Source: Halorubrum sp. CBA1125 | GTDB taxonomy: Archaea; Halobacteriota; Halobacteria; Halobacteriales; Haloferacaceae | Direction: 5' to 3' | Assembly: GCF_009742825.1 (NCBI RefSeq) | Contig: NZ_WPCE01000004.1 | Coordinates: 1 to 47,413 of the forward strand | Length of the DNA: 47,413 bases | In this document: in pieces, positions 1 through 47,413 of the stretch | Numbering within the stretch: the stretch's first letter is position 1 | Layout of the letters: the number at the start of each line of letters is the position of its first letter | Notes under the pieces: model-generated | What the model saw: the letters and a program-made list of their open reading frames with translations, nothing else | Told to the model about the DNA's origin: nothing | Database searches by the model: none | Translations under genes and position numbers: made by a program

Positions 1-178
1 CGACGCGCTCGTAGGTCGCCGCCGGCAGCGCGTCGCCGGTCGCCGCTTGCACCGCGTCTCCCGCCTCGGCTTCGACGAACTCGAAGGCGATATCGAACGC
101 CCGGAGGACGTCGACGGCGGCGGGAACCACCTCTCGACCGATGCCGTCGCCCTCGATGACGACTACCTCCTCGGTCAT
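1..178 (-). CDS. leuB: 3-isopropylmalate dehydrogenase LeuB, N-terminal part (cut by window edge)
   Basis: Last visible gene of the leucine operon. Only the first 59 codons are in the window. LeuB oxidatively decarboxylates 3-isopropylmalate to 2-oxoisocaproate with NAD. The N-terminus reads [19 protein letters not shown], the glycine-rich GDGIG opening strand and helix of the isopropylmalate/isocitrate dehydrogenase family. The ATG at 176-178 lies directly against the leuD stop codon (179-181), so the genes abut with no spacer and are probably translationally coupled. The leuC-leuD-leuB order separates LeuB from isocitrate dehydrogenase, which has a similar N-terminus. The remainder is outside the window. 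Confidence 0.88.
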
Positions 179-880
179 TCAGTCGTCCCCCGCCGCGCCC
201 GCTGCGTCGTCGTCGGCCGGAATGTGCTCGTCGGGGACGTACGGCAGCGAGCGCGCGGTCGCCTTCACGGCGTCTCTGTTCGCGCCCATCAGCGCCGTCG
301 TGTCCCAGACGCCCTCGACCAGCGCCTTTCGCTGGGCCTCGCTGACGTCGGCGTCGATCGTCTCGCCGTCGTAGGTCACCGTCTCGCCCTCGACGTCGAG
401 GTCGATCTCGGCGTCGGGGTTCTCCTCGACGAAGTCCTGTAACGCCTCGATCGCGTCGGCGTCGGCGGTGACCGTCGGGATCCCCAACGCGAGACAGTTA
501 CCGGCGAAGATCTCCGCGAACGACTCGCCGACGATCGCGTCGATCCCCCACCGCATCAGCGCCTGGGGGGCGTGCTCGCGCGAGGAGCCGCACCCGAAGT
601 TGGCGTTGACGACTAAGACGTTCGCGCCCCGGTACTGCTCCTCGTTGAACGGGTGGTCCTTCTCCTCGTCCTCGTCGTCGAACCGCTGGTCGAAGAAGGC
701 GAACTGCCCGAGCCCGTCGAAGGTGACGACCTTCATGAACCGCGCCGGGATGATCTGGTCGGTGTCGATGTCGTTCCCGCGGACCGGAATTCCGGTTCCC
801 GAGACCTCGGTCACCCGTTCCGCCGGCGCCTCGCCGTCCGCGAAGCCGTCGTGGTCGATCTCGGCGTCGGATCCGCTCAT
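179..880 (-). CDS. leuD: 3-isopropylmalate dehydratase small subunit LeuD
   Basis: Small (swivel-domain) subunit of isopropylmalate isomerase, which pairs with LeuC to convert 2- to 3-isopropylmalate. The chosen ATG at 878-880 gives 233 residues; the open frame runs further upstream, but that extension lies antisense-like over leuC and is arginine-rich noise. Family signatures visible are [12 protein letters not shown] near residue 35, [17 protein letters not shown] and NCLALGIP. It is longer than the bacterial protein (about 170-200 aa) because of an acidic N-terminal extension and a tail ending in [11 protein letters not shown], typical of halophiles. Its start overlaps the leuC stop by 4 nt (ATGA), so coupled translation of the two subunits is likely. 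Confidence 0.93.
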
Positions 881-2298
881 GCGACGGTCACCTCCTTCAT
901 CTCGCGAACGTCGGTGACCGCGCCGGTCACCGCCGCAGCGGCGACCATGATCGGACTCATCAGCACGGTCCGCCCGTCTTTCGACCCCTGCCGGCCGACG
1001 AAGTTCCGGTTCGAAGAGGAGGCGCTCGCCTCGTCGCCCTGGAGCTGGTCGTCGTTCATCCCGAGACACATCGAACAGCCGGGGTCCCGCCAGTCGAACC
1101 CCGCCTCCCGGAACACCTCGTCGAGGCCCTCGGCCTCCGCGGCCTCCTGGACGCGCTGGCTCCCGGGGACGACCATCGCGCGGACGTCCTCGTCGACCTC
1201 GCGACCCTTCACGAACGCCGCGGCCTCTCGCAGGTCCTTCAGGCGAGCGTTCGTACACGATCCGAGGAAGGCCACGTCGATGTCGTAGCCCTCCATCGTG
1301 TCACCGGGCTCGACGCGCATGTGCTCCTGGGCCCGGCGCGCGGTGTCGCGTTTATCCTCGGGCAGGTCGTCGGGGTGGGGGATCTCCTCGGTGATGCCGA
1401 TCCCCTGGCCCGGCGTGGTGCCCCAGGTGACGACGGGCTCGATCGCCGAGCCGTCGATCGTGACGACGTCGTCGTACGCCGCGTCGTCGTCCGAGGCGAT
1501 CGACTCCCAGTAGGGTTTGAGCTCCGCGAACTTCTCGGGGTCGTCCGCGAAGGCGTCCGTCTCCCGCAGCCACTCGTAGGTCGTCTCGTCCGGGTTGACG
1601 TACCCCGCGCGCGCGCCGCCCTCGATGGACATGTTACAGATGGACATCCGGCCCTCCATGCCGAGGTCCTCGATCGCCTCGCCGGCGTACTCGTACACGT
1701 AGCCGACGCCGCCGTCGGTGCCGAGCCGCCGGATGATGGTGAGGATGACGTCCTTGGCGGTGACGCCCTCGCCGAGCTCGCCGGTGACCTCGATCTTCCG
1801 GACCTTCTGTTTCTCCATGGCGACGCAGCCGGTCGCCAGCACGTCGCGGATCTGCGAGGTGCCGATCCCGAAGGCCAACGCGCCGAACGCGCCGTGCGTC
1901 GAGGTGTGCGAGTCGCCACAGACGATCGTCATCCCGGGCTGGGTGAGCCCCTGTTCCGGCCCGATGACGTGGACGATCCCCTGGTTTCCCGAGTCGGGGT
2001 CGGAAAACTCGATCCCCGACTCGCGAACGTTCTCCTCCAGCTCGGCCATCATGTTCTCGGCGGCGTCGTCCGCGTACGGTCGGTCGCGGTTCCCGGTCGG
2101 GACGATGTGATCGACCGTCGCGTGCGTTCGTTCGGGGAACGCGACCTCGCGGTCGCGCTCTCTCAACATTCCGAACGCCTGCGGGCTCGTCACCTCGTGG
2201 ATGAGGTGGAGGCCGACGAACAGCTGGTCCTGGCCCGTCGGCAGTTCGGTCACCTTGTGTCGGTCCCACACCTTGTCGTACAGAGTTCCGTCGCTCAT
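877..2298 (-). CDS. leuC: 3-isopropylmalate dehydratase large subunit LeuC
   Basis: Aconitase-family large subunit of isopropylmalate isomerase, 473 residues, normal length. It carries the [4Fe-4S] cluster: a first Cys in [17 protein letters not shown] and the C-x2-C pair in [11 protein letters not shown]. The substrate/cluster motif [19 protein letters not shown] is intact. The start ATG (2296-2298) overlaps the stop of a 24-codon upstream mini-ORF (ATGA), and its stop overlaps leuD by 4 nt. Leucine biosynthesis, cytosolic. Confidence 0.95.
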
Positions 2299-2369
2299 CG
2301 GTGGTCACCCGTGGTCGGCCCCGTCACGTCCGCCGCGTCGGCGTCGAACGCGACCGCAGCTACGCCCAT
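2295..2369 (-). CDS. 24-codon mini-ORF bridging ilvC and leuC
   Basis: A 24-codon reading frame fills the gap between ilvC and leuC exactly. Its ATG (2367-2369) shares one base with the ilvC stop (TGATG), and its stop (2295-2297) overlaps the leuC start (ATGA). The peptide starts [15 protein letters not shown] and is weakly acidic and Ala-rich, with no motif I recognise. The double overlap suggests it is translated, either to carry ribosomes from ilvC to leuC or as a leader-type peptide. No known function; it could also be a chance frame. Confidence 0.45.
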
Positions 2370-3433
2370 CAGATCGACACCTCCTCCGTTGTCTCTTCTT
2401 CGCCCTCGGTCTCCTCGTCGTTCTGCCACGCGAACAGGCCGCGCAGCTCCTCGCCGACGGCCTCGATCTCGTGGTTCTTCTCCGCCGTGCGGAGCTGCGT
2501 GTAGGAGGGCCGGCCGGCCTGGTTCTCCGCGATCCACTCGCGGGCGAAGGTCCCGTCCTGGACCTTCTCTAAGACGTCCTCCATGTTCTCGCGGGCGTGC
2601 TCGTCCACGACGACGTCGCCCTTCGTGAGCCCGCCGTACTCGGCCGTGTCGGAGACGGAGTCCCACATCTCGCCGAGTCCGCCCTCGTACATCAGGTCGA
2701 CGATGAGCTTCAGCTCGTTGAGACACTCGAAGTACGCCATCTCCGGGGAGTACCCGGCGTCGACGAGCGTCTCGTAGCCCTGTTTCACCAGCGAGGTGAC
2801 GCCGCCACAGAGGACGGCCTGCTCGCCGAACAGGTCGGTCTCGGTCTCCTCGCGGAACGACGTCTCGACGACGCCGGCGCGGGTACAGCCGATCGCGGCC
2901 GCGTACGCCAGCCCCTCCTCGTGAGCCTCGCCGGTCGCGTCCTGGTACACCGCCAGCAGGCCGGGCGTCCCCTCGTCGTTCTCGTAGTTGCGGCGGACGA
3001 GGTGACCCGGCGACTTCGGCGCGACCATCGTCACGTCGACGTCCTCGGGCGGCTGGATCTGGTTGTAGTGGATGTTGAACCCGTGGGCGAACTGCAGCGT
3101 GTCTCCCGCCTCCATGTTCGGTTCGATGGCGTGTTCGTACACGTCGGGCTGGACGGTGTCCGGAACCAGCACGCTCACGATGTCCGCCTCCGCGACCGCC
3201 TCGGCGGGCGTCTCGACCCGGAGCCCGTCGCTCTCGGCGGCGGCACGCGAGGAGCTGTTCTCGCGGAGCCCGACGACCACGTCGACGCCGCTGTCGTTGA
3301 GGTTCTGCGCGTGTGCGTGCCCCTGCGAGCCGTATCCGAGTACGGCCACGGTCTTGTGCGCGATCGCCTCGCCGTCGGCGTCGTCGTCGGTGTATACGGT
3401 CGAATCGAACGTCTGCATGGTTTCTTCGGTCAT
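2369..3433 (-). CDS. ilvC: Ketol-acid reductoisomerase IlvC
   Basis: NADPH-dependent isomeroreductase acting on acetolactate and acetohydroxybutyrate, the second common step of valine and isoleucine synthesis. The 354 residues match class I KARI plus an acidic halophilic tail ([12 protein letters not shown]). The Rossmann motif [14 protein letters not shown] lies near residues 33-46. The metal/active-site region includes KSPGHLVRR and [12 protein letters not shown]. The first ATG at 3433 is used; a second Met five residues later (MQTFDSTVY) is also possible. It lies 20 nt downstream of ilvN in the same operon. Confidence 0.95.
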
Positions 3434-3453
3434 ATATTGGTGGTCTCGGTGTG

Positions 3454-4134
3454 TCAGTCGTCGTGTCTGGTCGGTTCGCCGGCCGTTCCGGGTTTCTCTC
3501 CGGGCGCGGTCGGGGTGTCGCCGCGCGCGAGCGCGGTCTGTCCCGTGCGTGCGATCTCGATGATGCCGAACTGCTTGAACGCGTCGAGCGCGTCGTCGAT
3601 CCGCTCCTCGTCGCCGGTGAGCTGGACCGTTATCGTCCGCGGACCCGCGTCGAGCGTCCGCCCGTCGTACATCTCCGTGACCGCGTGGACGGCGGCGGGG
3701 TCGTCCGCCTCGACTTTCAGCAGGACGAGCTCCGCGGTGACGGCGTCACCGGAGACCTCGCCGACGGAGATAACGGGTTTCAGCTTCGCCATCTGCTTTT
3801 CGATCTGGTCGATGCCGGGGTCGGTCTCCTCGACGACCATCGTGATCCGCGAGTGGCCCTCGACCGTCGTCGGCCCGACGGTGAGGCTCTCGATGTTGAA
3901 CTGCCGCCTGGAGACGAGCCCGGAGACGCGCGCGAGCACGCCCGGTTCGTCCTCGACGAGCGCGGAGATGACGGCCCGGCGCGACTCGTGTTCCGCCTCG
4001 ACGACGGGGTCGATGCGGATCCCCTCCAGGTTCCGTCGGCCCTCCGGGTGCGGCCGCTCCTCGGGCGCGGGCTGGGAGCCGGCCGGCGGCTCGGCGTCGG
4101 CGGCGGAGTCGGTGACGGGCGAGTCCCCGCTCAT
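3454..4134 (-). CDS. ilvN: Acetolactate synthase small (regulatory) subunit IlvN
   Basis: Regulatory subunit of acetohydroxyacid synthase, 226 residues from the ATG at 4132-4134. An N-terminal Pro/Glu-rich stretch of about 45 residues precedes an ACT domain ([19 protein letters not shown], then [12 protein letters not shown]), the usual site for feedback by valine or other branched-chain amino acids. The C-terminal part ([20 protein letters not shown]) matches the ALS small-subunit C-terminal domain. Its start overlaps the ilvB stop as ATGA, giving coupled translation with the catalytic subunit. Confidence 0.93.
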
Positions 4135-5953
4135 AGCTGGTCCTCCGCGGTGGCGAACTTGCCGTTCGCGCCGCCGCTCGGCACCATCGGCAGCACGTTC
4201 TCCGCGGGGTCGACGTGGAAATCGATCACCGCGGGGCCGTCGTACCCGAGCGCCTCCTCGATTGCGGGCGCGACCTCGTCGTAGTCGTCGACGCGGAGCC
4301 CGAGCGCGCCGAACGCCTCGGCGAGCTTGTCGAACTCGGGCATCCAGCTGTACTCCGAGGCCATGTGACGCCCCTCGTAGAAGGCGTCCTGCCACTGGCG
4401 GACCATGCCGATGTACTCGTTGTTGAGCACGGCGATCGTGAGGTCGAGGTTCTCCCGGACCGCCACCGACAGCTCCTGCATCGTCATCAGGAAGGAGCCG
4501 TCGCCGTCGAAACAGACGACGTCGCGGTCGGGCTCGCCCATCGCGTCGGCCGCGACCCGGGCACCCACCGCGGCGGGCACGCCGTAGCCCATGGTGCCGA
4601 GGCCGTGCGAGGAGACCCACGTCCGCGGCTCCGTGTACGTCCAGAACTGCGAGGCCCACATCTGGTGTTGGCCGACGCCGGTCGTCACGATCGTGTCGTC
4701 GTCGGTCGCCTCGTCGAACGCCTCGACGACGAACTGGGGCTTCAGCGGCTCGTCCTCCGGCGTCGCGTACGTGAGCGGGTACGTCTCCTTCCACTCCGCA
4801 CACTGCTCGCGCCACGCCTCGGCGTCCGGCGCCTCGCGGACCGCCGCGGTCAGCTGGTCGAGGACGCGCCCCGCGTCGCCGATCAGCGGGTAGTCCGCGT
4901 GGACGTTCTTCGATATCTCCGCCGGGTCGATGTCGATGTGGATGACTTCGGCCTCGGGCGCGAACGTGTCGATCCCGCCGGTCAGCCGGTCGTCGAACCG
5001 GGTGCCGACCGCGATCAGGCAGTCGGTGTGGGTGATCGCCATGTTGGCGTAGCCGGTGCCGTGCATCCCGGCCCACGAGAGACAGAGGTCGTCGTCCTCC
5101 GGGAACGATCCGATGCCCGGCATCGTAGTCGTCACCGGGATCCCGTACGTTCGCGCGAAGGTGCGTGCGGCCTCGCTCGCCTCGGCTTTGATCACGCCGC
5201 CGCCGAACAGACACAGCGGGCGCTCGGCCTCCTCGACCGCGCGGGCCGCCTCCTCGACCGCGTCGGGATCGGCGTTCGGGTCCGGGTCGGACCCGGGCGG
5301 CGGCGACGCCGGCCCGGGCGCCGCCGCGGTGTCGTCCTGCGTGACGTCCTTCGGGAGGTCGACGAGCGTCGGCCCGGGCCGCCCCGAACGCGACAGCTCG
5401 AACGCCTCGCCGACGGTGTCGCCGACGGTGTCGGCCGCGCCGGCGAAGTAGTTGTGCTTCGTGATCGGGCGCGTCACGCCGATCGTGTCGGTCTCTTGGA
5501 ACGCGTCGTTGCCGACGAACTCCGTCGGGACCTGCCCGGTCAGCGCGAGGACCGCGTCGGAGTCCATGTCGCGTCGGCGATCCCGGTGACGAGGTTCGTC
5601 GCGCCGGGACCGGACGTCGCCATACAGAGGCCCGGCTCGCCGGTGACGACGCCGTAGGCGTCGGCCGCGTGGGCCGCCCCCTGCTCGTGGGCCATCGTCA
5701 CGTGGCGGATCGACGAGTCGTACAGCGCGTCGTAGACGGGCATGATCGCGCCGCCCTGCACGCCGAAGGCGGTCTCTGCGCCCGCGGCCTCCAGCGCGGC
5801 GACGACCGACTCCGCGCCGGTCGAGACCGGGGTCGTCGACTCGCCGGTCGGTGCTTCGGCGTCGGCCGCGTCTGCGTCGGTCGCGTCTGCGTCGGCCGAC
5901 GCGTCCGGTTCCTCGGGGTCGTCCTCTCGCGGCGGTGCTGCTGTGTCGCTCAT
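4131..5953 (-). CDS. ilvB: Acetolactate synthase large subunit IlvB, with one-base frameshift
   Basis: Catalytic, ThDP-dependent subunit of acetohydroxyacid synthase. The N-terminal segment (start ATG 5951-5953; a linker of repeated Ala/Asp; then [16 protein letters not shown] and [15 protein letters not shown]) is in one frame. The rest, from [19 protein letters not shown] to the stop, is in another. The family sequence continues ...GIADA-D-MDSD..., so one G is missing on the coding strand between 5570 and 5571. The 1823-nt span is one base short of a multiple of three, and restoring it gives 607 residues. The ThDP motif [18 protein letters not shown] is intact. Given the pattern of similar errors in this window, I favour a sequencing or assembly error over a real pseudogene. 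Confidence 0.9.
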
Positions 5954-6085
5954 TGTCGTGGTGGGGTTCGGTGGTACATCTCGCGGGTGTGAGACTGGGT
6001 CGGTGCGAACGCCGACCGCGCGGACCGGGACCGGCCCGTCCGCTGGCGTTGGTCGGTGCGCCGTGTGGGTGAGGAAGGTGTAGTA

Positions 6086-6103
6086 TAGGGGATTATACCC
6101 CTA
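6086..6103. promoter_or_regulatory. Inverted repeat TAGGGG-N6-CCCCTA in the ilvB leader
   Basis: A perfect 6-bp inverted repeat, TAGGGG/CCCCTA, flanks ATTATA (TATAAT on the ilvB strand). It lies about 130-150 nt before the ilvB start in an otherwise non-coding stretch. It could be an operator overlapping a TATA box, for example for an Lrp/AsnC-type regulator, or a leader hairpin. The function is inferred from position only. Confidence 0.4.
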
Positions 6104-6192
6104 CAATACGCGGCGCGACGGCTCGGGTGACGTCGAACGCCGTCCGAACCACGGGATGCCGTCGCATCTCGACCGGAGCAACGCGGTCGAGG

Positions 6193-6198
6193 TATAAA
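6193..6198 (-). promoter_or_regulatory. TATA-like box upstream of ilvB
   Basis: TTTATA on the minus strand is the best match to an archaeal TATA box in the 307-bp gap (5954-6260) between leuA and ilvB. If used, it gives a leader of about 215 nt that includes the inverted repeat at 6086-6103. The rest of the gap is GC-rich and holds no convincing small gene. Confidence 0.35.
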
Positions 6199-6213
6199 TT
6201 CCTGTCGGGAGAC

Positions 6214-6234
6214 GCCGAGCGGCAGCCGCTCGGC
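6214..6234 (-). terminator. Hairpin downstream of leuA, possible terminator
   Basis: GCCGAGCGG-CAG-CCGCTCGGC forms a perfect 9-bp stem with a 3-nt loop, 27 nt beyond the leuA stop. There is no strong T-run after it, only a short TTTAT, so it may be a pause or processing hairpin rather than a full terminator. Confidence 0.4.
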
Positions 6235-6260
6235 GGGCTCCCCGGTCGGGGAGGCGGCCA

Positions 6261-7481
6261 TCAGATCCGGACCTCCTCCTCGCGGTCGACGCCGGCCTCC
6301 TCGGCGAAGCGCTCGACGTCGCCGGCGGTCACCTGCCGCTTGCCGGCGCCGTACTCCTTGACGCGCTTCGTGATCCGTCGGACCTCGCTGTCGGTCGGAT
6401 CGAAGCCGGCCTCGACCAGGTGCTTGCGCACGCTGTGGGTGCCGGTGTGTTTGCCCAGCACGAACTCGCGCTCGGCGCCGACCATCTCCGGGGTCATCAC
6501 GCCGGTCTCGAACGTGTCGGCGTTCTCGATGACGCCGGCGGCGTGGATACCCGACTCGTGAGCGAACGCGTTCCGGCCGGTGATTGGCTTGTTCGCGGGC
6601 ACCGGGATGTCCGAGGCCTCCTCGACGATCCGGGCCAGCTTCGTGATCTGGGTGGTGTCGATGCCCGTGTCGACGCCGTACACCGACTCGACGGCCATCA
6701 CGACCTCTTCGTAGGCGGCGTTTCCGGCGCGCTCGCCGATCCCGTTGACCGACACCTGCGCCTGCTCCGCGCCGTTCTCGAAGCCCATGATCGCGTTCGC
6801 GGCGGCCATCCCGAAGTCGTCGTGGGTGTGGACGTCGACGCGCGCGTCCGTCGCCTCGACGACCGCCTTCACGGTCTCGCCGAAGCTCGTCGGCATCCCG
6901 ACGCCGCAGGTGTCCGGGATGTTGATCCAGTCGGTCCCCGCGTCGCTCACCGCCTCGACGATGTCGATCAGGTACGCCGGGTCCGTCCGGGTGGCGTCCA
7001 TCGGCGAGAACATGCACTCGACGCCGGCGTCTTTCACCTGCTCGACGGCGTCGACGGCGCGCTCTTTCGCCTCCTCGCGGGTCGCGTGCATCGAGTCCTC
7101 CAGCTGGACGTCGCTGGTGGAGACGAACACGTGGACCATCTCGCGCCCGAGTCGATGGCGGCGTCGATGTCGCCCTCGACGACGCGGGCGAGCCCGCAGA
7201 CGGTGGTGTCCGTCGCGGCGGCGATATCGCTCACGGCCTCGAACTCCGCGTCCGAGTTCACCGGGAACCCCGCCTCGATGACGTGGGTGTCCATGTCGTC
7301 CAGCGTCGCCGCTATGCGGCGTTTCTCGTCGTAGCTAAACGAAGTCCGTGGTGACTGTTCTCCGTCGCGCAGGGTCGTGTCGAAGATCCGTACCGGACCG
7401 ATTTCGACGTTAGAAGCTATCGTGCCCTGGAAGAACTCGATCCGCCGGGGTGTCCGACGAAGCCTCCGTGATGTCTGTCAT
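6261..7481 (-). CDS. leuA: 2-isopropylmalate/(R)-citramalate synthase LeuA/CimA, two compensating frameshifts
   Basis: DRE-TIM metallolyase condensing acetyl-CoA with 2-oxoisovalerate (LeuA) or pyruvate (CimA). Motifs visible are DTTLRDGEQSP, HTHDDFGMA (metal-binding HxH), NGIGERAGNA and HESGIHAAGV. The ATG at 7479-7481 is chosen because a TATA-like box sits 28 nt upstream. Two one-base faults break the frame: an extra base in the run 7447-7450 (before RRIEFFQGT) and a missing base near 7142 (before MVHVFVSTSDVQL). They cancel, so the 1221-nt span encodes 406 residues. That length lacks the C-terminal LeuA dimer domain that binds leucine, so LeuA and CimA cannot be told apart from sequence here. 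It is the first gene upstream of ilvBNC. Confidence 0.87.
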
Positions 7482-7504
7482 CGGCTGACGAGAGGACAGT
7501 CGAG

Positions 7505-7513
7505 AACTTAACC
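7505..7513 (-). promoter_or_regulatory. TATA-like box of leuA/cimA
   Basis: GGTTAAGTT on the minus strand is centred about 28 nt before the ATG at 7481, the spacing expected for a leaderless haloarchaeal transcript. It supports that start over the internal ATG at 7294, which would lose the catalytic DTTLRDGEQSP motif. Confidence 0.5.
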
Positions 7514-7598
7514 CTTGTGGCTTTCACGAAATACCCCCCTTGGATGCGGACGCCCATCCGGCGTTGACGACGCAACCGTCCCGACACTGGGCGGACGA

Positions 7599-8151
7599 TC
7601 AGTCGCGCACCGGGCGCACGACCACGAGTCGCTCGCCGTCCGTCTCCCGCCTGCCGACCCCGATCGTCACCCCGTCGCCGACGGCGACGGACGGGAGTTC
7701 GCCGACGTCCGGATCGTCCGCGTCGCCGTCGTCTGCGGCGTCCTCACTGCCCGTGTCGTCGTCTGTGCCGCCGGCGTCACCCGTTTCGTCCCCCGCGGTC
7801 GTCACTCCGAACCACGCCGGTGACCCGGGTCGGGCCGGCGTCGACGACGGCGGTGACGTAGGGGGCGTCGTCCGCGAACTGCGGAGAGGGCACGTGGACG
7901 ACGGTGAACGTCTCGACGGTCCCCGCGTCGGAGAGCGGTTCGCGGGCGAGCGTCGTCGACCCGCACTCCGGACAGACCCGTCGCGGCGGCAGCGACCCGT
8001 GTCCCGACGGACAGACGAGCGCGTACCCGTCGCCCGCCTCGATCGCGTCGAGCCACTCGTCGTACCCGGCGGTGCGGGGGTCGTCTTCGGCGTCCGCGTC
8101 GTCCTCCGTCGCATCCACGTTTTCCGTCGCTTCCCCGTTGCGGTCGGTCAT
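7599..8151 (-). CDS. DUF35 zinc-ribbon/OB-fold protein (thiolase partner), one-base frameshift
   Basis: Small partner protein that in archaea usually lies beside a thiolase and bridges or channels acyl-CoA intermediates. The N-terminus is acidic (MTDRNGEATENVDATEDD). Then come the rubredoxin-like zinc ribbon, CPSGHGSLPPRRVCPECG, and the OB-fold strands (ETFTVVHVPSPQFADDAPY, then TRVTGVVRSDD). The frame slips at the five-base run 7790-7794; removing one base joins it to an Asp/Gly-rich insert and the final strands VGDGVTIGVGRR. The span of 553 nt is exactly one base too long; corrected length is 183 residues. The start overlaps the thiolase stop as ATGA. Confidence 0.82.
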
Positions 8152-9314
8152 TCGGCCACCTCCAGCACGTGGACGACGGCGCTCGCGACGGTCCCGCCCG
8201 CGTTGTGCGCGACGCCCACCTCGGCGTCGGCGACGTGCTCGCTGTTCGGGTGGTCGCCGCGGAGGATCCGCGTCAGCTCCGCGATCTGCGAGCCGCCGGT
8301 CGCGCCGACCGGGTGGCCCTTCGCCTTCAGCCCGCCCGAGAGGTTCACGGGAAGGTCGCCGTCGGCGGTCGTGAGCCCGTCGCGCGCGGCCGCAATCCCC
8401 TCGCCGCGGTCGGCGAGTCCCAGCGACTCGACCGCGAGCACCTCCGCGATGGTGAAACAGTCGTGGACCTCGGCCACGTCGACGTCGGCGGCCTCCACCC
8501 CGGCGGCCGCGTAGGCGGCGTCCGCGGCGTCGTCCGCGGCGGGCGTGCGCGCGAGGTGCGCGCGGTCGGCGAGCGCCAGTCGGTCGGTCCTCTGGCCGAC
8601 GCCCGTCACCGCGACCGGGGCGTCGAGGTCGTGTGCAGTGGCGTACTCCTCGGAGACCAACACCAGGCGCTCGCGCCGTCCGTGATCGGACAGGCGTCGT
8701 AGAGGTGCAGCGGCTCCGCGACCGGCGGCGCGTCGAGCGCCTCGTCGACGGACACCTCCCGGCGGTACTGGGCGTACTCGTTCGGAACCGCGTTCGCGTG
8801 GTTCTTCGCGGCGACGTGCGCGAGGTCCTCGCGCCCCCCCGCCGTACGCCTCGAAGTACGCCCGCGCCATCAGCGCGTACGCGCCGGGGAACGTGACGCC
8901 CGCCCGGACCTCGAAGAGGTCGTCGGCGGCGATGGCGAGCCCCTCGGTGACCTCGTCGGTCGGGAGGTTCGTCATCCGTTCCATCCCGCCGGCGAGGACG
9001 ACGTCCGCGTCGCCCGCTCGGACGGTCCGGACCGCCTCGCGCACCGCGACCCCGGCGGACGCACACGCCGACTCGTAGCGGGTCGCCGGACACCGGACGC
9101 CCGCGGCCTCCGCCATCAGCGGCGCCTGGTGGCCCTGGTGCTCCGCGAGCGCGCCCATGAAGTTCCCGTAGTTCAGCGCTTCGACGTCCTCGCGGGCGAC
9201 GCCGGCGTCCTCGAACGCCCGCAGCGCGGCCGTCGCGAAGAGGTCACGCCCCGCGCGGTCCGGGTGGCTCCCGAAGCGCGTGAGTCCGACCCCGGCGACG
9301 CGTACGTCGGTCAT
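8148..9314 (-). CDS. Thiolase / acetyl-CoA acetyltransferase family protein, two compensating frameshifts
   Basis: Thiolase-superfamily protein of the archaeal SCP2/acetoacetyl-CoA type. The active-site cysteine lies in YESACASAG, and the later catalytic segments EVHDCFTIAEV and NLSGGLKAKGHPVGATG are intact. Between FEAYGG and LVLVSEEYA the same frame reads as arginine-rich nonsense. An extra base in the seven-base run 8834-8840 and a missing base near 8666 explain this: between them a normal sequence appears (EDLAHVAAKNHANAVPNEY). The span is a multiple of three, 388 residues. It forms an operon with the DUF35 gene. A TATA-like box (CGATAAAC, 9337-9345) sits 27 nt before the ATG. Physiological substrate unknown. 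Confidence 0.85.
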   Translation of the reverse strand: MTDVRVAGVGLTRFGSHPDRAGRDLFATAALRAFEDAGVAREDVEALNYGNFMGALAEHQGHQAPLMAEAAGVRCPATRYESACASAGVAVREAVRTVRAGDADVVLAGGMERMTNLPTDEVTEGLAIAADDLFEVRAGVTFPGAYALMARAYFEAYGGGARGPRARRREEPRERGSERVRPVPPGGVRRRGARRAAGRGAAAPLRRLSDHGRRERLVLVSEEYATAHDLDAPVAVTGVGQRTDRLALADRAHLARTPAADDAADAAYAAAGVEAADVDVAEVHDCFTIAEVLAVESLGLADRGEGIAAARDGLTTADGDLPVNLSGGLKAKGHPVGATGGSQIAELTRILRGDHPNSEHVADAEVGVAHNAGGTVASAVVHVLEVAE

Positions 9315-9336
9315 GCGAGAACGATGGGCTCGAACC

Positions 9337-9345
9337 GGTTTATCG
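9337..9345 (-). promoter_or_regulatory. TATA-like box of the thiolase operon
   Basis: CGATAAAC on the minus strand is centred about 27 nt before the thiolase ATG, consistent with a leaderless transcript and with transcription separate from the upstream PAC2 operon. Confidence 0.4.
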
Positions 9346-9371
9346 ATACCGACGCGCGGCCCGCGGTCGCC

Positions 9372-10124
9372 TCACCCGATGTACCGCAGATCGTCGTCGG
9401 GCACCGCCGGGCCGTCCTGCATCTCCTGGATCTTACCGACGACCTCCTCCATCTCCTCGGCGCGCTCCTCGAGGCTCTCGTAGTCGAGTTCGAACTCGAG
9501 GACGTCGGTCAGCACTTCGAGCACCGCGCGCGCGCTCTTCGGGTCGACGAGGTAGCCGCTCGTCTCGCCCATCAGGCAGGCGGCGTCGAACCCGCGACGG
9601 GCGCCGAGCCCGAGCACGAGCCCGGAGACGCCCACGATCCCGCCGGCCGGCTCGTCCGGGCGGAACTCCACGTCCGCGTCTTCGAGCGCGTCGACGAGGT
9701 CCTCGTCCGAGACCGCGCCGAGGACCGTGTACTCCTCGACGAGCTCGCCCGTGGGCACGCCGCCGAGCGCGAACGCCCGCTCCGCGCCGAACTCCTCGGC
9801 GACGTCGAGGAACGTCGAGGTGAGCCGGTAGTGTCCCGCGTTCGAGCCCGCCTGGTGGTCGCCGGTCAACACCAGCAGGTCGGCGCCGTCCGTCTCGACC
9901 GCGTGGAACGCCGCGTAGGTCAGCTCCGCGACGCCGTCCTCGTCCACGTTCACCTGCGGCGGGAACTCGGTCGCGTACACGCGGCGGACCAGCTCGCCGT
10001 CGAACTCCTCTAACAGGTACTCGGCCGCGAGCTTCCCCACGTGGCCGACGCCGGGCAACCCCTCGATGAGCACCGGGTCGTCCAGCTCCGGCGTCGCCAC
10101 CGCGTCGATCTCGATGTCGTCCAT
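9372..10124 (-). CDS. PAC2 (proteasome assembly chaperone-like) family protein
   Basis: 250-residue protein of the archaeal PAC2 family, distantly related to eukaryotic proteasome assembly chaperone 2. Recognisable segments are LIEGLPGVGHVGKLAAEYL, LLVLTGDHQAGSNAGHYRL, LGGVPTGE, and SGLVLGLGARRGFDAACLMG followed by YLVDPKSARAVL. The C-terminal helix (DYESLEERAEEMEEVVGKI) looks coiled-coil. It lies at the end of the L44e-S27e-aIF2alpha-Nop10 operon, its usual place in archaea. Exact role in haloarchaea not established. Confidence 0.85.
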   Translation of the reverse strand: MDDIEIDAVATPELDDPVLIEGLPGVGHVGKLAAEYLLEEFDGELVRRVYATEFPPQVNVDEDGVAELTYAAFHAVETDGADLLVLTGDHQAGSNAGHYRLTSTFLDVAEEFGAERAFALGGVPTGELVEEYTVLGAVSDEDLVDALEDADVEFRPDEPAGGIVGVSGLVLGLGARRGFDAACLMGETSGYLVDPKSARAVLEVLTDVLEFELDYESLEERAEEMEEVVGKIQEMQDGPAVPDDDLRYIG

Positions 10125-10162
10125 ACTGCGTCCCTGCGGGCGGCGGTCACAAGAGGGTGGCT

Positions 10163-10183
10163 ATTCCGAATTCCGAATTCCGA
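10163..10183. repeat. Three tandem copies of ATTCCGA
   Basis: Three exact 7-bp copies of ATTCCGA, followed by a partial fourth (ATCCGG), in the gap between nop10 and the PAC2 gene. It is AT-richer than its surroundings. No function evident. Confidence 0.8.
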
Positions 10184-10296
10184 ATCCGGGGAGGCGACGG
10201 GGGTCCGTCGAACCCGTCACGCTCGTCGCGTCTGTCACGCCCGTTGAGTCCGTTATCGCTCTGTCGAGTCCGGATCTGCGACTCCGTCACCGGCCC

Positions 10297-10476
10297 TTAC
10301 TGATCCCGACGGCGGGCGCGTCGTCGGTACTCGCCGTACGGGTCCTCGGGACTGAAGGGCGCGGGCGCGCTGTTGTCTGTCGGGCCGTCGCACTCGGGGC
10401 AGCGGTCGCCGAGGGTGTACACCGGCCGGTCGTGGGTCGACTCCCAGTTCGCGCAGACGCGGATGTCGGATTTCAC
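10297..10476 (-). CDS. nop10: H/ACA ribonucleoprotein component Nop10
   Basis: 59-residue Nop10, part of the archaeal H/ACA guide RNP that makes pseudouridine in rRNA with Cbf5, Gar1 and L7Ae. The protein begins (V)KSDIRVCANW from a GTG start at 10474-10476, has a zinc-ribbon-like RCPECG, then the conserved NSAPAPFSPEDPYGEYRR. In other Nop10 proteins the Pro-rich segment followed by the YGxYRR helix contacts Cbf5. The first Cys pair is incomplete (C..W), as in other haloarchaeal members. It lies 37 nt downstream of aIF2alpha, its standard partner. Confidence 0.92.
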   Translation of the reverse strand: MKSDIRVCANWESTHDRPVYTLGDRCPECDGPTDNSAPAPFSPEDPYGEYRRRARRRDQ

Positions 10477-10513
10477 GGGGAACGTAAAGCGTGGTGGCGG
10501 TGACGGTGGCGCG

Positions 10514-11314
10514 TTACTCGTCTGCTTCGCGTCGCTCGCGGTGGAACGCGCCGGTGCCGCCGGCGGCCTCGATGGCCTCGCGGGCGCGGTCGGCCGCGGC
10601 TTCGAGCTGGTCCTCGGCCGTCTTGTAGTCGGGCGCACGGACCTTGATCCGGTACTCGGGCGAGCCGACGTAGCCGACCTCGAGGTCGACGCCGTCCGGG
10701 ACCTCACCGTTACCCTCGGCCGCTTCGAGCGCCGCCCGCACGTCGTCGACGCCGTCGGGGGCCGCGGACGCTAAGTCGACGTAGCCGGTCACGTCGACGT
10801 ACGGGACCGAGACGTTCTCGCGGGCGGTCGAGACGATCGCCTCGGCCGTCTCCGCGTCGACGTCGACGTCTTCGAGCGCCTCGTCGCCGCGTATCGCGGC
10901 CGACTCGAAGGCGTCGTAGAGGGTGTCGTACTCGGCCAGGAGCGCGTTCGCGACCGCGGTGTAGCGGTCGTCGTCGACGTCCTCGCCGAGCGCGATCAGC
11001 ATCCAGTTGTCCGCCTTCTGCGTGTTCTTCCACGTCTGGATCGTCTCCTTGCGCTGGTGCTCGTTGACGTCTTTGATCGAGAGGTCGATCTGGTTCGAGG
11101 ACTCGTCGACCTCGAGCACCTTCGCGACGACCGTCTGTCCCTCGCGGACGTGGTCGCGGACGTTCTTGATCCAGCCGGCGGCGACCTCGCTGACGTGACA
11201 GAGGCCGCGCTTGTCCTCGTACTCCTTGAGGTCGACGAAGACGCCGAAGTCGGCGATCTCGTCGACCTCGCCGACCACCAGCTCGCCGGGTTCGGGCCAG
11301 CCGCTGTACTTCAT
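10514..11314 (-). CDS. Translation initiation factor aIF2 subunit alpha
   Basis: 266-residue alpha subunit of archaeal IF2, which brings initiator tRNA to the small subunit with the beta and gamma subunits. The N-terminal S1/OB domain opens [17 protein letters not shown] and includes [20 protein letters not shown] and [21 protein letters not shown] helical middle domain follows, then the C-terminal alpha-beta domain ([20 protein letters not shown]). Length is normal. It lies between rps27e and nop10 in the conserved archaeal operon. Confidence 0.95.
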
Positions 11315-11332
11315 GGCGGGGTGACGAGGCGG

Positions 11333-11506
11333 TTACCGCGCCTCAACGGTTTCGACTATCTCGCCGTGGAGCTCGGCCTCGCCGCCGGTGGGGGTCGCGA
11401 GCGTCGTGCCACAGACCGCACACGACACCCTCGAGGAGGCCTTGCCGAAGACGACCTGTTCGTTCTCGCAGTCGCCGCAGGCGACGCGGTGGAAGCTTCC
11501 CGCCAT
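11333..11506 (-). CDS. rps27e: Small ribosomal subunit protein S27e
   Basis: 57-residue zinc-finger ribosomal protein. It starts MAGSFHRVACGDCENEQVVF and has the C-x2-C...C-x2-C pattern (CGDC and SCAVCGTTLATPTGG) diagnostic of S27e. The ATG at 11504-11506 lies 2 nt after the L44e stop; the TAA at 11333-11335 is followed by aIF2alpha. Confidence 0.93.
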   Translation of the reverse strand: MAGSFHRVACGDCENEQVVFGKASSRVSCAVCGTTLATPTGGEAELHGEIVETVEAR

Positions 11507-11508
11507 GC

Positions 11509-11790
11509 TCACTCCTGGAACGTGAGCCGGCCGGCGCGCCAGCCCTCGCGCATGTGGGCCTTGCCGCAGTCGCCACAGCGGTACTTCAGGTGGGTCTTCT
11601 TCGTCGGCTTGTCACCGCCGGGCACCTTCGAGTACCCGCCGGCGTTGCCGATGACAGACGTCGCGCGGCGCTGCTGGCGCGCGTCGCGTTTCATCCCCGT
11701 GGCTCGGCCCGTCCGGACCTTCTCCACCTCGTGTTCCTGGTGAGAGTCGCAGTGGGGACAGTACGTGTTGAAACGGCGTGGCATTTCCAT
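11509..11790 (-). CDS. rpl44e: Large ribosomal subunit protein L44e
   Basis: 93-residue basic zinc-binding ribosomal protein near the E site of the large subunit. It has [12 protein letters not shown] at the start, a central basic region ([17 protein letters not shown]) and a second zinc pair in [19 protein letters not shown]. First gene of the operon L44e-S27e-aIF2alpha-Nop10-PAC2. Met1 and Met3 are both possible starts. Confidence 0.94.
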
Positions 11791-11825
11791 GGATATCGAC
11801 CTTGGTGCGCGGTTCGTCGCCGACG

Positions 11826-11833
11826 CTTAAAAC
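11826..11833 (-). promoter_or_regulatory. TATA-like box of the L44e operon
   Basis: GTTTTAAG on the minus strand lies about 39 nt before the L44e ATG in the 112-bp gap to the next gene. It is the only AT-rich box there and probably drives the five-gene operon. Confidence 0.45.
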
Positions 11834-11902
11834 GGGTTTGGTCTGACTCGCGGCCGGCGTCGCCGGGCGACGCGACCGACGACGACCGGACCGACCCGCC
11901 GC

Positions 11903-12622
11903 TCATCCCTCCCATTCGGCGACCGCCCGGACCGGCGATCCGTCGCCGCCGCGCAGCCGAAGCGGGAAGGCGTACAGCCGGAACCGCGACGGGAGCCCGT
12001 CGAGTCCCCGGAGGTTCTCGACGATCGGGAGCCCCGCCGCGAGCAGCGCGTCGTGAGCGGGCGTGCCCGTCGGTTCGTCGTCGGCCGCGGACGGTGCGTT
12101 CGGCGCGGAGGGGGCGTCCGACGTGAAGTCCGTCGAAGGGGGCGTCGGCTCCGACGGGGAGGGCGTCGGGTCCGGCCCGAAGGTATCGAGCCCGACTCCG
12201 ACGCCGGCCGCGCGGCAGCGTTCGGACGCTTCCTCGGTCAGGTACGGGTGGTCGCGGTACCGGTCGGTCCCCCAGTGAGCCTCCCACCCAGTGCGGACGA
12301 CGAGGAGGTCGAGGGCGTCGTCGATCCCGTCCGGGGCCGGCAGGTTCGACGCCGCGATCGGCTCTCGCGGCGCCAGCGGTCGCAGGTCGACCAGCCGCGC
12401 GTCGAACGCGAACGACCCGACCGGGCGGTCGTCGATCGTGTCCCCGTCCGGGAGGGTGTGTCTGGGCGCGTCGACGTGCGTTCCCGCGTGGGTACCGAGC
12501 CGGAGCTCGCTCGTCGCGTACCCGTCCGCCTCGTGGGTCGCGTCGGGAGTCAGCGTCGCCTCCGGGTCGCCGGGATAGGTGGGCATGCCCGTCTCGATCG
12601 GGTGCGAGAGGTCGCGGAACAC
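11903..12622 (-). CDS. Cyclase-family (kynurenine formamidase-like) metal-dependent hydrolase
   Basis: 239 residues from a GTG at 12620-12622 (VFRDLSHPIETGMPTYPGDP). The family signature H-x-G-T-H-x-D appears as GTHAGTHVDAPRH, which binds the metal; DLSHPI and LLVVRTGWE are also typical. A Pro/Ser/Asp-rich loop of about 35 residues (PTPSPSEPTPPSTD onward) interrupts the fold before the last conserved part. Members hydrolyse N-formylkynurenine, isatin or other cyclic amides; the substrate here is unknown. It lies 5 nt downstream of the methylmalonyl-CoA epimerase, probably cotranscribed. Confidence 0.8.
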   Translation of the reverse strand: MFRDLSHPIETGMPTYPGDPEATLTPDATHEADGYATSELRLGTHAGTHVDAPRHTLPDGDTIDDRPVGSFAFDARLVDLRPLAPREPIAASNLPAPDGIDDALDLLVVRTGWEAHWGTDRYRDHPYLTEEASERCRAAGVGVGLDTFGPDPTPSPSEPTPPSTDFTSDAPSAPNAPSAADDEPTGTPAHDALLAAGLPIVENLRGLDGLPSRFRLYAFPLRLRGGDGSPVRAVAEWEG

Positions 12623-12627
12623 GGCTC

Positions 12628-13014
12628 TCAGTGCTCGACGAACTCCACGAGCACGCCGCCGGTCGAGCGGGGGTGGAGGAACGCGACGTCGTGCCCCCAC
12701 GCGCCGGGACGCGGCTCCTCGTCGACGAGGTCGACGTCGCGGTCGCGGGCGCGGTCGAGCGCGGCGGGAAGGTCGTCGGTCGCGAGCGCGACGTGGTGGA
12801 TCCCGGCCCCCTCGCGGTCGAGGTAGTCGGCGATGGTCCCACCGGCGACCGGTTCGAGCAGCTCGAAGTACCTTCCTTCGTCGAGTTCGAGGAAGACGAT
12901 CCGCATCCCGTCGAACGTCTCCTCGTGAGGGATCGTCGCGCCCAGCAGGCCGCAGAACCGGTCCGCGAGGTCCGCGGCGTCGCGCGTGGCGACGCCGACG
13001 TGGTCGAAGCGCAT
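12628..13014 (-). CDS. mce: Methylmalonyl-CoA epimerase
   Basis: 128-residue glyoxalase-fold epimerase that interconverts (S)- and (R)-methylmalonyl-CoA in the propionyl-CoA to succinyl-CoA route. Two beta-alpha-beta modules are visible: MRFDHVGVATRDAADLADRF and GIHHVALATDDLPAALDRA. Metal ligands are expected at the His of FDHVG, the His of GIHHVA and the Glu of VLVEFVEH at the C-terminus. The methylmalonyl-CoA mutase lies 1.8 kb away, supporting the call. Confidence 0.92.
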   Translation of the reverse strand: MRFDHVGVATRDAADLADRFCGLLGATIPHEETFDGMRIVFLELDEGRYFELLEPVAGGTIADYLDREGAGIHHVALATDDLPAALDRARDRDVDLVDEEPRPGAWGHDVAFLHPRSTGGVLVEFVEH

Positions 13015-13036
13015 GCGCGGGTCACTCTCCGCGGAG

Positions 13037-13045
13037 TACTTAAAA
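13037..13045 (-). promoter_or_regulatory. TATA-like box of mce
   Basis: TTTTAAGTA on the minus strand is centred 27 nt before the mce ATG, the classic spacing for a leaderless haloarchaeal gene. Confidence 0.55.
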
Positions 13046-13140
13046 GACGCTCCACGGCGCGTTGAAAAGACGCCGCGGCTGGTCGTCGCGACCCAAAGGT
13101 TTGGGTGCCGGCCGCCGCACGGTTCGGTCGGAGACGACCC

Positions 13141-13944
13141 GTGACCGACAGACTAAGCGGCTCGGCTACGGAACAGACGTCCTCACAGACGATCCTCGAG
13201 TCGATACTCGACAGCGCGCTCCACGAGATGAACCGCGAGCGGTCCGGGCTGCTGCTCTCGGGGCTGTCGGCGGGGCTCGACATCGGATTCGGCCCGTTGA
13301 TGATGGGCGTGGTGTTGACGCTCTCGCCTCAAGGATTCGGCGACCTCACGACGGAGCTGTTGCTCGCGAGCGTCTACTCGATCGGGTTCATGTTCGTGAT
13401 CCTCGGCCGCTCGGAGCTGTTCACCGAACACACCACGCTGGCCGTGATCCCGGTCCTCGACGGACAGGCGTCGCTCGGGCAGCTCGGTCGGCTCTGGGGG
13501 CTGGTGTACGTCGGGAACCTCGTCGGCGGACTCGTGTTCACCCTGCTCACGATCCTGTTGATGCCCGAGCTCGGGGTCATCTCGCCGACGGCGTTCGAGA
13601 CGATCGCGATGAAACTCGTCTCACACGACCTGCCGTGGCTGTTCGTCGGCGGCCTCTTCGCCGGCTGGCTGATGGGGCTTTTGGCGTGGCTGATCACGGC
13701 GGCGCAGGAGACGACGAGCCGGCTGATCCTCGTGTGGGTCGTCACCGGGACTATCGGGCTCCTCCACCTCCCGCACTCCATCGCCGGCAACGTCGAGGTG
13801 CTCTTCGGGCTGTTCGTGTCGCCGGCGATCTCGCTCGCCGACTACGTCGGCTTCCTCGCGCTGGCGACCGTCGGCAACGCGTTCGGCGGCGCGATATTCG
13901 TCGCGCTGCTGAAGTACGGCCACGTCGTGCGCGGCGCGAACTGA
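13141..13944 (+). CDS. Formate/nitrite transporter (FNT) family membrane channel
   Basis: 267 residues from the GTG at 13141 (VTDRLSGSATEQ); an in-frame GTG at 13105 would add 12 residues of unlikely composition. The protein has about six membrane segments: LLLSGLSAGLDIGFGPLMM, LLASVYSIGFMFVILG, LVYVGNLVGGLVFTLLTIL, LFVGGLFAGWLMGLLAWL, LILVWVVTGTIGLLHL and VGFLALATVGNAFGGAIFV. FNT proteins are pentameric channels for formate, nitrite or similar anions. The GNLVGG and GNAFGG elements fit the family, whose usual pore-lining segments contain comparable G-N motifs. Specificity unknown. Confidence 0.85.
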   Translation: MTDRLSGSATEQTSSQTILESILDSALHEMNRERSGLLLSGLSAGLDIGFGPLMMGVVLTLSPQGFGDLTTELLLASVYSIGFMFVILGRSELFTEHTTLAVIPVLDGQASLGQLGRLWGLVYVGNLVGGLVFTLLTILLMPELGVISPTAFETIAMKLVSHDLPWLFVGGLFAGWLMGLLAWLITAAQETTSRLILVWVVTGTIGLLHLPHSIAGNVEVLFGLFVSPAISLADYVGFLALATVGNAFGGAIFVALLKYGHVVRGAN

Positions 13945-13970
13945 GACGTCACCCGCGATCGCTGTTCACG

Positions 13971-14022
13971 GCGGCTGCGACCGGCTCGTGATTCGCGGCG
14001 GCCGCGACCGGCTCGTGATCGA
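13971..14022. repeat. Two-copy 27-bp tandem repeat
   Basis: GCGGCTGCGACCGGCTCGTG at 13971 recurs as GCGGCCGCGACCGGCTCGTG at 13998, a period of 27 bp with one mismatch in the first 20. It lies between the FNT gene and the YbjQ-like gene. Probably a local duplication. Confidence 0.8.
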
Positions 14023-14033
14023 CTGCCACGCCA

Positions 14034-14041
14034 AGTTAAGT
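14034..14041 (+). promoter_or_regulatory. TATA-like box of the YbjQ-family gene
   Basis: AGTTAAGT is centred about 27 nt before the ATG at 14065, as expected for a leaderless transcript. Confidence 0.5.
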
Positions 14042-14064
14042 CTCCGGCCGACGAACGGCGGGTT

Positions 14065-14379
14065 ATGGAGCTCTCCAACACGGAGTCGGTGGCCGGCAGA
14101 GAGGTGACCGAGACGCTCGGTGTCGTCCGCGGCAACACGGTCCGCGCGCGCAACGTCGGCCGGGACATCACCCAGGGGATCCGCAACCTCGCCGGCGGCG
14201 AGTTGAAGGGGTACACGGAACTGATGACCGACGCACGCAACGAGGCGCAAGACCGGATGGTGGCCGAAGCCGAGGAACTGAACGCCGACGCCGTGGTCAA
14301 CGTCCGGTTCACGACCTCTTCCATCGCCGACAGCGGTGCCGAGATCCTCGCGTACGGAACCGCGGTGCGGCTGCGCTGA
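14065..14379 (+). CDS. YbjQ/UPF0145 (heavy-metal-binding-like) family protein
   Basis: 104-residue single-domain protein of the YbjQ family (DUF74). Typical features are VTETLGVVRGNTVRARNVGRD at the start, LAGGELKGYTELMTDAR in the middle, and the helix DRMVAEAEELNADAVVNVRF. The family forms pentamers and is often annotated as heavy-metal binding, but no biochemical role is firmly established. No cysteines are visible, so metal binding is not supported here. Length is normal. Confidence 0.88.
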   Translation: MELSNTESVAGREVTETLGVVRGNTVRARNVGRDITQGIRNLAGGELKGYTELMTDARNEAQDRMVAEAEELNADAVVNVRFTTSSIADSGAEILAYGTAVRLR

Positions 14380-14435
14380 CCTGTCGCGTCACCGACTCGC
14401 TCTTCGACCCGGAGACGACCGTCCGGGTCGTCGCC

Positions 14436-14507
14436 ATGCAACACGTCGTCCCGGTGATCGCGACGGTGGGTTCGTACGCGGCGTTCCGGCTGTTGCTGTT
14501 CGGGTGA
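14436..14507 (+). CDS. Possible 23-residue hydrophobic membrane peptide
   Basis: A small frame reads MQHVVPVIATVGSYAAF and ends in RLLLFG, a single hydrophobic segment with one Arg near the C-terminus. It starts 57 nt after the YbjQ-family gene on the same strand. Composition looks like a genuine single-pass peptide, but the frame is short and I know no family for it. Confidence 0.3.
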   Translation: MQHVVPVIATVGSYAAFRLLLFG

Positions 14508-14631
14508 GCCGCGCTCTCGCGGTCGTAGCCGTCGGGCGAGCACGGTCGGTCGAGACGGTGTCGCAGAACGACTCATACGGTGCCGAGTCGAGCGATGTCG
14601 ACATACTGTAGGGGCCCGCCGAGATCACACG

Positions 14632-14754
14632 TCACTCGATGACCACCGTCTCGCCACACGCGGGACAGGCGGCCCCGTCGTCTGCGCGTTCGAGGTCGGA
14701 CTGTGCTCCCGTCCATCCGCACACGGGACACTGGATTGGAGTGGATTCAGACAC
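14632..14754 (-). CDS. CPxCG-type small zinc-ribbon protein
   Basis: 40-residue protein from a GTG at 14752-14754. Two zinc half-sites are visible: QCPVCGWTG and ACPACGETV, separated by an acidic linker. Haloarchaea encode many such CPxCG microproteins; some are known to affect motility, biofilm or stress responses, but this one cannot be assigned. A TATA-like CTTTTTGG (14783-14790) lies about 30 nt upstream. It lies just downstream of the mutase gene on the same strand, 97 nt away. Confidence 0.75.
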   Translation of the reverse strand: MSESTPIQCPVCGWTGAQSDLERADDGAACPACGETVVIE

Positions 14755-14851
14755 AGGACGACGACACTGCTCGTCGCCGAGCCAAAAAGCGTGGCGGCTA
14801 TCCCTCGACTCGTGGGGTCCCGTTCACCTGCATGGTCCGAGGGGGAGGACG

Positions 14852-16522
14852 TCACGGACTGTACTCACCGAACTCCTCGCGGAACACGTCCGAGATCTCC
14901 TGGACGGTCGCGTACGCCTTCACCGCGTCGACGATGTGGGGCATCACGTTCTCGTCGCCGCGAGCGGCCTCGCGCAAGGACGCGAGCGCGGCCGCGACGG
15001 CCTCGTCGTCGCGGTCGGCCTTCACCTCTTGGAGACGCTCGCGCTGATTCTGCTCCTGTTCGGGATCGACCTCCTCTAAGTCCATCTCGGGCTCCTCGTC
15101 GACCTCGTACTCATTGACGCCGACGATGATCCGCTCGCCCGCCTCGATCTCGCGCTGGCGCTCGAAGGCGACGTCCTGGATCTGCCGTTGGACCCACTGG
15201 CTCTCGACGGCCTCACGCATCCCGCCGCGGCGGTCGACCTCGTCTAGTATCTCGAACGCCTCCTCCTCGATCCCGTCGGTGAGGCTCTCGACGTAGTAGC
15301 TCCCGGCGAGCGGGTCGATCGTGTCTGCGGCGCCCGACTCGTGGGCGAGGATCTGCTGGGTCCGGAGCGCGGTCCGGACGGACTTCTCGGTGGGGAGCGC
15401 CAGCGCCTCGTCCTTTCCGTTCGTGTGGAGGCTCTGGGTGCCGCCGAGGACCGCCGCCAGCGCCTGGTAGGCGACGCGGACGACGTTGTTCTCGATCTGC
15501 TGGGCCGTCAGGGTGGAGCCGCCCGTCTGGGTGTGGAACTTGAGCTGCTTCGCGTTCGGATTCTCGGCGCCGAACCGCTCGTCCATGATCTGCGCCCACA
15601 TCCGGCGGGCGGCGCGGAACTTCGCGGCCTCCTCGAAGACGTTGTTGTGCGCGTTGAAGAAGAAGGAGAGCTGCGGCGCGAACTCGTCGACGTCGAGGCC
15701 GGCGTCGAGCGCGGCCTCCACGTACTCGATCCCGTTGCCGAGCGTGAACGCGACCTCCTGGGCGGCCGTCGACCCCGCCTCGCGGATGTGGTACCCCGAG
15801 ATGGAGATGGTGTTGAAGTTCGGCGTCTCCGCGGCGCAGAACGCGAAGATATCGGTGATGAGCCGCATCGACGGCTCCGGCGGGTAGATGTAGAGGTTCC
15901 GCGCGACGTACTCTTTCATGATGTCGTTCTGGATCGTCCCGCGGAGCTGCTCGCGCGGGACGCCCTGCTCGTCGCCCACCGCGACGTACATCGCGAGCAG
16001 GACGGCGGCGGGGGCGTTGATCGTCATCGAGGTGGAGACCTCGTCGAGCGGGATCCCGTCGAAGACCGTCTCGAAGTCGTCGAGCGTGTCGATGGCGACG
16101 CCGGACCGCCCCACTTCCCCCTCGGCCATCGCCGCGTCGGAGTCGTACCCCATCTGCGTCGGGAGGTCGAACGCCATCGAGAGCCCGGAGGAGCCCTCGT
16201 CGATGAGGTACCGGAAGCGATCGTTGGTCTCGGCGGCCGTCCCCATCCCGGCGTACTGGCGCATCGTCCAGAGCCGCCCGCGGTGCATCGTGGAGTAGAC
16301 GCCGCGGGTGTACGGCTCCTCGCCCGGGAACCCCGCGTCCTCGCGGTAGTCGTGGTCGGCGACGTCGGCGGGCGTGTACAGCGGGTCGACCTCCTGCCCA
16401 TCCGTGTCGGTGGTGAACGTCTCCTTGCGCTCGCCGAACCGCTCGACCGTCTCGCCGTAGGTCTCCTCCTCCCACGCCTCCTTGGCCTCCCGGATCGCCG
16501 CCAGTTCCGCGGGATCGTACAT
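14852..16522 (-). CDS. Methylmalonyl-CoA mutase, large (catalytic) subunit
   Basis: 556 residues. Rearranges methylmalonyl-CoA to succinyl-CoA with adenosylcobalamin. The protein covers the TIM-barrel catalytic part ([101 protein letters not shown]) and lacks the B12-binding domain. That domain is a separate small subunit in archaea and is not in this window. Length matches archaeal large subunits. The ATG at 16520-16522 is followed by acidic [20 protein letters not shown] palindromic ACTTAAGT box lies about 28 nt upstream and seems shared with the divergent methyltransferase gene. Confidence 0.94.
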
Positions 16523-16546
16523 TACCAACCCGATGGCCCGAGCGCA

Positions 16547-16554
16547 ACTTAAGT
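16547..16554. promoter_or_regulatory. Palindromic TATA-like box shared by two divergent genes
   Basis: ACTTAAGT is self-complementary and sits almost exactly midway between the mutase ATG (16522, minus) and the methyltransferase ATG (16577, plus), about 28 and 26 nt from its centre. It is the only AT-rich box in the 54-bp gap, so one element probably directs both leaderless transcripts. Confidence 0.55.
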
Positions 16555-16576
16555 GCCACGCGGTCCACGACGGGAT

Positions 16577-17241
16577 ATGGACGTGCTCCCCGAACACACG
16601 CGTCGGTTCCTCGCCGCGACGGCACCCGAACACACCGCGGTACAGGCCGAGATGGCCGACCTCGCCGCCGAGTGGGGCTTCCCCACGATCGGTCCCGAGG
16701 CCGGCGCGGTGTTGCGCCTGCTCGCGCGGCTGACCGACGCCGAGCGCGTCTTCGAGTTCGGATCCGGGTTCGGCTACTCCGCGACGTGGTTCCTCCGCGG
16801 CGGCGCGGACGGGGTGGTGTGCACCGAGTTCGACGCGGAGGAAGCCGAGCGGGGCCGGGAGTTCGCCGCCGAACACGGATACGCGGACGCCGTCTCGTTC
16901 GAGGTCGGCGACGCGATGGAGACGATCGACCGGTACGACGGCCCGTTCGACGTCGTCCTGATCGACCACCAGAAGTCGCGGTACGCCGACGCCTACCGCG
17001 CCGTTCTCCCGAAGGTGCGCCCCGGCGGCGCGATCGTCGCCGACAACGTGACGGGCGGCCCGATATCGTTCGCCGACCTCCTCGCGCACGTCGCCGACGG
17101 GGAGCCGCTGCCGGCCGCCGACGCCGACCCCCAGCGCGCGGCATCGGCGAGTACCTCGGCGCGATCCGCGCGGACGACGCCGTGGAGACCGCGGTGCTCC
17201 CCGTCGGCGAGGGGATCGCGGTGTCGACCAAGGTCGAGTGA
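16577..17241 (+). CDS. O-methyltransferase family (SAM-dependent) protein, one-base frameshift
   Basis: Class I SAM-dependent methyltransferase resembling the catechol/caffeoyl-CoA O-methyltransferase group. The SAM-binding motif is [18 protein letters not shown]; the post-motif region has [15 protein letters not shown] and [10 protein letters not shown]. After residue 185 the frame changes near 17132, where one base is missing. The downstream frame gives the expected ending [20 protein letters not shown] to the stop at 17239-17241. The 665-nt span is one base short; corrected length is 221 residues. Substrate unknown. Divergent from the mutase gene across a 54-bp gap. Confidence 0.82.
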
Positions 17242-17293
17242 GACGAAGCACGGGACGAAAGGAACGCCACGGCGGTGCCGCGAGCGACGCCGT

Positions 17294-18237
17294 TCAGTAC
17301 TCGATCGCCTCGGAGTAGCGGTCCAAGACGATCACCAGCGCCGCGCCCACGACCGCGGCGATCGCGAACCGCGGGGCGGCAGCCCCCCACGATTCACCCC
17401 GCTCGGCCAGCCGGATCGAGGTCTCGACGAGCGGGGCGCGGAGCGCGCCGACGACGAGGCTGACGAGGAACGCGAGCGTCGCCGCTCGCGCGCGAGAGAG
17501 CGCGTACCGCACCGCGTGGGCGATCGTGAACAGCCCGACGACGCCGCCGCAAAGGAACGTCACCACGGGCGGTGCGGACGCCACGAGCGCGTCCGTTCCC
17601 TCGCCGGTGGCCGCGGCGGCGAGTCCGTCGACGGCCCGGCCCACCGCCGATGCCATGTACCCGTACTGCCCGAGGACGATCAGCAGCAGCGATCCGGATA
17701 TCCCGGGGAGGATCATCGCGCTCACCGCCACCGCGCCCGCGAGGAACACGACGGGTAGCGGGCTCCCGAGCCCGGTCGCCGGCGCGCCAGACGCGAGGAA
17801 CGCGATCCCGAACCCGAACACTGCGGCCGCCTTCCGCCGAACGGTCGAGAGGTCGACCGCGCCGAGAAGCACCGCGGCCGACGCCGCGATCAGCCCGAAG
17901 AAGAACCCGAACGTGCCCACTGGGCGCGTCGCGAGCAGGAACTCCACCGCGCGCAACACCGCGATGACCGCGGTGCCGATTCCGGCGCCGAGCACGCAGA
18001 GGAACGCGCCGTCGATCTCTCGAAACGCGGCGCGTGCGTCGGCCCGTCGGCCGGGGCGAACGCCCGCGAGCACGCGCCGGACGCGGGCCGCTCGACCGCG
18101 GTGACCGCCGCGATCAGCCGCTCGTAGATGCCGACGATGAGTGCGATCGTGCCGCCGGAAACGCCGGGGACCGCGTCGGCACACCCCATCGCGACGCCCT
18201 TGCCGTACAGCGCCACCCAGTCCCTGAGATCGGTCAT
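17294..18237 (-). CDS. DUF368 family membrane protein, one-base frameshift
   Basis: Polytopic membrane protein of the DUF368 family. The N-terminal family signature GVAMGCADAVPGVSGGTIAL and GIYERLIAAVTAV are in one frame from the ATG at 18237. From about 18088 the frame changes (one G missing in a GGGCCC context) and continues through ILPGISGSLLLIVLGQYGYM to the stop. The two PG(V/I)SG repeats are typical of the family, some members of which have been linked to polyprenyl-phosphate flipping in bacteria and archaea. That makes the position beside aglB suggestive, though unproven. The 944-nt span is one base short; corrected length 314 residues, with about eight membrane segments. Confidence 0.82.
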
Positions 18238-18246
18238 GTCGGCGGG

Positions 18247-21200
18247 CTACGCGGCCGCCGCCACACGCGCGGCGCCGGCGGCTTCGACCCCGGCGCCGAT
18301 AGCGGTCGCGTTTCCGTCGGCCGTCTCGCCGCCGTCGCTTCCGTCGTCGCCGCCGTCACTCCCGCTTTCGTCGTCGCTCTCCCCGCCGAGCGTCCTCTGT
18401 TCGAGTTCGACGGTCGCGGCCGTCTCGTCCGCGCCGACGACCTGCGCCTCGGTCACGTCGACCTCGCCGACGAACGCGCTCGGCGTCCCGTTGGCGACCG
18501 TCAGCCCGGTCGTCACCTGGTACGGGCCGGTCGCGCGCACGCTCGTGTTCGTGTACCCGTTCTCGGGGCCGAACTCGTCGTACCCCGTCGTCGAGTACGG
18601 CACCGTCAGCTCGAAGGTGCCGTCCTCGTCGGCCGTCGCGTACTGCGTGTACCGGAAGGTCTGCCCCGAGGGCTTCTGCATCTGGACGGTCGCCCGGACC
18701 TCCTGGCCCGGCTCCGCGCCGCTGCCCTCGATCGTGGCGCCGGGGACGCGCTCGAAGGTCTTCACCCAGTCGTCCTGGAACGCCGTGATGACCGACTCGC
18801 CGAGGATCCCCTGGACGTCGACGCCGAGCTGCTGGAGGACGCTCACCTGCAGCGCGGAGGGCGCCTGTCCCTGCGACTCCGTGGCGTGGACGAGCCGGTG
18901 GTGCTCCAACGCCTCGACGCGCTCCGAGGGGAGCCCGCCGACCCCGCCGACCTGGGCGCTACCGTCCTCCTCGACGTACTCGCGGGCGGCCGTCATGTTG
19001 TCGAACTGCCGGACCATCGCGCTGGGATTGCTCGGGATCACGTTCACGCTGATCTGCTCGCCGTCGGCGGTCTGGGCGGCCTGCGGCTCCCAGTCGACGA
19101 CGACCGGGCGCGGCTCAACCGCGCTGCCGTGGTGTTCGTACAGCCGAACCATCTGGCTCTCGTGGTAGCGCTGGGTGTTCACCTGCATCACCGTCCGGAA
19201 CCCGCCCTGTTCGGTCTGCTGGTAGAGCACGCGGTTGAAGTCGTCCACCGTCTCGTTCCCGCTGTAGAACGTCACCGGGGCGTTGAACTTGGAGTTCGGC
19301 GAGACCATCTGTCGGTCGACCATCACGTACCGGGTGTGCTCGCCCTCGGTGCTCTGGCTCGCGAGCACCTCGCGGGCCTCGGCCTCGCTGGGGGCTAGGA
19401 GGTAGTCGGCAGCCGCGCCCGCGTTCTGCTGGAAGGGGTTCGCGTTCGGGATGCGCTCGGCGCGCGTGGTGATCCAGTGGCCGTAGTCCCACCACGACTG
19501 CACGCCGTAGGCGCCGTCGGGGTACTCGAAGTCGCCGTCTTCGGGGTGCTCGTAGGTGCCGTACAGCTCCATCGGATTGTTCGCGCCCTCCAGCTCGCCC
19601 GGGTGGGGCGTGTTCTCGTTCATCCACTGGAGGCTCGGGTCCCACTGCGTGACCGCGCCGGGGCCAGTGTTCGCGCCCGTGGTCCAGACGGGGGTGGCGA
19701 CGCCGACGAGCGGGACGATCAGGATGGCGATCACGGCCAACGCGGTCATGACTTGCCAGCCCTCGATCTCGCGGAGGTCCGCGAGGGAGGTGAGGTCGAT
19801 CGCGTCGAACGCGACCTGCAGGAAGTACGCCGAGCCGACCGCGACGATCACCGCGAGGTAGTAGTTGAAGCGGGTCTGGGTGAACGCGGCGCTCCCGATG
19901 AACGCCGCCCACACGACGAAGTACAGCTCCTCGGCGTCGTACTCGACGAGGAAGGTGGCGCCGATGAGGAACGCGGCGGCGATCGCGAGCCCGACGACCT
20001 GCCAGTCGAGCCCGACAACTCCGCCGATCGCGCCGTACAGTTGCGGGACTGCGTAGACGGATCCCACAATCGCGAGCGCGGCCGGAATGTAGAGGGTGTG
20101 GTTCGTGTCGTCGGAGTGATAGAGAGGACGCGCGAGGATGTAGAGGACCGCCGCGAGCGCGAGGAAGAAGGCGAGACCATATTGGGAGAGCACGAAGTCC
20201 GCGAAGGAGGCGTTCTGGAGGGGAGGTTGTCCCTCGCCGATGGTGCGGAACTGTGCGGTGGCGCTGAAGCCGATGAAGTTCAGGAGGTTGGTCGTGAGCG
20301 TCGACCAGAGCGAGGGGAGCGCGAGCCAGACGACGCCGGCGGAGGCGAGGATGAGGCCGCCAACTGCCGGTGGGTACGTTGAGGCGTCGAGGTCGCGTGA
20401 CTCCCACTGGCGGACGAGCCACGCGAGAAAGACCGCGCCGACCGCGATGCCGAGCGGGAGAACGACTTGGAGGAGGGAGTACTGCGTCGGCGTGAACGAG
20501 AACGTGTCGAGCGGGACTAGTTGCATCAGGCCAGTCACGCCCATCGCAACTGCGCCGGCAAAGGCGACCGGCTCGGGACTCGTCTCGTGGTACGCGTCGC
20601 TCGTGATCTTGATCGCCAGATAGACGCCGGTGAAGCCGACCATCAGAACCCCGGGCTGCCACGTCCAGATGTAGAGCCCGAGCGCGACGCCAGCGGCGGC
20701 CGCGTAGGCGACGGGACGTTTCAGGGCCTCCCAGTCACGGTCGACGACGAGCTCCCAGACTGGCTTCTCGCGCTCGGCAACCGCGAAGGCGACGAGGAAC
20801 GCGAGGACGGCGAGACTCTGGAAGAGTACCTCGGCCGCGCTGTGGTCGGGGAAGCCGACCAACGAGTAGCTGAAGAAGGTGCCCGGGAGGAGCGCGAGGA
20901 CGCCGACGCCGGCGAGGGCAAGCGGCCGGGTGACGAAGCGCCGCGCGATGAAGTAGGCGGGGATGGCGACGAGAGACCCCGCGATCGGCGCCATGACGAG
21001 CATGACCTCCTCGGTACCTCCCATAATCGGGCGGGCGATCCAAATGCCGACCGCCATAATGTGGTCCCAGAGGGTGCCGAACTGGCCGGCATCGTACCCC
21101 AACGGAAAGCCGGTCCACGGGTCGAATGGAAGCGTGTTCGGCCAGTTTTCGAGAAGGTAGCTCGTCTCGCGGAGGTGGTACCAGGCGTCGTTCCCGCGGA

Positions 21201-21360
21201 AGTACACCTCTCCGCCGACGATGAAATTCCCGTACGACCGGAGGCGGGTCCACAGCATGAACACGAGTGCCCCGAGGAGGATCGGGACGTGATACCACCG
21301 TCGGAACGCGTCGAGAGGCGACCTCCTGTCGTCGCCGACGGCGTCGGTTTGCTGACTCAT
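18247..21360 (-). CDS. aglB: Dolichyl-phosphooligosaccharide--protein glycotransferase AglB (STT3)
   Basis: 1037-residue oligosaccharyltransferase that transfers lipid-linked glycan to Asn in N-x-S/T sequons outside the membrane. The N-terminal half has about 13 membrane segments, with the acidic metal-binding motif in YFRGNDAWYH near residue 55. The signature WWDYG lies near residue 623 (VQSWWDYGHWITT). A large extracellular domain follows, ending in an Asp/Gly-rich, Ala-rich tail (DDESGSDGGDDGSDGGE). Length matches haloarchaeal AglB. It is the first gene beside an AT-richer glycan island, its standard position. A TATA-like TCTTATGG (about 21385-21392) sits 28 nt before the ATG. Confidence 0.95.
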   Translation of the reverse strand: MSQQTDAVGDDRRSPLDAFRRWYHVPILLGALVFMLWTRLRSYGNFIVGGEVYFRGNDAWYHLRETSYLLENWPNTLPFDPWTGFPLGYDAGQFGTLWDHIMAVGIWIARPIMGGTEEVMLVMAPIAGSLVAIPAYFIARRFVTRPLALAGVGVLALLPGTFFSYSLVGFPDHSAAEVLFQSLAVLAFLVAFAVAEREKPVWELVVDRDWEALKRPVAYAAAAGVALGLYIWTWQPGVLMVGFTGVYLAIKITSDAYHETSPEPVAFAGAVAMGVTGLMQLVPLDTFSFTPTQYSLLQVVLPLGIAVGAVFLAWLVRQWESRDLDASTYPPAVGGLILASAGVVWLALPSLWSTLTTNLLNFIGFSATAQFRTIGEGQPPLQNASFADFVLSQYGLAFFLALAAVLYILARPLYHSDDTNHTLYIPAALAIVGSVYAVPQLYGAIGGVVGLDWQVVGLAIAAAFLIGATFLVEYDAEELYFVVWAAFIGSAAFTQTRFNYYLAVIVAVGSAYFLQVAFDAIDLTSLADLREIEGWQVMTALAVIAILIVPLVGVATPVWTTGANTGPGAVTQWDPSLQWMNENTPHPGELEGANNPMELYGTYEHPEDGDFEYPDGAYGVQSWWDYGHWITTRAERIPNANPFQQNAGAAADYLLAPSEAEAREVLASQSTEGEHTRYVMVDRQMVSPNSKFNAPVTFYSGNETVDDFNRVLYQQTEQGGFRTVMQVNTQRYHESQMVRLYEHHGSAVEPRPVVVDWEPQAAQTADGEQISVNVIPSNPSAMVRQFDNMTAAREYVEEDGSAQVGGVGGLPSERVEALEHHRLVHATESQGQAPSALQVSVLQQLGVDVQGILGESVITAFQDDWVKTFERVPGATIEGSGAEPGQEVRATVQMQKPSGQTFRYTQYATADEDGTFELTVPYSTTGYDEFGPENGYTNTSVRATGPYQVTTGLTVANGTPSAFVGEVDVTEAQVVGADETAATVELEQRTLGGESDDESGSDGGDDGSDGGETADGNATAIGAGVEAAGAARVAAAA

Positions 21361-21742
21361 TACACGATTCCACTACCAAAACGTCCATAAGACTTGTTAT
21401 ATACCGCTCGATGGTCGGTCCAAGATGTTAGTGATTTGGTAGTGTATTCGACATTGGTATAATTTCGTCATCGAGGGTGACAGTCATGGATCGATGCGAT
21501 ATGTTCACGAATACTGGTAATACTATACTTATTCAGATGTACCGGTTCTGACAGATGTTGTGCCTGTAATCGATAGCACCCTAGAGACGAACGCGATATT
21601 AACAACTTTAGCGACCACGAACATGTTATGATCCACGACAATCATGAATCAGAAACTTAGAGCCGATCATCTCAAAAATAGTGGTAACTGTCGTCACCCA
21701 TGGACCACTGGGGTTTTTTATTTTGATTAGTGAAGATCAGTT
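21361..21742. promoter_or_regulatory. AT-rich divergent intergenic region between aglB and the glycan island
   Basis: 382 bp with no gene I can support; base composition drops sharply from the flanking aglB. It holds TATA-like boxes for aglB (21385-21392, and TATATAAC near 21396-21403) and, at the other end, TTTTTTATTTT (21714-21724), about 26 nt before the GT2 start at 21743. The middle holds only AT-rich filler with a small direct repeat of TAATACT. Confidence 0.5.
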
Positions 21743-22897
21743 ATGAAAAGACTTGTTCGTGGACTTGTCGCTTCTGTTGTAGCGCTGCTGTCGTTGACAG
21801 GGCTTCCTTACGCGATCTATCTCCTGTTAGTGAAGGTGTGGAATCCGCAGGGATCGCCAGCCAACAAACGTCGCGCAGAGCCGACGGTAAGTCTTGTTCT
21901 TCCGACCTATAACGAGGAGAGGATCGTCGAAAAGAAACTCCAAGATATAGTTTCGCTTGATTATCCCATGGACAAAGTCGAGGTTGTGGTCGTCGATTCC
22001 AGCGACGACGAGACTCGAAAGGTGATTCGAAGGTTCTTTTCGGACCGGGAAACACCCGAGTTGACGCTCATCGAAGAGGACGAACGTCGTGGACTGGCCC
22101 CCGCACTAAATGATGCATATGCGGTTGTGTCGAACGAAATGGTGGTTAAGACTGACTGCGACTCGAAACTCGCTGAAGACGCAATCCGTGAGGCTGCAGC
22201 CAACTTGGCGGACCCGGCTGTGGGAGCGGTGACGGGACGAAATGTTGATATCCTCGGCGGGAGCGATGTTGAGGAACGATATCGGAGCGTGCAGGCAACC
22301 ATCCAGACGCTAGAGTCCCACTTGGATTCGACGCTGATCTTCCATGGGCCATTCTCGGCGTTCGAGAACAAGGAACTTGTCCCGATTGATTCCGATTCAA
22401 TTGCTGATGACACTGAACTCGCGCTGAAGATCCGCCGAAATGGTAAGCGGGCCGTCTTTGATCCAGATGTGCGGTACAAGGAGGCGTCACACTCCGAATT
22501 TAGCAAGCGTCGGAGCCAAAAGGATCGCCGCGCGATGGGGCTGATTCGGCTGTTACTTCGGAACCGTGATATGCTCGGTCGCTATGGGTTGTACGGTGGT
22601 ATAGTGCTGCCGTTCAACTGGTGGTTTATGCTCGTTTCTCCATGGCTTCTAGCTGTGAGCCTAGGACTGATGACAGTTACAGGGACCCTTGTCGGAGGAC
22701 CATGGGGGCTCATTGTACCCGCAGGCGTAGGGGTATTTACGTTTCTTGGCTCTCGTGAACGTCTGGGATCACTGCAGTCTGTGTACGCGATGTTCGACAC
22801 ACAAGTATCACTGCTGTTTGCCGCGGTGAAACTGTGGCGTGGCGAGGGGTCCGCAGTGTGGGACGTTGACGAGGAGCTTCGAGATGTCTACGAGTGA
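21743..22897 (+). CDS. Membrane-anchored family 2 glycosyltransferase
   Basis: 384 residues. One N-terminal membrane segment (residues 8-30) precedes a GT2 domain: SLVLPTYNEERIV (50-62), VVVVDSSDDETRKV (81-94), metal-binding DCD (138-140), DDTELALKIRRNG (222-234) and a basic KRRSQKDRRA motif (256-265) like the QxxRW region of processive enzymes. Two or three membrane segments follow (287-336). It probably adds a sugar to a lipid carrier on the cytosolic face; the sugar cannot be predicted. First gene of the island; the downstream GT4 gene starts 18 nt after its stop. Confidence 0.85.
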   Translation: MKRLVRGLVASVVALLSLTGLPYAIYLLLVKVWNPQGSPANKRRAEPTVSLVLPTYNEERIVEKKLQDIVSLDYPMDKVEVVVVDSSDDETRKVIRRFFSDRETPELTLIEEDERRGLAPALNDAYAVVSNEMVVKTDCDSKLAEDAIREAAANLADPAVGAVTGRNVDILGGSDVEERYRSVQATIQTLESHLDSTLIFHGPFSAFENKELVPIDSDSIADDTELALKIRRNGKRAVFDPDVRYKEASHSEFSKRRSQKDRRAMGLIRLLLRNRDMLGRYGLYGGIVLPFNWWFMLVSPWLLAVSLGLMTVTGTLVGGPWGLIVPAGVGVFTFLGSRERLGSLQSVYAMFDTQVSLLFAAVKLWRGEGSAVWDVDEELRDVYE

Positions 22898-22915
22898 ATA
22901 GTAGGTGAGCGACAG

Positions 22916-23962
22916 ATGAAAATTCTGCAGGTGACCCCGCGATATCCGCCACAGTCAGGTGGCGTAGAGACACACGTCAAGGAAATCTCTGAGGGACTTG
23001 TAGAGCATGGTTACGAGGTAACCGTGATTTCAGCTGATGCGCAAAAAGAGAGTGAGCGACAGGAACGACGAGACGGAGTGGCCGTTCAACGATATCGAAG
23101 CGTCGCGCCCAATAACGCGATGCACGTCTGTCCACAGATCGCTATGGCTGTTCGGCAGTCGGACGCAGATATTATCCACGCACACAATTACCACTCGTTT
23201 CCGCTGTTCTTCGCCGCACTCGGTGTAGGAGATCGGAAGTTCGTTGTGACTACACACTATCACGGCGAGAGCACGAGTTCGCTTCGAAATCGGCTACTGT
23301 CACTGTATCGTCCGTTCGGCCGGTGGGCGGTCCGGCGCGCTGACGAAGTGATTGCAGTGAGTGAGTGGGAGTCTGAACAGTTAGCCACGGATTTCGACGT
23401 AGATGCGACAGTAATTCAGAATGGAGTGGACGGGGAGCGGTTTGCTCAGGCACAACCGATAGAGCGGGGGCGTCCTTATTTATTAACTGTAGGCCGGTTG
23501 GTGGAGTACAAGGGCGTCCAGCACGTGATTCGGGCGATGGTAGAGCTTCCGGAGTATGATTTGTTGGTGGCTGGGAGCGGGCCGTATCAAGAGGTGCTGA
23601 TGCAAATTGCTCGAGAGAACGGTGTCGAAAACCGAGTGAATTTTTTGGGGTATGTTGATGAAGAAGAGTTACCAGGATTGTATGCTGGGGCGGACGTGTA
23701 CGTGACAATGAGTGAATTTGAAGCTTATGGGATGACAGTTGCTGAGGCGCTAGCTGCAGGGACGCCTTGTGTGGTGAGAGAGGTCGGAGGACTTAGAGAT
23801 TGGATCGAGATCGAAGGTGTTCTTGGTCTCAGAGATATCTCATCGCAAGCGATTGCCCAGACAATAAAATCTCAAACAGATACTCAAGTGTCCTCACACA
23901 ACCCTAATTCGTGGCTAAACGTAACGAATCAGCTCATTCAAACAATATATGATTTGGAGTGA
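22916..23962 (+). CDS. Family 4 glycosyltransferase
   Basis: 348 residues, soluble GT-B fold, retaining. The N-terminal acceptor domain opens MKILQVTPRYPPQSGGVETH. The donor domain has LLTVGRLVEYKGVQHVI, then VAGSGPYQEVL and the E-x7-E-type motif in MSEFEAYGMTVAEALAAG. It lies 18 nt after the GT2 gene and is probably cotranscribed. The last 40 residues are AT-rich in codon choice. Donor and acceptor unknown. Confidence 0.88.
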   Translation: MKILQVTPRYPPQSGGVETHVKEISEGLVEHGYEVTVISADAQKESERQERRDGVAVQRYRSVAPNNAMHVCPQIAMAVRQSDADIIHAHNYHSFPLFFAALGVGDRKFVVTTHYHGESTSSLRNRLLSLYRPFGRWAVRRADEVIAVSEWESEQLATDFDVDATVIQNGVDGERFAQAQPIERGRPYLLTVGRLVEYKGVQHVIRAMVELPEYDLLVAGSGPYQEVLMQIARENGVENRVNFLGYVDEEELPGLYAGADVYVTMSEFEAYGMTVAEALAAGTPCVVREVGGLRDWIEIEGVLGLRDISSQAIAQTIKSQTDTQVSSHNPNSWLNVTNQLIQTIYDLE

Positions 23963-24096
23963 ACAAGAGTTCCACTTAGTCTCACTTCAGAGTGACGTCT
24001 CCTCTCTTTTTGTAGATTCAACAATACAAGTTGGAACGTATAATTACGCAAAATAGAACCGTACAGTATTTTACGCATTTCTACTCAATCATTTGT

Positions 24097-25200
24097 ATGC
24101 GTATTCTGTTCGTCACCGAGGAACCGATTCGGTTCTCGGGGACGATGGTCCGTGGGGGGCAGATTCACGTCAAAAACGTGATCGCTGGGCTTCGAGAACG
24201 GGGGCACAATGTTCATCTCGTCGACTGGAATTCCGAACCTGACAGGCAGTTTCAGCACTCTCTCACTCCTCGTTGTCGGTTCATTGAGGGACCATTTCGA
24301 ACGCTTCGAAGAGTACTCAACGTCGGAAAGACACTTGACCCGGATGTGATCGTCTCGAAGACTCGAAAGGTGTATCTTCCGGGACTCGTAGCCGCTCGCG
24401 TTCTCGGTGTTCCGCACATCGTCCACGTCGGATCTAGTCTCGATCCGCCAACAGGTGGATTCATCGATCGTATAGATTCTGGATCGTTTGTCGCTCGGCT
24501 CCGCGCACCACACGACGCGTACTTCGTCGTGTGTGACGCTCTGGGTGACGAACTTCGGGCTCGAGGGATCAATTCAGAGCGGATCTACGACGTTCGCAAC
24601 GCGGTAGACGCGACACGTTTCGTTCCGGAACCGGACGTCAGTCTCTCTAACTCCATCCGTAGACAGCTCGAAGATGTCGAAGGTCCTCTTCTCGGGTTCG
24701 TCGGAGGACTCACCGATTACAAGGGCGTATTCGATCTTGCAAACGCCGTCGAGCAAACCGATATGGATCCAATCGTAGTCGTCGCCGGGAACGGACCCGC
24801 TCGCGATCGATTCGAACGGGAGCTCGGCGAGCGGGGAATCTTCCTGGGAAGCGTCGACTACGAACTGATGCCCGCAGTCTACGCGGCTATCGACGCGCTC
24901 GTTTTGCCTTCTCATACGGAGGGTCTGCCACGAGTACTACTGGAAGCCGGTGCAGCAGGTCGACCCGTAGTGGCAACGACCGTCGGGGGCGTCCCGGAAG
25001 TCGTCAGTGACGGCGAAACTGGGCTGCTGTGTCCGCCTCGTGATCCCTCACGGCTCGCGTCGGTTATCACTGAACTATTCACGGAACGACAGCCGGTGGA
25101 GATGGGACGACGGGCGCGTAAACTGATCGTCGACGAATACACGTGGGATGCCCAGTACGACCGATACGAATCGTTCCTCACGGACGTGGTCTCACGGTGA
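24097..25200 (+). CDS. Family 4 glycosyltransferase
   Basis: 367 residues from the ATG at 24097 (MRILFVTEEPIRFSGTMVRG); the frame is open further upstream, but the extension (with FTHFYSIIC) is not GT-like. GT-B donor-site features are FVGGLTDYKGVFDL, VVVAGNGPARDRFE and SHTEGLPRVLLEAGAAGRPV with the conserved Glu pair. It is separated from the upstream GT4 by 134 bp of AT-rich DNA and is GC-richer, so it may begin a separate unit with the flippase gene. Confidence 0.88.
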   Translation: MRILFVTEEPIRFSGTMVRGGQIHVKNVIAGLRERGHNVHLVDWNSEPDRQFQHSLTPRCRFIEGPFRTLRRVLNVGKTLDPDVIVSKTRKVYLPGLVAARVLGVPHIVHVGSSLDPPTGGFIDRIDSGSFVARLRAPHDAYFVVCDALGDELRARGINSERIYDVRNAVDATRFVPEPDVSLSNSIRRQLEDVEGPLLGFVGGLTDYKGVFDLANAVEQTDMDPIVVVAGNGPARDRFERELGERGIFLGSVDYELMPAVYAAIDALVLPSHTEGLPRVLLEAGAAGRPVVATTVGGVPEVVSDGETGLLCPPRDPSRLASVITELFTERQPVEMGRRARKLIVDEYTWDAQYDRYESFLTDVVSR

Positions 25201-25366
25201 ATGGGTCGAACGACAAGAGATATACGCCGTTCGAGAAAATCGGGACTGTGAGACGGATGGTTGGTAATCGACCCGCTCGATCCTCTCCTGGGTCGGTCAG
25301 TTACCGATCCGACAGGAAGGGCCCGTCCCGGGCGCAATCGATTGAAGTCGGATTACTCGTCCACGT

Positions 25367-26956
25367 ATGACCGATCAGAATCCGTCGGAAGAGAACCCTC
25401 ACACGGATAATTCATCGACGGATGACTCCGAATTCAGCCAAGACGACGCGGTGAGGGGCATCCTCAAAGGCGCTGGCGTCGTCTATGCGGGCCTCATTCT
25501 GAATATGGGGATCGCGTTCGTCGCACAGCGATTTGCCGCGGTTCACCTTTCGATCGGCGGATTCGGCAGTCTGCTGTCCGGGACGGCGTTATTGGATGTC
25601 GGGGCTGTTGTGGCCGGCCTCGGACTCTCATCGGGTCTTATCCGCTATCTGCCCAGAGTTGACGAGGGTCAGAAACGACCGCTCGTCAAATATGCCTTCT
25701 TGTTTACCCTTCCGTTCTCTCTGGTCGTTGCGATTCCGACCGTCGCCTTCGCGGACGTCATCGCGTCGCAGGTGTTCGGCGACCCCGAGATCGCGATCAG
25801 CCTGCGTATCTTCGGCGCGACGATCCCGTTCGCCGCCATACTGAATCTCGCAATCGGGGGAATTCGTGGGCAGATGGTTTCCCGGTTTCGCGTGTATATA
25901 AAGGATATACTTCATCCTTCCATTCGGTTTGGCCTGATTATGGTTGCGGTCGTCGTCGGTGCCGGACAGGCGGGATTCGCGGCCGGATACGCGATTCCGT
26001 ATATCGTGGGTGCTGTCGTCGCTGTGGTGTTGCTCTGGAAGGTGCTTCCCAGAGGGAAGGGAATGGAGGCGGGCAAAAGCGTCCTTCCAGAGATGGTTCG
26101 GTACTCGTTGCCATTTACTGTTTCTGGACTTGCGTCATTTATTTATCGGTCTATTGATATATTTTTGATCCTCTATCTTCTCGATAGTCGAGCCGTTGGT
26201 ATGTATGGTGTCGCGTACGCGTTTGCACGGCTCATCGCTATGTTCTCGACGGCGTTCACCTACCTCAGTACGCCGGTGTCGAGCCAACTAGAGGACGACG
26301 ACCGCGTCAATGAGGCAGTGGCAGTACAGGGAACGATAGCCCGGTGGATAATTATCGCCACGACGGCCGCGCTCGTTCCAATGTCTGTGTTCGCGTCCGA
26401 GTTCTTGGGACTGATCTATCGTCCAGCATACGCTACGGGAGGCACCGTACTCGTTATTCTCGTTGCGGGATTCGCTATTAAGAACGTGCTACAGACCCAC
26501 GGCCCGATCCTTGAGGCTCTCGGAAAGTCCAAACTCGCCGCGTTTAATACCAGTACGGCTGCAGTAGTTAATGTCGTAACAAACCTCGCGTTGATTCCGA
26601 GATTCGGTATCGAAGGAGCAGCAGTCGCTACCTCGATTTCGTTCATCGTACTCGGTGGACTCCCGATGGTCGAGGTATGGTATTATACTAGTCTGACCTC
26701 GCTCTCGCGTACCGTCTTCGCGCCGGCGTTCCTCGCCGTTCCGATCTCGATCGCCGCTATTCCCGTATTTCGAGCTACACCACCGACACTTCTCTGGGTG
26801 CTCGCTACTAGTGCTGCCTTCGTCCTTTTCTATGCAGTCGCCGTGATCGCTGTACTCGGGTTTACCCGAGCAGACGTAATGGTTATCCGATCGGTCGAAG
26901 ATAAGTACGGCGTTCCGCTTGGACCGTTTGACGCTGTTCTTCGCCGATTCTCTTAA
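25367..26956 (+). CDS. Polysaccharide/oligosaccharide flippase (Wzx/MATE-like, AglR-type)
   Basis: 529-residue polytopic membrane protein with 12-14 predicted segments. It has a Ser/Asp/Asn-rich cytosolic N-terminus (about 35 residues) and then GILKGAGVVYAGLILNMGIA, typical of the polysaccharide biosynthesis/export family. Internal features include SGLIRYLPRVDEGQKRPLV and LEALGKSKLAAFNTSTAAVV followed by NLALIPRFGIEGAAVATSIS. It probably flips the lipid-linked glycan across the membrane for AglB. The 166 bp before it hold no convincing gene. Confidence 0.88.
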   Translation: MTDQNPSEENPHTDNSSTDDSEFSQDDAVRGILKGAGVVYAGLILNMGIAFVAQRFAAVHLSIGGFGSLLSGTALLDVGAVVAGLGLSSGLIRYLPRVDEGQKRPLVKYAFLFTLPFSLVVAIPTVAFADVIASQVFGDPEIAISLRIFGATIPFAAILNLAIGGIRGQMVSRFRVYIKDILHPSIRFGLIMVAVVVGAGQAGFAAGYAIPYIVGAVVAVVLLWKVLPRGKGMEAGKSVLPEMVRYSLPFTVSGLASFIYRSIDIFLILYLLDSRAVGMYGVAYAFARLIAMFSTAFTYLSTPVSSQLEDDDRVNEAVAVQGTIARWIIIATTAALVPMSVFASEFLGLIYRPAYATGGTVLVILVAGFAIKNVLQTHGPILEALGKSKLAAFNTSTAAVVNVVTNLALIPRFGIEGAAVATSISFIVLGGLPMVEVWYYTSLTSLSRTVFAPAFLAVPISIAAIPVFRATPPTLLWVLATSAAFVLFYAVAVIAVLGFTRADVMVIRSVEDKYGVPLGPFDAVLRRFS

Positions 26957-27247
26957 TAAGTAATCATCATTTATATCATATTACTATCAGTGTCCTCAGA
27001 AGTAGAGTGATAGTTGATAAGCTGTTAATATAGCTAAAATACAAAAATACATTCCACCGAAATTGGTGTCGCGAAGCTACCCATTTGGCGGCTTAAAACC
27101 GTATTTAAACTACTTCCATACTGTTAAGCTGGTATTTATTAAAACATAAAGAATATCCATAAGGACAGTTTAAATTGTTTTCTCAGATTTTCTCATTGTA
27201 ATATTAATATTTAGACAGGAAAGCCGCACCAGAAGTGCGCGTTATCG
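26957..27247. other. AT-rich gene-free stretch after the flippase
   Basis: About 290 bp of the lowest-GC DNA in the window. An inverted repeat, ACTATCA (26983-26989) with TGATAGT (27008-27014), lies 26 nt past the flippase stop and may act as a terminator or processing hairpin. A perfect 12-bp palindrome AATATTAATATT lies at 27200-27211. No coding frame, RNA gene or transposon end was recognised. Confidence 0.5.
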
Positions 27248-27373
27248 ATGGATTCACGAAACTACTTGAACACGATCGAGGAATCACTGGGAGTGGTAAA
27301 TGCAATATTCACCCCGTGTGACCCTCCAGCAAAGGGTACGAAGCCTACGGTTGGAATCTTCATCTCTGTTTGA
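27248..27373 (+). CDS. Unrecognised 41-residue small ORF
   Basis: A short frame starting MDSRNYLNTIEESLGVV and containing FTPCDPPAKGTKPTVG; composition is protein-like rather than the arginine-rich noise seen in antisense frames. I recognise no family. It could be a microprotein, the start of a gene truncated by rearrangement, or chance. It lies in the AT-rich gap before the oxidoreductase gene, on the same strand. Confidence 0.3.
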   Translation: MDSRNYLNTIEESLGVVNAIFTPCDPPAKGTKPTVGIFISV

Positions 27374-27495
27374 ATACCGTCTCTGCCACCATTTTCGCCC
27401 TATTGAGTGTTAGATACTCAAAGTGCAAAGCCGAGTTATTCTCTTACTCATTACGAGAGCGAAAGCTTGATAGAGAGAATAATTCAATTCGGATT

Positions 27496-28536
27496 ATGGC
27501 TATACTGGACCGAGTCCGTTCTGGACTCGGATTCGACAGATTACGTGCTGGCGTAGTTGGCGCCGGTTCGGTTGCTCGGAATGCGCATCTCCCGGTATAC
27601 AAGCAGGACGAACGGGTAGACTTAATAGCAATTGCTGATCTCGACAGTTCAAACCGAAAGTCTGCAGCTCAAGACTTCGACGCAGAGCGCACGTATTCCA
27701 ACGGGGATCAGATGATTTCTGAGGAGGATCTCGATCTCGTCAGTATCTGTACGCCCCCAGCGACTCACGAAAGTCTCTTTATTACTGCTGCAGAGGCTGG
27801 TACGAACATCTACTGTGAGAAGCCGATGACGATTTCTGTCGAAGCAGCCAAGCGGATGACTGCGGCCGCCGAATCCGCAGAAGTTATATCACAAATTGGG
27901 TATACTCGGCCATATGTGGAAAATTATAAAACCGTTTTGAGTCTCCTAGATAATTCTATACTCGGCGACATACAATCGTTGCATACACACCGTATCAGAG
28001 GTCCTCCCAGTGGACGATGGAACTATGACCCATCTGTTTCGGGTGGGGGAGTCGTCTCCGACCAACTCCCTCATATACTTGACTTTTATATTCGAGTGTT
28101 CGACACCGAACCGAAGATACGTGACGTTCGGTTCCGATCGGATGAGGTTCCGACGGTTGAAGACTACGCTGAAATTGATTTTGAGTTTGACGGGATTCCA
28201 GTTAGAACAACGCTTGGGTGGACGCTTCATTCTCAGTACCAGCGGAACGTCCTTAATGCAAACCGGGGAACAGTGGAATACAATATGAGGACAATTGAAG
28301 GCAGTATTCAAGGTTCGGAATTTGCTCAAAAGTGTGGTGAAAACCCCGTTATCGACATTAAAGGTCTGTTTCGTTCGTTCGCGTCAGCCTCAGATAACTT
28401 TCACTCTAAACGCATTCAAGATTTCGTCGACCACGTGGAAGCGAACGATTTCAACACGGTTGCCCCAGTACAACGTGGTCTGAGGATAACGAAGATAATT
28501 CGAGAGATATACGACCGTTCGGAGGTACTGAAATGA
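27496..28536 (+). CDS. Gfo/Idh/MocA family oxidoreductase
   Basis: 346 residues from the ATG at 27496 (MAILDRVRSGLGFDRLR). The Rossmann motif is VVGAGSVARNAHLPVY; the family signature EKPM is in NIYCEKPMTISVEAAKRM, where the Lys contacts the cofactor nicotinamide. The C-terminal substrate domain includes SGGGVVSDQLPHILDFYIRV. Such enzymes oxidise or reduce sugars, often at C3 of UDP-sugars in glycan clusters. Its stop overlaps the next gene by 4 nt (ATGA), implying the two oxidoreductases act together. Confidence 0.85.
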   Translation: MAILDRVRSGLGFDRLRAGVVGAGSVARNAHLPVYKQDERVDLIAIADLDSSNRKSAAQDFDAERTYSNGDQMISEEDLDLVSICTPPATHESLFITAAEAGTNIYCEKPMTISVEAAKRMTAAAESAEVISQIGYTRPYVENYKTVLSLLDNSILGDIQSLHTHRIRGPPSGRWNYDPSVSGGGVVSDQLPHILDFYIRVFDTEPKIRDVRFRSDEVPTVEDYAEIDFEFDGIPVRTTLGWTLHSQYQRNVLNANRGTVEYNMRTIEGSIQGSEFAQKCGENPVIDIKGLFRSFASASDNFHSKRIQDFVDHVEANDFNTVAPVQRGLRITKIIREIYDRSEVLK

Positions 28537-29477
28537 GAATTCTAATTACTGGGGCGACTGGATATATCGGATTATCTATCATTCGTAGAATATCCGATAC
28601 TCACGAACCGGTCGCAATGGTTCGAGAGAGTTCGCGGACAGAACTTCTCCCACCTAATATCGAAACAGTCGAAGGAGATATTACGGACATAGAATCGCTC
28701 CGAGGTGCGTTTGAAGGGGTAGATGCTGTCGCACATCTTGCTGGTGTTAATCCGGGATCAAAAAATTCGACCCAAGTGGTCAGCGAGGTCGACGAAGACA
28801 CGTTCACGGCGGTCAACGTGGAAGGAACGCGGAATATCGTCAATGCGGCTACCGAGGCTAACGTGAGTTCATTAGTCTATACGAGCACCACAAACGCTCA
28901 TCCGGATGTACCGTACGACTATGAGTCGATGTATGTTGATACAAAACGTCGCGGCGGAGAAATTGTCTCTGAATCATCTCTGGACTATACCATCGTCCAC
29001 CCCACCTATGTGATGGGGCCATACGATTACCGACTAAAACGGTACAACGAATTTCGCCTTGCTGCTGCCAACGCCATACTGATTCCTCCCCTCTACACCC
29101 CAGGGAGAATAAATATCGTTCACGTGGACACGCTTGCAGATAGCATCATTCACTACTTGGAAGAGCCAACGAGAAACAGGCACTTGGTGAGCGGTCGTAA
29201 TATCGACCGACGGACTTATACGCGACAACTTGCATCGCTCTCTGACCGGCATTCGTTTGTCTTCCCTCTCCCGTTCCACAAGATTCTCCTTCCGTTCATC
29301 GTCAGATTGGTTGATGCGATAGGACTAGCTAACGTCAGCGTAGAGTCGTTGGCACTTGAAGAACATACGGCGACGGTTCCCGAGATCCACGAAGAACGCG
29401 CGCCCGTGAAACGGAAGTCATGGAAACAAGCGGTGACCGACACGTACCGTTGGTATCAGGACGTACGGTTGTTGTAA
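28533..29477 (+). CDS. Extended SDR: NAD-dependent epimerase/dehydratase
   Basis: 314 residues. The N-terminal motif ITGATGYIG binds NAD(P); AHLAG and the catalytic MYVDTK (Y-x3-K) are conserved, with the Thr/Ser of VYTSTTNAH upstream. Likely an NDP-sugar epimerase, dehydratase or reductase. Coupled to the Gfo/Idh/MocA gene by a 4-nt overlap. Its TAA ends at 29477, directly against the stop of the convergent FkbM methyltransferase gene. Confidence 0.85.
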   Translation: MRILITGATGYIGLSIIRRISDTHEPVAMVRESSRTELLPPNIETVEGDITDIESLRGAFEGVDAVAHLAGVNPGSKNSTQVVSEVDEDTFTAVNVEGTRNIVNAATEANVSSLVYTSTTNAHPDVPYDYESMYVDTKRRGGEIVSESSLDYTIVHPTYVMGPYDYRLKRYNEFRLAAANAILIPPLYTPGRINIVHVDTLADSIIHYLEEPTRNRHLVSGRNIDRRTYTRQLASLSDRHSFVFPLPFHKILLPFIVRLVDAIGLANVSVESLALEEHTATVPEIHEERAPVKRKSWKQAVTDTYRWYQDVRLL

Positions 29478-30248
29478 CTACGTTTGCTCGTAGATTCTGA
29501 TCACGTCGTCCCGGCGGATGTTGGTTTCTACTACGGAGAATCCGGAGTTACAAACGTATTCGTGGAGCTTTTCGGCGGTCCAATCACCAACGATTCGGCC
29601 TTTATGATATTCGACCATCAGTAGTCGAATTGTATCTAACTGCTCTCCAAAAGATGTAAGAACATCGGATTCGAGTCCTTGCACATCGAGTTTGATTGCA
29701 TCTGGGCTAGTGAACAGTGGTGGGTCAGTTTGCCCCTCCATAACTAGAGTCGACCGATATTCGTCCGTATCCACATCAAATATAGGTAGTACTGCTGCGC
29801 CAGCTCCCTCTCCGATTCCGGTCGTTGAAGTGGTTTCGCTGTCGGCTGTCGGACCGAGACCTGCACAGACCGGAACGACATCGCACGTCGGATTAAGACA
29901 GATATTTCTATGCAACTTTGAGAACGATCTCGGATTCGGTTCAAAAGCGACCGTTGGTGCGATTTGACCCATCAGAATTGCGTGCCAGCCGACGTTCGCG
30001 CCAATATCCCACGCGATATCATCCTCAGAAAGGTGCGAGAGGAATGTTTCTGTAATCTCTTTTTCATCATCTAGCGTCTGTACTCCGTGGTATTCACGGC
30101 TTGAGTGTGCTGCAAACGTCCCAGTATAATCGCCAACGGTCGTACTGATCTCCCTCGGGCCGACTACCGTGTAAAATGCCTGATCCAGAATAGGTTCTAG
30201 TGAGGTTCCCTTGATTGCCTCTCCGATCCGATTAAGAATTCGGTTCAT
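29478..30248 (-). CDS. FkbM family SAM-dependent methyltransferase
   Basis: 256 residues from the ATG at 30246-30248; a GTG one codon earlier also fits. The SAM motif is AWDIGANVGWHAILM, with TVAFEPNPRSFSKL next and AIKLDVQGLESDVL, typical of the FkbM family, which O-methylates sugars and polyketides. It probably methylates a sugar of the island glycan, as known for AglP-like enzymes. Its start overlaps the stop of the upstream GT2 gene by one base (TGATG). Confidence 0.85.
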   Translation of the reverse strand: MNRILNRIGEAIKGTSLEPILDQAFYTVVGPREISTTVGDYTGTFAAHSSREYHGVQTLDDEKEITETFLSHLSEDDIAWDIGANVGWHAILMGQIAPTVAFEPNPRSFSKLHRNICLNPTCDVVPVCAGLGPTADSETTSTTGIGEGAGAAVLPIFDVDTDEYRSTLVMEGQTDPPLFTSPDAIKLDVQGLESDVLTSFGEQLDTIRLLMVEYHKGRIVGDWTAEKLHEYVCNSGFSVVETNIRRDDVIRIYEQT

Positions 30249-31085
30249 CACGCGTACTCCTCAAGCTGTTCGTCCGGATCTAACCATATCTCTGGCACTT
30301 CACGTTGTAGCGACTGCTGGAAGTCGAAAGCATAGATGTCGTGTCGATCAAACGAATCCAACGTACGGGTGCCCTGAAGTTTATTCGTGACCCATGCCGC
30401 TGGAAAGACTAGTAATGCGCCGATCTTTGGTTTCAATGTAGATGTTTCGGTCATCCACTTCCAAATTAAATACTCTACTCCAACTCCACTTTTTAATTTC
30501 ATCCTAGCAACGTGGTAAAAACGCTGGATCGAACCAACAAAATCTTTCTCCTTGCCGGCGTTTTCTTCGTGAAGTAGAACGTCGCAGAAGCGAAGTTTTC
30601 CTGTGGCTAATGCACGGCGTTTAAGATCTCGGCGCTCAGCCACCTTCAGATCATTCCATCCGCCAAGTTCGTAGTACAACTTACGCGATGCGACCATCGC
30701 ACCACCGGCAAGCATCACGTCACCTTCTTCTTCAACCAGATCTTCATAAAATGAAACAAAATCAAAAAAGGCGATCGTCTTGATAATAAATTGCGTCAAG
30801 ATCGCCAAGAGAAATGACGACATCTCCACGAGAGTGCTCTAACGCGACTTGGCGTCCTTTCCCAATACTGGAACCTTCAGCCATCACTACTCGAACATCT
30901 TTACGTCCCTTTGATAGGTCAAGGAGATATTCCAGCGAACCGTCATCTGACCCTGCGTCGGAAATAACAAGCTCCCACTCTGGTCGATCTTCTATGATAG
31001 ACGCGATGAATCCTGCTGAATCTTCGATATACTCTACATTGTTATAATGGGTAGAACAGACGCTATATTGGATGTCGTCGGTCAT
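30248..31085 (-). CDS. Family 2 glycosyltransferase, one-base frameshift
   Basis: The N-terminal part (MTDDIQYSVCSTHYNNVEYI, then VISDAGSDDGSLEYLLDL and ISLGDLD) and the C-terminal part (DFVSFYEDL, then AGGAMVASRKLYYELGGW) are in different frames. They join when one T is removed from the six-base T run at 30764-30769. The span of 838 nt is one base too long; corrected length 278 residues. GT2 features are the SDAGSDDGS nucleotide site and the GDLD metal motif. It is transcribed away from the sulfatase gene across a 62-bp gap. Confidence 0.78.
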
Positions 31086-31110
31086 CAACGGAGGATAACA
31101 AGTTCTAAAG

Positions 31111-31123
31111 AATAAGTCTTATT
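31111..31123. promoter_or_regulatory. Palindromic TATA-like element shared by divergent genes
   Basis: AATAAG-T-CTTATT is centred at 31117, 32 nt from the GT2 ATG (31085, minus) and 31 nt from the sulfatase ATG (31148, plus). It resembles two outward-facing TATA boxes fused around one axis and probably drives both leaderless genes. Confidence 0.5.
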
Positions 31124-31147
31124 TATCCTATTTGAGTATATGCAACG

Positions 31148-32500
31148 ATGAAAGACAGTAACGTTCTGCTGGTGACAATCGATAGTCTCCGATATGATAA
31201 ATTAATTAACATCGATGTCCCAGCTACCCCCTGCATCAACTCTCTCAGCACCAGCGGATGCGAGTTTACACAGGCGGTCTCGAACGGTCCTAACACAACT
31301 GCGAGCTTTCCCGCAATTCTTACAGGTACCCATTCGCTTAGCTATGGCCCCTACGGCGTCCTAGATAAGGATAAATCTCCGTTTCTTGCTCGTTCACTAA
31401 GTAGGGAAAACTACGATACCATCGGCTATCACTCAAATCCATTCCTCGGAAACGAGCAGAATTATCATACCGGATTTGAGGTCTTCAACGACCTTGTAGA
31501 CGGGTCTGATTCCGTCACGACGGCCAAAGACCGTATCGAACGACAACTGGATCCAGATTCCCTTTTCTATCATCTACTTCGGCGTATATGGCACCTATTT
31601 AGCGTAACGACGGATACGAAGTCATACGCCCGCGGTGATAGCATTACTGGCGGAGCGATAGATTGGATGGAGGCTCGCCGATCTGATGATCCCTTCTTTA
31701 TGTGGCTTCACTATATGGATGTTCACTATCCGTTTGATCCGCCGAAGTGGGTATTCGACGAGTTACCGTTTGACCGACCATCGAACCGCCGAATTGTCAC
31801 TCTAAACGGAATGATGCAGGAACGCCCAGAAGAGCTTGACGAACAGGATGTTCGAGATCTAAAGCGGTTGTATTTCGCTGAAGCGCGGTTTGTCGACAGA
31901 CAGATCGGCCGGATGATTGATGCGATAGCCGATATGGGTGAATTGGAGGACACTATAATCGCTGTTACTGCTGACCACGGGGAAGCGTTCGGAGAACACG
32001 ATCGATTCGGCCATCACGTCTACCCCTATGATGAGTTAATTCGAGTTCCGTTGGTAATCGGAGGTGGACCAATTGATAGTCAAACAGTTGATGAACAAGT
32101 GCAATTGCTAGATCTCGCTCCAACGCTCCTTGACCTCGTTAGTATAGACGTACCAAAAGAGATGGAAGGAAGGAGCATCGCTCCTCTCCTTCGCGGCGAA
32201 GATTCATTTGAACTGAGCCATCCCGCGATGTTCATCTCCGAAAGCGGCAAGACGTTCGGAGTAAGGACGGAGCAGTGGAAATTCATCCGCCGGTCAACTA
32301 CGAATGAAAAACTGTTATTCGATCTCGAATCCGACCCCAACGAGGAAGTCAACGTTGCCTCGGCGAATGGAGATGTTATTGAAAATCTCGAGAACATTAT
32401 TCTAGAGTACGAGGAGTCGGTTGACGCTGGGGTTGCGGATATTGAGTGGTCGGACGAGACTAAAGAGCGACTTCAGAACCTCGGATACCTTCAGGAGTGA
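31148..32500 (+). CDS. Sulfatase-like alkaline phosphatase superfamily hydrolase
   Basis: 450 residues. The metal-site opening is NVLLVTIDSLRYDKL; the nucleophile region is GPNTTASFPAILTG, where the bacterial sulfatase motif C/S-x-P-x-R becomes S-F-P-A-I, lacking the Arg. Later metal ligands are in TADHGEAFGEHDRFGHH. There is no signal peptide, so action at the cytosolic side or on lipid-linked intermediates is likely. It may act as a phosphodiesterase or phosphotransferase rather than a sulfatase. The C-terminus ends RLQNLGYLQE, a tail also found in the second superfamily member at 35234-36754. Confidence 0.82.
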   Translation: MKDSNVLLVTIDSLRYDKLINIDVPATPCINSLSTSGCEFTQAVSNGPNTTASFPAILTGTHSLSYGPYGVLDKDKSPFLARSLSRENYDTIGYHSNPFLGNEQNYHTGFEVFNDLVDGSDSVTTAKDRIERQLDPDSLFYHLLRRIWHLFSVTTDTKSYARGDSITGGAIDWMEARRSDDPFFMWLHYMDVHYPFDPPKWVFDELPFDRPSNRRIVTLNGMMQERPEELDEQDVRDLKRLYFAEARFVDRQIGRMIDAIADMGELEDTIIAVTADHGEAFGEHDRFGHHVYPYDELIRVPLVIGGGPIDSQTVDEQVQLLDLAPTLLDLVSIDVPKEMEGRSIAPLLRGEDSFELSHPAMFISESGKTFGVRTEQWKFIRRSTTNEKLLFDLESDPNEEVNVASANGDVIENLENIILEYEESVDAGVADIEWSDETKERLQNLGYLQE

Positions 32501-32578
32501 TGTATTCGTTTCTGAAGATTCTATTGATCTAAATATATTACGGAGATAGAAGTGTGATAATATTCGGCTGGTAGTTTG

Positions 32579-33361
32579 TTAAATCTCAACTAAGTCTCCA
32601 ATAGCCACAAATACCGCGTCGGTTAACTGGTTGAGCAGTACCTCTAGTCTTTCTCGGTACTCCATACCGGTGTTCTCCAGCCCGTGATGATTCGTTGCAT
32701 CGTACGGATGCATATAGAATGAGAACACCTCAGCGTTAGCAGCTAACTCGGTAAGCGCACTCGTCCCTGAACACTTCCACCGATCAGCTCGAAGGGTAGC
32801 AGCCGTAGCCGTTACGGGGCGTTCGGCTAGCGCCCGAAGGCCACACGTTGAGAAGATTGGCAGAGTGCCGTGAGTCACAGGCACCTCCAGCAGTCCGTTG
32901 AGTTCGAACGGTTCAGATCGCTTAGTCAACGTGGCAGGTAGATACCCGTCGTATCGGACGTTAATCGAGGCGTCTACAGCAAATCCCAATTCCTGTAATA
33001 CATCAACCGTTTCGAGACTCGCACTATGGCGACCGGCACGGAACGATATCGGCTCATTCCCAATTACATCGGTAATTTCCTCCCGAGTCCGTTTGACTAG
33101 TTCCCACTGGCGATCACGGGGTAGTTCGGCGAGCTGGTCAGAGTCGTGACCGAATTCCCGAGGATGAACGTGAACGCCGATCTCGTGTGACTCCGAGAGC
33201 GTCGCGAGCAGATCGGGCGCCTCGGCGGCGATGCGATAGGTGGTGAATACGGTCCCGCGAGGAACAACACGATCGAACCATTCCATCGCGTCACGGACGC
33301 CATCCATCGTGCCGTCCTTGTTCGGTTCGAGATCGACAGAAAAGAGGGCACTATCAGCCAT
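32579..33361 (-). CDS. NodB-type polysaccharide deacetylase family protein
   Basis: 260 residues. The first catalytic motif is FSVDLEPNKDG (D-x-E in place of the usual DD), the metal-binding motif is EIGVHVHPREFGHD (H-x-H), and SFRAGRHS matches the family's third motif R-x-G/R. The family removes N-acetyl groups from amino sugars. Start and stop signals are TGATG with the upstream GT4 gene (one-base overlap). Last gene of a tightly packed four-gene unit. The divergent motif 1 leaves activity uncertain. Confidence 0.78.
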   Translation of the reverse strand: MADSALFSVDLEPNKDGTMDGVRDAMEWFDRVVPRGTVFTTYRIAAEAPDLLATLSESHEIGVHVHPREFGHDSDQLAELPRDRQWELVKRTREEITDVIGNEPISFRAGRHSASLETVDVLQELGFAVDASINVRYDGYLPATLTKRSEPFELNGLLEVPVTHGTLPIFSTCGLRALAERPVTATAATLRADRWKCSGTSALTELAANAEVFSFYMHPYDATNHHGLENTGMEYRERLEVLLNQLTDAVFVAIGDLVEI

Positions 33362-34422
33362 CAGCAGGCTACCTCCAGTAGAAGAGATTCGTACTGCTCT
33401 GCGAGCCGATCGTCCGCAAAGCAGTCATCTAGTTCGACCGATTCGTACGACTGATCGAGTACCGCTTGCAGTTCTGTCTCGTCGGTGAACGTCTCGACAG
33501 CGACAGTGGCACACTCTCCGACGTTACGGGCAATACACGGTGTTCCACAGGCTGTCGCTTCCAGCAACACGTTCGGGAGTCCCTCGTGCAGCGATGGATG
33601 AACGTAGAGGTCCGCTGCTCGATAGTAGTCCACGATTTTCTTGTGGGAAATACGACCCGGCGCATGGACTCCTGTGGTATCCTGTAACCCCTCTCGCATC
33701 GGCCCGTCGCCCACGATAACCCAAGTCCCATCACACGACGGTGCGACCCTCTGAATCGTCTCGGCTCCTTTTCGACGGCTCACTCGCCCGACGGTTAACA
33801 ACATCCGCTCATTCGACCCAATCCCCAGCGACTCGCGGAGATCACTCGCGTCGCCCGGCGAGAACCGCGAACGATCAACTGGCTGTGGAATTTCCCACAC
33901 ATCTGACCGACGGAACCGACGTTCCAGATCGCGGCGACCGTTCGGACCGAGAACGACAACTGCATCAGATAGATGGACAGCCGCAAGCGCGATCATATTT
34001 TTCAACGCGAACGTACGAAGTTTCTCGGTGAAATTCGTCGCGAACTGGTGTTCCCGGAAGTTATCGCCGGCCAGCCGTGTGACCGTCGGCGTGTCTGTCT
34101 TCCGGCCGGCGAGCGCGACAGCAGAACCATGAGTCGGAAAGCGAGTGACTTGCACTAGTACATCCGGCTGCTCGGCAGCAGCGTACTGCGTGACCGACTG
34201 ATAAAGAACTCGTAGACGATCACGAGCAGTCTCGACTGGCTCGTGATTGATCTGAACAGTCCGATAATCTTCGGGGGTCTCGATTCCCTCCGGAACGAGT
34301 AGGTCACATGCGAACGTCGTATCTGCCGACTTGAGGAGTCGTCGCAAGTTACTCAGTAGCGTTTGTACATTCCCCGGGAGTTCCGTACCTCCGAGGAATC
34401 CCACGTGTATGCTCTCGTTCAT
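33361..34422 (-). CDS. Family 4 glycosyltransferase
   Basis: 353 residues with a GT-B fold. The N-terminus is VGFLGGTELPGNVQTLLSNL; the donor half has LLTVGRVSRRKGAETIQRV, VIVGDGPMREGL and SLHEGLPNVLLEATACGTPC with the conserved Glu pair. Starts within the deacetylase gene upstream (ATGA overlap) and ends at the next deacetylase start, so it is translationally coupled on both sides. Sugar unknown. Confidence 0.87.
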   Translation of the reverse strand: MNESIHVGFLGGTELPGNVQTLLSNLRRLLKSADTTFACDLLVPEGIETPEDYRTVQINHEPVETARDRLRVLYQSVTQYAAAEQPDVLVQVTRFPTHGSAVALAGRKTDTPTVTRLAGDNFREHQFATNFTEKLRTFALKNMIALAAVHLSDAVVVLGPNGRRDLERRFRRSDVWEIPQPVDRSRFSPGDASDLRESLGIGSNERMLLTVGRVSRRKGAETIQRVAPSCDGTWVIVGDGPMREGLQDTTGVHAPGRISHKKIVDYYRAADLYVHPSLHEGLPNVLLEATACGTPCIARNVGECATVAVETFTDETELQAVLDQSYESVELDDCFADDRLAEQYESLLLEVAC

Positions 34423-35237
34423 ACGTGAATTGTCCTATTAGCCGATTCGGGCATCATCCTCGCCTGTCCGTCGGAAACAGCCACGACGAGACGCTCAAAA
34501 GCATCGAATTCGTCAGCCAGCCACAGACACGCTGGATGTGCCAGTACAGTCGCTACTCCTTCGTCTAACTGAACCGACTCAGTTTTCTCTAAAACCCACT
34601 CGACCCACTCATCAACTGAGACCGATCTCTCACCGAACGGCCCCTCGAATTCCTCAACGGCCTCCGATCCAGGTGTCCTGAACGCGTGATAGACGTGCTC
34701 GTGATCCGGCGGTGTATTGACCGGCACGACCGTCACGCCGTCCTCCTGACGTACCCGTTCGTCTGGACCAACGGCATCAGAGAAGTGCGTAATCCCCTCT
34801 TCTGCCAGTAACTCTGTCGTATACTGATCGTGGCGATACGCGTGATCCCGCCACGCGGTCACGTCTACGCCGCGTTCGTTCAGCGCCTGGATCGTCCGAC
34901 GAATCTCGAACCGCTGAAACGGCCGCGGACCGTTCCACGACCCGATCCGTCCGCCGGTCACCTTCTCGGCCCCGCGCCACGTCTTGTGGACCGGCGTGTC
35001 GAACGCCCAGTAGTTGTGGCCGCCGATCTCGACGTTGTCCATCGCCGCCAGCGTTTCGACTCGCTCCGGCTCCTCGACGGCGGTCCGCCCAGTGAGAAAC
35101 AGCGTCACCGGCACGTCGTACTCCGCCGCGATCTCGGCGTACTCGATCGCGACCTCCACCTCGGTGCGATCCAGATACGCCTGGTCTCGCGTCCCCATCG
35201 ACATATGATGGACGTCGCCGGTCAGACAGACAGTCAC
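34419..35237 (-). CDS. Polysaccharide deacetylase-like protein (second NodB-type)
   Basis: 272 residues from a GTG at 35235-35237. Opening CLTGDVHHMSMG carries the first metal-binding Asp and two His; PVTLFLTGRTAVEE and VEIGGHNYWAFDTPVHKTWRG match the NodB fold with its second motif. Coupled by GTGA overlap to the phosphodiesterase upstream and by ATGA to the GT4 downstream. It differs clearly from the other deacetylase in the same unit, so the two may act on different sugars. Confidence 0.78.
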   Translation of the reverse strand: MTVCLTGDVHHMSMGTRDQAYLDRTEVEVAIEYAEIAAEYDVPVTLFLTGRTAVEEPERVETLAAMDNVEIGGHNYWAFDTPVHKTWRGAEKVTGGRIGSWNGPRPFQRFEIRRTIQALNERGVDVTAWRDHAYRHDQYTTELLAEEGITHFSDAVGPDERVRQEDGVTVVPVNTPPDHEHVYHAFRTPGSEAVEEFEGPFGERSVSVDEWVEWVLEKTESVQLDEGVATVLAHPACLWLADEFDAFERLVVAVSDGQARMMPESANRTIHV

Positions 35238-36754
35238 TGCAAGTATCCCAAGTCCTCCAGCCGATTCTGGACCGATTCGTCGGAACGCTGATCGACGAAG
35301 TCCGGAACGATCGGATCCCGTTCGCCTGGCTGATCGTAATCGAATAGCCCCAGCGGTTCTCCATCCATATCGGACGGAATCGCCGATCCGTGCTCGTGAA
35401 GGATCGTCGGCGCGATGTCGGTAATCGAGATCCGATCCTCAGCGGTTCCCGTCACGTCGGGCCCGTCAGCAAGGAACAGGCCGGTTCGAACGTTCTCGGC
35501 CGACCAGTGGCTCACGTCCTCAAACACGGGGTTGGGGCCGATTGCCCCGCTTGTGTGAACGCCCGGCGTCTGATCGAAAACGATCGTCGGCGCCTCCGAG
35601 ACGTACGGCCCCTCGTATACCTCCTCGCGTCGGTAGACACTTTGCGCGATTGGAATCCCCGAAATTTCGCTCTTGAGCGAGGATAACCGATCGATGATAT
35701 GGTCTCGAGTCTCTTTTTTTCCATCGATAACGTAAATCAGGCCCTGACCGCTCGCCACTGCCCGCGACTGTTCCCAATCGATCCGATCGAGCTTCTGGTC
35801 ACGCTTTGCCCCCTCGTCGTCTTCCGGAACAGCCTGTTTGATACGTTCCGGAGCGAGTGCAGCCACCACCCCTCGAACGCCGACTCTATCTGCTAGCTTC
35901 GAGATTCGCTGCTTGTTGATGTCGAACCGTTCTAGTACACTCGTCGTACCGCTTGTCTTCGTCTCGAGAAATCCTTCCTCCTCCAGCCAGCTGTTGGCGT
36001 AGAACATCGTATCGATCTCTGCGCAGCCGTGATCGGACATCAGATAGAGGGTGGCTTCGGGATACTCTTCTCGAATCGCGCCGATGTGTTGGTCGATCAC
36101 CTGCCACGCCTCGGCCGTCGGCTCTCCCCGCCAGAAGTAGTGCTGAAGGACGTTGATGTAGAAGACAGTGCAGTGTGCGATGTCGACGTCGCGCTCGTCG
36201 AGGAGCGATCGGAAGGTCGTCAGCCGTTCGTCGATCAGGTCGACGATGTCTGCCGCCACGTCTCTGTCATCCTGTGACGTTATCGGTGAGTCGGGATGTA
36301 GCTGGTAACTCCGCTCCTCCAATTCTGCTTCGAGTTCTGCCGGGTCCGTATAGTTATCCTGTTCGCTTCCCGGGCCTCCGGCAACGAGATACCCGTCCTC
36401 CATCGGCAGGGGTGGATAGGTCATCGGGAGGTTGACGACGCCCGTCGAAACACCGTCCTCTGCCAGGTAGTCCCAATAGTTCGCACTTTTAAATGACCGA
36501 GATGTCGGCGTCGAGAGGGTTCGATTTTCCGTGTCGATCTTCTCCCACCAGTAGACACCGAGTTTCCCTGGGTTCTTCCCGGTGGAGTAACATCGCCAGT
36601 TGGGACACGTCACGGGTGGGAGACAGCTTTCGAGATCCGCAACGGTCCCGTGCTCTCGGAGCAACTGGATATTCGGGAGGTCTCCCGAGTCCAGCCAGGG
36701 AGAAAGGAGGTCCCAGTTCGCCCCGTCGAGTCCGAGGACGATAGATTGAACCAT
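35234..36754 (-). CDS. Type I phosphodiesterase/nucleotide pyrophosphatase family protein
   Basis: 506 residues of the alkaline phosphatase superfamily. The opening IVLGLDGANWDLLSPWL holds the first metal ligand; PPVTCPNWRCYSTGKNPGKLG contains the likely Thr nucleophile; LMSDHGCAEIDTMFYANSW holds later ligands. No signal peptide is seen. Related haloarchaeal genes sit in glycan clusters and may cleave or transfer phosphodiester-linked groups. The C-terminus is RLEDLGYLQ, matching the tail of the sulfatase-like protein. First gene of the coupled unit PDE-deacetylase-GT4-deacetylase. Confidence 0.83.
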   Translation of the reverse strand: MVQSIVLGLDGANWDLLSPWLDSGDLPNIQLLREHGTVADLESCLPPVTCPNWRCYSTGKNPGKLGVYWWEKIDTENRTLSTPTSRSFKSANYWDYLAEDGVSTGVVNLPMTYPPLPMEDGYLVAGGPGSEQDNYTDPAELEAELEERSYQLHPDSPITSQDDRDVAADIVDLIDERLTTFRSLLDERDVDIAHCTVFYINVLQHYFWRGEPTAEAWQVIDQHIGAIREEYPEATLYLMSDHGCAEIDTMFYANSWLEEEGFLETKTSGTTSVLERFDINKQRISKLADRVGVRGVVAALAPERIKQAVPEDDEGAKRDQKLDRIDWEQSRAVASGQGLIYVIDGKKETRDHIIDRLSSLKSEISGIPIAQSVYRREEVYEGPYVSEAPTIVFDQTPGVHTSGAIGPNPVFEDVSHWSAENVRTGLFLADGPDVTGTAEDRISITDIAPTILHEHGSAIPSDMDGEPLGLFDYDQPGERDPIVPDFVDQRSDESVQNRLEDLGYLQ

Positions 36755-36832
36755 TACATTCGGATGATCCCTACCGTGAGGTATAATTTGTGATCGGAAA
36801 TAGAGCTATCGTGACGGGGTCTACACCCAGAT

Positions 36833-37447
36833 TTACTTCAAGAGTAATCTTAACGATTTGGTGATATTTCTCCTTGTGTTCCAGCCAAGTCGCTCCCGAA
36901 CTTTCGAGATGTCCACTCTGAAATCCTCGACCATCGTCTCCCCGCTCCGCGGATTCTCTACCAACTCGATGTCCACCTCGATCCCACACTCCTCGTGGGC
37001 CGCCTCCTGACCGATCTCCGCTACCGCCATCATGCTCAGATCCTCACCACTCGCGATCTCGTACGTTTTCGTCCCGGTCTCCCCGCGTTCCAACTGCTCT
37101 ACCAAACGTTCTGCGCTCCGCACGTACGCCCGGCCACGTCTTTTACGTAAACGAAGTTCCGCGCCTGCGTCCCGGACTCGTACACCGTCAGCGTCTCGCC
37201 CAGCAGCTTCGTCCGGCCGTATCAGTTCAGCGGATCGCGCGGCTGGTCGGCCGTGATCGGGAACGACTCGGGATCGCCCAACACGGCCATGCTGAACGGG
37301 AACGCCAGCGCGTCACCCGTCTTCTTCCAGAACCACGCCACGTTGTTCGTCCCGGTGACGTTCACTTCGTACGCGAGATCGGCATTCTCATCGTAGTCGT
37401 CGACCCCGCTTATCGCCGCGAGGTGACAGCCGACGTCTCTCGCCCGC
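36833..37447 (-). pseudogene. Decayed NAD-dependent epimerase (extended SDR)
   Basis: Reading 37432 downwards gives DVGCHLAAISGVDDYDENAD, NVTGTNNVAWFWKKTG and then RDPLN-stop-YGRTKLLGE. The catalytic Y-x3-K follows an in-frame TGA where relatives have another residue. The sequence then jumps from VYESGTQ to ARNFVYVKDVA, missing roughly 80-100 residues, and a further one-base loss leads into the intact C-terminal frame (VRSAERLVEQLERGETGTK, ERLGWNTRRNITKSL). The N-terminal NAD-binding GxxGxxG part is absent. A stop, an internal deletion and a truncation together indicate real decay, unlike the single-base faults elsewhere. It sits between the glycan island and glmU. Confidence 0.82.
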
Positions 37448-37745
37448 GGCGAGAGCCATCGCGATGATGGGATCAGCGCTCAAACACCGACGGCCGCCTG
37501 CCCACGATTTAAGTCATCTGCGGTCGGAACGGTAACAGATCACACGGGGAGCGGGAGTCAAGCGGTCACACGACGAGCGAGCAACCTTCGAGCGGCACCG
37601 TGAAGGCCCGGTCGAACATCGCTCTTTCAGTCGCCGCGTCCCTCTAACGATCGGCTCCGAGGCCGGCGTTCGTCGGTCGCACTGAGGCGCTCTGTGGCCC
37701 TAACCGGCGGCGACTTCGTCGCTGTCGGCGCTACCACCCCACCGC
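37448..37745. other. Gene-free region between the epimerase remnant and glmU
   Basis: About 300 bp with no supportable gene. It contains a possible minus-strand TATA box (ACTTAAAT near 37512), which may be the old epimerase promoter, and a 5-bp-stem hairpin GCGAC-TTC-GTCGC at 37710-37722. It looks like residual DNA left by rearrangement at the island edge. Confidence 0.4.
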
Positions 37746-37759
37746 TCACTTATAAGTGA
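37746..37759. promoter_or_regulatory. 14-bp perfect palindrome TCACTTATAAGTGA
   Basis: A perfect palindrome 11 nt beyond the glmU stop. It contains TTATAA and could be a symmetric TATA/operator element or a short termination hairpin for glmU. No gene begins at the right spacing on either side, so function is unclear. Confidence 0.4.
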
Positions 37760-37769
37760 TCGTTGGCGG

Positions 37770-39002
37770 CTACTCCGACGCTCGATCTCGGATCAGTACC
37801 TCGCCGGGAACGGTCGTCTCGCCGGCGCCAAGTTTGACGCCGGCGTTCAGCGACGTGTTGATCCCCGTCTTCGCGCCGTCGCCGACGATCGCGCCGAGCT
37901 TCCGCCGGCCGGTGTCGACGCGATCGCCTTTCACCGTCACGCGCACGTTGGCGTCGTCGTGCCGGAGGTTCGCGACGTTCGTGCCCGCCCCGAAGTTCAC
38001 GCCGCGGCCGAGTACGGAGTCGCCGACGTACGAGAGGTGGCCCACCGACGCGTCGGCCATGAGCACCGAATTTTTCACCTCCACGCTGTGTCCCACGTGG
38101 GCGTTCGGTCCCACCACGGTCGATCCGCGAACGTACGCGTTCGGCCCGACCTCGGCGCCCTCGCGGATCAGCGCCGGCCCCTCGATGTACGCCCCAGACC
38201 GGATCCGGGCGCCCGTCTCGACGACGACCGGGCCGTGGAGGTGGACGTCCTCCTCGACGGTGCCGTCGACGGGTTCGCGTGCGGTGGTCGCGTCACCCGT
38301 TGGATCGCCGAGTTCGCTGAGCGCCAACTCGTTCGCCGCCAACAGCTCCCACGGCCGGCCGACGTCGAGCCACGTCCCGTCGTACGCGGCCACGTCGATC
38401 CGGTAGCCGTCGTCGAGCAGTAACTCGATCGTGGTGGTGATCTCGTACTCGCCGCGTTCGCTCTCCGGCGTCTGCTCGATGTACTCGAAGACGCTCGGCT
38501 CGAACGCGTAACAGCCGACGTTCGCGAGATTCGTCGGCGGGTCGGCCGGCTTCTCGACGATTTCCGCGAGCGTCCCGTCCACGGTGGTTGAGAGCACGCC
38601 GTACGCCCGCGGGTCGGGAACCTCCGTGGCCGCGACGGCGGTCCCCTCGGCTTCGGCGAGCGCACGCGGGAGCGACGCGTCGACGACCACGTCGCCGTTG
38701 AGCACGAGGAAGTCGTCGTCGACGACCGGCGCGGCCTGTGCCACCGCGTGGGCGGTGCCTCTCGCCTCGTCCTGACGGACGTAGCTGACCCGACGATCGC
38801 GATATGAGTCACCGATCGCCTCCCGGATCGCCTCGCCGCGGTAGCCGACGACGACGACGAATTCGTCGACGATATCGACGGCGGTGTCGAACACCCGTTC
38901 GAGCAGCGAGCGATCGCCGACCGGAAGGAGCGGTTTCGGCCGACGGTCCGTCAGCGGCCGCATGCGGGTCCCGCGGCCCGCCGCGAGCACGACTCCGTAC
39001 AT
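37770..39002 (-). CDS. glmU: Bifunctional sugar-1-phosphate nucleotidylyltransferase/acetyltransferase (GlmU-type)
   Basis: 410 residues from the ATG at 39000-39002 (MYGVVLAAGRGTRMRPLTD). The N-terminal domain is a nucleotidyltransferase (signature GxGTRMRPLT...PKPLLPVGD; LVLNGDVVVD). The C-terminal third is a left-handed beta-helix of hexapeptide repeats (GPVVVETGARIRSGAYIEGP and following), as in archaeal enzymes that make UDP-GlcNAc from GlcN-1-P or Glc-1-P. It lies 59 nt downstream of glmM, so the two act in series to feed glycosylation. An alternative call is a glucose-1-phosphate thymidylyl/uridylyltransferase (AglF-like). Confidence 0.86.
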   Translation of the reverse strand: MYGVVLAAGRGTRMRPLTDRRPKPLLPVGDRSLLERVFDTAVDIVDEFVVVVGYRGEAIREAIGDSYRDRRVSYVRQDEARGTAHAVAQAAPVVDDDFLVLNGDVVVDASLPRALAEAEGTAVAATEVPDPRAYGVLSTTVDGTLAEIVEKPADPPTNLANVGCYAFEPSVFEYIEQTPESERGEYEITTTIELLLDDGYRIDVAAYDGTWLDVGRPWELLAANELALSELGDPTGDATTAREPVDGTVEEDVHLHGPVVVETGARIRSGAYIEGPALIREGAEVGPNAYVRGSTVVGPNAHVGHSVEVKNSVLMADASVGHLSYVGDSVLGRGVNFGAGTNVANLRHDDANVRVTVKGDRVDTGRRKLGAIVGDGAKTGINTSLNAGVKLGAGETTVPGEVLIRDRASE

Positions 39003-39061
39003 GTCCGGACTCGACGGCGGGACGCGGTTTAGCCGCTGCGGTTTCTGGCCCGCCGGACGAA

Positions 39062-40384
39062 TCAGGCGTCGTCGCGGGCGCGGTCGACGAGATCGAGTGC
39101 CGTCTCGAACAGGGCGTCGGCGTCGTCCCGGGCGCGTGCCTCGGCCGTGATCCGCACCAGCGGCTCGGTACCGCTTGCCCGTACCAGAAACCACCCGGTC
39201 TCGGTTTCGACGCGGATGCCGTCGAGTGTCGAGACGTCCTCGAACTCGGTAGCGGTTATCTCGGCGACTGTCTCGACGACTGCCGCCTTCGATTCGGTCC
39301 GGATCGAATCACGACGGATCGGGTACGTGGGGAGGGCGTCGACGAGGGAAGCGAGGGAGCCCTCTTCTCCGACGACCGCCGCGAGCGTGCAGGCGGCGAG
39401 AGGACCGTCGGGACAGCGCGTCTGGGCGGGGAAGATCCACGAGCCGCTCGGCTCTCCGCCGAAGACGACCGTGGCGTCTTCGGTTCGAGCGGCAACGTAC
39501 GCGTCGCCGACGGGGGTGTACGTTACCTCGGCGTCGACCTCGTCGAGCACGTCGGCGACGAGCAGGCTCGTGTCGACCGGGACCGCCACCCGGTCGCCGG
39601 GACCGGCTTCACGACGGGCAAACAGCGCGAGGAGCGCGTCACCCGAGACGAACCGGCCGCGCTCGTCGATCGCCATCATCCGGTCGGCGTCGCCGTCGTG
39701 GACGATCCCGAGGTCGGCGTCGGTCGTGGCGACGAGCTCGCACGCCGTCCGGCAGTTCTCGGCGGTCGGCTCGCTCGGTCGTCCGGGGAACCGTCCGTCG
39801 CGCTGAGCGTTGAGCGTCTCCACGTCACAGCCCGCCGCGTGAAGCGTGTCGGCGGTGACCCGACCGACGCCGTTTCCCAGATCGACGACGACAGCCAGAT
39901 CGTCCGGGAGCGTGACCGCCGCTCGAAGCGCGCGCTCGTGGTGCATTCGCGCGTCGTCGACGCGACGGACCGACCCGATCGCATCGTGCGCGGCGAATTC
40001 GAAGGCTTCCTCGCGGACGAGCCCAGCGATCCGCTCGTTTCGTTCGTCGTCGAACGCTCGGCCCGAGGCGGTCCAGAGTTTGAGCCCGTTGTCTGGTGCG
40101 GGGTTGTGGGAGGCGGTGACGACGACCCCGGCGTCGGCACCTTCGCGGACGACCGTCCGGGCGACCGTGGGCGTCGGTTCGACCCCGAGGTCAATCACGT
40201 CGCTGCCACACTCCGTGATCCCGGCGATAAGCGCGCGCGAAAGCATCCGACCGCTGTCGCGGGCGTCTCGCCCGACCACGACCGTCTCGGCGCCGTCCGT
40301 CGCGAGCGCACGTCCCACGTCGAGTGCGAGGTCGGCCGTGACCACGTCGCCGACCGGACCGCGAACGCCACTGGTTCCGAACAT
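39062..40384 (-). CDS. glmM: Phosphoglucosamine mutase GlmM-type
   Basis: 440 residues of the alpha-D-phosphohexomutase family. The N-terminus MFGTSGVRGPVGD is family-typical; the phosphoserine loop is VVTASHNPAPDNGLKLW; the metal loop is DGDADRMM; the sugar/phosphate loops include FGGEPSGSWIFP and RASGTEPLVRI. It converts glucosamine-6-P to -1-P, though related archaeal enzymes also act on mannose or glucose phosphates. Followed by glmU on the same strand. Confidence 0.9.
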   Translation of the reverse strand: MFGTSGVRGPVGDVVTADLALDVGRALATDGAETVVVGRDARDSGRMLSRALIAGITECGSDVIDLGVEPTPTVARTVVREGADAGVVVTASHNPAPDNGLKLWTASGRAFDDERNERIAGLVREEAFEFAAHDAIGSVRRVDDARMHHERALRAAVTLPDDLAVVVDLGNGVGRVTADTLHAAGCDVETLNAQRDGRFPGRPSEPTAENCRTACELVATTDADLGIVHDGDADRMMAIDERGRFVSGDALLALFARREAGPGDRVAVPVDTSLLVADVLDEVDAEVTYTPVGDAYVAARTEDATVVFGGEPSGSWIFPAQTRCPDGPLAACTLAAVVGEEGSLASLVDALPTYPIRRDSIRTESKAAVVETVAEITATEFEDVSTLDGIRVETETGWFLVRASGTEPLVRITAEARARDDADALFETALDLVDRARDDA

Positions 40385-40542
40385 ACCGCGGCTTCACCGC
40401 CGGCCGAAAAGACGTTTCGGGTCACCGTTGAGAGCTCCACCGGCTACGGTTCTCAGGAGCGGCTGTTCGCGGAGGTGCGATCCAACGAGGCAAGTCCCGG
40501 CTCGTCAACAGGTACAACATCTCGGGCCACGATCCACCGTCT

Positions 40543-41103
40543 ATGACGCTGGACCCGGATGCGCTCGTCGACGAACTCGCCGCCGGCGACACCGACGAGA
40601 CGAACCGCATCGTCGACGACCTCGGCGATCTCGAGACGACCGAGCGCTACCGGCTGTACGACGACCTGTTCGACGCGTGCCGGCCCGTCTTCGAGGACGC
40701 AGCGGACGGGTACGTCCGCCAGTCGGTCGTCCGCGCGCTCCGCGAGGCGTATCCGGGCGTCGAACGCCACCCGGAGGGCGTCGACGGGCTCGACGTCGAG
40801 GACGCCTCCCACACCGACGTTGCCGCCCAGCGCGACCGGTACGTCGCGTTTCTCCTCGACGCGCTCGACGACCCGGACGGGCGAGTCCGCGTCGCGGCTG
40901 CCGACGCGTTCGACCTGCTCGCCGTCGGCTTGGGAATGGCCGACCTCGACGACGAACGAGACCGAATCGTCAAAGACCTGGAAGCGCTCGCGGCAGGCCA
41001 GCCCGAGGAGAAACGAAAACACACCGAACAGGCGCGCGAAGCGGTGGAACACCTGAGCGTCGCCGGCATGATCTCCGACGCGCTGTCGGACCGTGGCTCG
41101 TAG
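40543..41103 (+). CDS. Acidic helical (HEAT-repeat-like) hypothetical protein
   Basis: 186 residues, strongly acidic and almost all helical in appearance, with pairs of helices such as YVRQSVVRALREAYPGVE and DGRVRVAAADAFDLLAVGLG that resemble HEAT repeats. The acidic composition marks this strand as the coding one; the antisense frame of similar length is not protein-like. It is transcribed divergently from glmM across 158 bp. HEAT-like proteins usually bind other proteins; no specific function can be given. Confidence 0.75.
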   Translation: MTLDPDALVDELAAGDTDETNRIVDDLGDLETTERYRLYDDLFDACRPVFEDAADGYVRQSVVRALREAYPGVERHPEGVDGLDVEDASHTDVAAQRDRYVAFLLDALDDPDGRVRVAAADAFDLLAVGLGMADLDDERDRIVKDLEALAAGQPEEKRKHTEQAREAVEHLSVAGMISDALSDRGS

Positions 41104-41248
41104 CTGGTGGTCGATCCTGCAGTCTCAGCGTCCGAGCCGCTATACGGCGTCGGGGTGTCCTCGATACACCCGGGCATTGAGTTGCGGTGTCCATGTTTGA
41201 TTCACTCTCAAGACACCTGAAAACTGCTGTACGCGACGGAGGAGCGTA

Positions 41249-41319
41249 TGCGCCGGCCGGGATTTGAACCCGGGCCATGAGCTTGGAAGGCTCAGGTCCT
41301 ACCACTAGACCACCGGCGC
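41249..41319 (-). tRNA. tRNA-Gly (anticodon TCC)
   Basis: A complete cloverleaf on the minus strand, 71 nt: acceptor stem GCGCCGG/CCGGCGC with A discriminator, D-arm GTCT-AGTGGTA-GGAC, anticodon stem TGAGC/GCTCA with loop CTTCCAA giving anticodon TCC, and T-arm with GGTTCAAATCC. It has no intron and no encoded CCA. The region to the left (41104-41248) holds nothing else. Confidence 0.95.
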
Positions 41320-41546
41320 TCGCGTGCGTCCTGCGACGCACCTACACGTAGGCCAAACGCCGCTGATAAACGTTCCGTGTTTTCGACGGCGGATCGGGGA
41401 CGACGACACGACGGCCGGAGACTGTTTTAATCACCCACAGTATACGCCCATTATTCCCGTACATTCAGAATGATTTTCAGTAGTTTAGAAGACGAATGAT
41501 GGTATATATGGATTCGAAGTCAACGTTCACCCGTGAGGTGAGAACG

Positions 41547-42071
41547 ATGGCATACCAATCGGGTACTCCCCTGGCGAACGAGTTCGAGTTCGCTGTCGAC
41601 GGCCCGTGGGCGGCGTACTGGATCGCGTTCCTCCGCGTCGTCACCGGCTGGTGGTTCTTCCACGCCGGGATCACGAAGCTCATCGAGGACGGGCTCTCGT
41701 ACACCTACGGGACCGCGTACATGCAGGAGATGACCGGAACCGCGCTCGGGGGGATCCCCGTCTGGATGGGGACCAACCTCGCGTGGCTCATCGAACCCGG
41801 CGTGCCCCTGTTCGAGACGCTGATCGGTCTCGCGCTGATGGCGGGGGTGCTCACCCGATTCGCCGCGTTCGGCGGGGTCATCTTCATGGTCCTGTTCTGG
41901 ATCGGCAACGCCGGCTTCGGCAACGGACTCGTCAACGGCGACTTCATGGGGCTGCTGTTGTTCGTGACGATGATCGTGCTCGCGGCCGGGCGGTACTACG
42001 GCCTCGACGCGGTCATCGAAGAGCGCGAGTTCGTCGAGCGACACCCCAAGCTCCGGTACCTGCTCGGCTAA
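41547..42071 (+). CDS. DoxX/DoxD family membrane protein
   Basis: 174 residues from the ATG at 41547, preceded by GAGGTGAG, a good ribosome-binding site; upstream in-frame ATGs at 41496 and 41508 would add 13-17 residues. Four membrane segments are visible: AAYWIAFLRVVTGWWFFHAG, LFETLIGLALMAGVLTRFA, GGVIFMVLFWIG and MGLLLFVTMIVLAAGRY. DoxD/DoxX members include thiosulfate:quinone oxidoreductase subunits and redox-stress proteins; which applies here is unclear. It is followed after 14 nt by a small membrane protein, probably a partner. Confidence 0.82.
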   Translation: MAYQSGTPLANEFEFAVDGPWAAYWIAFLRVVTGWWFFHAGITKLIEDGLSYTYGTAYMQEMTGTALGGIPVWMGTNLAWLIEPGVPLFETLIGLALMAGVLTRFAAFGGVIFMVLFWIGNAGFGNGLVNGDFMGLLLFVTMIVLAAGRYYGLDAVIEEREFVERHPKLRYLLG

Positions 42072-42085
42072 CGAGGTGACACCCA

Positions 42086-42370
42086 ATGACGGACATCATC
42101 GACAAGGCGGCGATGGCGCTGAGCGCGGGACTATTGCTGCTCGGTATCGTCGGCATGGGGATCGTCGAGATCCTCGCCGGCCAGCCGTACAGCCCGGTCC
42201 CGGTGACCAACGAGGCGGGCGAGGTGGTGGCGACGCCGCTCGTCGATCCGGTCGTCCGGACCGGCGTCGTGCTCGCCGGCATCGCGGTGCTCGGGATCTA
42301 CGCCGCGTACAAGCTCGTCGCGCCGTTCGAAGCGGAAGCGACGACCGGTCACGAGACGCCGGCCGACTGA
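42086..42370 (+). CDS. Small two-segment membrane protein beside DoxX
   Basis: 94 residues with two hydrophobic segments, AMALSAGLLLLGIVGMGIVE (residues 9-28) and TGVVLAAGIAVLG-like (about 59-74), joined by a polar loop (PVPVTNEAGEVVATPL). It has an acidic C-terminus and starts 14 nt after the DoxX stop, so it is cotranscribed. It could be a small subunit of the same membrane complex. No family name recognised. Confidence 0.75.
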   Translation: MTDIIDKAAMALSAGLLLLGIVGMGIVEILAGQPYSPVPVTNEAGEVVATPLVDPVVRTGVVLAGIAVLGIYAAYKLVAPFEAEATTGHETPAD

Positions 42371-42408
42371 CGCCGACCCGGCGGTGAACGAGCGCGACCG
42401 ACCGCCGG

Positions 42409-43095
42409 CTACGTTTCTCCGTTCGACGCCGTCCGCGACGACACCGACGATCCCGACGACCCCGACGATCCGGGCGGTCGCACGACCGCGTAGCAGTTTC
42501 CACTGGATACCTCGAACGCGACCGTCTCAAGGTCGCTCGCGTCGAGGTCACGTTCGAACTCCGCTGGCGCGTAGATGTGGTAGAACCGCGGGACCGTCTC
42601 GCCGCCGGGCAGCGTCCAGTCGACGGTGGTGTCGAAGCCGGTCTCCCGGTCGAAACGGTCGTGGGCGGTGCTCCACGCGCTCACCAGCGCGACGCCACCG
42701 GGTTCGAGCACGCGCGCGAGTTCGTCGAGGCTCGCGAGGCGGTCGGGACGCGTCCGGAGGTGGTGGATCGTCGCGACGTACGTCGCCAGCGACGCCGCGT
42801 CGTCGGTGATCGGGAGCGTCGCCGCGTCGCCGTGGACGAACGCGACGCGGTCGGCGAACCCACGGTCGCGGGCGCGGGCGACCGCCTCGGCGAGCAGCCC
42901 GCGGCTGACGTCGACCCCGACCGTCCGCGCGGCGCGTTCGGCGAGCAGTTCCGTGTGGCGACCGTTGCCGCACCCGACGTCGAGCGCAAAATCTGCCGAC
43001 CGGTCCGCGAGGAACGACTCGACCTCCGGCCACGCGTACTGCCGCGTCGACGAGAAGTGCGCGGCGATCCGGTCATAGGTCGCCTGCGGGTCCAT
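42409..43095 (-). CDS. Class I SAM-dependent methyltransferase (Trm9-like)
   Basis: 228 residues from the ATG at 43093-43095 (MDPQATYDRIAAHFSSTRQ). SAM-binding motif I is ALDVGCGNGRHTELLAE; VGVDVSRGLL and HGDAATLPI follow. The N-terminal YDRIA-HFSSTR-W sequence resembles the Trm9/ABH8 tRNA wobble-uridine methyltransferase group. The C-terminus ends in a low-complexity Gly/Ser tail (PGSSGSSGSSVSS). Convergent with the DoxX unit. Confidence 0.78.
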   Translation of the reverse strand: MDPQATYDRIAAHFSSTRQYAWPEVESFLADRSADFALDVGCGNGRHTELLAERAARTVGVDVSRGLLAEAVARARDRGFADRVAFVHGDAATLPITDDAASLATYVATIHHLRTRPDRLASLDELARVLEPGGVALVSAWSTAHDRFDRETGFDTTVDWTLPGGETVPRFYHIYAPAEFERDLDASDLETVAFEVSSGNCYAVVRPPGSSGSSGSSVSSRTASNGET

Positions 43096-43259
43096 GCCCG
43101 GTGCGTCGTCGCCGAGGGATATAGCCTCGGCGGCTGCGGGCTCGCCTGCGGGGCGGTTCGCACAGCAGGACGGTTCGCGCCCCCGGTCTTGCCGGCGGGA
43201 TCTCGCCGGCGGATATCGTCGGCCGGCGACGGGACGGCGGACCGGCACGAGGTGGACGC

Positions 43260-45441
43260 TCACAGGAGGTCGATCGCGGTGAAGAGCAAAAGCGTCACGA
43301 CGAGCATGACGACGACGTGTTTCACGCCGTCGCGAACCGAGCCCTCGCCGAGCTGGCCGGCGATCAGCCCGGAACAGACCGCCTGCACCACCGACGCGTG
43401 GAAGAGCAGCTGCTCGTAGGCGAACGCGTCGATGTCGTTCAAACCGCCCGTGATCCCGCCGGCACCGCCGGCGCCGCCGGGGAGATCGCCGTCAGTCGCC
43501 GGTATCGTCGCCGCCTCGATCGCCGGGATGAACGACACCGACAGCGAGGCGACGATCCCGAGGAAGACCAAAAAACGAGACGTAGATCACGACGAGGTAG
43601 GTGAGCATGACCTGTCGCCGCTCCCGACGCAGCGCCCACGTCGACCGGGCCTCGTCGGCGGCGATCCGGAGCACGGGACCGAGGTCGCCGCTGGCACGCA
43701 TCGCGTTGGTCGTGAGCGCGACCGCCCGCGAGACCATCGGCGACCGCACGCGACCGTCGAGCCGGCGCAGCGCGGTCCCCACGTCGGCGCCCCAGTCGAT
43801 GTCGCGGCGCGTGCGTCGGAGGTCCGCCGACAGCGCTTCGAGGTTGGAGTTCGCGACCCGCCGGACGCTCCCCACCACCGACGTGCCGGCCTCGTTGACG
43901 CTCGCCAGCCGGTCGAGGAAGTCCGGCACCGCGGACTCGATCCGACGCACGCGACGCTTCCGCGTCTCGTAGACCAGCGCGTAGCTCGCGAGCACGGCCG
44001 CCGTCGCGGCGACGATCGGCCGGTCGACCTGTGCGACCATCTCCGTGATCGGCCCGAGTTCGATCGGGAAGGCAACGAGGAGGAGCCCCGCGACCGCGAG
44101 AGGCACCGAGACGAGCGTCACCCGCCACGGCGCCTCGATCACGCTCTCGACCGGCGCCGTCGCCACCTCCCGGACGCGGCGGAACCGGTCGTACGCCTGG
44201 AGGCGCTCCCAGTCGGCCGCCCGGCGGTCGGAAAGCGGCGTGGCCCCGTCGCCGTCCCGCGTGGGATCGCCGCCGGACCCGCTCCGCTCGACCGTGGCGC
44301 CGCCGTCGGACCGAGGCCCCGATGCCTCGACGGTCGCCGCGCTGCCGAACAGACGGTCCGATCCCGTCTCGCCGGACCGGTCGCGATCGACGGTCTCGGT
44401 GCCGCCCACGCCCTGCGCCATGCTGTCGACGTAGACGGCGAACCCCGCGGTCGCGAGCGGAATCCCGACGTACACGACGACCCTGAGCAGCGGCAGCGTG
44501 TCCTGGAGCACCAAGCCGATCACCGCGAGGATGGTGATGAAAAACAGCGGTCCGGCGACGAGCGCCGTGACGTACGCCTCGGCGAACGTGGAGAGCAGCT
44601 CGAGGTACTGCTCCTGTTTCGACTCCGCCTCCCTCTGGTACAGGTCGTACTGGTCGCTGAGGAACGCCGAGATCGATTGGCCGGTCCCCAGCACGGACGC
44701 GAGGTTCTCGGCGAAGTCGGCCATGTCGTCGCTCGGCGTCCGTCGGGCGGTGCGCTGGAGCGCGGTCAGCGCGTCGGTCCCGAAGGCGTTCATGTCGCGG
44801 ACGGCGACCGACAGCTCCGTGGCCGCCTCGCCGTACACGTCCTCGTTCTCGGCGATGGTGTCCATCACCCGCGGGAACGGCATCCCCGAGCACGAGAGCG
44901 CGTACATGAACGCGACCGTGCGTGGAAGCGTCGCGTCGATCTCCGTCGCGCGCTGGTGTGCCCGCTGGTCCAGCAGCTCCCACCGTCCGTAGTACGTGCC
45001 GGCCGCGAGCGCGGACCCGACCGTGCCGGCCGCGAGCGCGAGCAGGACGAACAGTTCGACCGCGTCGACCGACGTGATCCGCGCGAGACCCGCCACGAAC
45101 GACAGCGGCTCGGGGAGCGCGCCGCGGACCGCCTCCTCGCCCACCGCCAGCACGGCGAGCAGCCCGGCGACCGCGTAGACGCCGATCACGCTCCCGGCGA
45201 CGCCGAGGACGCCGGCGTACAGGAGCGTCTTGGCCGCGTACACCCGGTGCGTGCCACCCACGTGGGCGGCGCGCATCAGGTCGCGCTGTCTGCGCCGTCG
45301 CTCGCCGCTCTCGCCGACGTAGTCGCCGAAGATCGACAGCGCTACCCGCGTGACGACCAGGTCGGCACGGCGGTCGACGAGCGGCGCCAGCAGACCGACA
45401 CAGAGCGCCACCGCCACGATCAGCGGGAGAAAGGCGATCAT
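43260..45441 (-). CDS. Type IV pilus/secretion inner-membrane protein (PilC/TadC-type), one-base frameshift
   Basis: Large archaeal PilC-like protein with two T2SSF modules separated by an acidic Ser/Gly-rich linker (SDGGATVERSGSGGDPTRDG). The first module includes LPRTVAFMYALSCSGMPFPR and the second VPDFLDRLASVNEAGTSVVG. The frame breaks at the six-base run 43570-43575; removing one base joins VVIYVSF to LVFLGIVASLSVSFIPAIE and the last membrane segments (VKHVVVMLVVTLLLFTAIDL). The 2182-nt span is one base too long; corrected length 726 residues. The start at 45441 overlaps the ATPase stop as ATGA. It forms the membrane platform for pilus assembly. Confidence 0.85.
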
Positions 45442-47133
45442 CCGCTGTCGCCGTCTCGGGGAGCGTCGTCTCCGCGCCCGCCCCCGGCGACCGCGACACC
45501 GCCGGTGACCTCGACGTCGGCGTCCTCGACGCGTGCTTCGAGCCGGTCCATCGCCCGTTCTGGGTCGGCGTAGTACTCGTTGATCAGCGCCGTGAACGTC
45601 CGGTAGTCGGTGACGCCGAGTCTGCGGGCGTGCTCGAGGAACCGCTCGCGGCGCCGCACCTCGCGGAGCAGTTCGGAGCGGGACCACCCTCGTTCGTCGG
45701 CGATCTCCGTCAGGAGCGCGGAGTCGTTCCGGCGGAACGCGTCGGTCTCGGCGTCCCACTCGAACGCCGACGAGTAGTCGAGTTCGCCGGTCCGCTGGTC
45801 GATCCCGCCGATCTCGCCGATCGTCTTCGCGCGCCGCACGCGCTGGTCGTCCGAGCGCGTCAGCGTCTGGACGGAGAGCATGTCGAGCGACTGTACCATC
45901 GCGCGCGGGACGTTGATCGGCTCGTTCTCCAGCCGGTTTATCACCGTCTCGATCGAGTCGGCGTGCATCGTCGAGAACGTGGTGTGGCCGGTGTTCATCG
46001 CCTGGAACAGCGTGATCGCCTCGTCGCCCCGCACCTCCCCGACGATGATGTACTCGGGGCGGTGCCGCAGCGCCGACCGGAGCAGGTCGTACATGTCGAT
46101 GTCGGCCCCCTCGTAGCGCCGCTCGCGGGTGATCGAGGAGAGCCAGTTGTCGTGGTACAGGGAGAGCTCGCGGGTGTCCTCGATGGTGAGCACCTTCGCG
46201 CGCGGCGGGATGAACATCGACACGGCGTTCATCGAGGTGGTCTTGCCCGAGGCGGTGCCGCCGGCGAAGATGAGGCTCTTGTTGTGCTCGATGCAGAGCC
46301 AGAAGTACGCCATCTGCTCGACGGAGAAGGTGCCGTACTCCACCAGGTCGATCGGCGTGAACGGGTCCTCGGCGTACTGACGGATCGTGAACGCGGAGCC
46401 GCGCGGCGTGACCTCCTCGCCGAGCGCGAGCTCCGCGCGCGACCCGTCCGGGAGCGTCGTCTCGACCATCGGGTCGCCCACGGAGACGTGTCGGCCGGAC
46501 TGCTGGGCCAGCCGGATGACGTAGTTGTCGAGCTCCTCGCGCCCGAAAGAGACGTTCGTCCGGATGTCGGTGTACTCGTCGTGGTAGACGAATATCGGGA
46601 GGTCGTAGCCGTCACACGAGACGTCCTCGATGTGGCGGTCGTTGAGCAGGGGGTCGACCTTCCCGTAGCCGCGGAAGTCGCGGTAGAGGTAGTACGCGAC
46701 CGCGTGGAACGTCGCCATCTCGACGTCGAGGCCGTACGCCTCCAACAGCCGCTCTAACTCCTCGCGGAGGGTCTCTTCGTCGGTCTTGCCGGTCCCCTCG
46801 CGGTAGAGCAGCGGGTCGCGAATGTCGTCGACGACGCGGTCGAGGAGGTCGCGCTCGAACTCGTCCAAGACGGGTTCGACCGCGTAGTATCGGTGCGCGC
46901 TCTCGGCGTCGTCGTAGGTGATCACGACGTACGCGTACGGGGCGTTCACCCAGTACCGGTCGACCTCGCGCTCGTCGTCGGGCGGCGAGAACGACGCGAG
47001 CGGGCCGTCCTCGCCCGGTCTGAAGGGTCGGACCGCAAGATCCGACCCTCGGAGTACCTCCCAGGTCCGCGTGAGCCCTCGGCGGAGCGCGTCGATGCGC
47101 CCCCCCGGCGTCGCCGCGCGCGTCACTCGCCAT
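45438..47133 (-). CDS. Type IV pilus/secretion ATPase (PilB/GspE family)
   Basis: VirB11/PilB-type hexameric ATPase powering pilus assembly. Walker A is IFAGGTASGKTTSMNAVSMF, the Asp box is in VLTIEDTRELSLYHD, Walker B is IIVGEVRGDEAITLFQAMN and the His box NTGHTTFSTMHADS. A GTG at 47126 gives 562 residues without interruption. The ATG at 47131-47133 (MASDARGDAGG) fits better with a TATA-like TTTAAA at 47165-47170, but needs one base removed from the seven-base run 47100-47106, giving 564 residues. I list the ATG. No pilin gene is adjacent within the window. Confidence 0.9.
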
Positions 47134-47263
47134 CGTGTCTGCGCTCACGTACGCGGCCGGACGGTTTAAAATCACCCGGCAGTGGCCGGGCCGCCCCCCC
47201 GCCGATCGGCGTCGCCGGCCGCATCCGAGGGGTTGATGTCGCCGGGGCGCGCTCGGTGTCGAC

Positions 47264-47413
47264 ATGCACGAGCGCGCGGCTGAGTTCGCGGAACGGGTGT
47301 GCGACCGACACGGCGTCGACGTCGAGGTGCTGGAGTTCGACGCCGGGACCGAGACGGCCGCCGCGGCGGCCGACGCCGTCGGCTGCGAGACGGCGGCCAT
47401 CGCCTCGACGATC
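47264..47413 (+). CDS. YbaK/EbsC family aminoacyl-tRNA deacylase-like protein, N-terminal part (cut by window edge)
   Basis: First 50 codons only. The sequence (MHERAAEFAERVCDRHGVD, then VLEFDAGTETAAAAADAVGC and ETAAIASTI) matches the N-terminus of YbaK/ProX-type deacylases that hydrolyse mischarged tRNA (for example Cys-tRNA-Pro). The conserved Gly/Ala-rich TAAxAAxAxGC step precedes the active-site region, which is beyond the window. Divergent from the pilus ATPase across 130 bp. Confidence 0.78.
   Translation, partial: MHERAAEFAERVCDRHGVDVEVLEFDAGTETAAAAADAVGCETAAIASTI

Follow-up and report, generated by a model that had tools for sequence, protein, structure and literature searches.

A recurrent glycan-gene cassette lies inverted beside aglB in Halorubrum sp. 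CBA1125

The window analysed here, a 47,413-nucleotide stretch of Halorubrum sp. CBA1125 DNA, holds an island of glycan genes between two conserved anchors. On the left lies aglB (18247–21360, minus strand; Pfam STT3 with the AglB core and L1 domains), which encodes the oligosaccharyltransferase and is 64–82% identical to the aglB genes of congeners. Next to it, and also a conserved left anchor, is a gene for a DUF368/PF04018 polyprenyl-phosphate translocase-like protein assigned by Pfam (17294–18184, minus strand); it adjoins aglB in all congeneric genomes examined except G023, whose retrieved stretch ends too early. The right anchor encodes an NTP-transferase/hexapeptide protein (37770–39002, minus strand; PF00483); seven congeners carry counterparts 79–85% identical at the island's other end. 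Sister genomes keep the DUF368-aglB pair on the left and the NTP-transferase on the right around a variable interior.

The genes closest to aglB, all on the plus strand, encode the glycosyltransferases GT2a (21743–22897; PF00535), GT4a (22916–23962; PF13439/PF00534) and GT4b (24031–25200, with a likely start at 24097; PF00534), followed by a Wzx-type flippase (25367–26956; PF13440/PF01943). A Gfo/Idh/MocA dehydrogenase gene (27370–28536, plus strand, likely start near 27496; PF01408) shares a 4-bp overlap with a gene for an SDR-type epimerase/reductase (28533–29477, plus strand; PF01370/PF13460), and an FkbM methyltransferase gene follows (29478–30251, minus strand; PF05050 and TIGR01444, above cut-off). 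GT2b (30248–31088, minus strand) is split, its reading frame changing at a T6 tract (30764–30769). Its assignment as a putative GT2 glycosyltransferase comes from an N-terminal sequence pattern, and its C-terminal half had no Pfam match. Beyond it are Sulf, an alkaline-phosphatase-superfamily protein and probable glycan sulfotransferase (31148–32500, plus strand; PF00884), and four minus-strand genes: NodB1, a divergent putative NodB-type deacetylase (32579–33361; weak PF01522 match, 26 bits); GT4c (33361–34422; PF00534); NodB2, a divergent NodB-fold protein (34419–35237; weak PF01522 match, 23.8 bits); and, coupled to NodB2, PDE, which has a nucleotide pyrophosphatase/phosphodiesterase fold (35234–36754; PF01663, 116 bits). 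Three-frame translation of the DNA between PDE and the right anchor revealed an NAD-dependent epimerase pseudogene (approximately 36833–37400, minus strand) lacking its N-terminus and carrying a frameshift and stops, for which intact homologues 58–69% identical exist in G016 and other genomes.

A sequence-only reading of this DNA had missed the pseudogene and listed five glycosyltransferases, a flippase, a Gfo-SDR pair, an FkbM methyltransferase, two alkaline-phosphatase-superfamily enzymes and two NodB-type proteins. Pfam bore out this inventory apart from the state of GT2b: five glycosyltransferase genes are present, and the fifth is frameshifted rather than intact. An STT3/AglB gene with five clustered glycosyltransferase genes, one of them frameshifted, identifies the region as a haloarchaeal agl locus, and the same reading of it as a laterally acquired glycan locus beside aglB, with an interior that varies between species, was supported.

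The base composition of the locus changes sharply, from 67–73% GC in the flanks to 44–61% within the island (52% for the island overall and 68% for aglB). The four compositional blocks proposed earlier are real, because GC3 differs between them (0.54, 0.60, 0.49 and 0.64; chi-square p = 5e-16) and is homogeneous inside each of the first three (p = 0.10, 0.25 and 0.60). The fourth subdivides by GC3 into NodB1/GT4c and NodB2/PDE (p = 5e-5). AT-richness had been taken as a mark of this strain; however, 23 of 26 congeneric aglB loci are equally AT-rich, and AT-richness at aglB is the rule for the genus. Nor can changes in gene direction be read as a sign of recombination, since distant genomes show identical strand switches.

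The enzyme set, previously described as a one-off, recurs in ten genomes from at least five families: PDE-NodB2, NodB1, GT4c, Sulf, the flippase and GT4b are found in varied combinations, mostly beside aglB. The core of this cassette is the PDE gene overlapping the NodB2 gene by 4 bp, and it is present in about 3% of haloarchaeal genomes. PDE orthologs, defined as a clade scoring above 780 with the next score at 570, occur in 9 of 293 genomes of the order and additionally in G030. All adjoin a NodB gene, 8 of 9 loci have the 4-bp overlap, and nine of the ten ortholog loci, which span at least five families, lie in the aglB neighbourhood. NodB2 itself was found in 10 of the 293 genomes and NodB1 in 5. 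The apparent PDE-NodB2 fusion in one locus (L104) proved to be an out-of-frame ORF.

Gene order is kept across these loci, including the strand switches: GT2a-GT4a-GT4b-flippase-...-Sulf-NodB1/GT4c-NodB2-PDE. Homologues of GT2a lie beside aglB in G004, G007 and G032 (64–65% identity), GT4a adjoins GT2a in G004, G032, G034 and G058, and GT4b has counterparts 52–58% identical in nearly all cassette loci, most of which also have a flippase counterpart next to it (45–54%). GT4c is 44–49% identical to its counterparts in the cassettes of G154, G264, G288 and G058. Because a distant family has GT2a-GT4a-GT4b-flippase as an unbroken run, the first two compositional blocks are a single module, and the proposal of four independent block replacements was not supported. 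The only unique part of the island is Gfo-SDR-FkbM-GT2b; the best counterparts of Gfo in the 293 genomes are merely 36–42% identical.

Relative to the other loci, the entire cassette is inverted here between aglB and the epimerase pseudogene, so that its ends are swapped while its order remains collinear. Its sequence identities point to lateral acquisition. In G058, a member of a different family, PDE and GT2a are 68% and 70% identical to those of the island, yet aglB is only 35% identical, whereas congeners with aglB 73–82% identical have corresponding PDE and GT2a identities of only 62–65%. Identity of the island does not track that of aglB, and the cassette was therefore acquired by horizontal transfer. 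The island DNA had no match in plasmids, and NodB2 had none in phages. What happened at the locus is that the cassette was inverted, a single unique block was inserted and the epimerase decayed.

The inversion, frameshift and pseudogene could instead reflect degradation of the island, or a metagenome-assembled contig in which strains are mixed, and the locus would then make no distinct glycan. In line with this, the assembly is 84% complete in 379 contigs, GT2b carries a frameshift and the epimerase is a pseudogene; the last two points also mean that the pathway may be incomplete. However, each anchor has its match in sister chromosomes, complete genomes show the cassette in collinear order, and every other gene of the island is an uninterrupted full-length frame that retains conserved motifs; we regard decay or mis-assembly as very unlikely. 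The reading we favour, with moderate confidence, is that the island represents the variable section of the N-glycosylation (agl) locus and holds an imported, inverted copy of the recurrent cassette, which would build a dolichol-linked oligosaccharide.

The two alkaline-phosphatase-superfamily proteins had both been assigned phosphodiester-type chemistry. For Sulf, this assignment is countered by its relationship to Agl31. In Halobacterium salinarum, Agl30 and Agl31 are sulfotransferases, and deletion and heterologous expression proved Agl31 to be an N-glycan sulfotransferase (PMC11980604); both proteins have been expressed in Haloferax volcanii. Sulf aligned with the Agl31 family by hhalign over 312 columns (99.9%, E 1.6e-35), taking as the Agl31 reference L142:4976-6355, identified by gene pairing and by a transmembrane segment of the neighbouring protein matching residues 21–39. 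Aligned to sulfatases, Sulf has T50-T-A-S-F in place of the formylglycine signature C/S-x-P-S/A-R. Because it combines the absence of this motif with profile homology to Agl31, sulfation by Sulf appears likelier than phosphodiester formation. Orthologs of Agl30 and Agl31 (76% and 64% identical) are present at the aglB locus of a congener (G008), and elsewhere in the genus there are two true CSPSR sulfatases.

PDE has V-T49-C-P-N at the formylglycine position. Its model (pLDDT 89) superimposed on Xac NPP with a Z score of 30.0 and an rmsd of 3.6 over 343 residues, and the relatives among the matches listed by VIA-align are NPP-type. The Thr nucleophile characteristic of the NPP (PF01663) fold, Thr49, is conserved in 90% or more of the 27 homologues. 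Among the candidate metal ligands, D10, D241, H242 and H205 never vary and H400 rarely does, and Asn201 appears to stand where motif spacing predicts Asp. A threonine nucleophile in PDE, and possibly in Sulf, might serve to attach a phospho-alcohol or phospho-sugar to the glycan, in the manner of phosphoglycerol and phosphoethanolamine transferases. The fold, the Pfam score and the Thr of PDE all favour such a role, as does the lack of a convincing profile link to Agl31 (hhalign 10%, E 0.003, 27 columns only). On the other side, same-superfamily members of an aglB locus are proven sulfotransferases, Sulf is homologous to one of them, and PDE shares a C-terminal LGY tail with Sulf, Agl30 and Agl31. 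This tail also occurs in CxPxR-less sulfatase-family proteins far from aglB, so it is general to the haloarchaeal non-FGly class and does not mark aglB-linked enzymes. On balance, we consider phosphodiester transfer a minority possibility.

NodB1 matched 3rxz by profile (E 4.6e-11), and the AlphaFold model of NodB2 (pLDDT 81) matched 3rxz (Foldseek E 4e-11) and many CE4 structures. The canonical HxxxH metal motif is absent from both proteins (H74...A78 in NodB2 and H64...R68 in NodB1), and because the second His is lost in each, their mode of deacetylation, if any, may differ from the usual one. They might instead be NodB-fold proteins with another role, such as deformylation of a lipid-linked sugar in the manner of ArnD, or support of the adjoining transferase without catalysis of their own; the structures that NodB2 matched in fold include ArnD (8t0j) and the CE4 pseudoenzyme BA3943. 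We judge this rather improbable. The catalytic Asp base and motif-3 Arg are invariant in each alignment (D8 and R130 among 11 NodB2 sequences, D10 and R108 among 7 NodB1 sequences), as is the motif-5 His of NodB2 (H234), and His218 of NodB1 is missing or unaligned in one locus (L154) only. Furthermore, NodB paralogs next to PDE paralogs elsewhere (L162-L169) retain a full motif (HTHTH, HTHSH or HTQTH). Deacetylation by NodB1 and NodB2 is plausible.

In the pathway we propose, the GT2 and GT4 enzymes would build a chain on dolichyl phosphate at the cytoplasmic side, Gfo/SDR and FkbM would change or methylate a sugar, and de-N-acylation of amino sugars would fall to NodB1 and NodB2. Charged groups would come from Sulf and perhaps also from PDE, those added by Sulf being most likely sulfate; the flippase would then move the completed glycan to the outer face, and AglB would attach it to protein. 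The cassette probably adds sulfated, de-acetylated sugars. Free amino sugars had been expected to set the product apart from Haloarcula glycans; however, the Haloarcula hispanica N-glycan, 6-sulfo-QuiN(beta1,6)-[Glc(alpha1,2)-]Gal, already has, like the product proposed here, a free amino sugar bearing a sulfur group, which in this glycan is at C6 of QuiN (PMC9943897).

The product could instead be a polymer or lipid-linked glycan (exopolysaccharide or glycolipid) that is no AglB substrate, with aglB merely sharing a hot spot for glycan genes. H. hispanica aepG, within the aglB cluster, serves exopolysaccharide and not the N-glycan (PMC9943897), PDE paralogs with NodB genes exist away from aglB beside dolichyl-phosphate-sugar enzymes, and in one genome (G237) the 35 kb retrieved around the PDE-NodB2 pair contain no aglB. 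The location of nine of the ten ortholog loci at aglB, with a flippase and with no polymerase or chain-length gene recognised, argues against this alternative, which we find unlikely.

Arn/Nax-type pathways of bacteria comprise a GT2, a NodB-family deacylase acting on a polyprenyl-linked sugar and an ArnT-type transferase, with lipid A as the end acceptor (compare ArnC/ArnT and NaxD). A NodB-fold enzyme acting on a lipid-linked sugar would be the shared element, in keeping with the ArnD match of NodB2, but the island has a flippase and AglB instead of a route to lipid A. A second analogy is NDST, in which a (beta/alpha)7-type deacetylase is coupled to a sulfotransferase (PMC10864358); the island likewise couples a putative NodB-type deacetylase with a putative sulfotransferase. 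NDST carries both activities in one chain, whereas in the loci examined NodB2 and PDE have a gene each, the two mostly overlapping, and PDE belongs to the alkaline-phosphatase superfamily rather than to NDST-type sulfotransferases; N-sulfation here is hypothetical. By this analogy, NodB2 might expose the amine on a dolichol-linked hexosamine, and PDE might then charge the same sugar with sulfate or a phosphodiester. The outcome would be an N-glycan whose amino sugar is N-sulfated or zwitterionic and is produced by a transferase of the alkaline-phosphatase superfamily, and haloarchaeal families would have exchanged the pair at aglB as a module of surface identity. We offer this as a long shot. 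The coupled pair predicts that a sugar is first de-N-acylated and then itself given a charged group, and the pair would extend the recent finding that sulfatase-like proteins of agl loci are sulfotransferases.

Haloarchaeal agl loci are well known; new here is a recurrent cassette that is flipped at aglB, of which a literature search found no published description. The aglB-anchored cluster of H. salinarum (Agl30, VNG1056C; Agl31, VNG1057C) resembles the island in placing glycosyltransferases and alkaline-phosphatase-superfamily 'sulfatase-like' proteins without a formylglycine motif beside aglB, and its tetrasaccharide contains sulfated iduronic and glucuronic acid (PMC11980604). Unlike the island, it showed no NodB-type gene or PF01663 PDE ortholog in the stretch located. 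We recognised this cluster on contig C17 and found it absent from two stretches, one on C3 and one beside aglB on C11. In Halorubrum lacusprofundi, a 37-kb N-glycosylation region including aglB is strain-variable, and the parts of that account consulted here describe strain variation only, with no cassette, inversion or recurrence across families (PMC6011602). If our preferred reading is right, haloarchaeal surface glycans would not be random gene assortments: a fixed-order cassette would move between families and could flip at aglB, and glycan types could be inferred from genomes like serotypes.

NodB genes are also paired with GT2 and PMT-type genes in paralogous haloarchaeal loci, and profile searches found NodB in 10 of 19 second-tier PDE loci for which BLAST had shown none.

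The window is one entire contig of 47,413 bases, from a metagenome-type assembly that totals 3.23 Mb in 379 contigs and is 84% complete, and at least 34 other species of the genus formed the congener pool for comparison. Every gene listed by the sequence-only reading in the island beside aglB was recovered, and only the glycosyltransferase gene GT2b (30248-31088) had to be corrected, as it is split between two frames, with the switch at a tract of six T residues (30764-30769, minus strand). Phase variation, pseudogene formation or faulty sequencing could each account for this single-base frameshift. That reading had overlooked an epimerase pseudogene at approximately 36833-37400, with a truncated N-terminus, one frameshift and several stops. 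Full-length homologues of this remnant are found in eight sister aglB loci, and the one checked with Pfam is an intact epimerase.

Of 293 genomes of the order, 10 encode relatives of NodB2 (34419-35237), a NodB-type protein. In the eight with the closest relatives, which belong to families f1, f4, f5 and f7, a gene for an alkaline-phosphatase (AP)-superfamily enzyme, PDE (35234-36754 in the window), lies directly upstream, at 60-65% identity. A separate search of the 293 genomes with PDE returned an ortholog group whose scores set it clearly apart (more than 780 bits in nine genomes, against 570 for the next); the partner is NodB2 in eight of these nine and NodB1 (32579-33361 in the window) in G058, a genome of family f10. 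G030 is a tenth genome with a PDE ortholog. The PDE and NodB2 genes overlap by exactly 4 bp in 8 of 9 loci. Nine of ten PDE-ortholog loci lie in an aglB neighbourhood, and the tenth, in G237, has no aglB within the surrounding 35 kb. NodB genes occurred at 10/10 PDE-ortholog loci versus none of the 24 genus aglB neighbourhoods without PDE orthologs (Fisher p = 8e-9, with no correction for common ancestry). Nearly all genomes (289/293) have PDE relatives of a more distant kind. A NodB gene was nearby in 10 of 19 such loci, often next to genes for GT2, LPG_synthase_TM and dolichyl-phosphate-sugar transferases; as high-scoring loci make up most of these 19, the fraction is not a random estimate. 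The locus is of a known kind, holding a newly recognised, mobile, order-conserved cassette, and the PDE-NodB pair is the part of it worth experiment.

In G058 the gene order is epimerase, GT2a, GT4a, GT4b, flippase, Sulf, GT4c, a Sulf-like gene, NodB1, PDE and, further on, aglB; in G264 and G154 it is GT4b, flippase, NodB1, GT4c, NodB2, PDE and aglB. The window has the same order reversed between aglB (18247-21360) and the epimerase remnant, with GT2a (21743-22897) toward aglB and PDE toward the remnant. In the simplest account, the cassette would have been inverted between aglB and the epimerase, the epimerase would have decayed, and Gfo, SDR, FkbM and GT2b (27370-31088) would have been inserted between the flippase (25367-26956) and Sulf (31148-32500). 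Other loci carry a GT2 and GT4 pair between PDE and aglB, which the window lacks. Compared with the window, G058 shows 68% identity in PDE and 70% in GT2a, but only 35% in aglB; congeners reach 73-82% in aglB, yet only 62-64% in PDE and 64-65% in GT2a. The closer match of G058 in these two genes, despite its far lower aglB identity, shows lateral transfer.

The same anchors enclose a variable interior in the sister species. DUF368 flanks aglB opposite the island in every sister genome (in one, the stretch ends before that side), and the same NTP-transferase (79-85% identity) marks the far end in seven, 21-38 kb into the stretch analysed. GT2a-GT4a also lies beside aglB in G004, G032 and G034, and GT2a runs up to the contig end in G007. 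G016 has PDE-NodB2 and GT4b, and in G030 the interval from aglB to the epimerase holds PDE, NodB2, a GT4, NodB1, two Sulf relatives, the flippase and GT4b. No close Gfo relative was found in congeners, and the best match among the 293 genomes was only 42% identical. Variability of the region was already known, since a 37-kb aglB region is described as differing by strain in Halorubrum lacusprofundi (PMC6011602). The DUF368/PF04018 polyprenyl-phosphate translocase-like gene (17294-18184) adjoins aglB throughout the genus, which suggests dolichyl-phosphate carrier recycling for N-glycosylation.

GC falls from 67-73% to 44-61% in the window. Third-position GC (GC3) varies among the four proposed blocks (21.7-24.0, 24.1-27.0, 27-32.5 and 32.6-36.8 kb; p = 5e-16), and the first three are each internally uniform; the fourth splits into NodB1/GT4c (0.56-0.59) and NodB2/PDE (0.69-0.71). 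The gene content and block structure observed in the sequence-only reading were confirmed. Its interpretation held in part: a laterally acquired glycan locus whose interior differs between species is supported, but the strand switches are not marks of recombination. Window strands agree with other loci at both the GT/flippase and NodB/PDE ends, so the direction changes belong to the ancestral cassette. Low GC beside aglB is normal for the genus (0.49-0.60 over the adjoining 15 kb in 23 of 26 sister genomes; 0.52 in the window).

Agl30 and Agl31 of Halobacterium salinarum, 'sulfatase-like' proteins of the aglB cluster, are sulfotransferases, as established by deletion and expression in Haloferax volcanii (PMC11980604). 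We placed their genes in strain DSM 3754 at L142:6413-7396 and L142:4976-6355, respectively, an assignment inferred, without recourse to locus tags, from how the two genes are paired, from a soluble neighbour and from a transmembrane segment that spans residues 21-39 exactly as published (assuming the start MSVN). In that strain the sulfotransferase cluster occupies a separate lower-GC 18-kb contig, and the aglB contig stops just beside aglB. By profile comparison, Sulf (PF00884) is clearly homologous to the Agl31 family (99.9%, E 1.6e-35). It lacks the formylglycine signature, with Thr50 at the catalytic position and Ala/Phe at the Pro/Arg positions. About 19 of the 26 sister aglB regions contain AP-superfamily genes, and none of these genes has the signature at the aligned position. 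The G008 aglB locus (L033:5937-8366) has adjacent orthologs of Agl30 (76%) and Agl31 (64%), which predicts H. salinarum-type sulfation there. Haloarchaeal sulfatase-like proteins that lack CxPxR (L173-L180, aglB-linked AP-superfamily proteins) characteristically end in an L..LGY tail, which is absent from the C-terminus of both true CSPSR sulfatases checked. PDE (PF01663) differs from Sulf: its AlphaFold model (pLDDT 89) has an NPP fold (Z 30) with Thr49 as nucleophile, motif spacing would put Asn201 where a zinc-binding Asp is expected, and profile comparison gave no convincing link to Agl31. Of the phosphodiester chemistry proposed for both enzymes, sulfate is favoured instead for Sulf because of its Agl31-family homology, and sulfate and phosphodiester are both candidates for PDE.

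The NodB2 model has the NodB domain fold (pLDDT 81), with 3rxz as top match and ArnD also matched. The NodB1 and NodB2 families both have an invariant catalytic Asp and an invariant Arg in motif 3, and in NodB2 the motif-5 His is invariant too. In both alignments the HxxxH metal motif is without its second His, which NodB paralogs at other loci retain, and neither protein qualifies as a canonical metal-dependent deacetylase; deacetylation by them is plausible. A free amino sugar, suggested earlier as a departure from characterised haloarchaeal glycans, would not be new in itself, because 6-sulfo-QuiN is part of the N-glycan of Haloarcula hispanica (PMC9943897). Loci L162-L169 (e.g. L164:4130-10690) represent a second widespread haloarchaeal arrangement, comprising a PMT-type transferase, LPG_synthase_TM, a DUF3473-type NodB with the full metal motif, GT2 and a divergent PDE paralog, and it resembles an Arn/Nax-type lipid-linked amino-sugar pathway.
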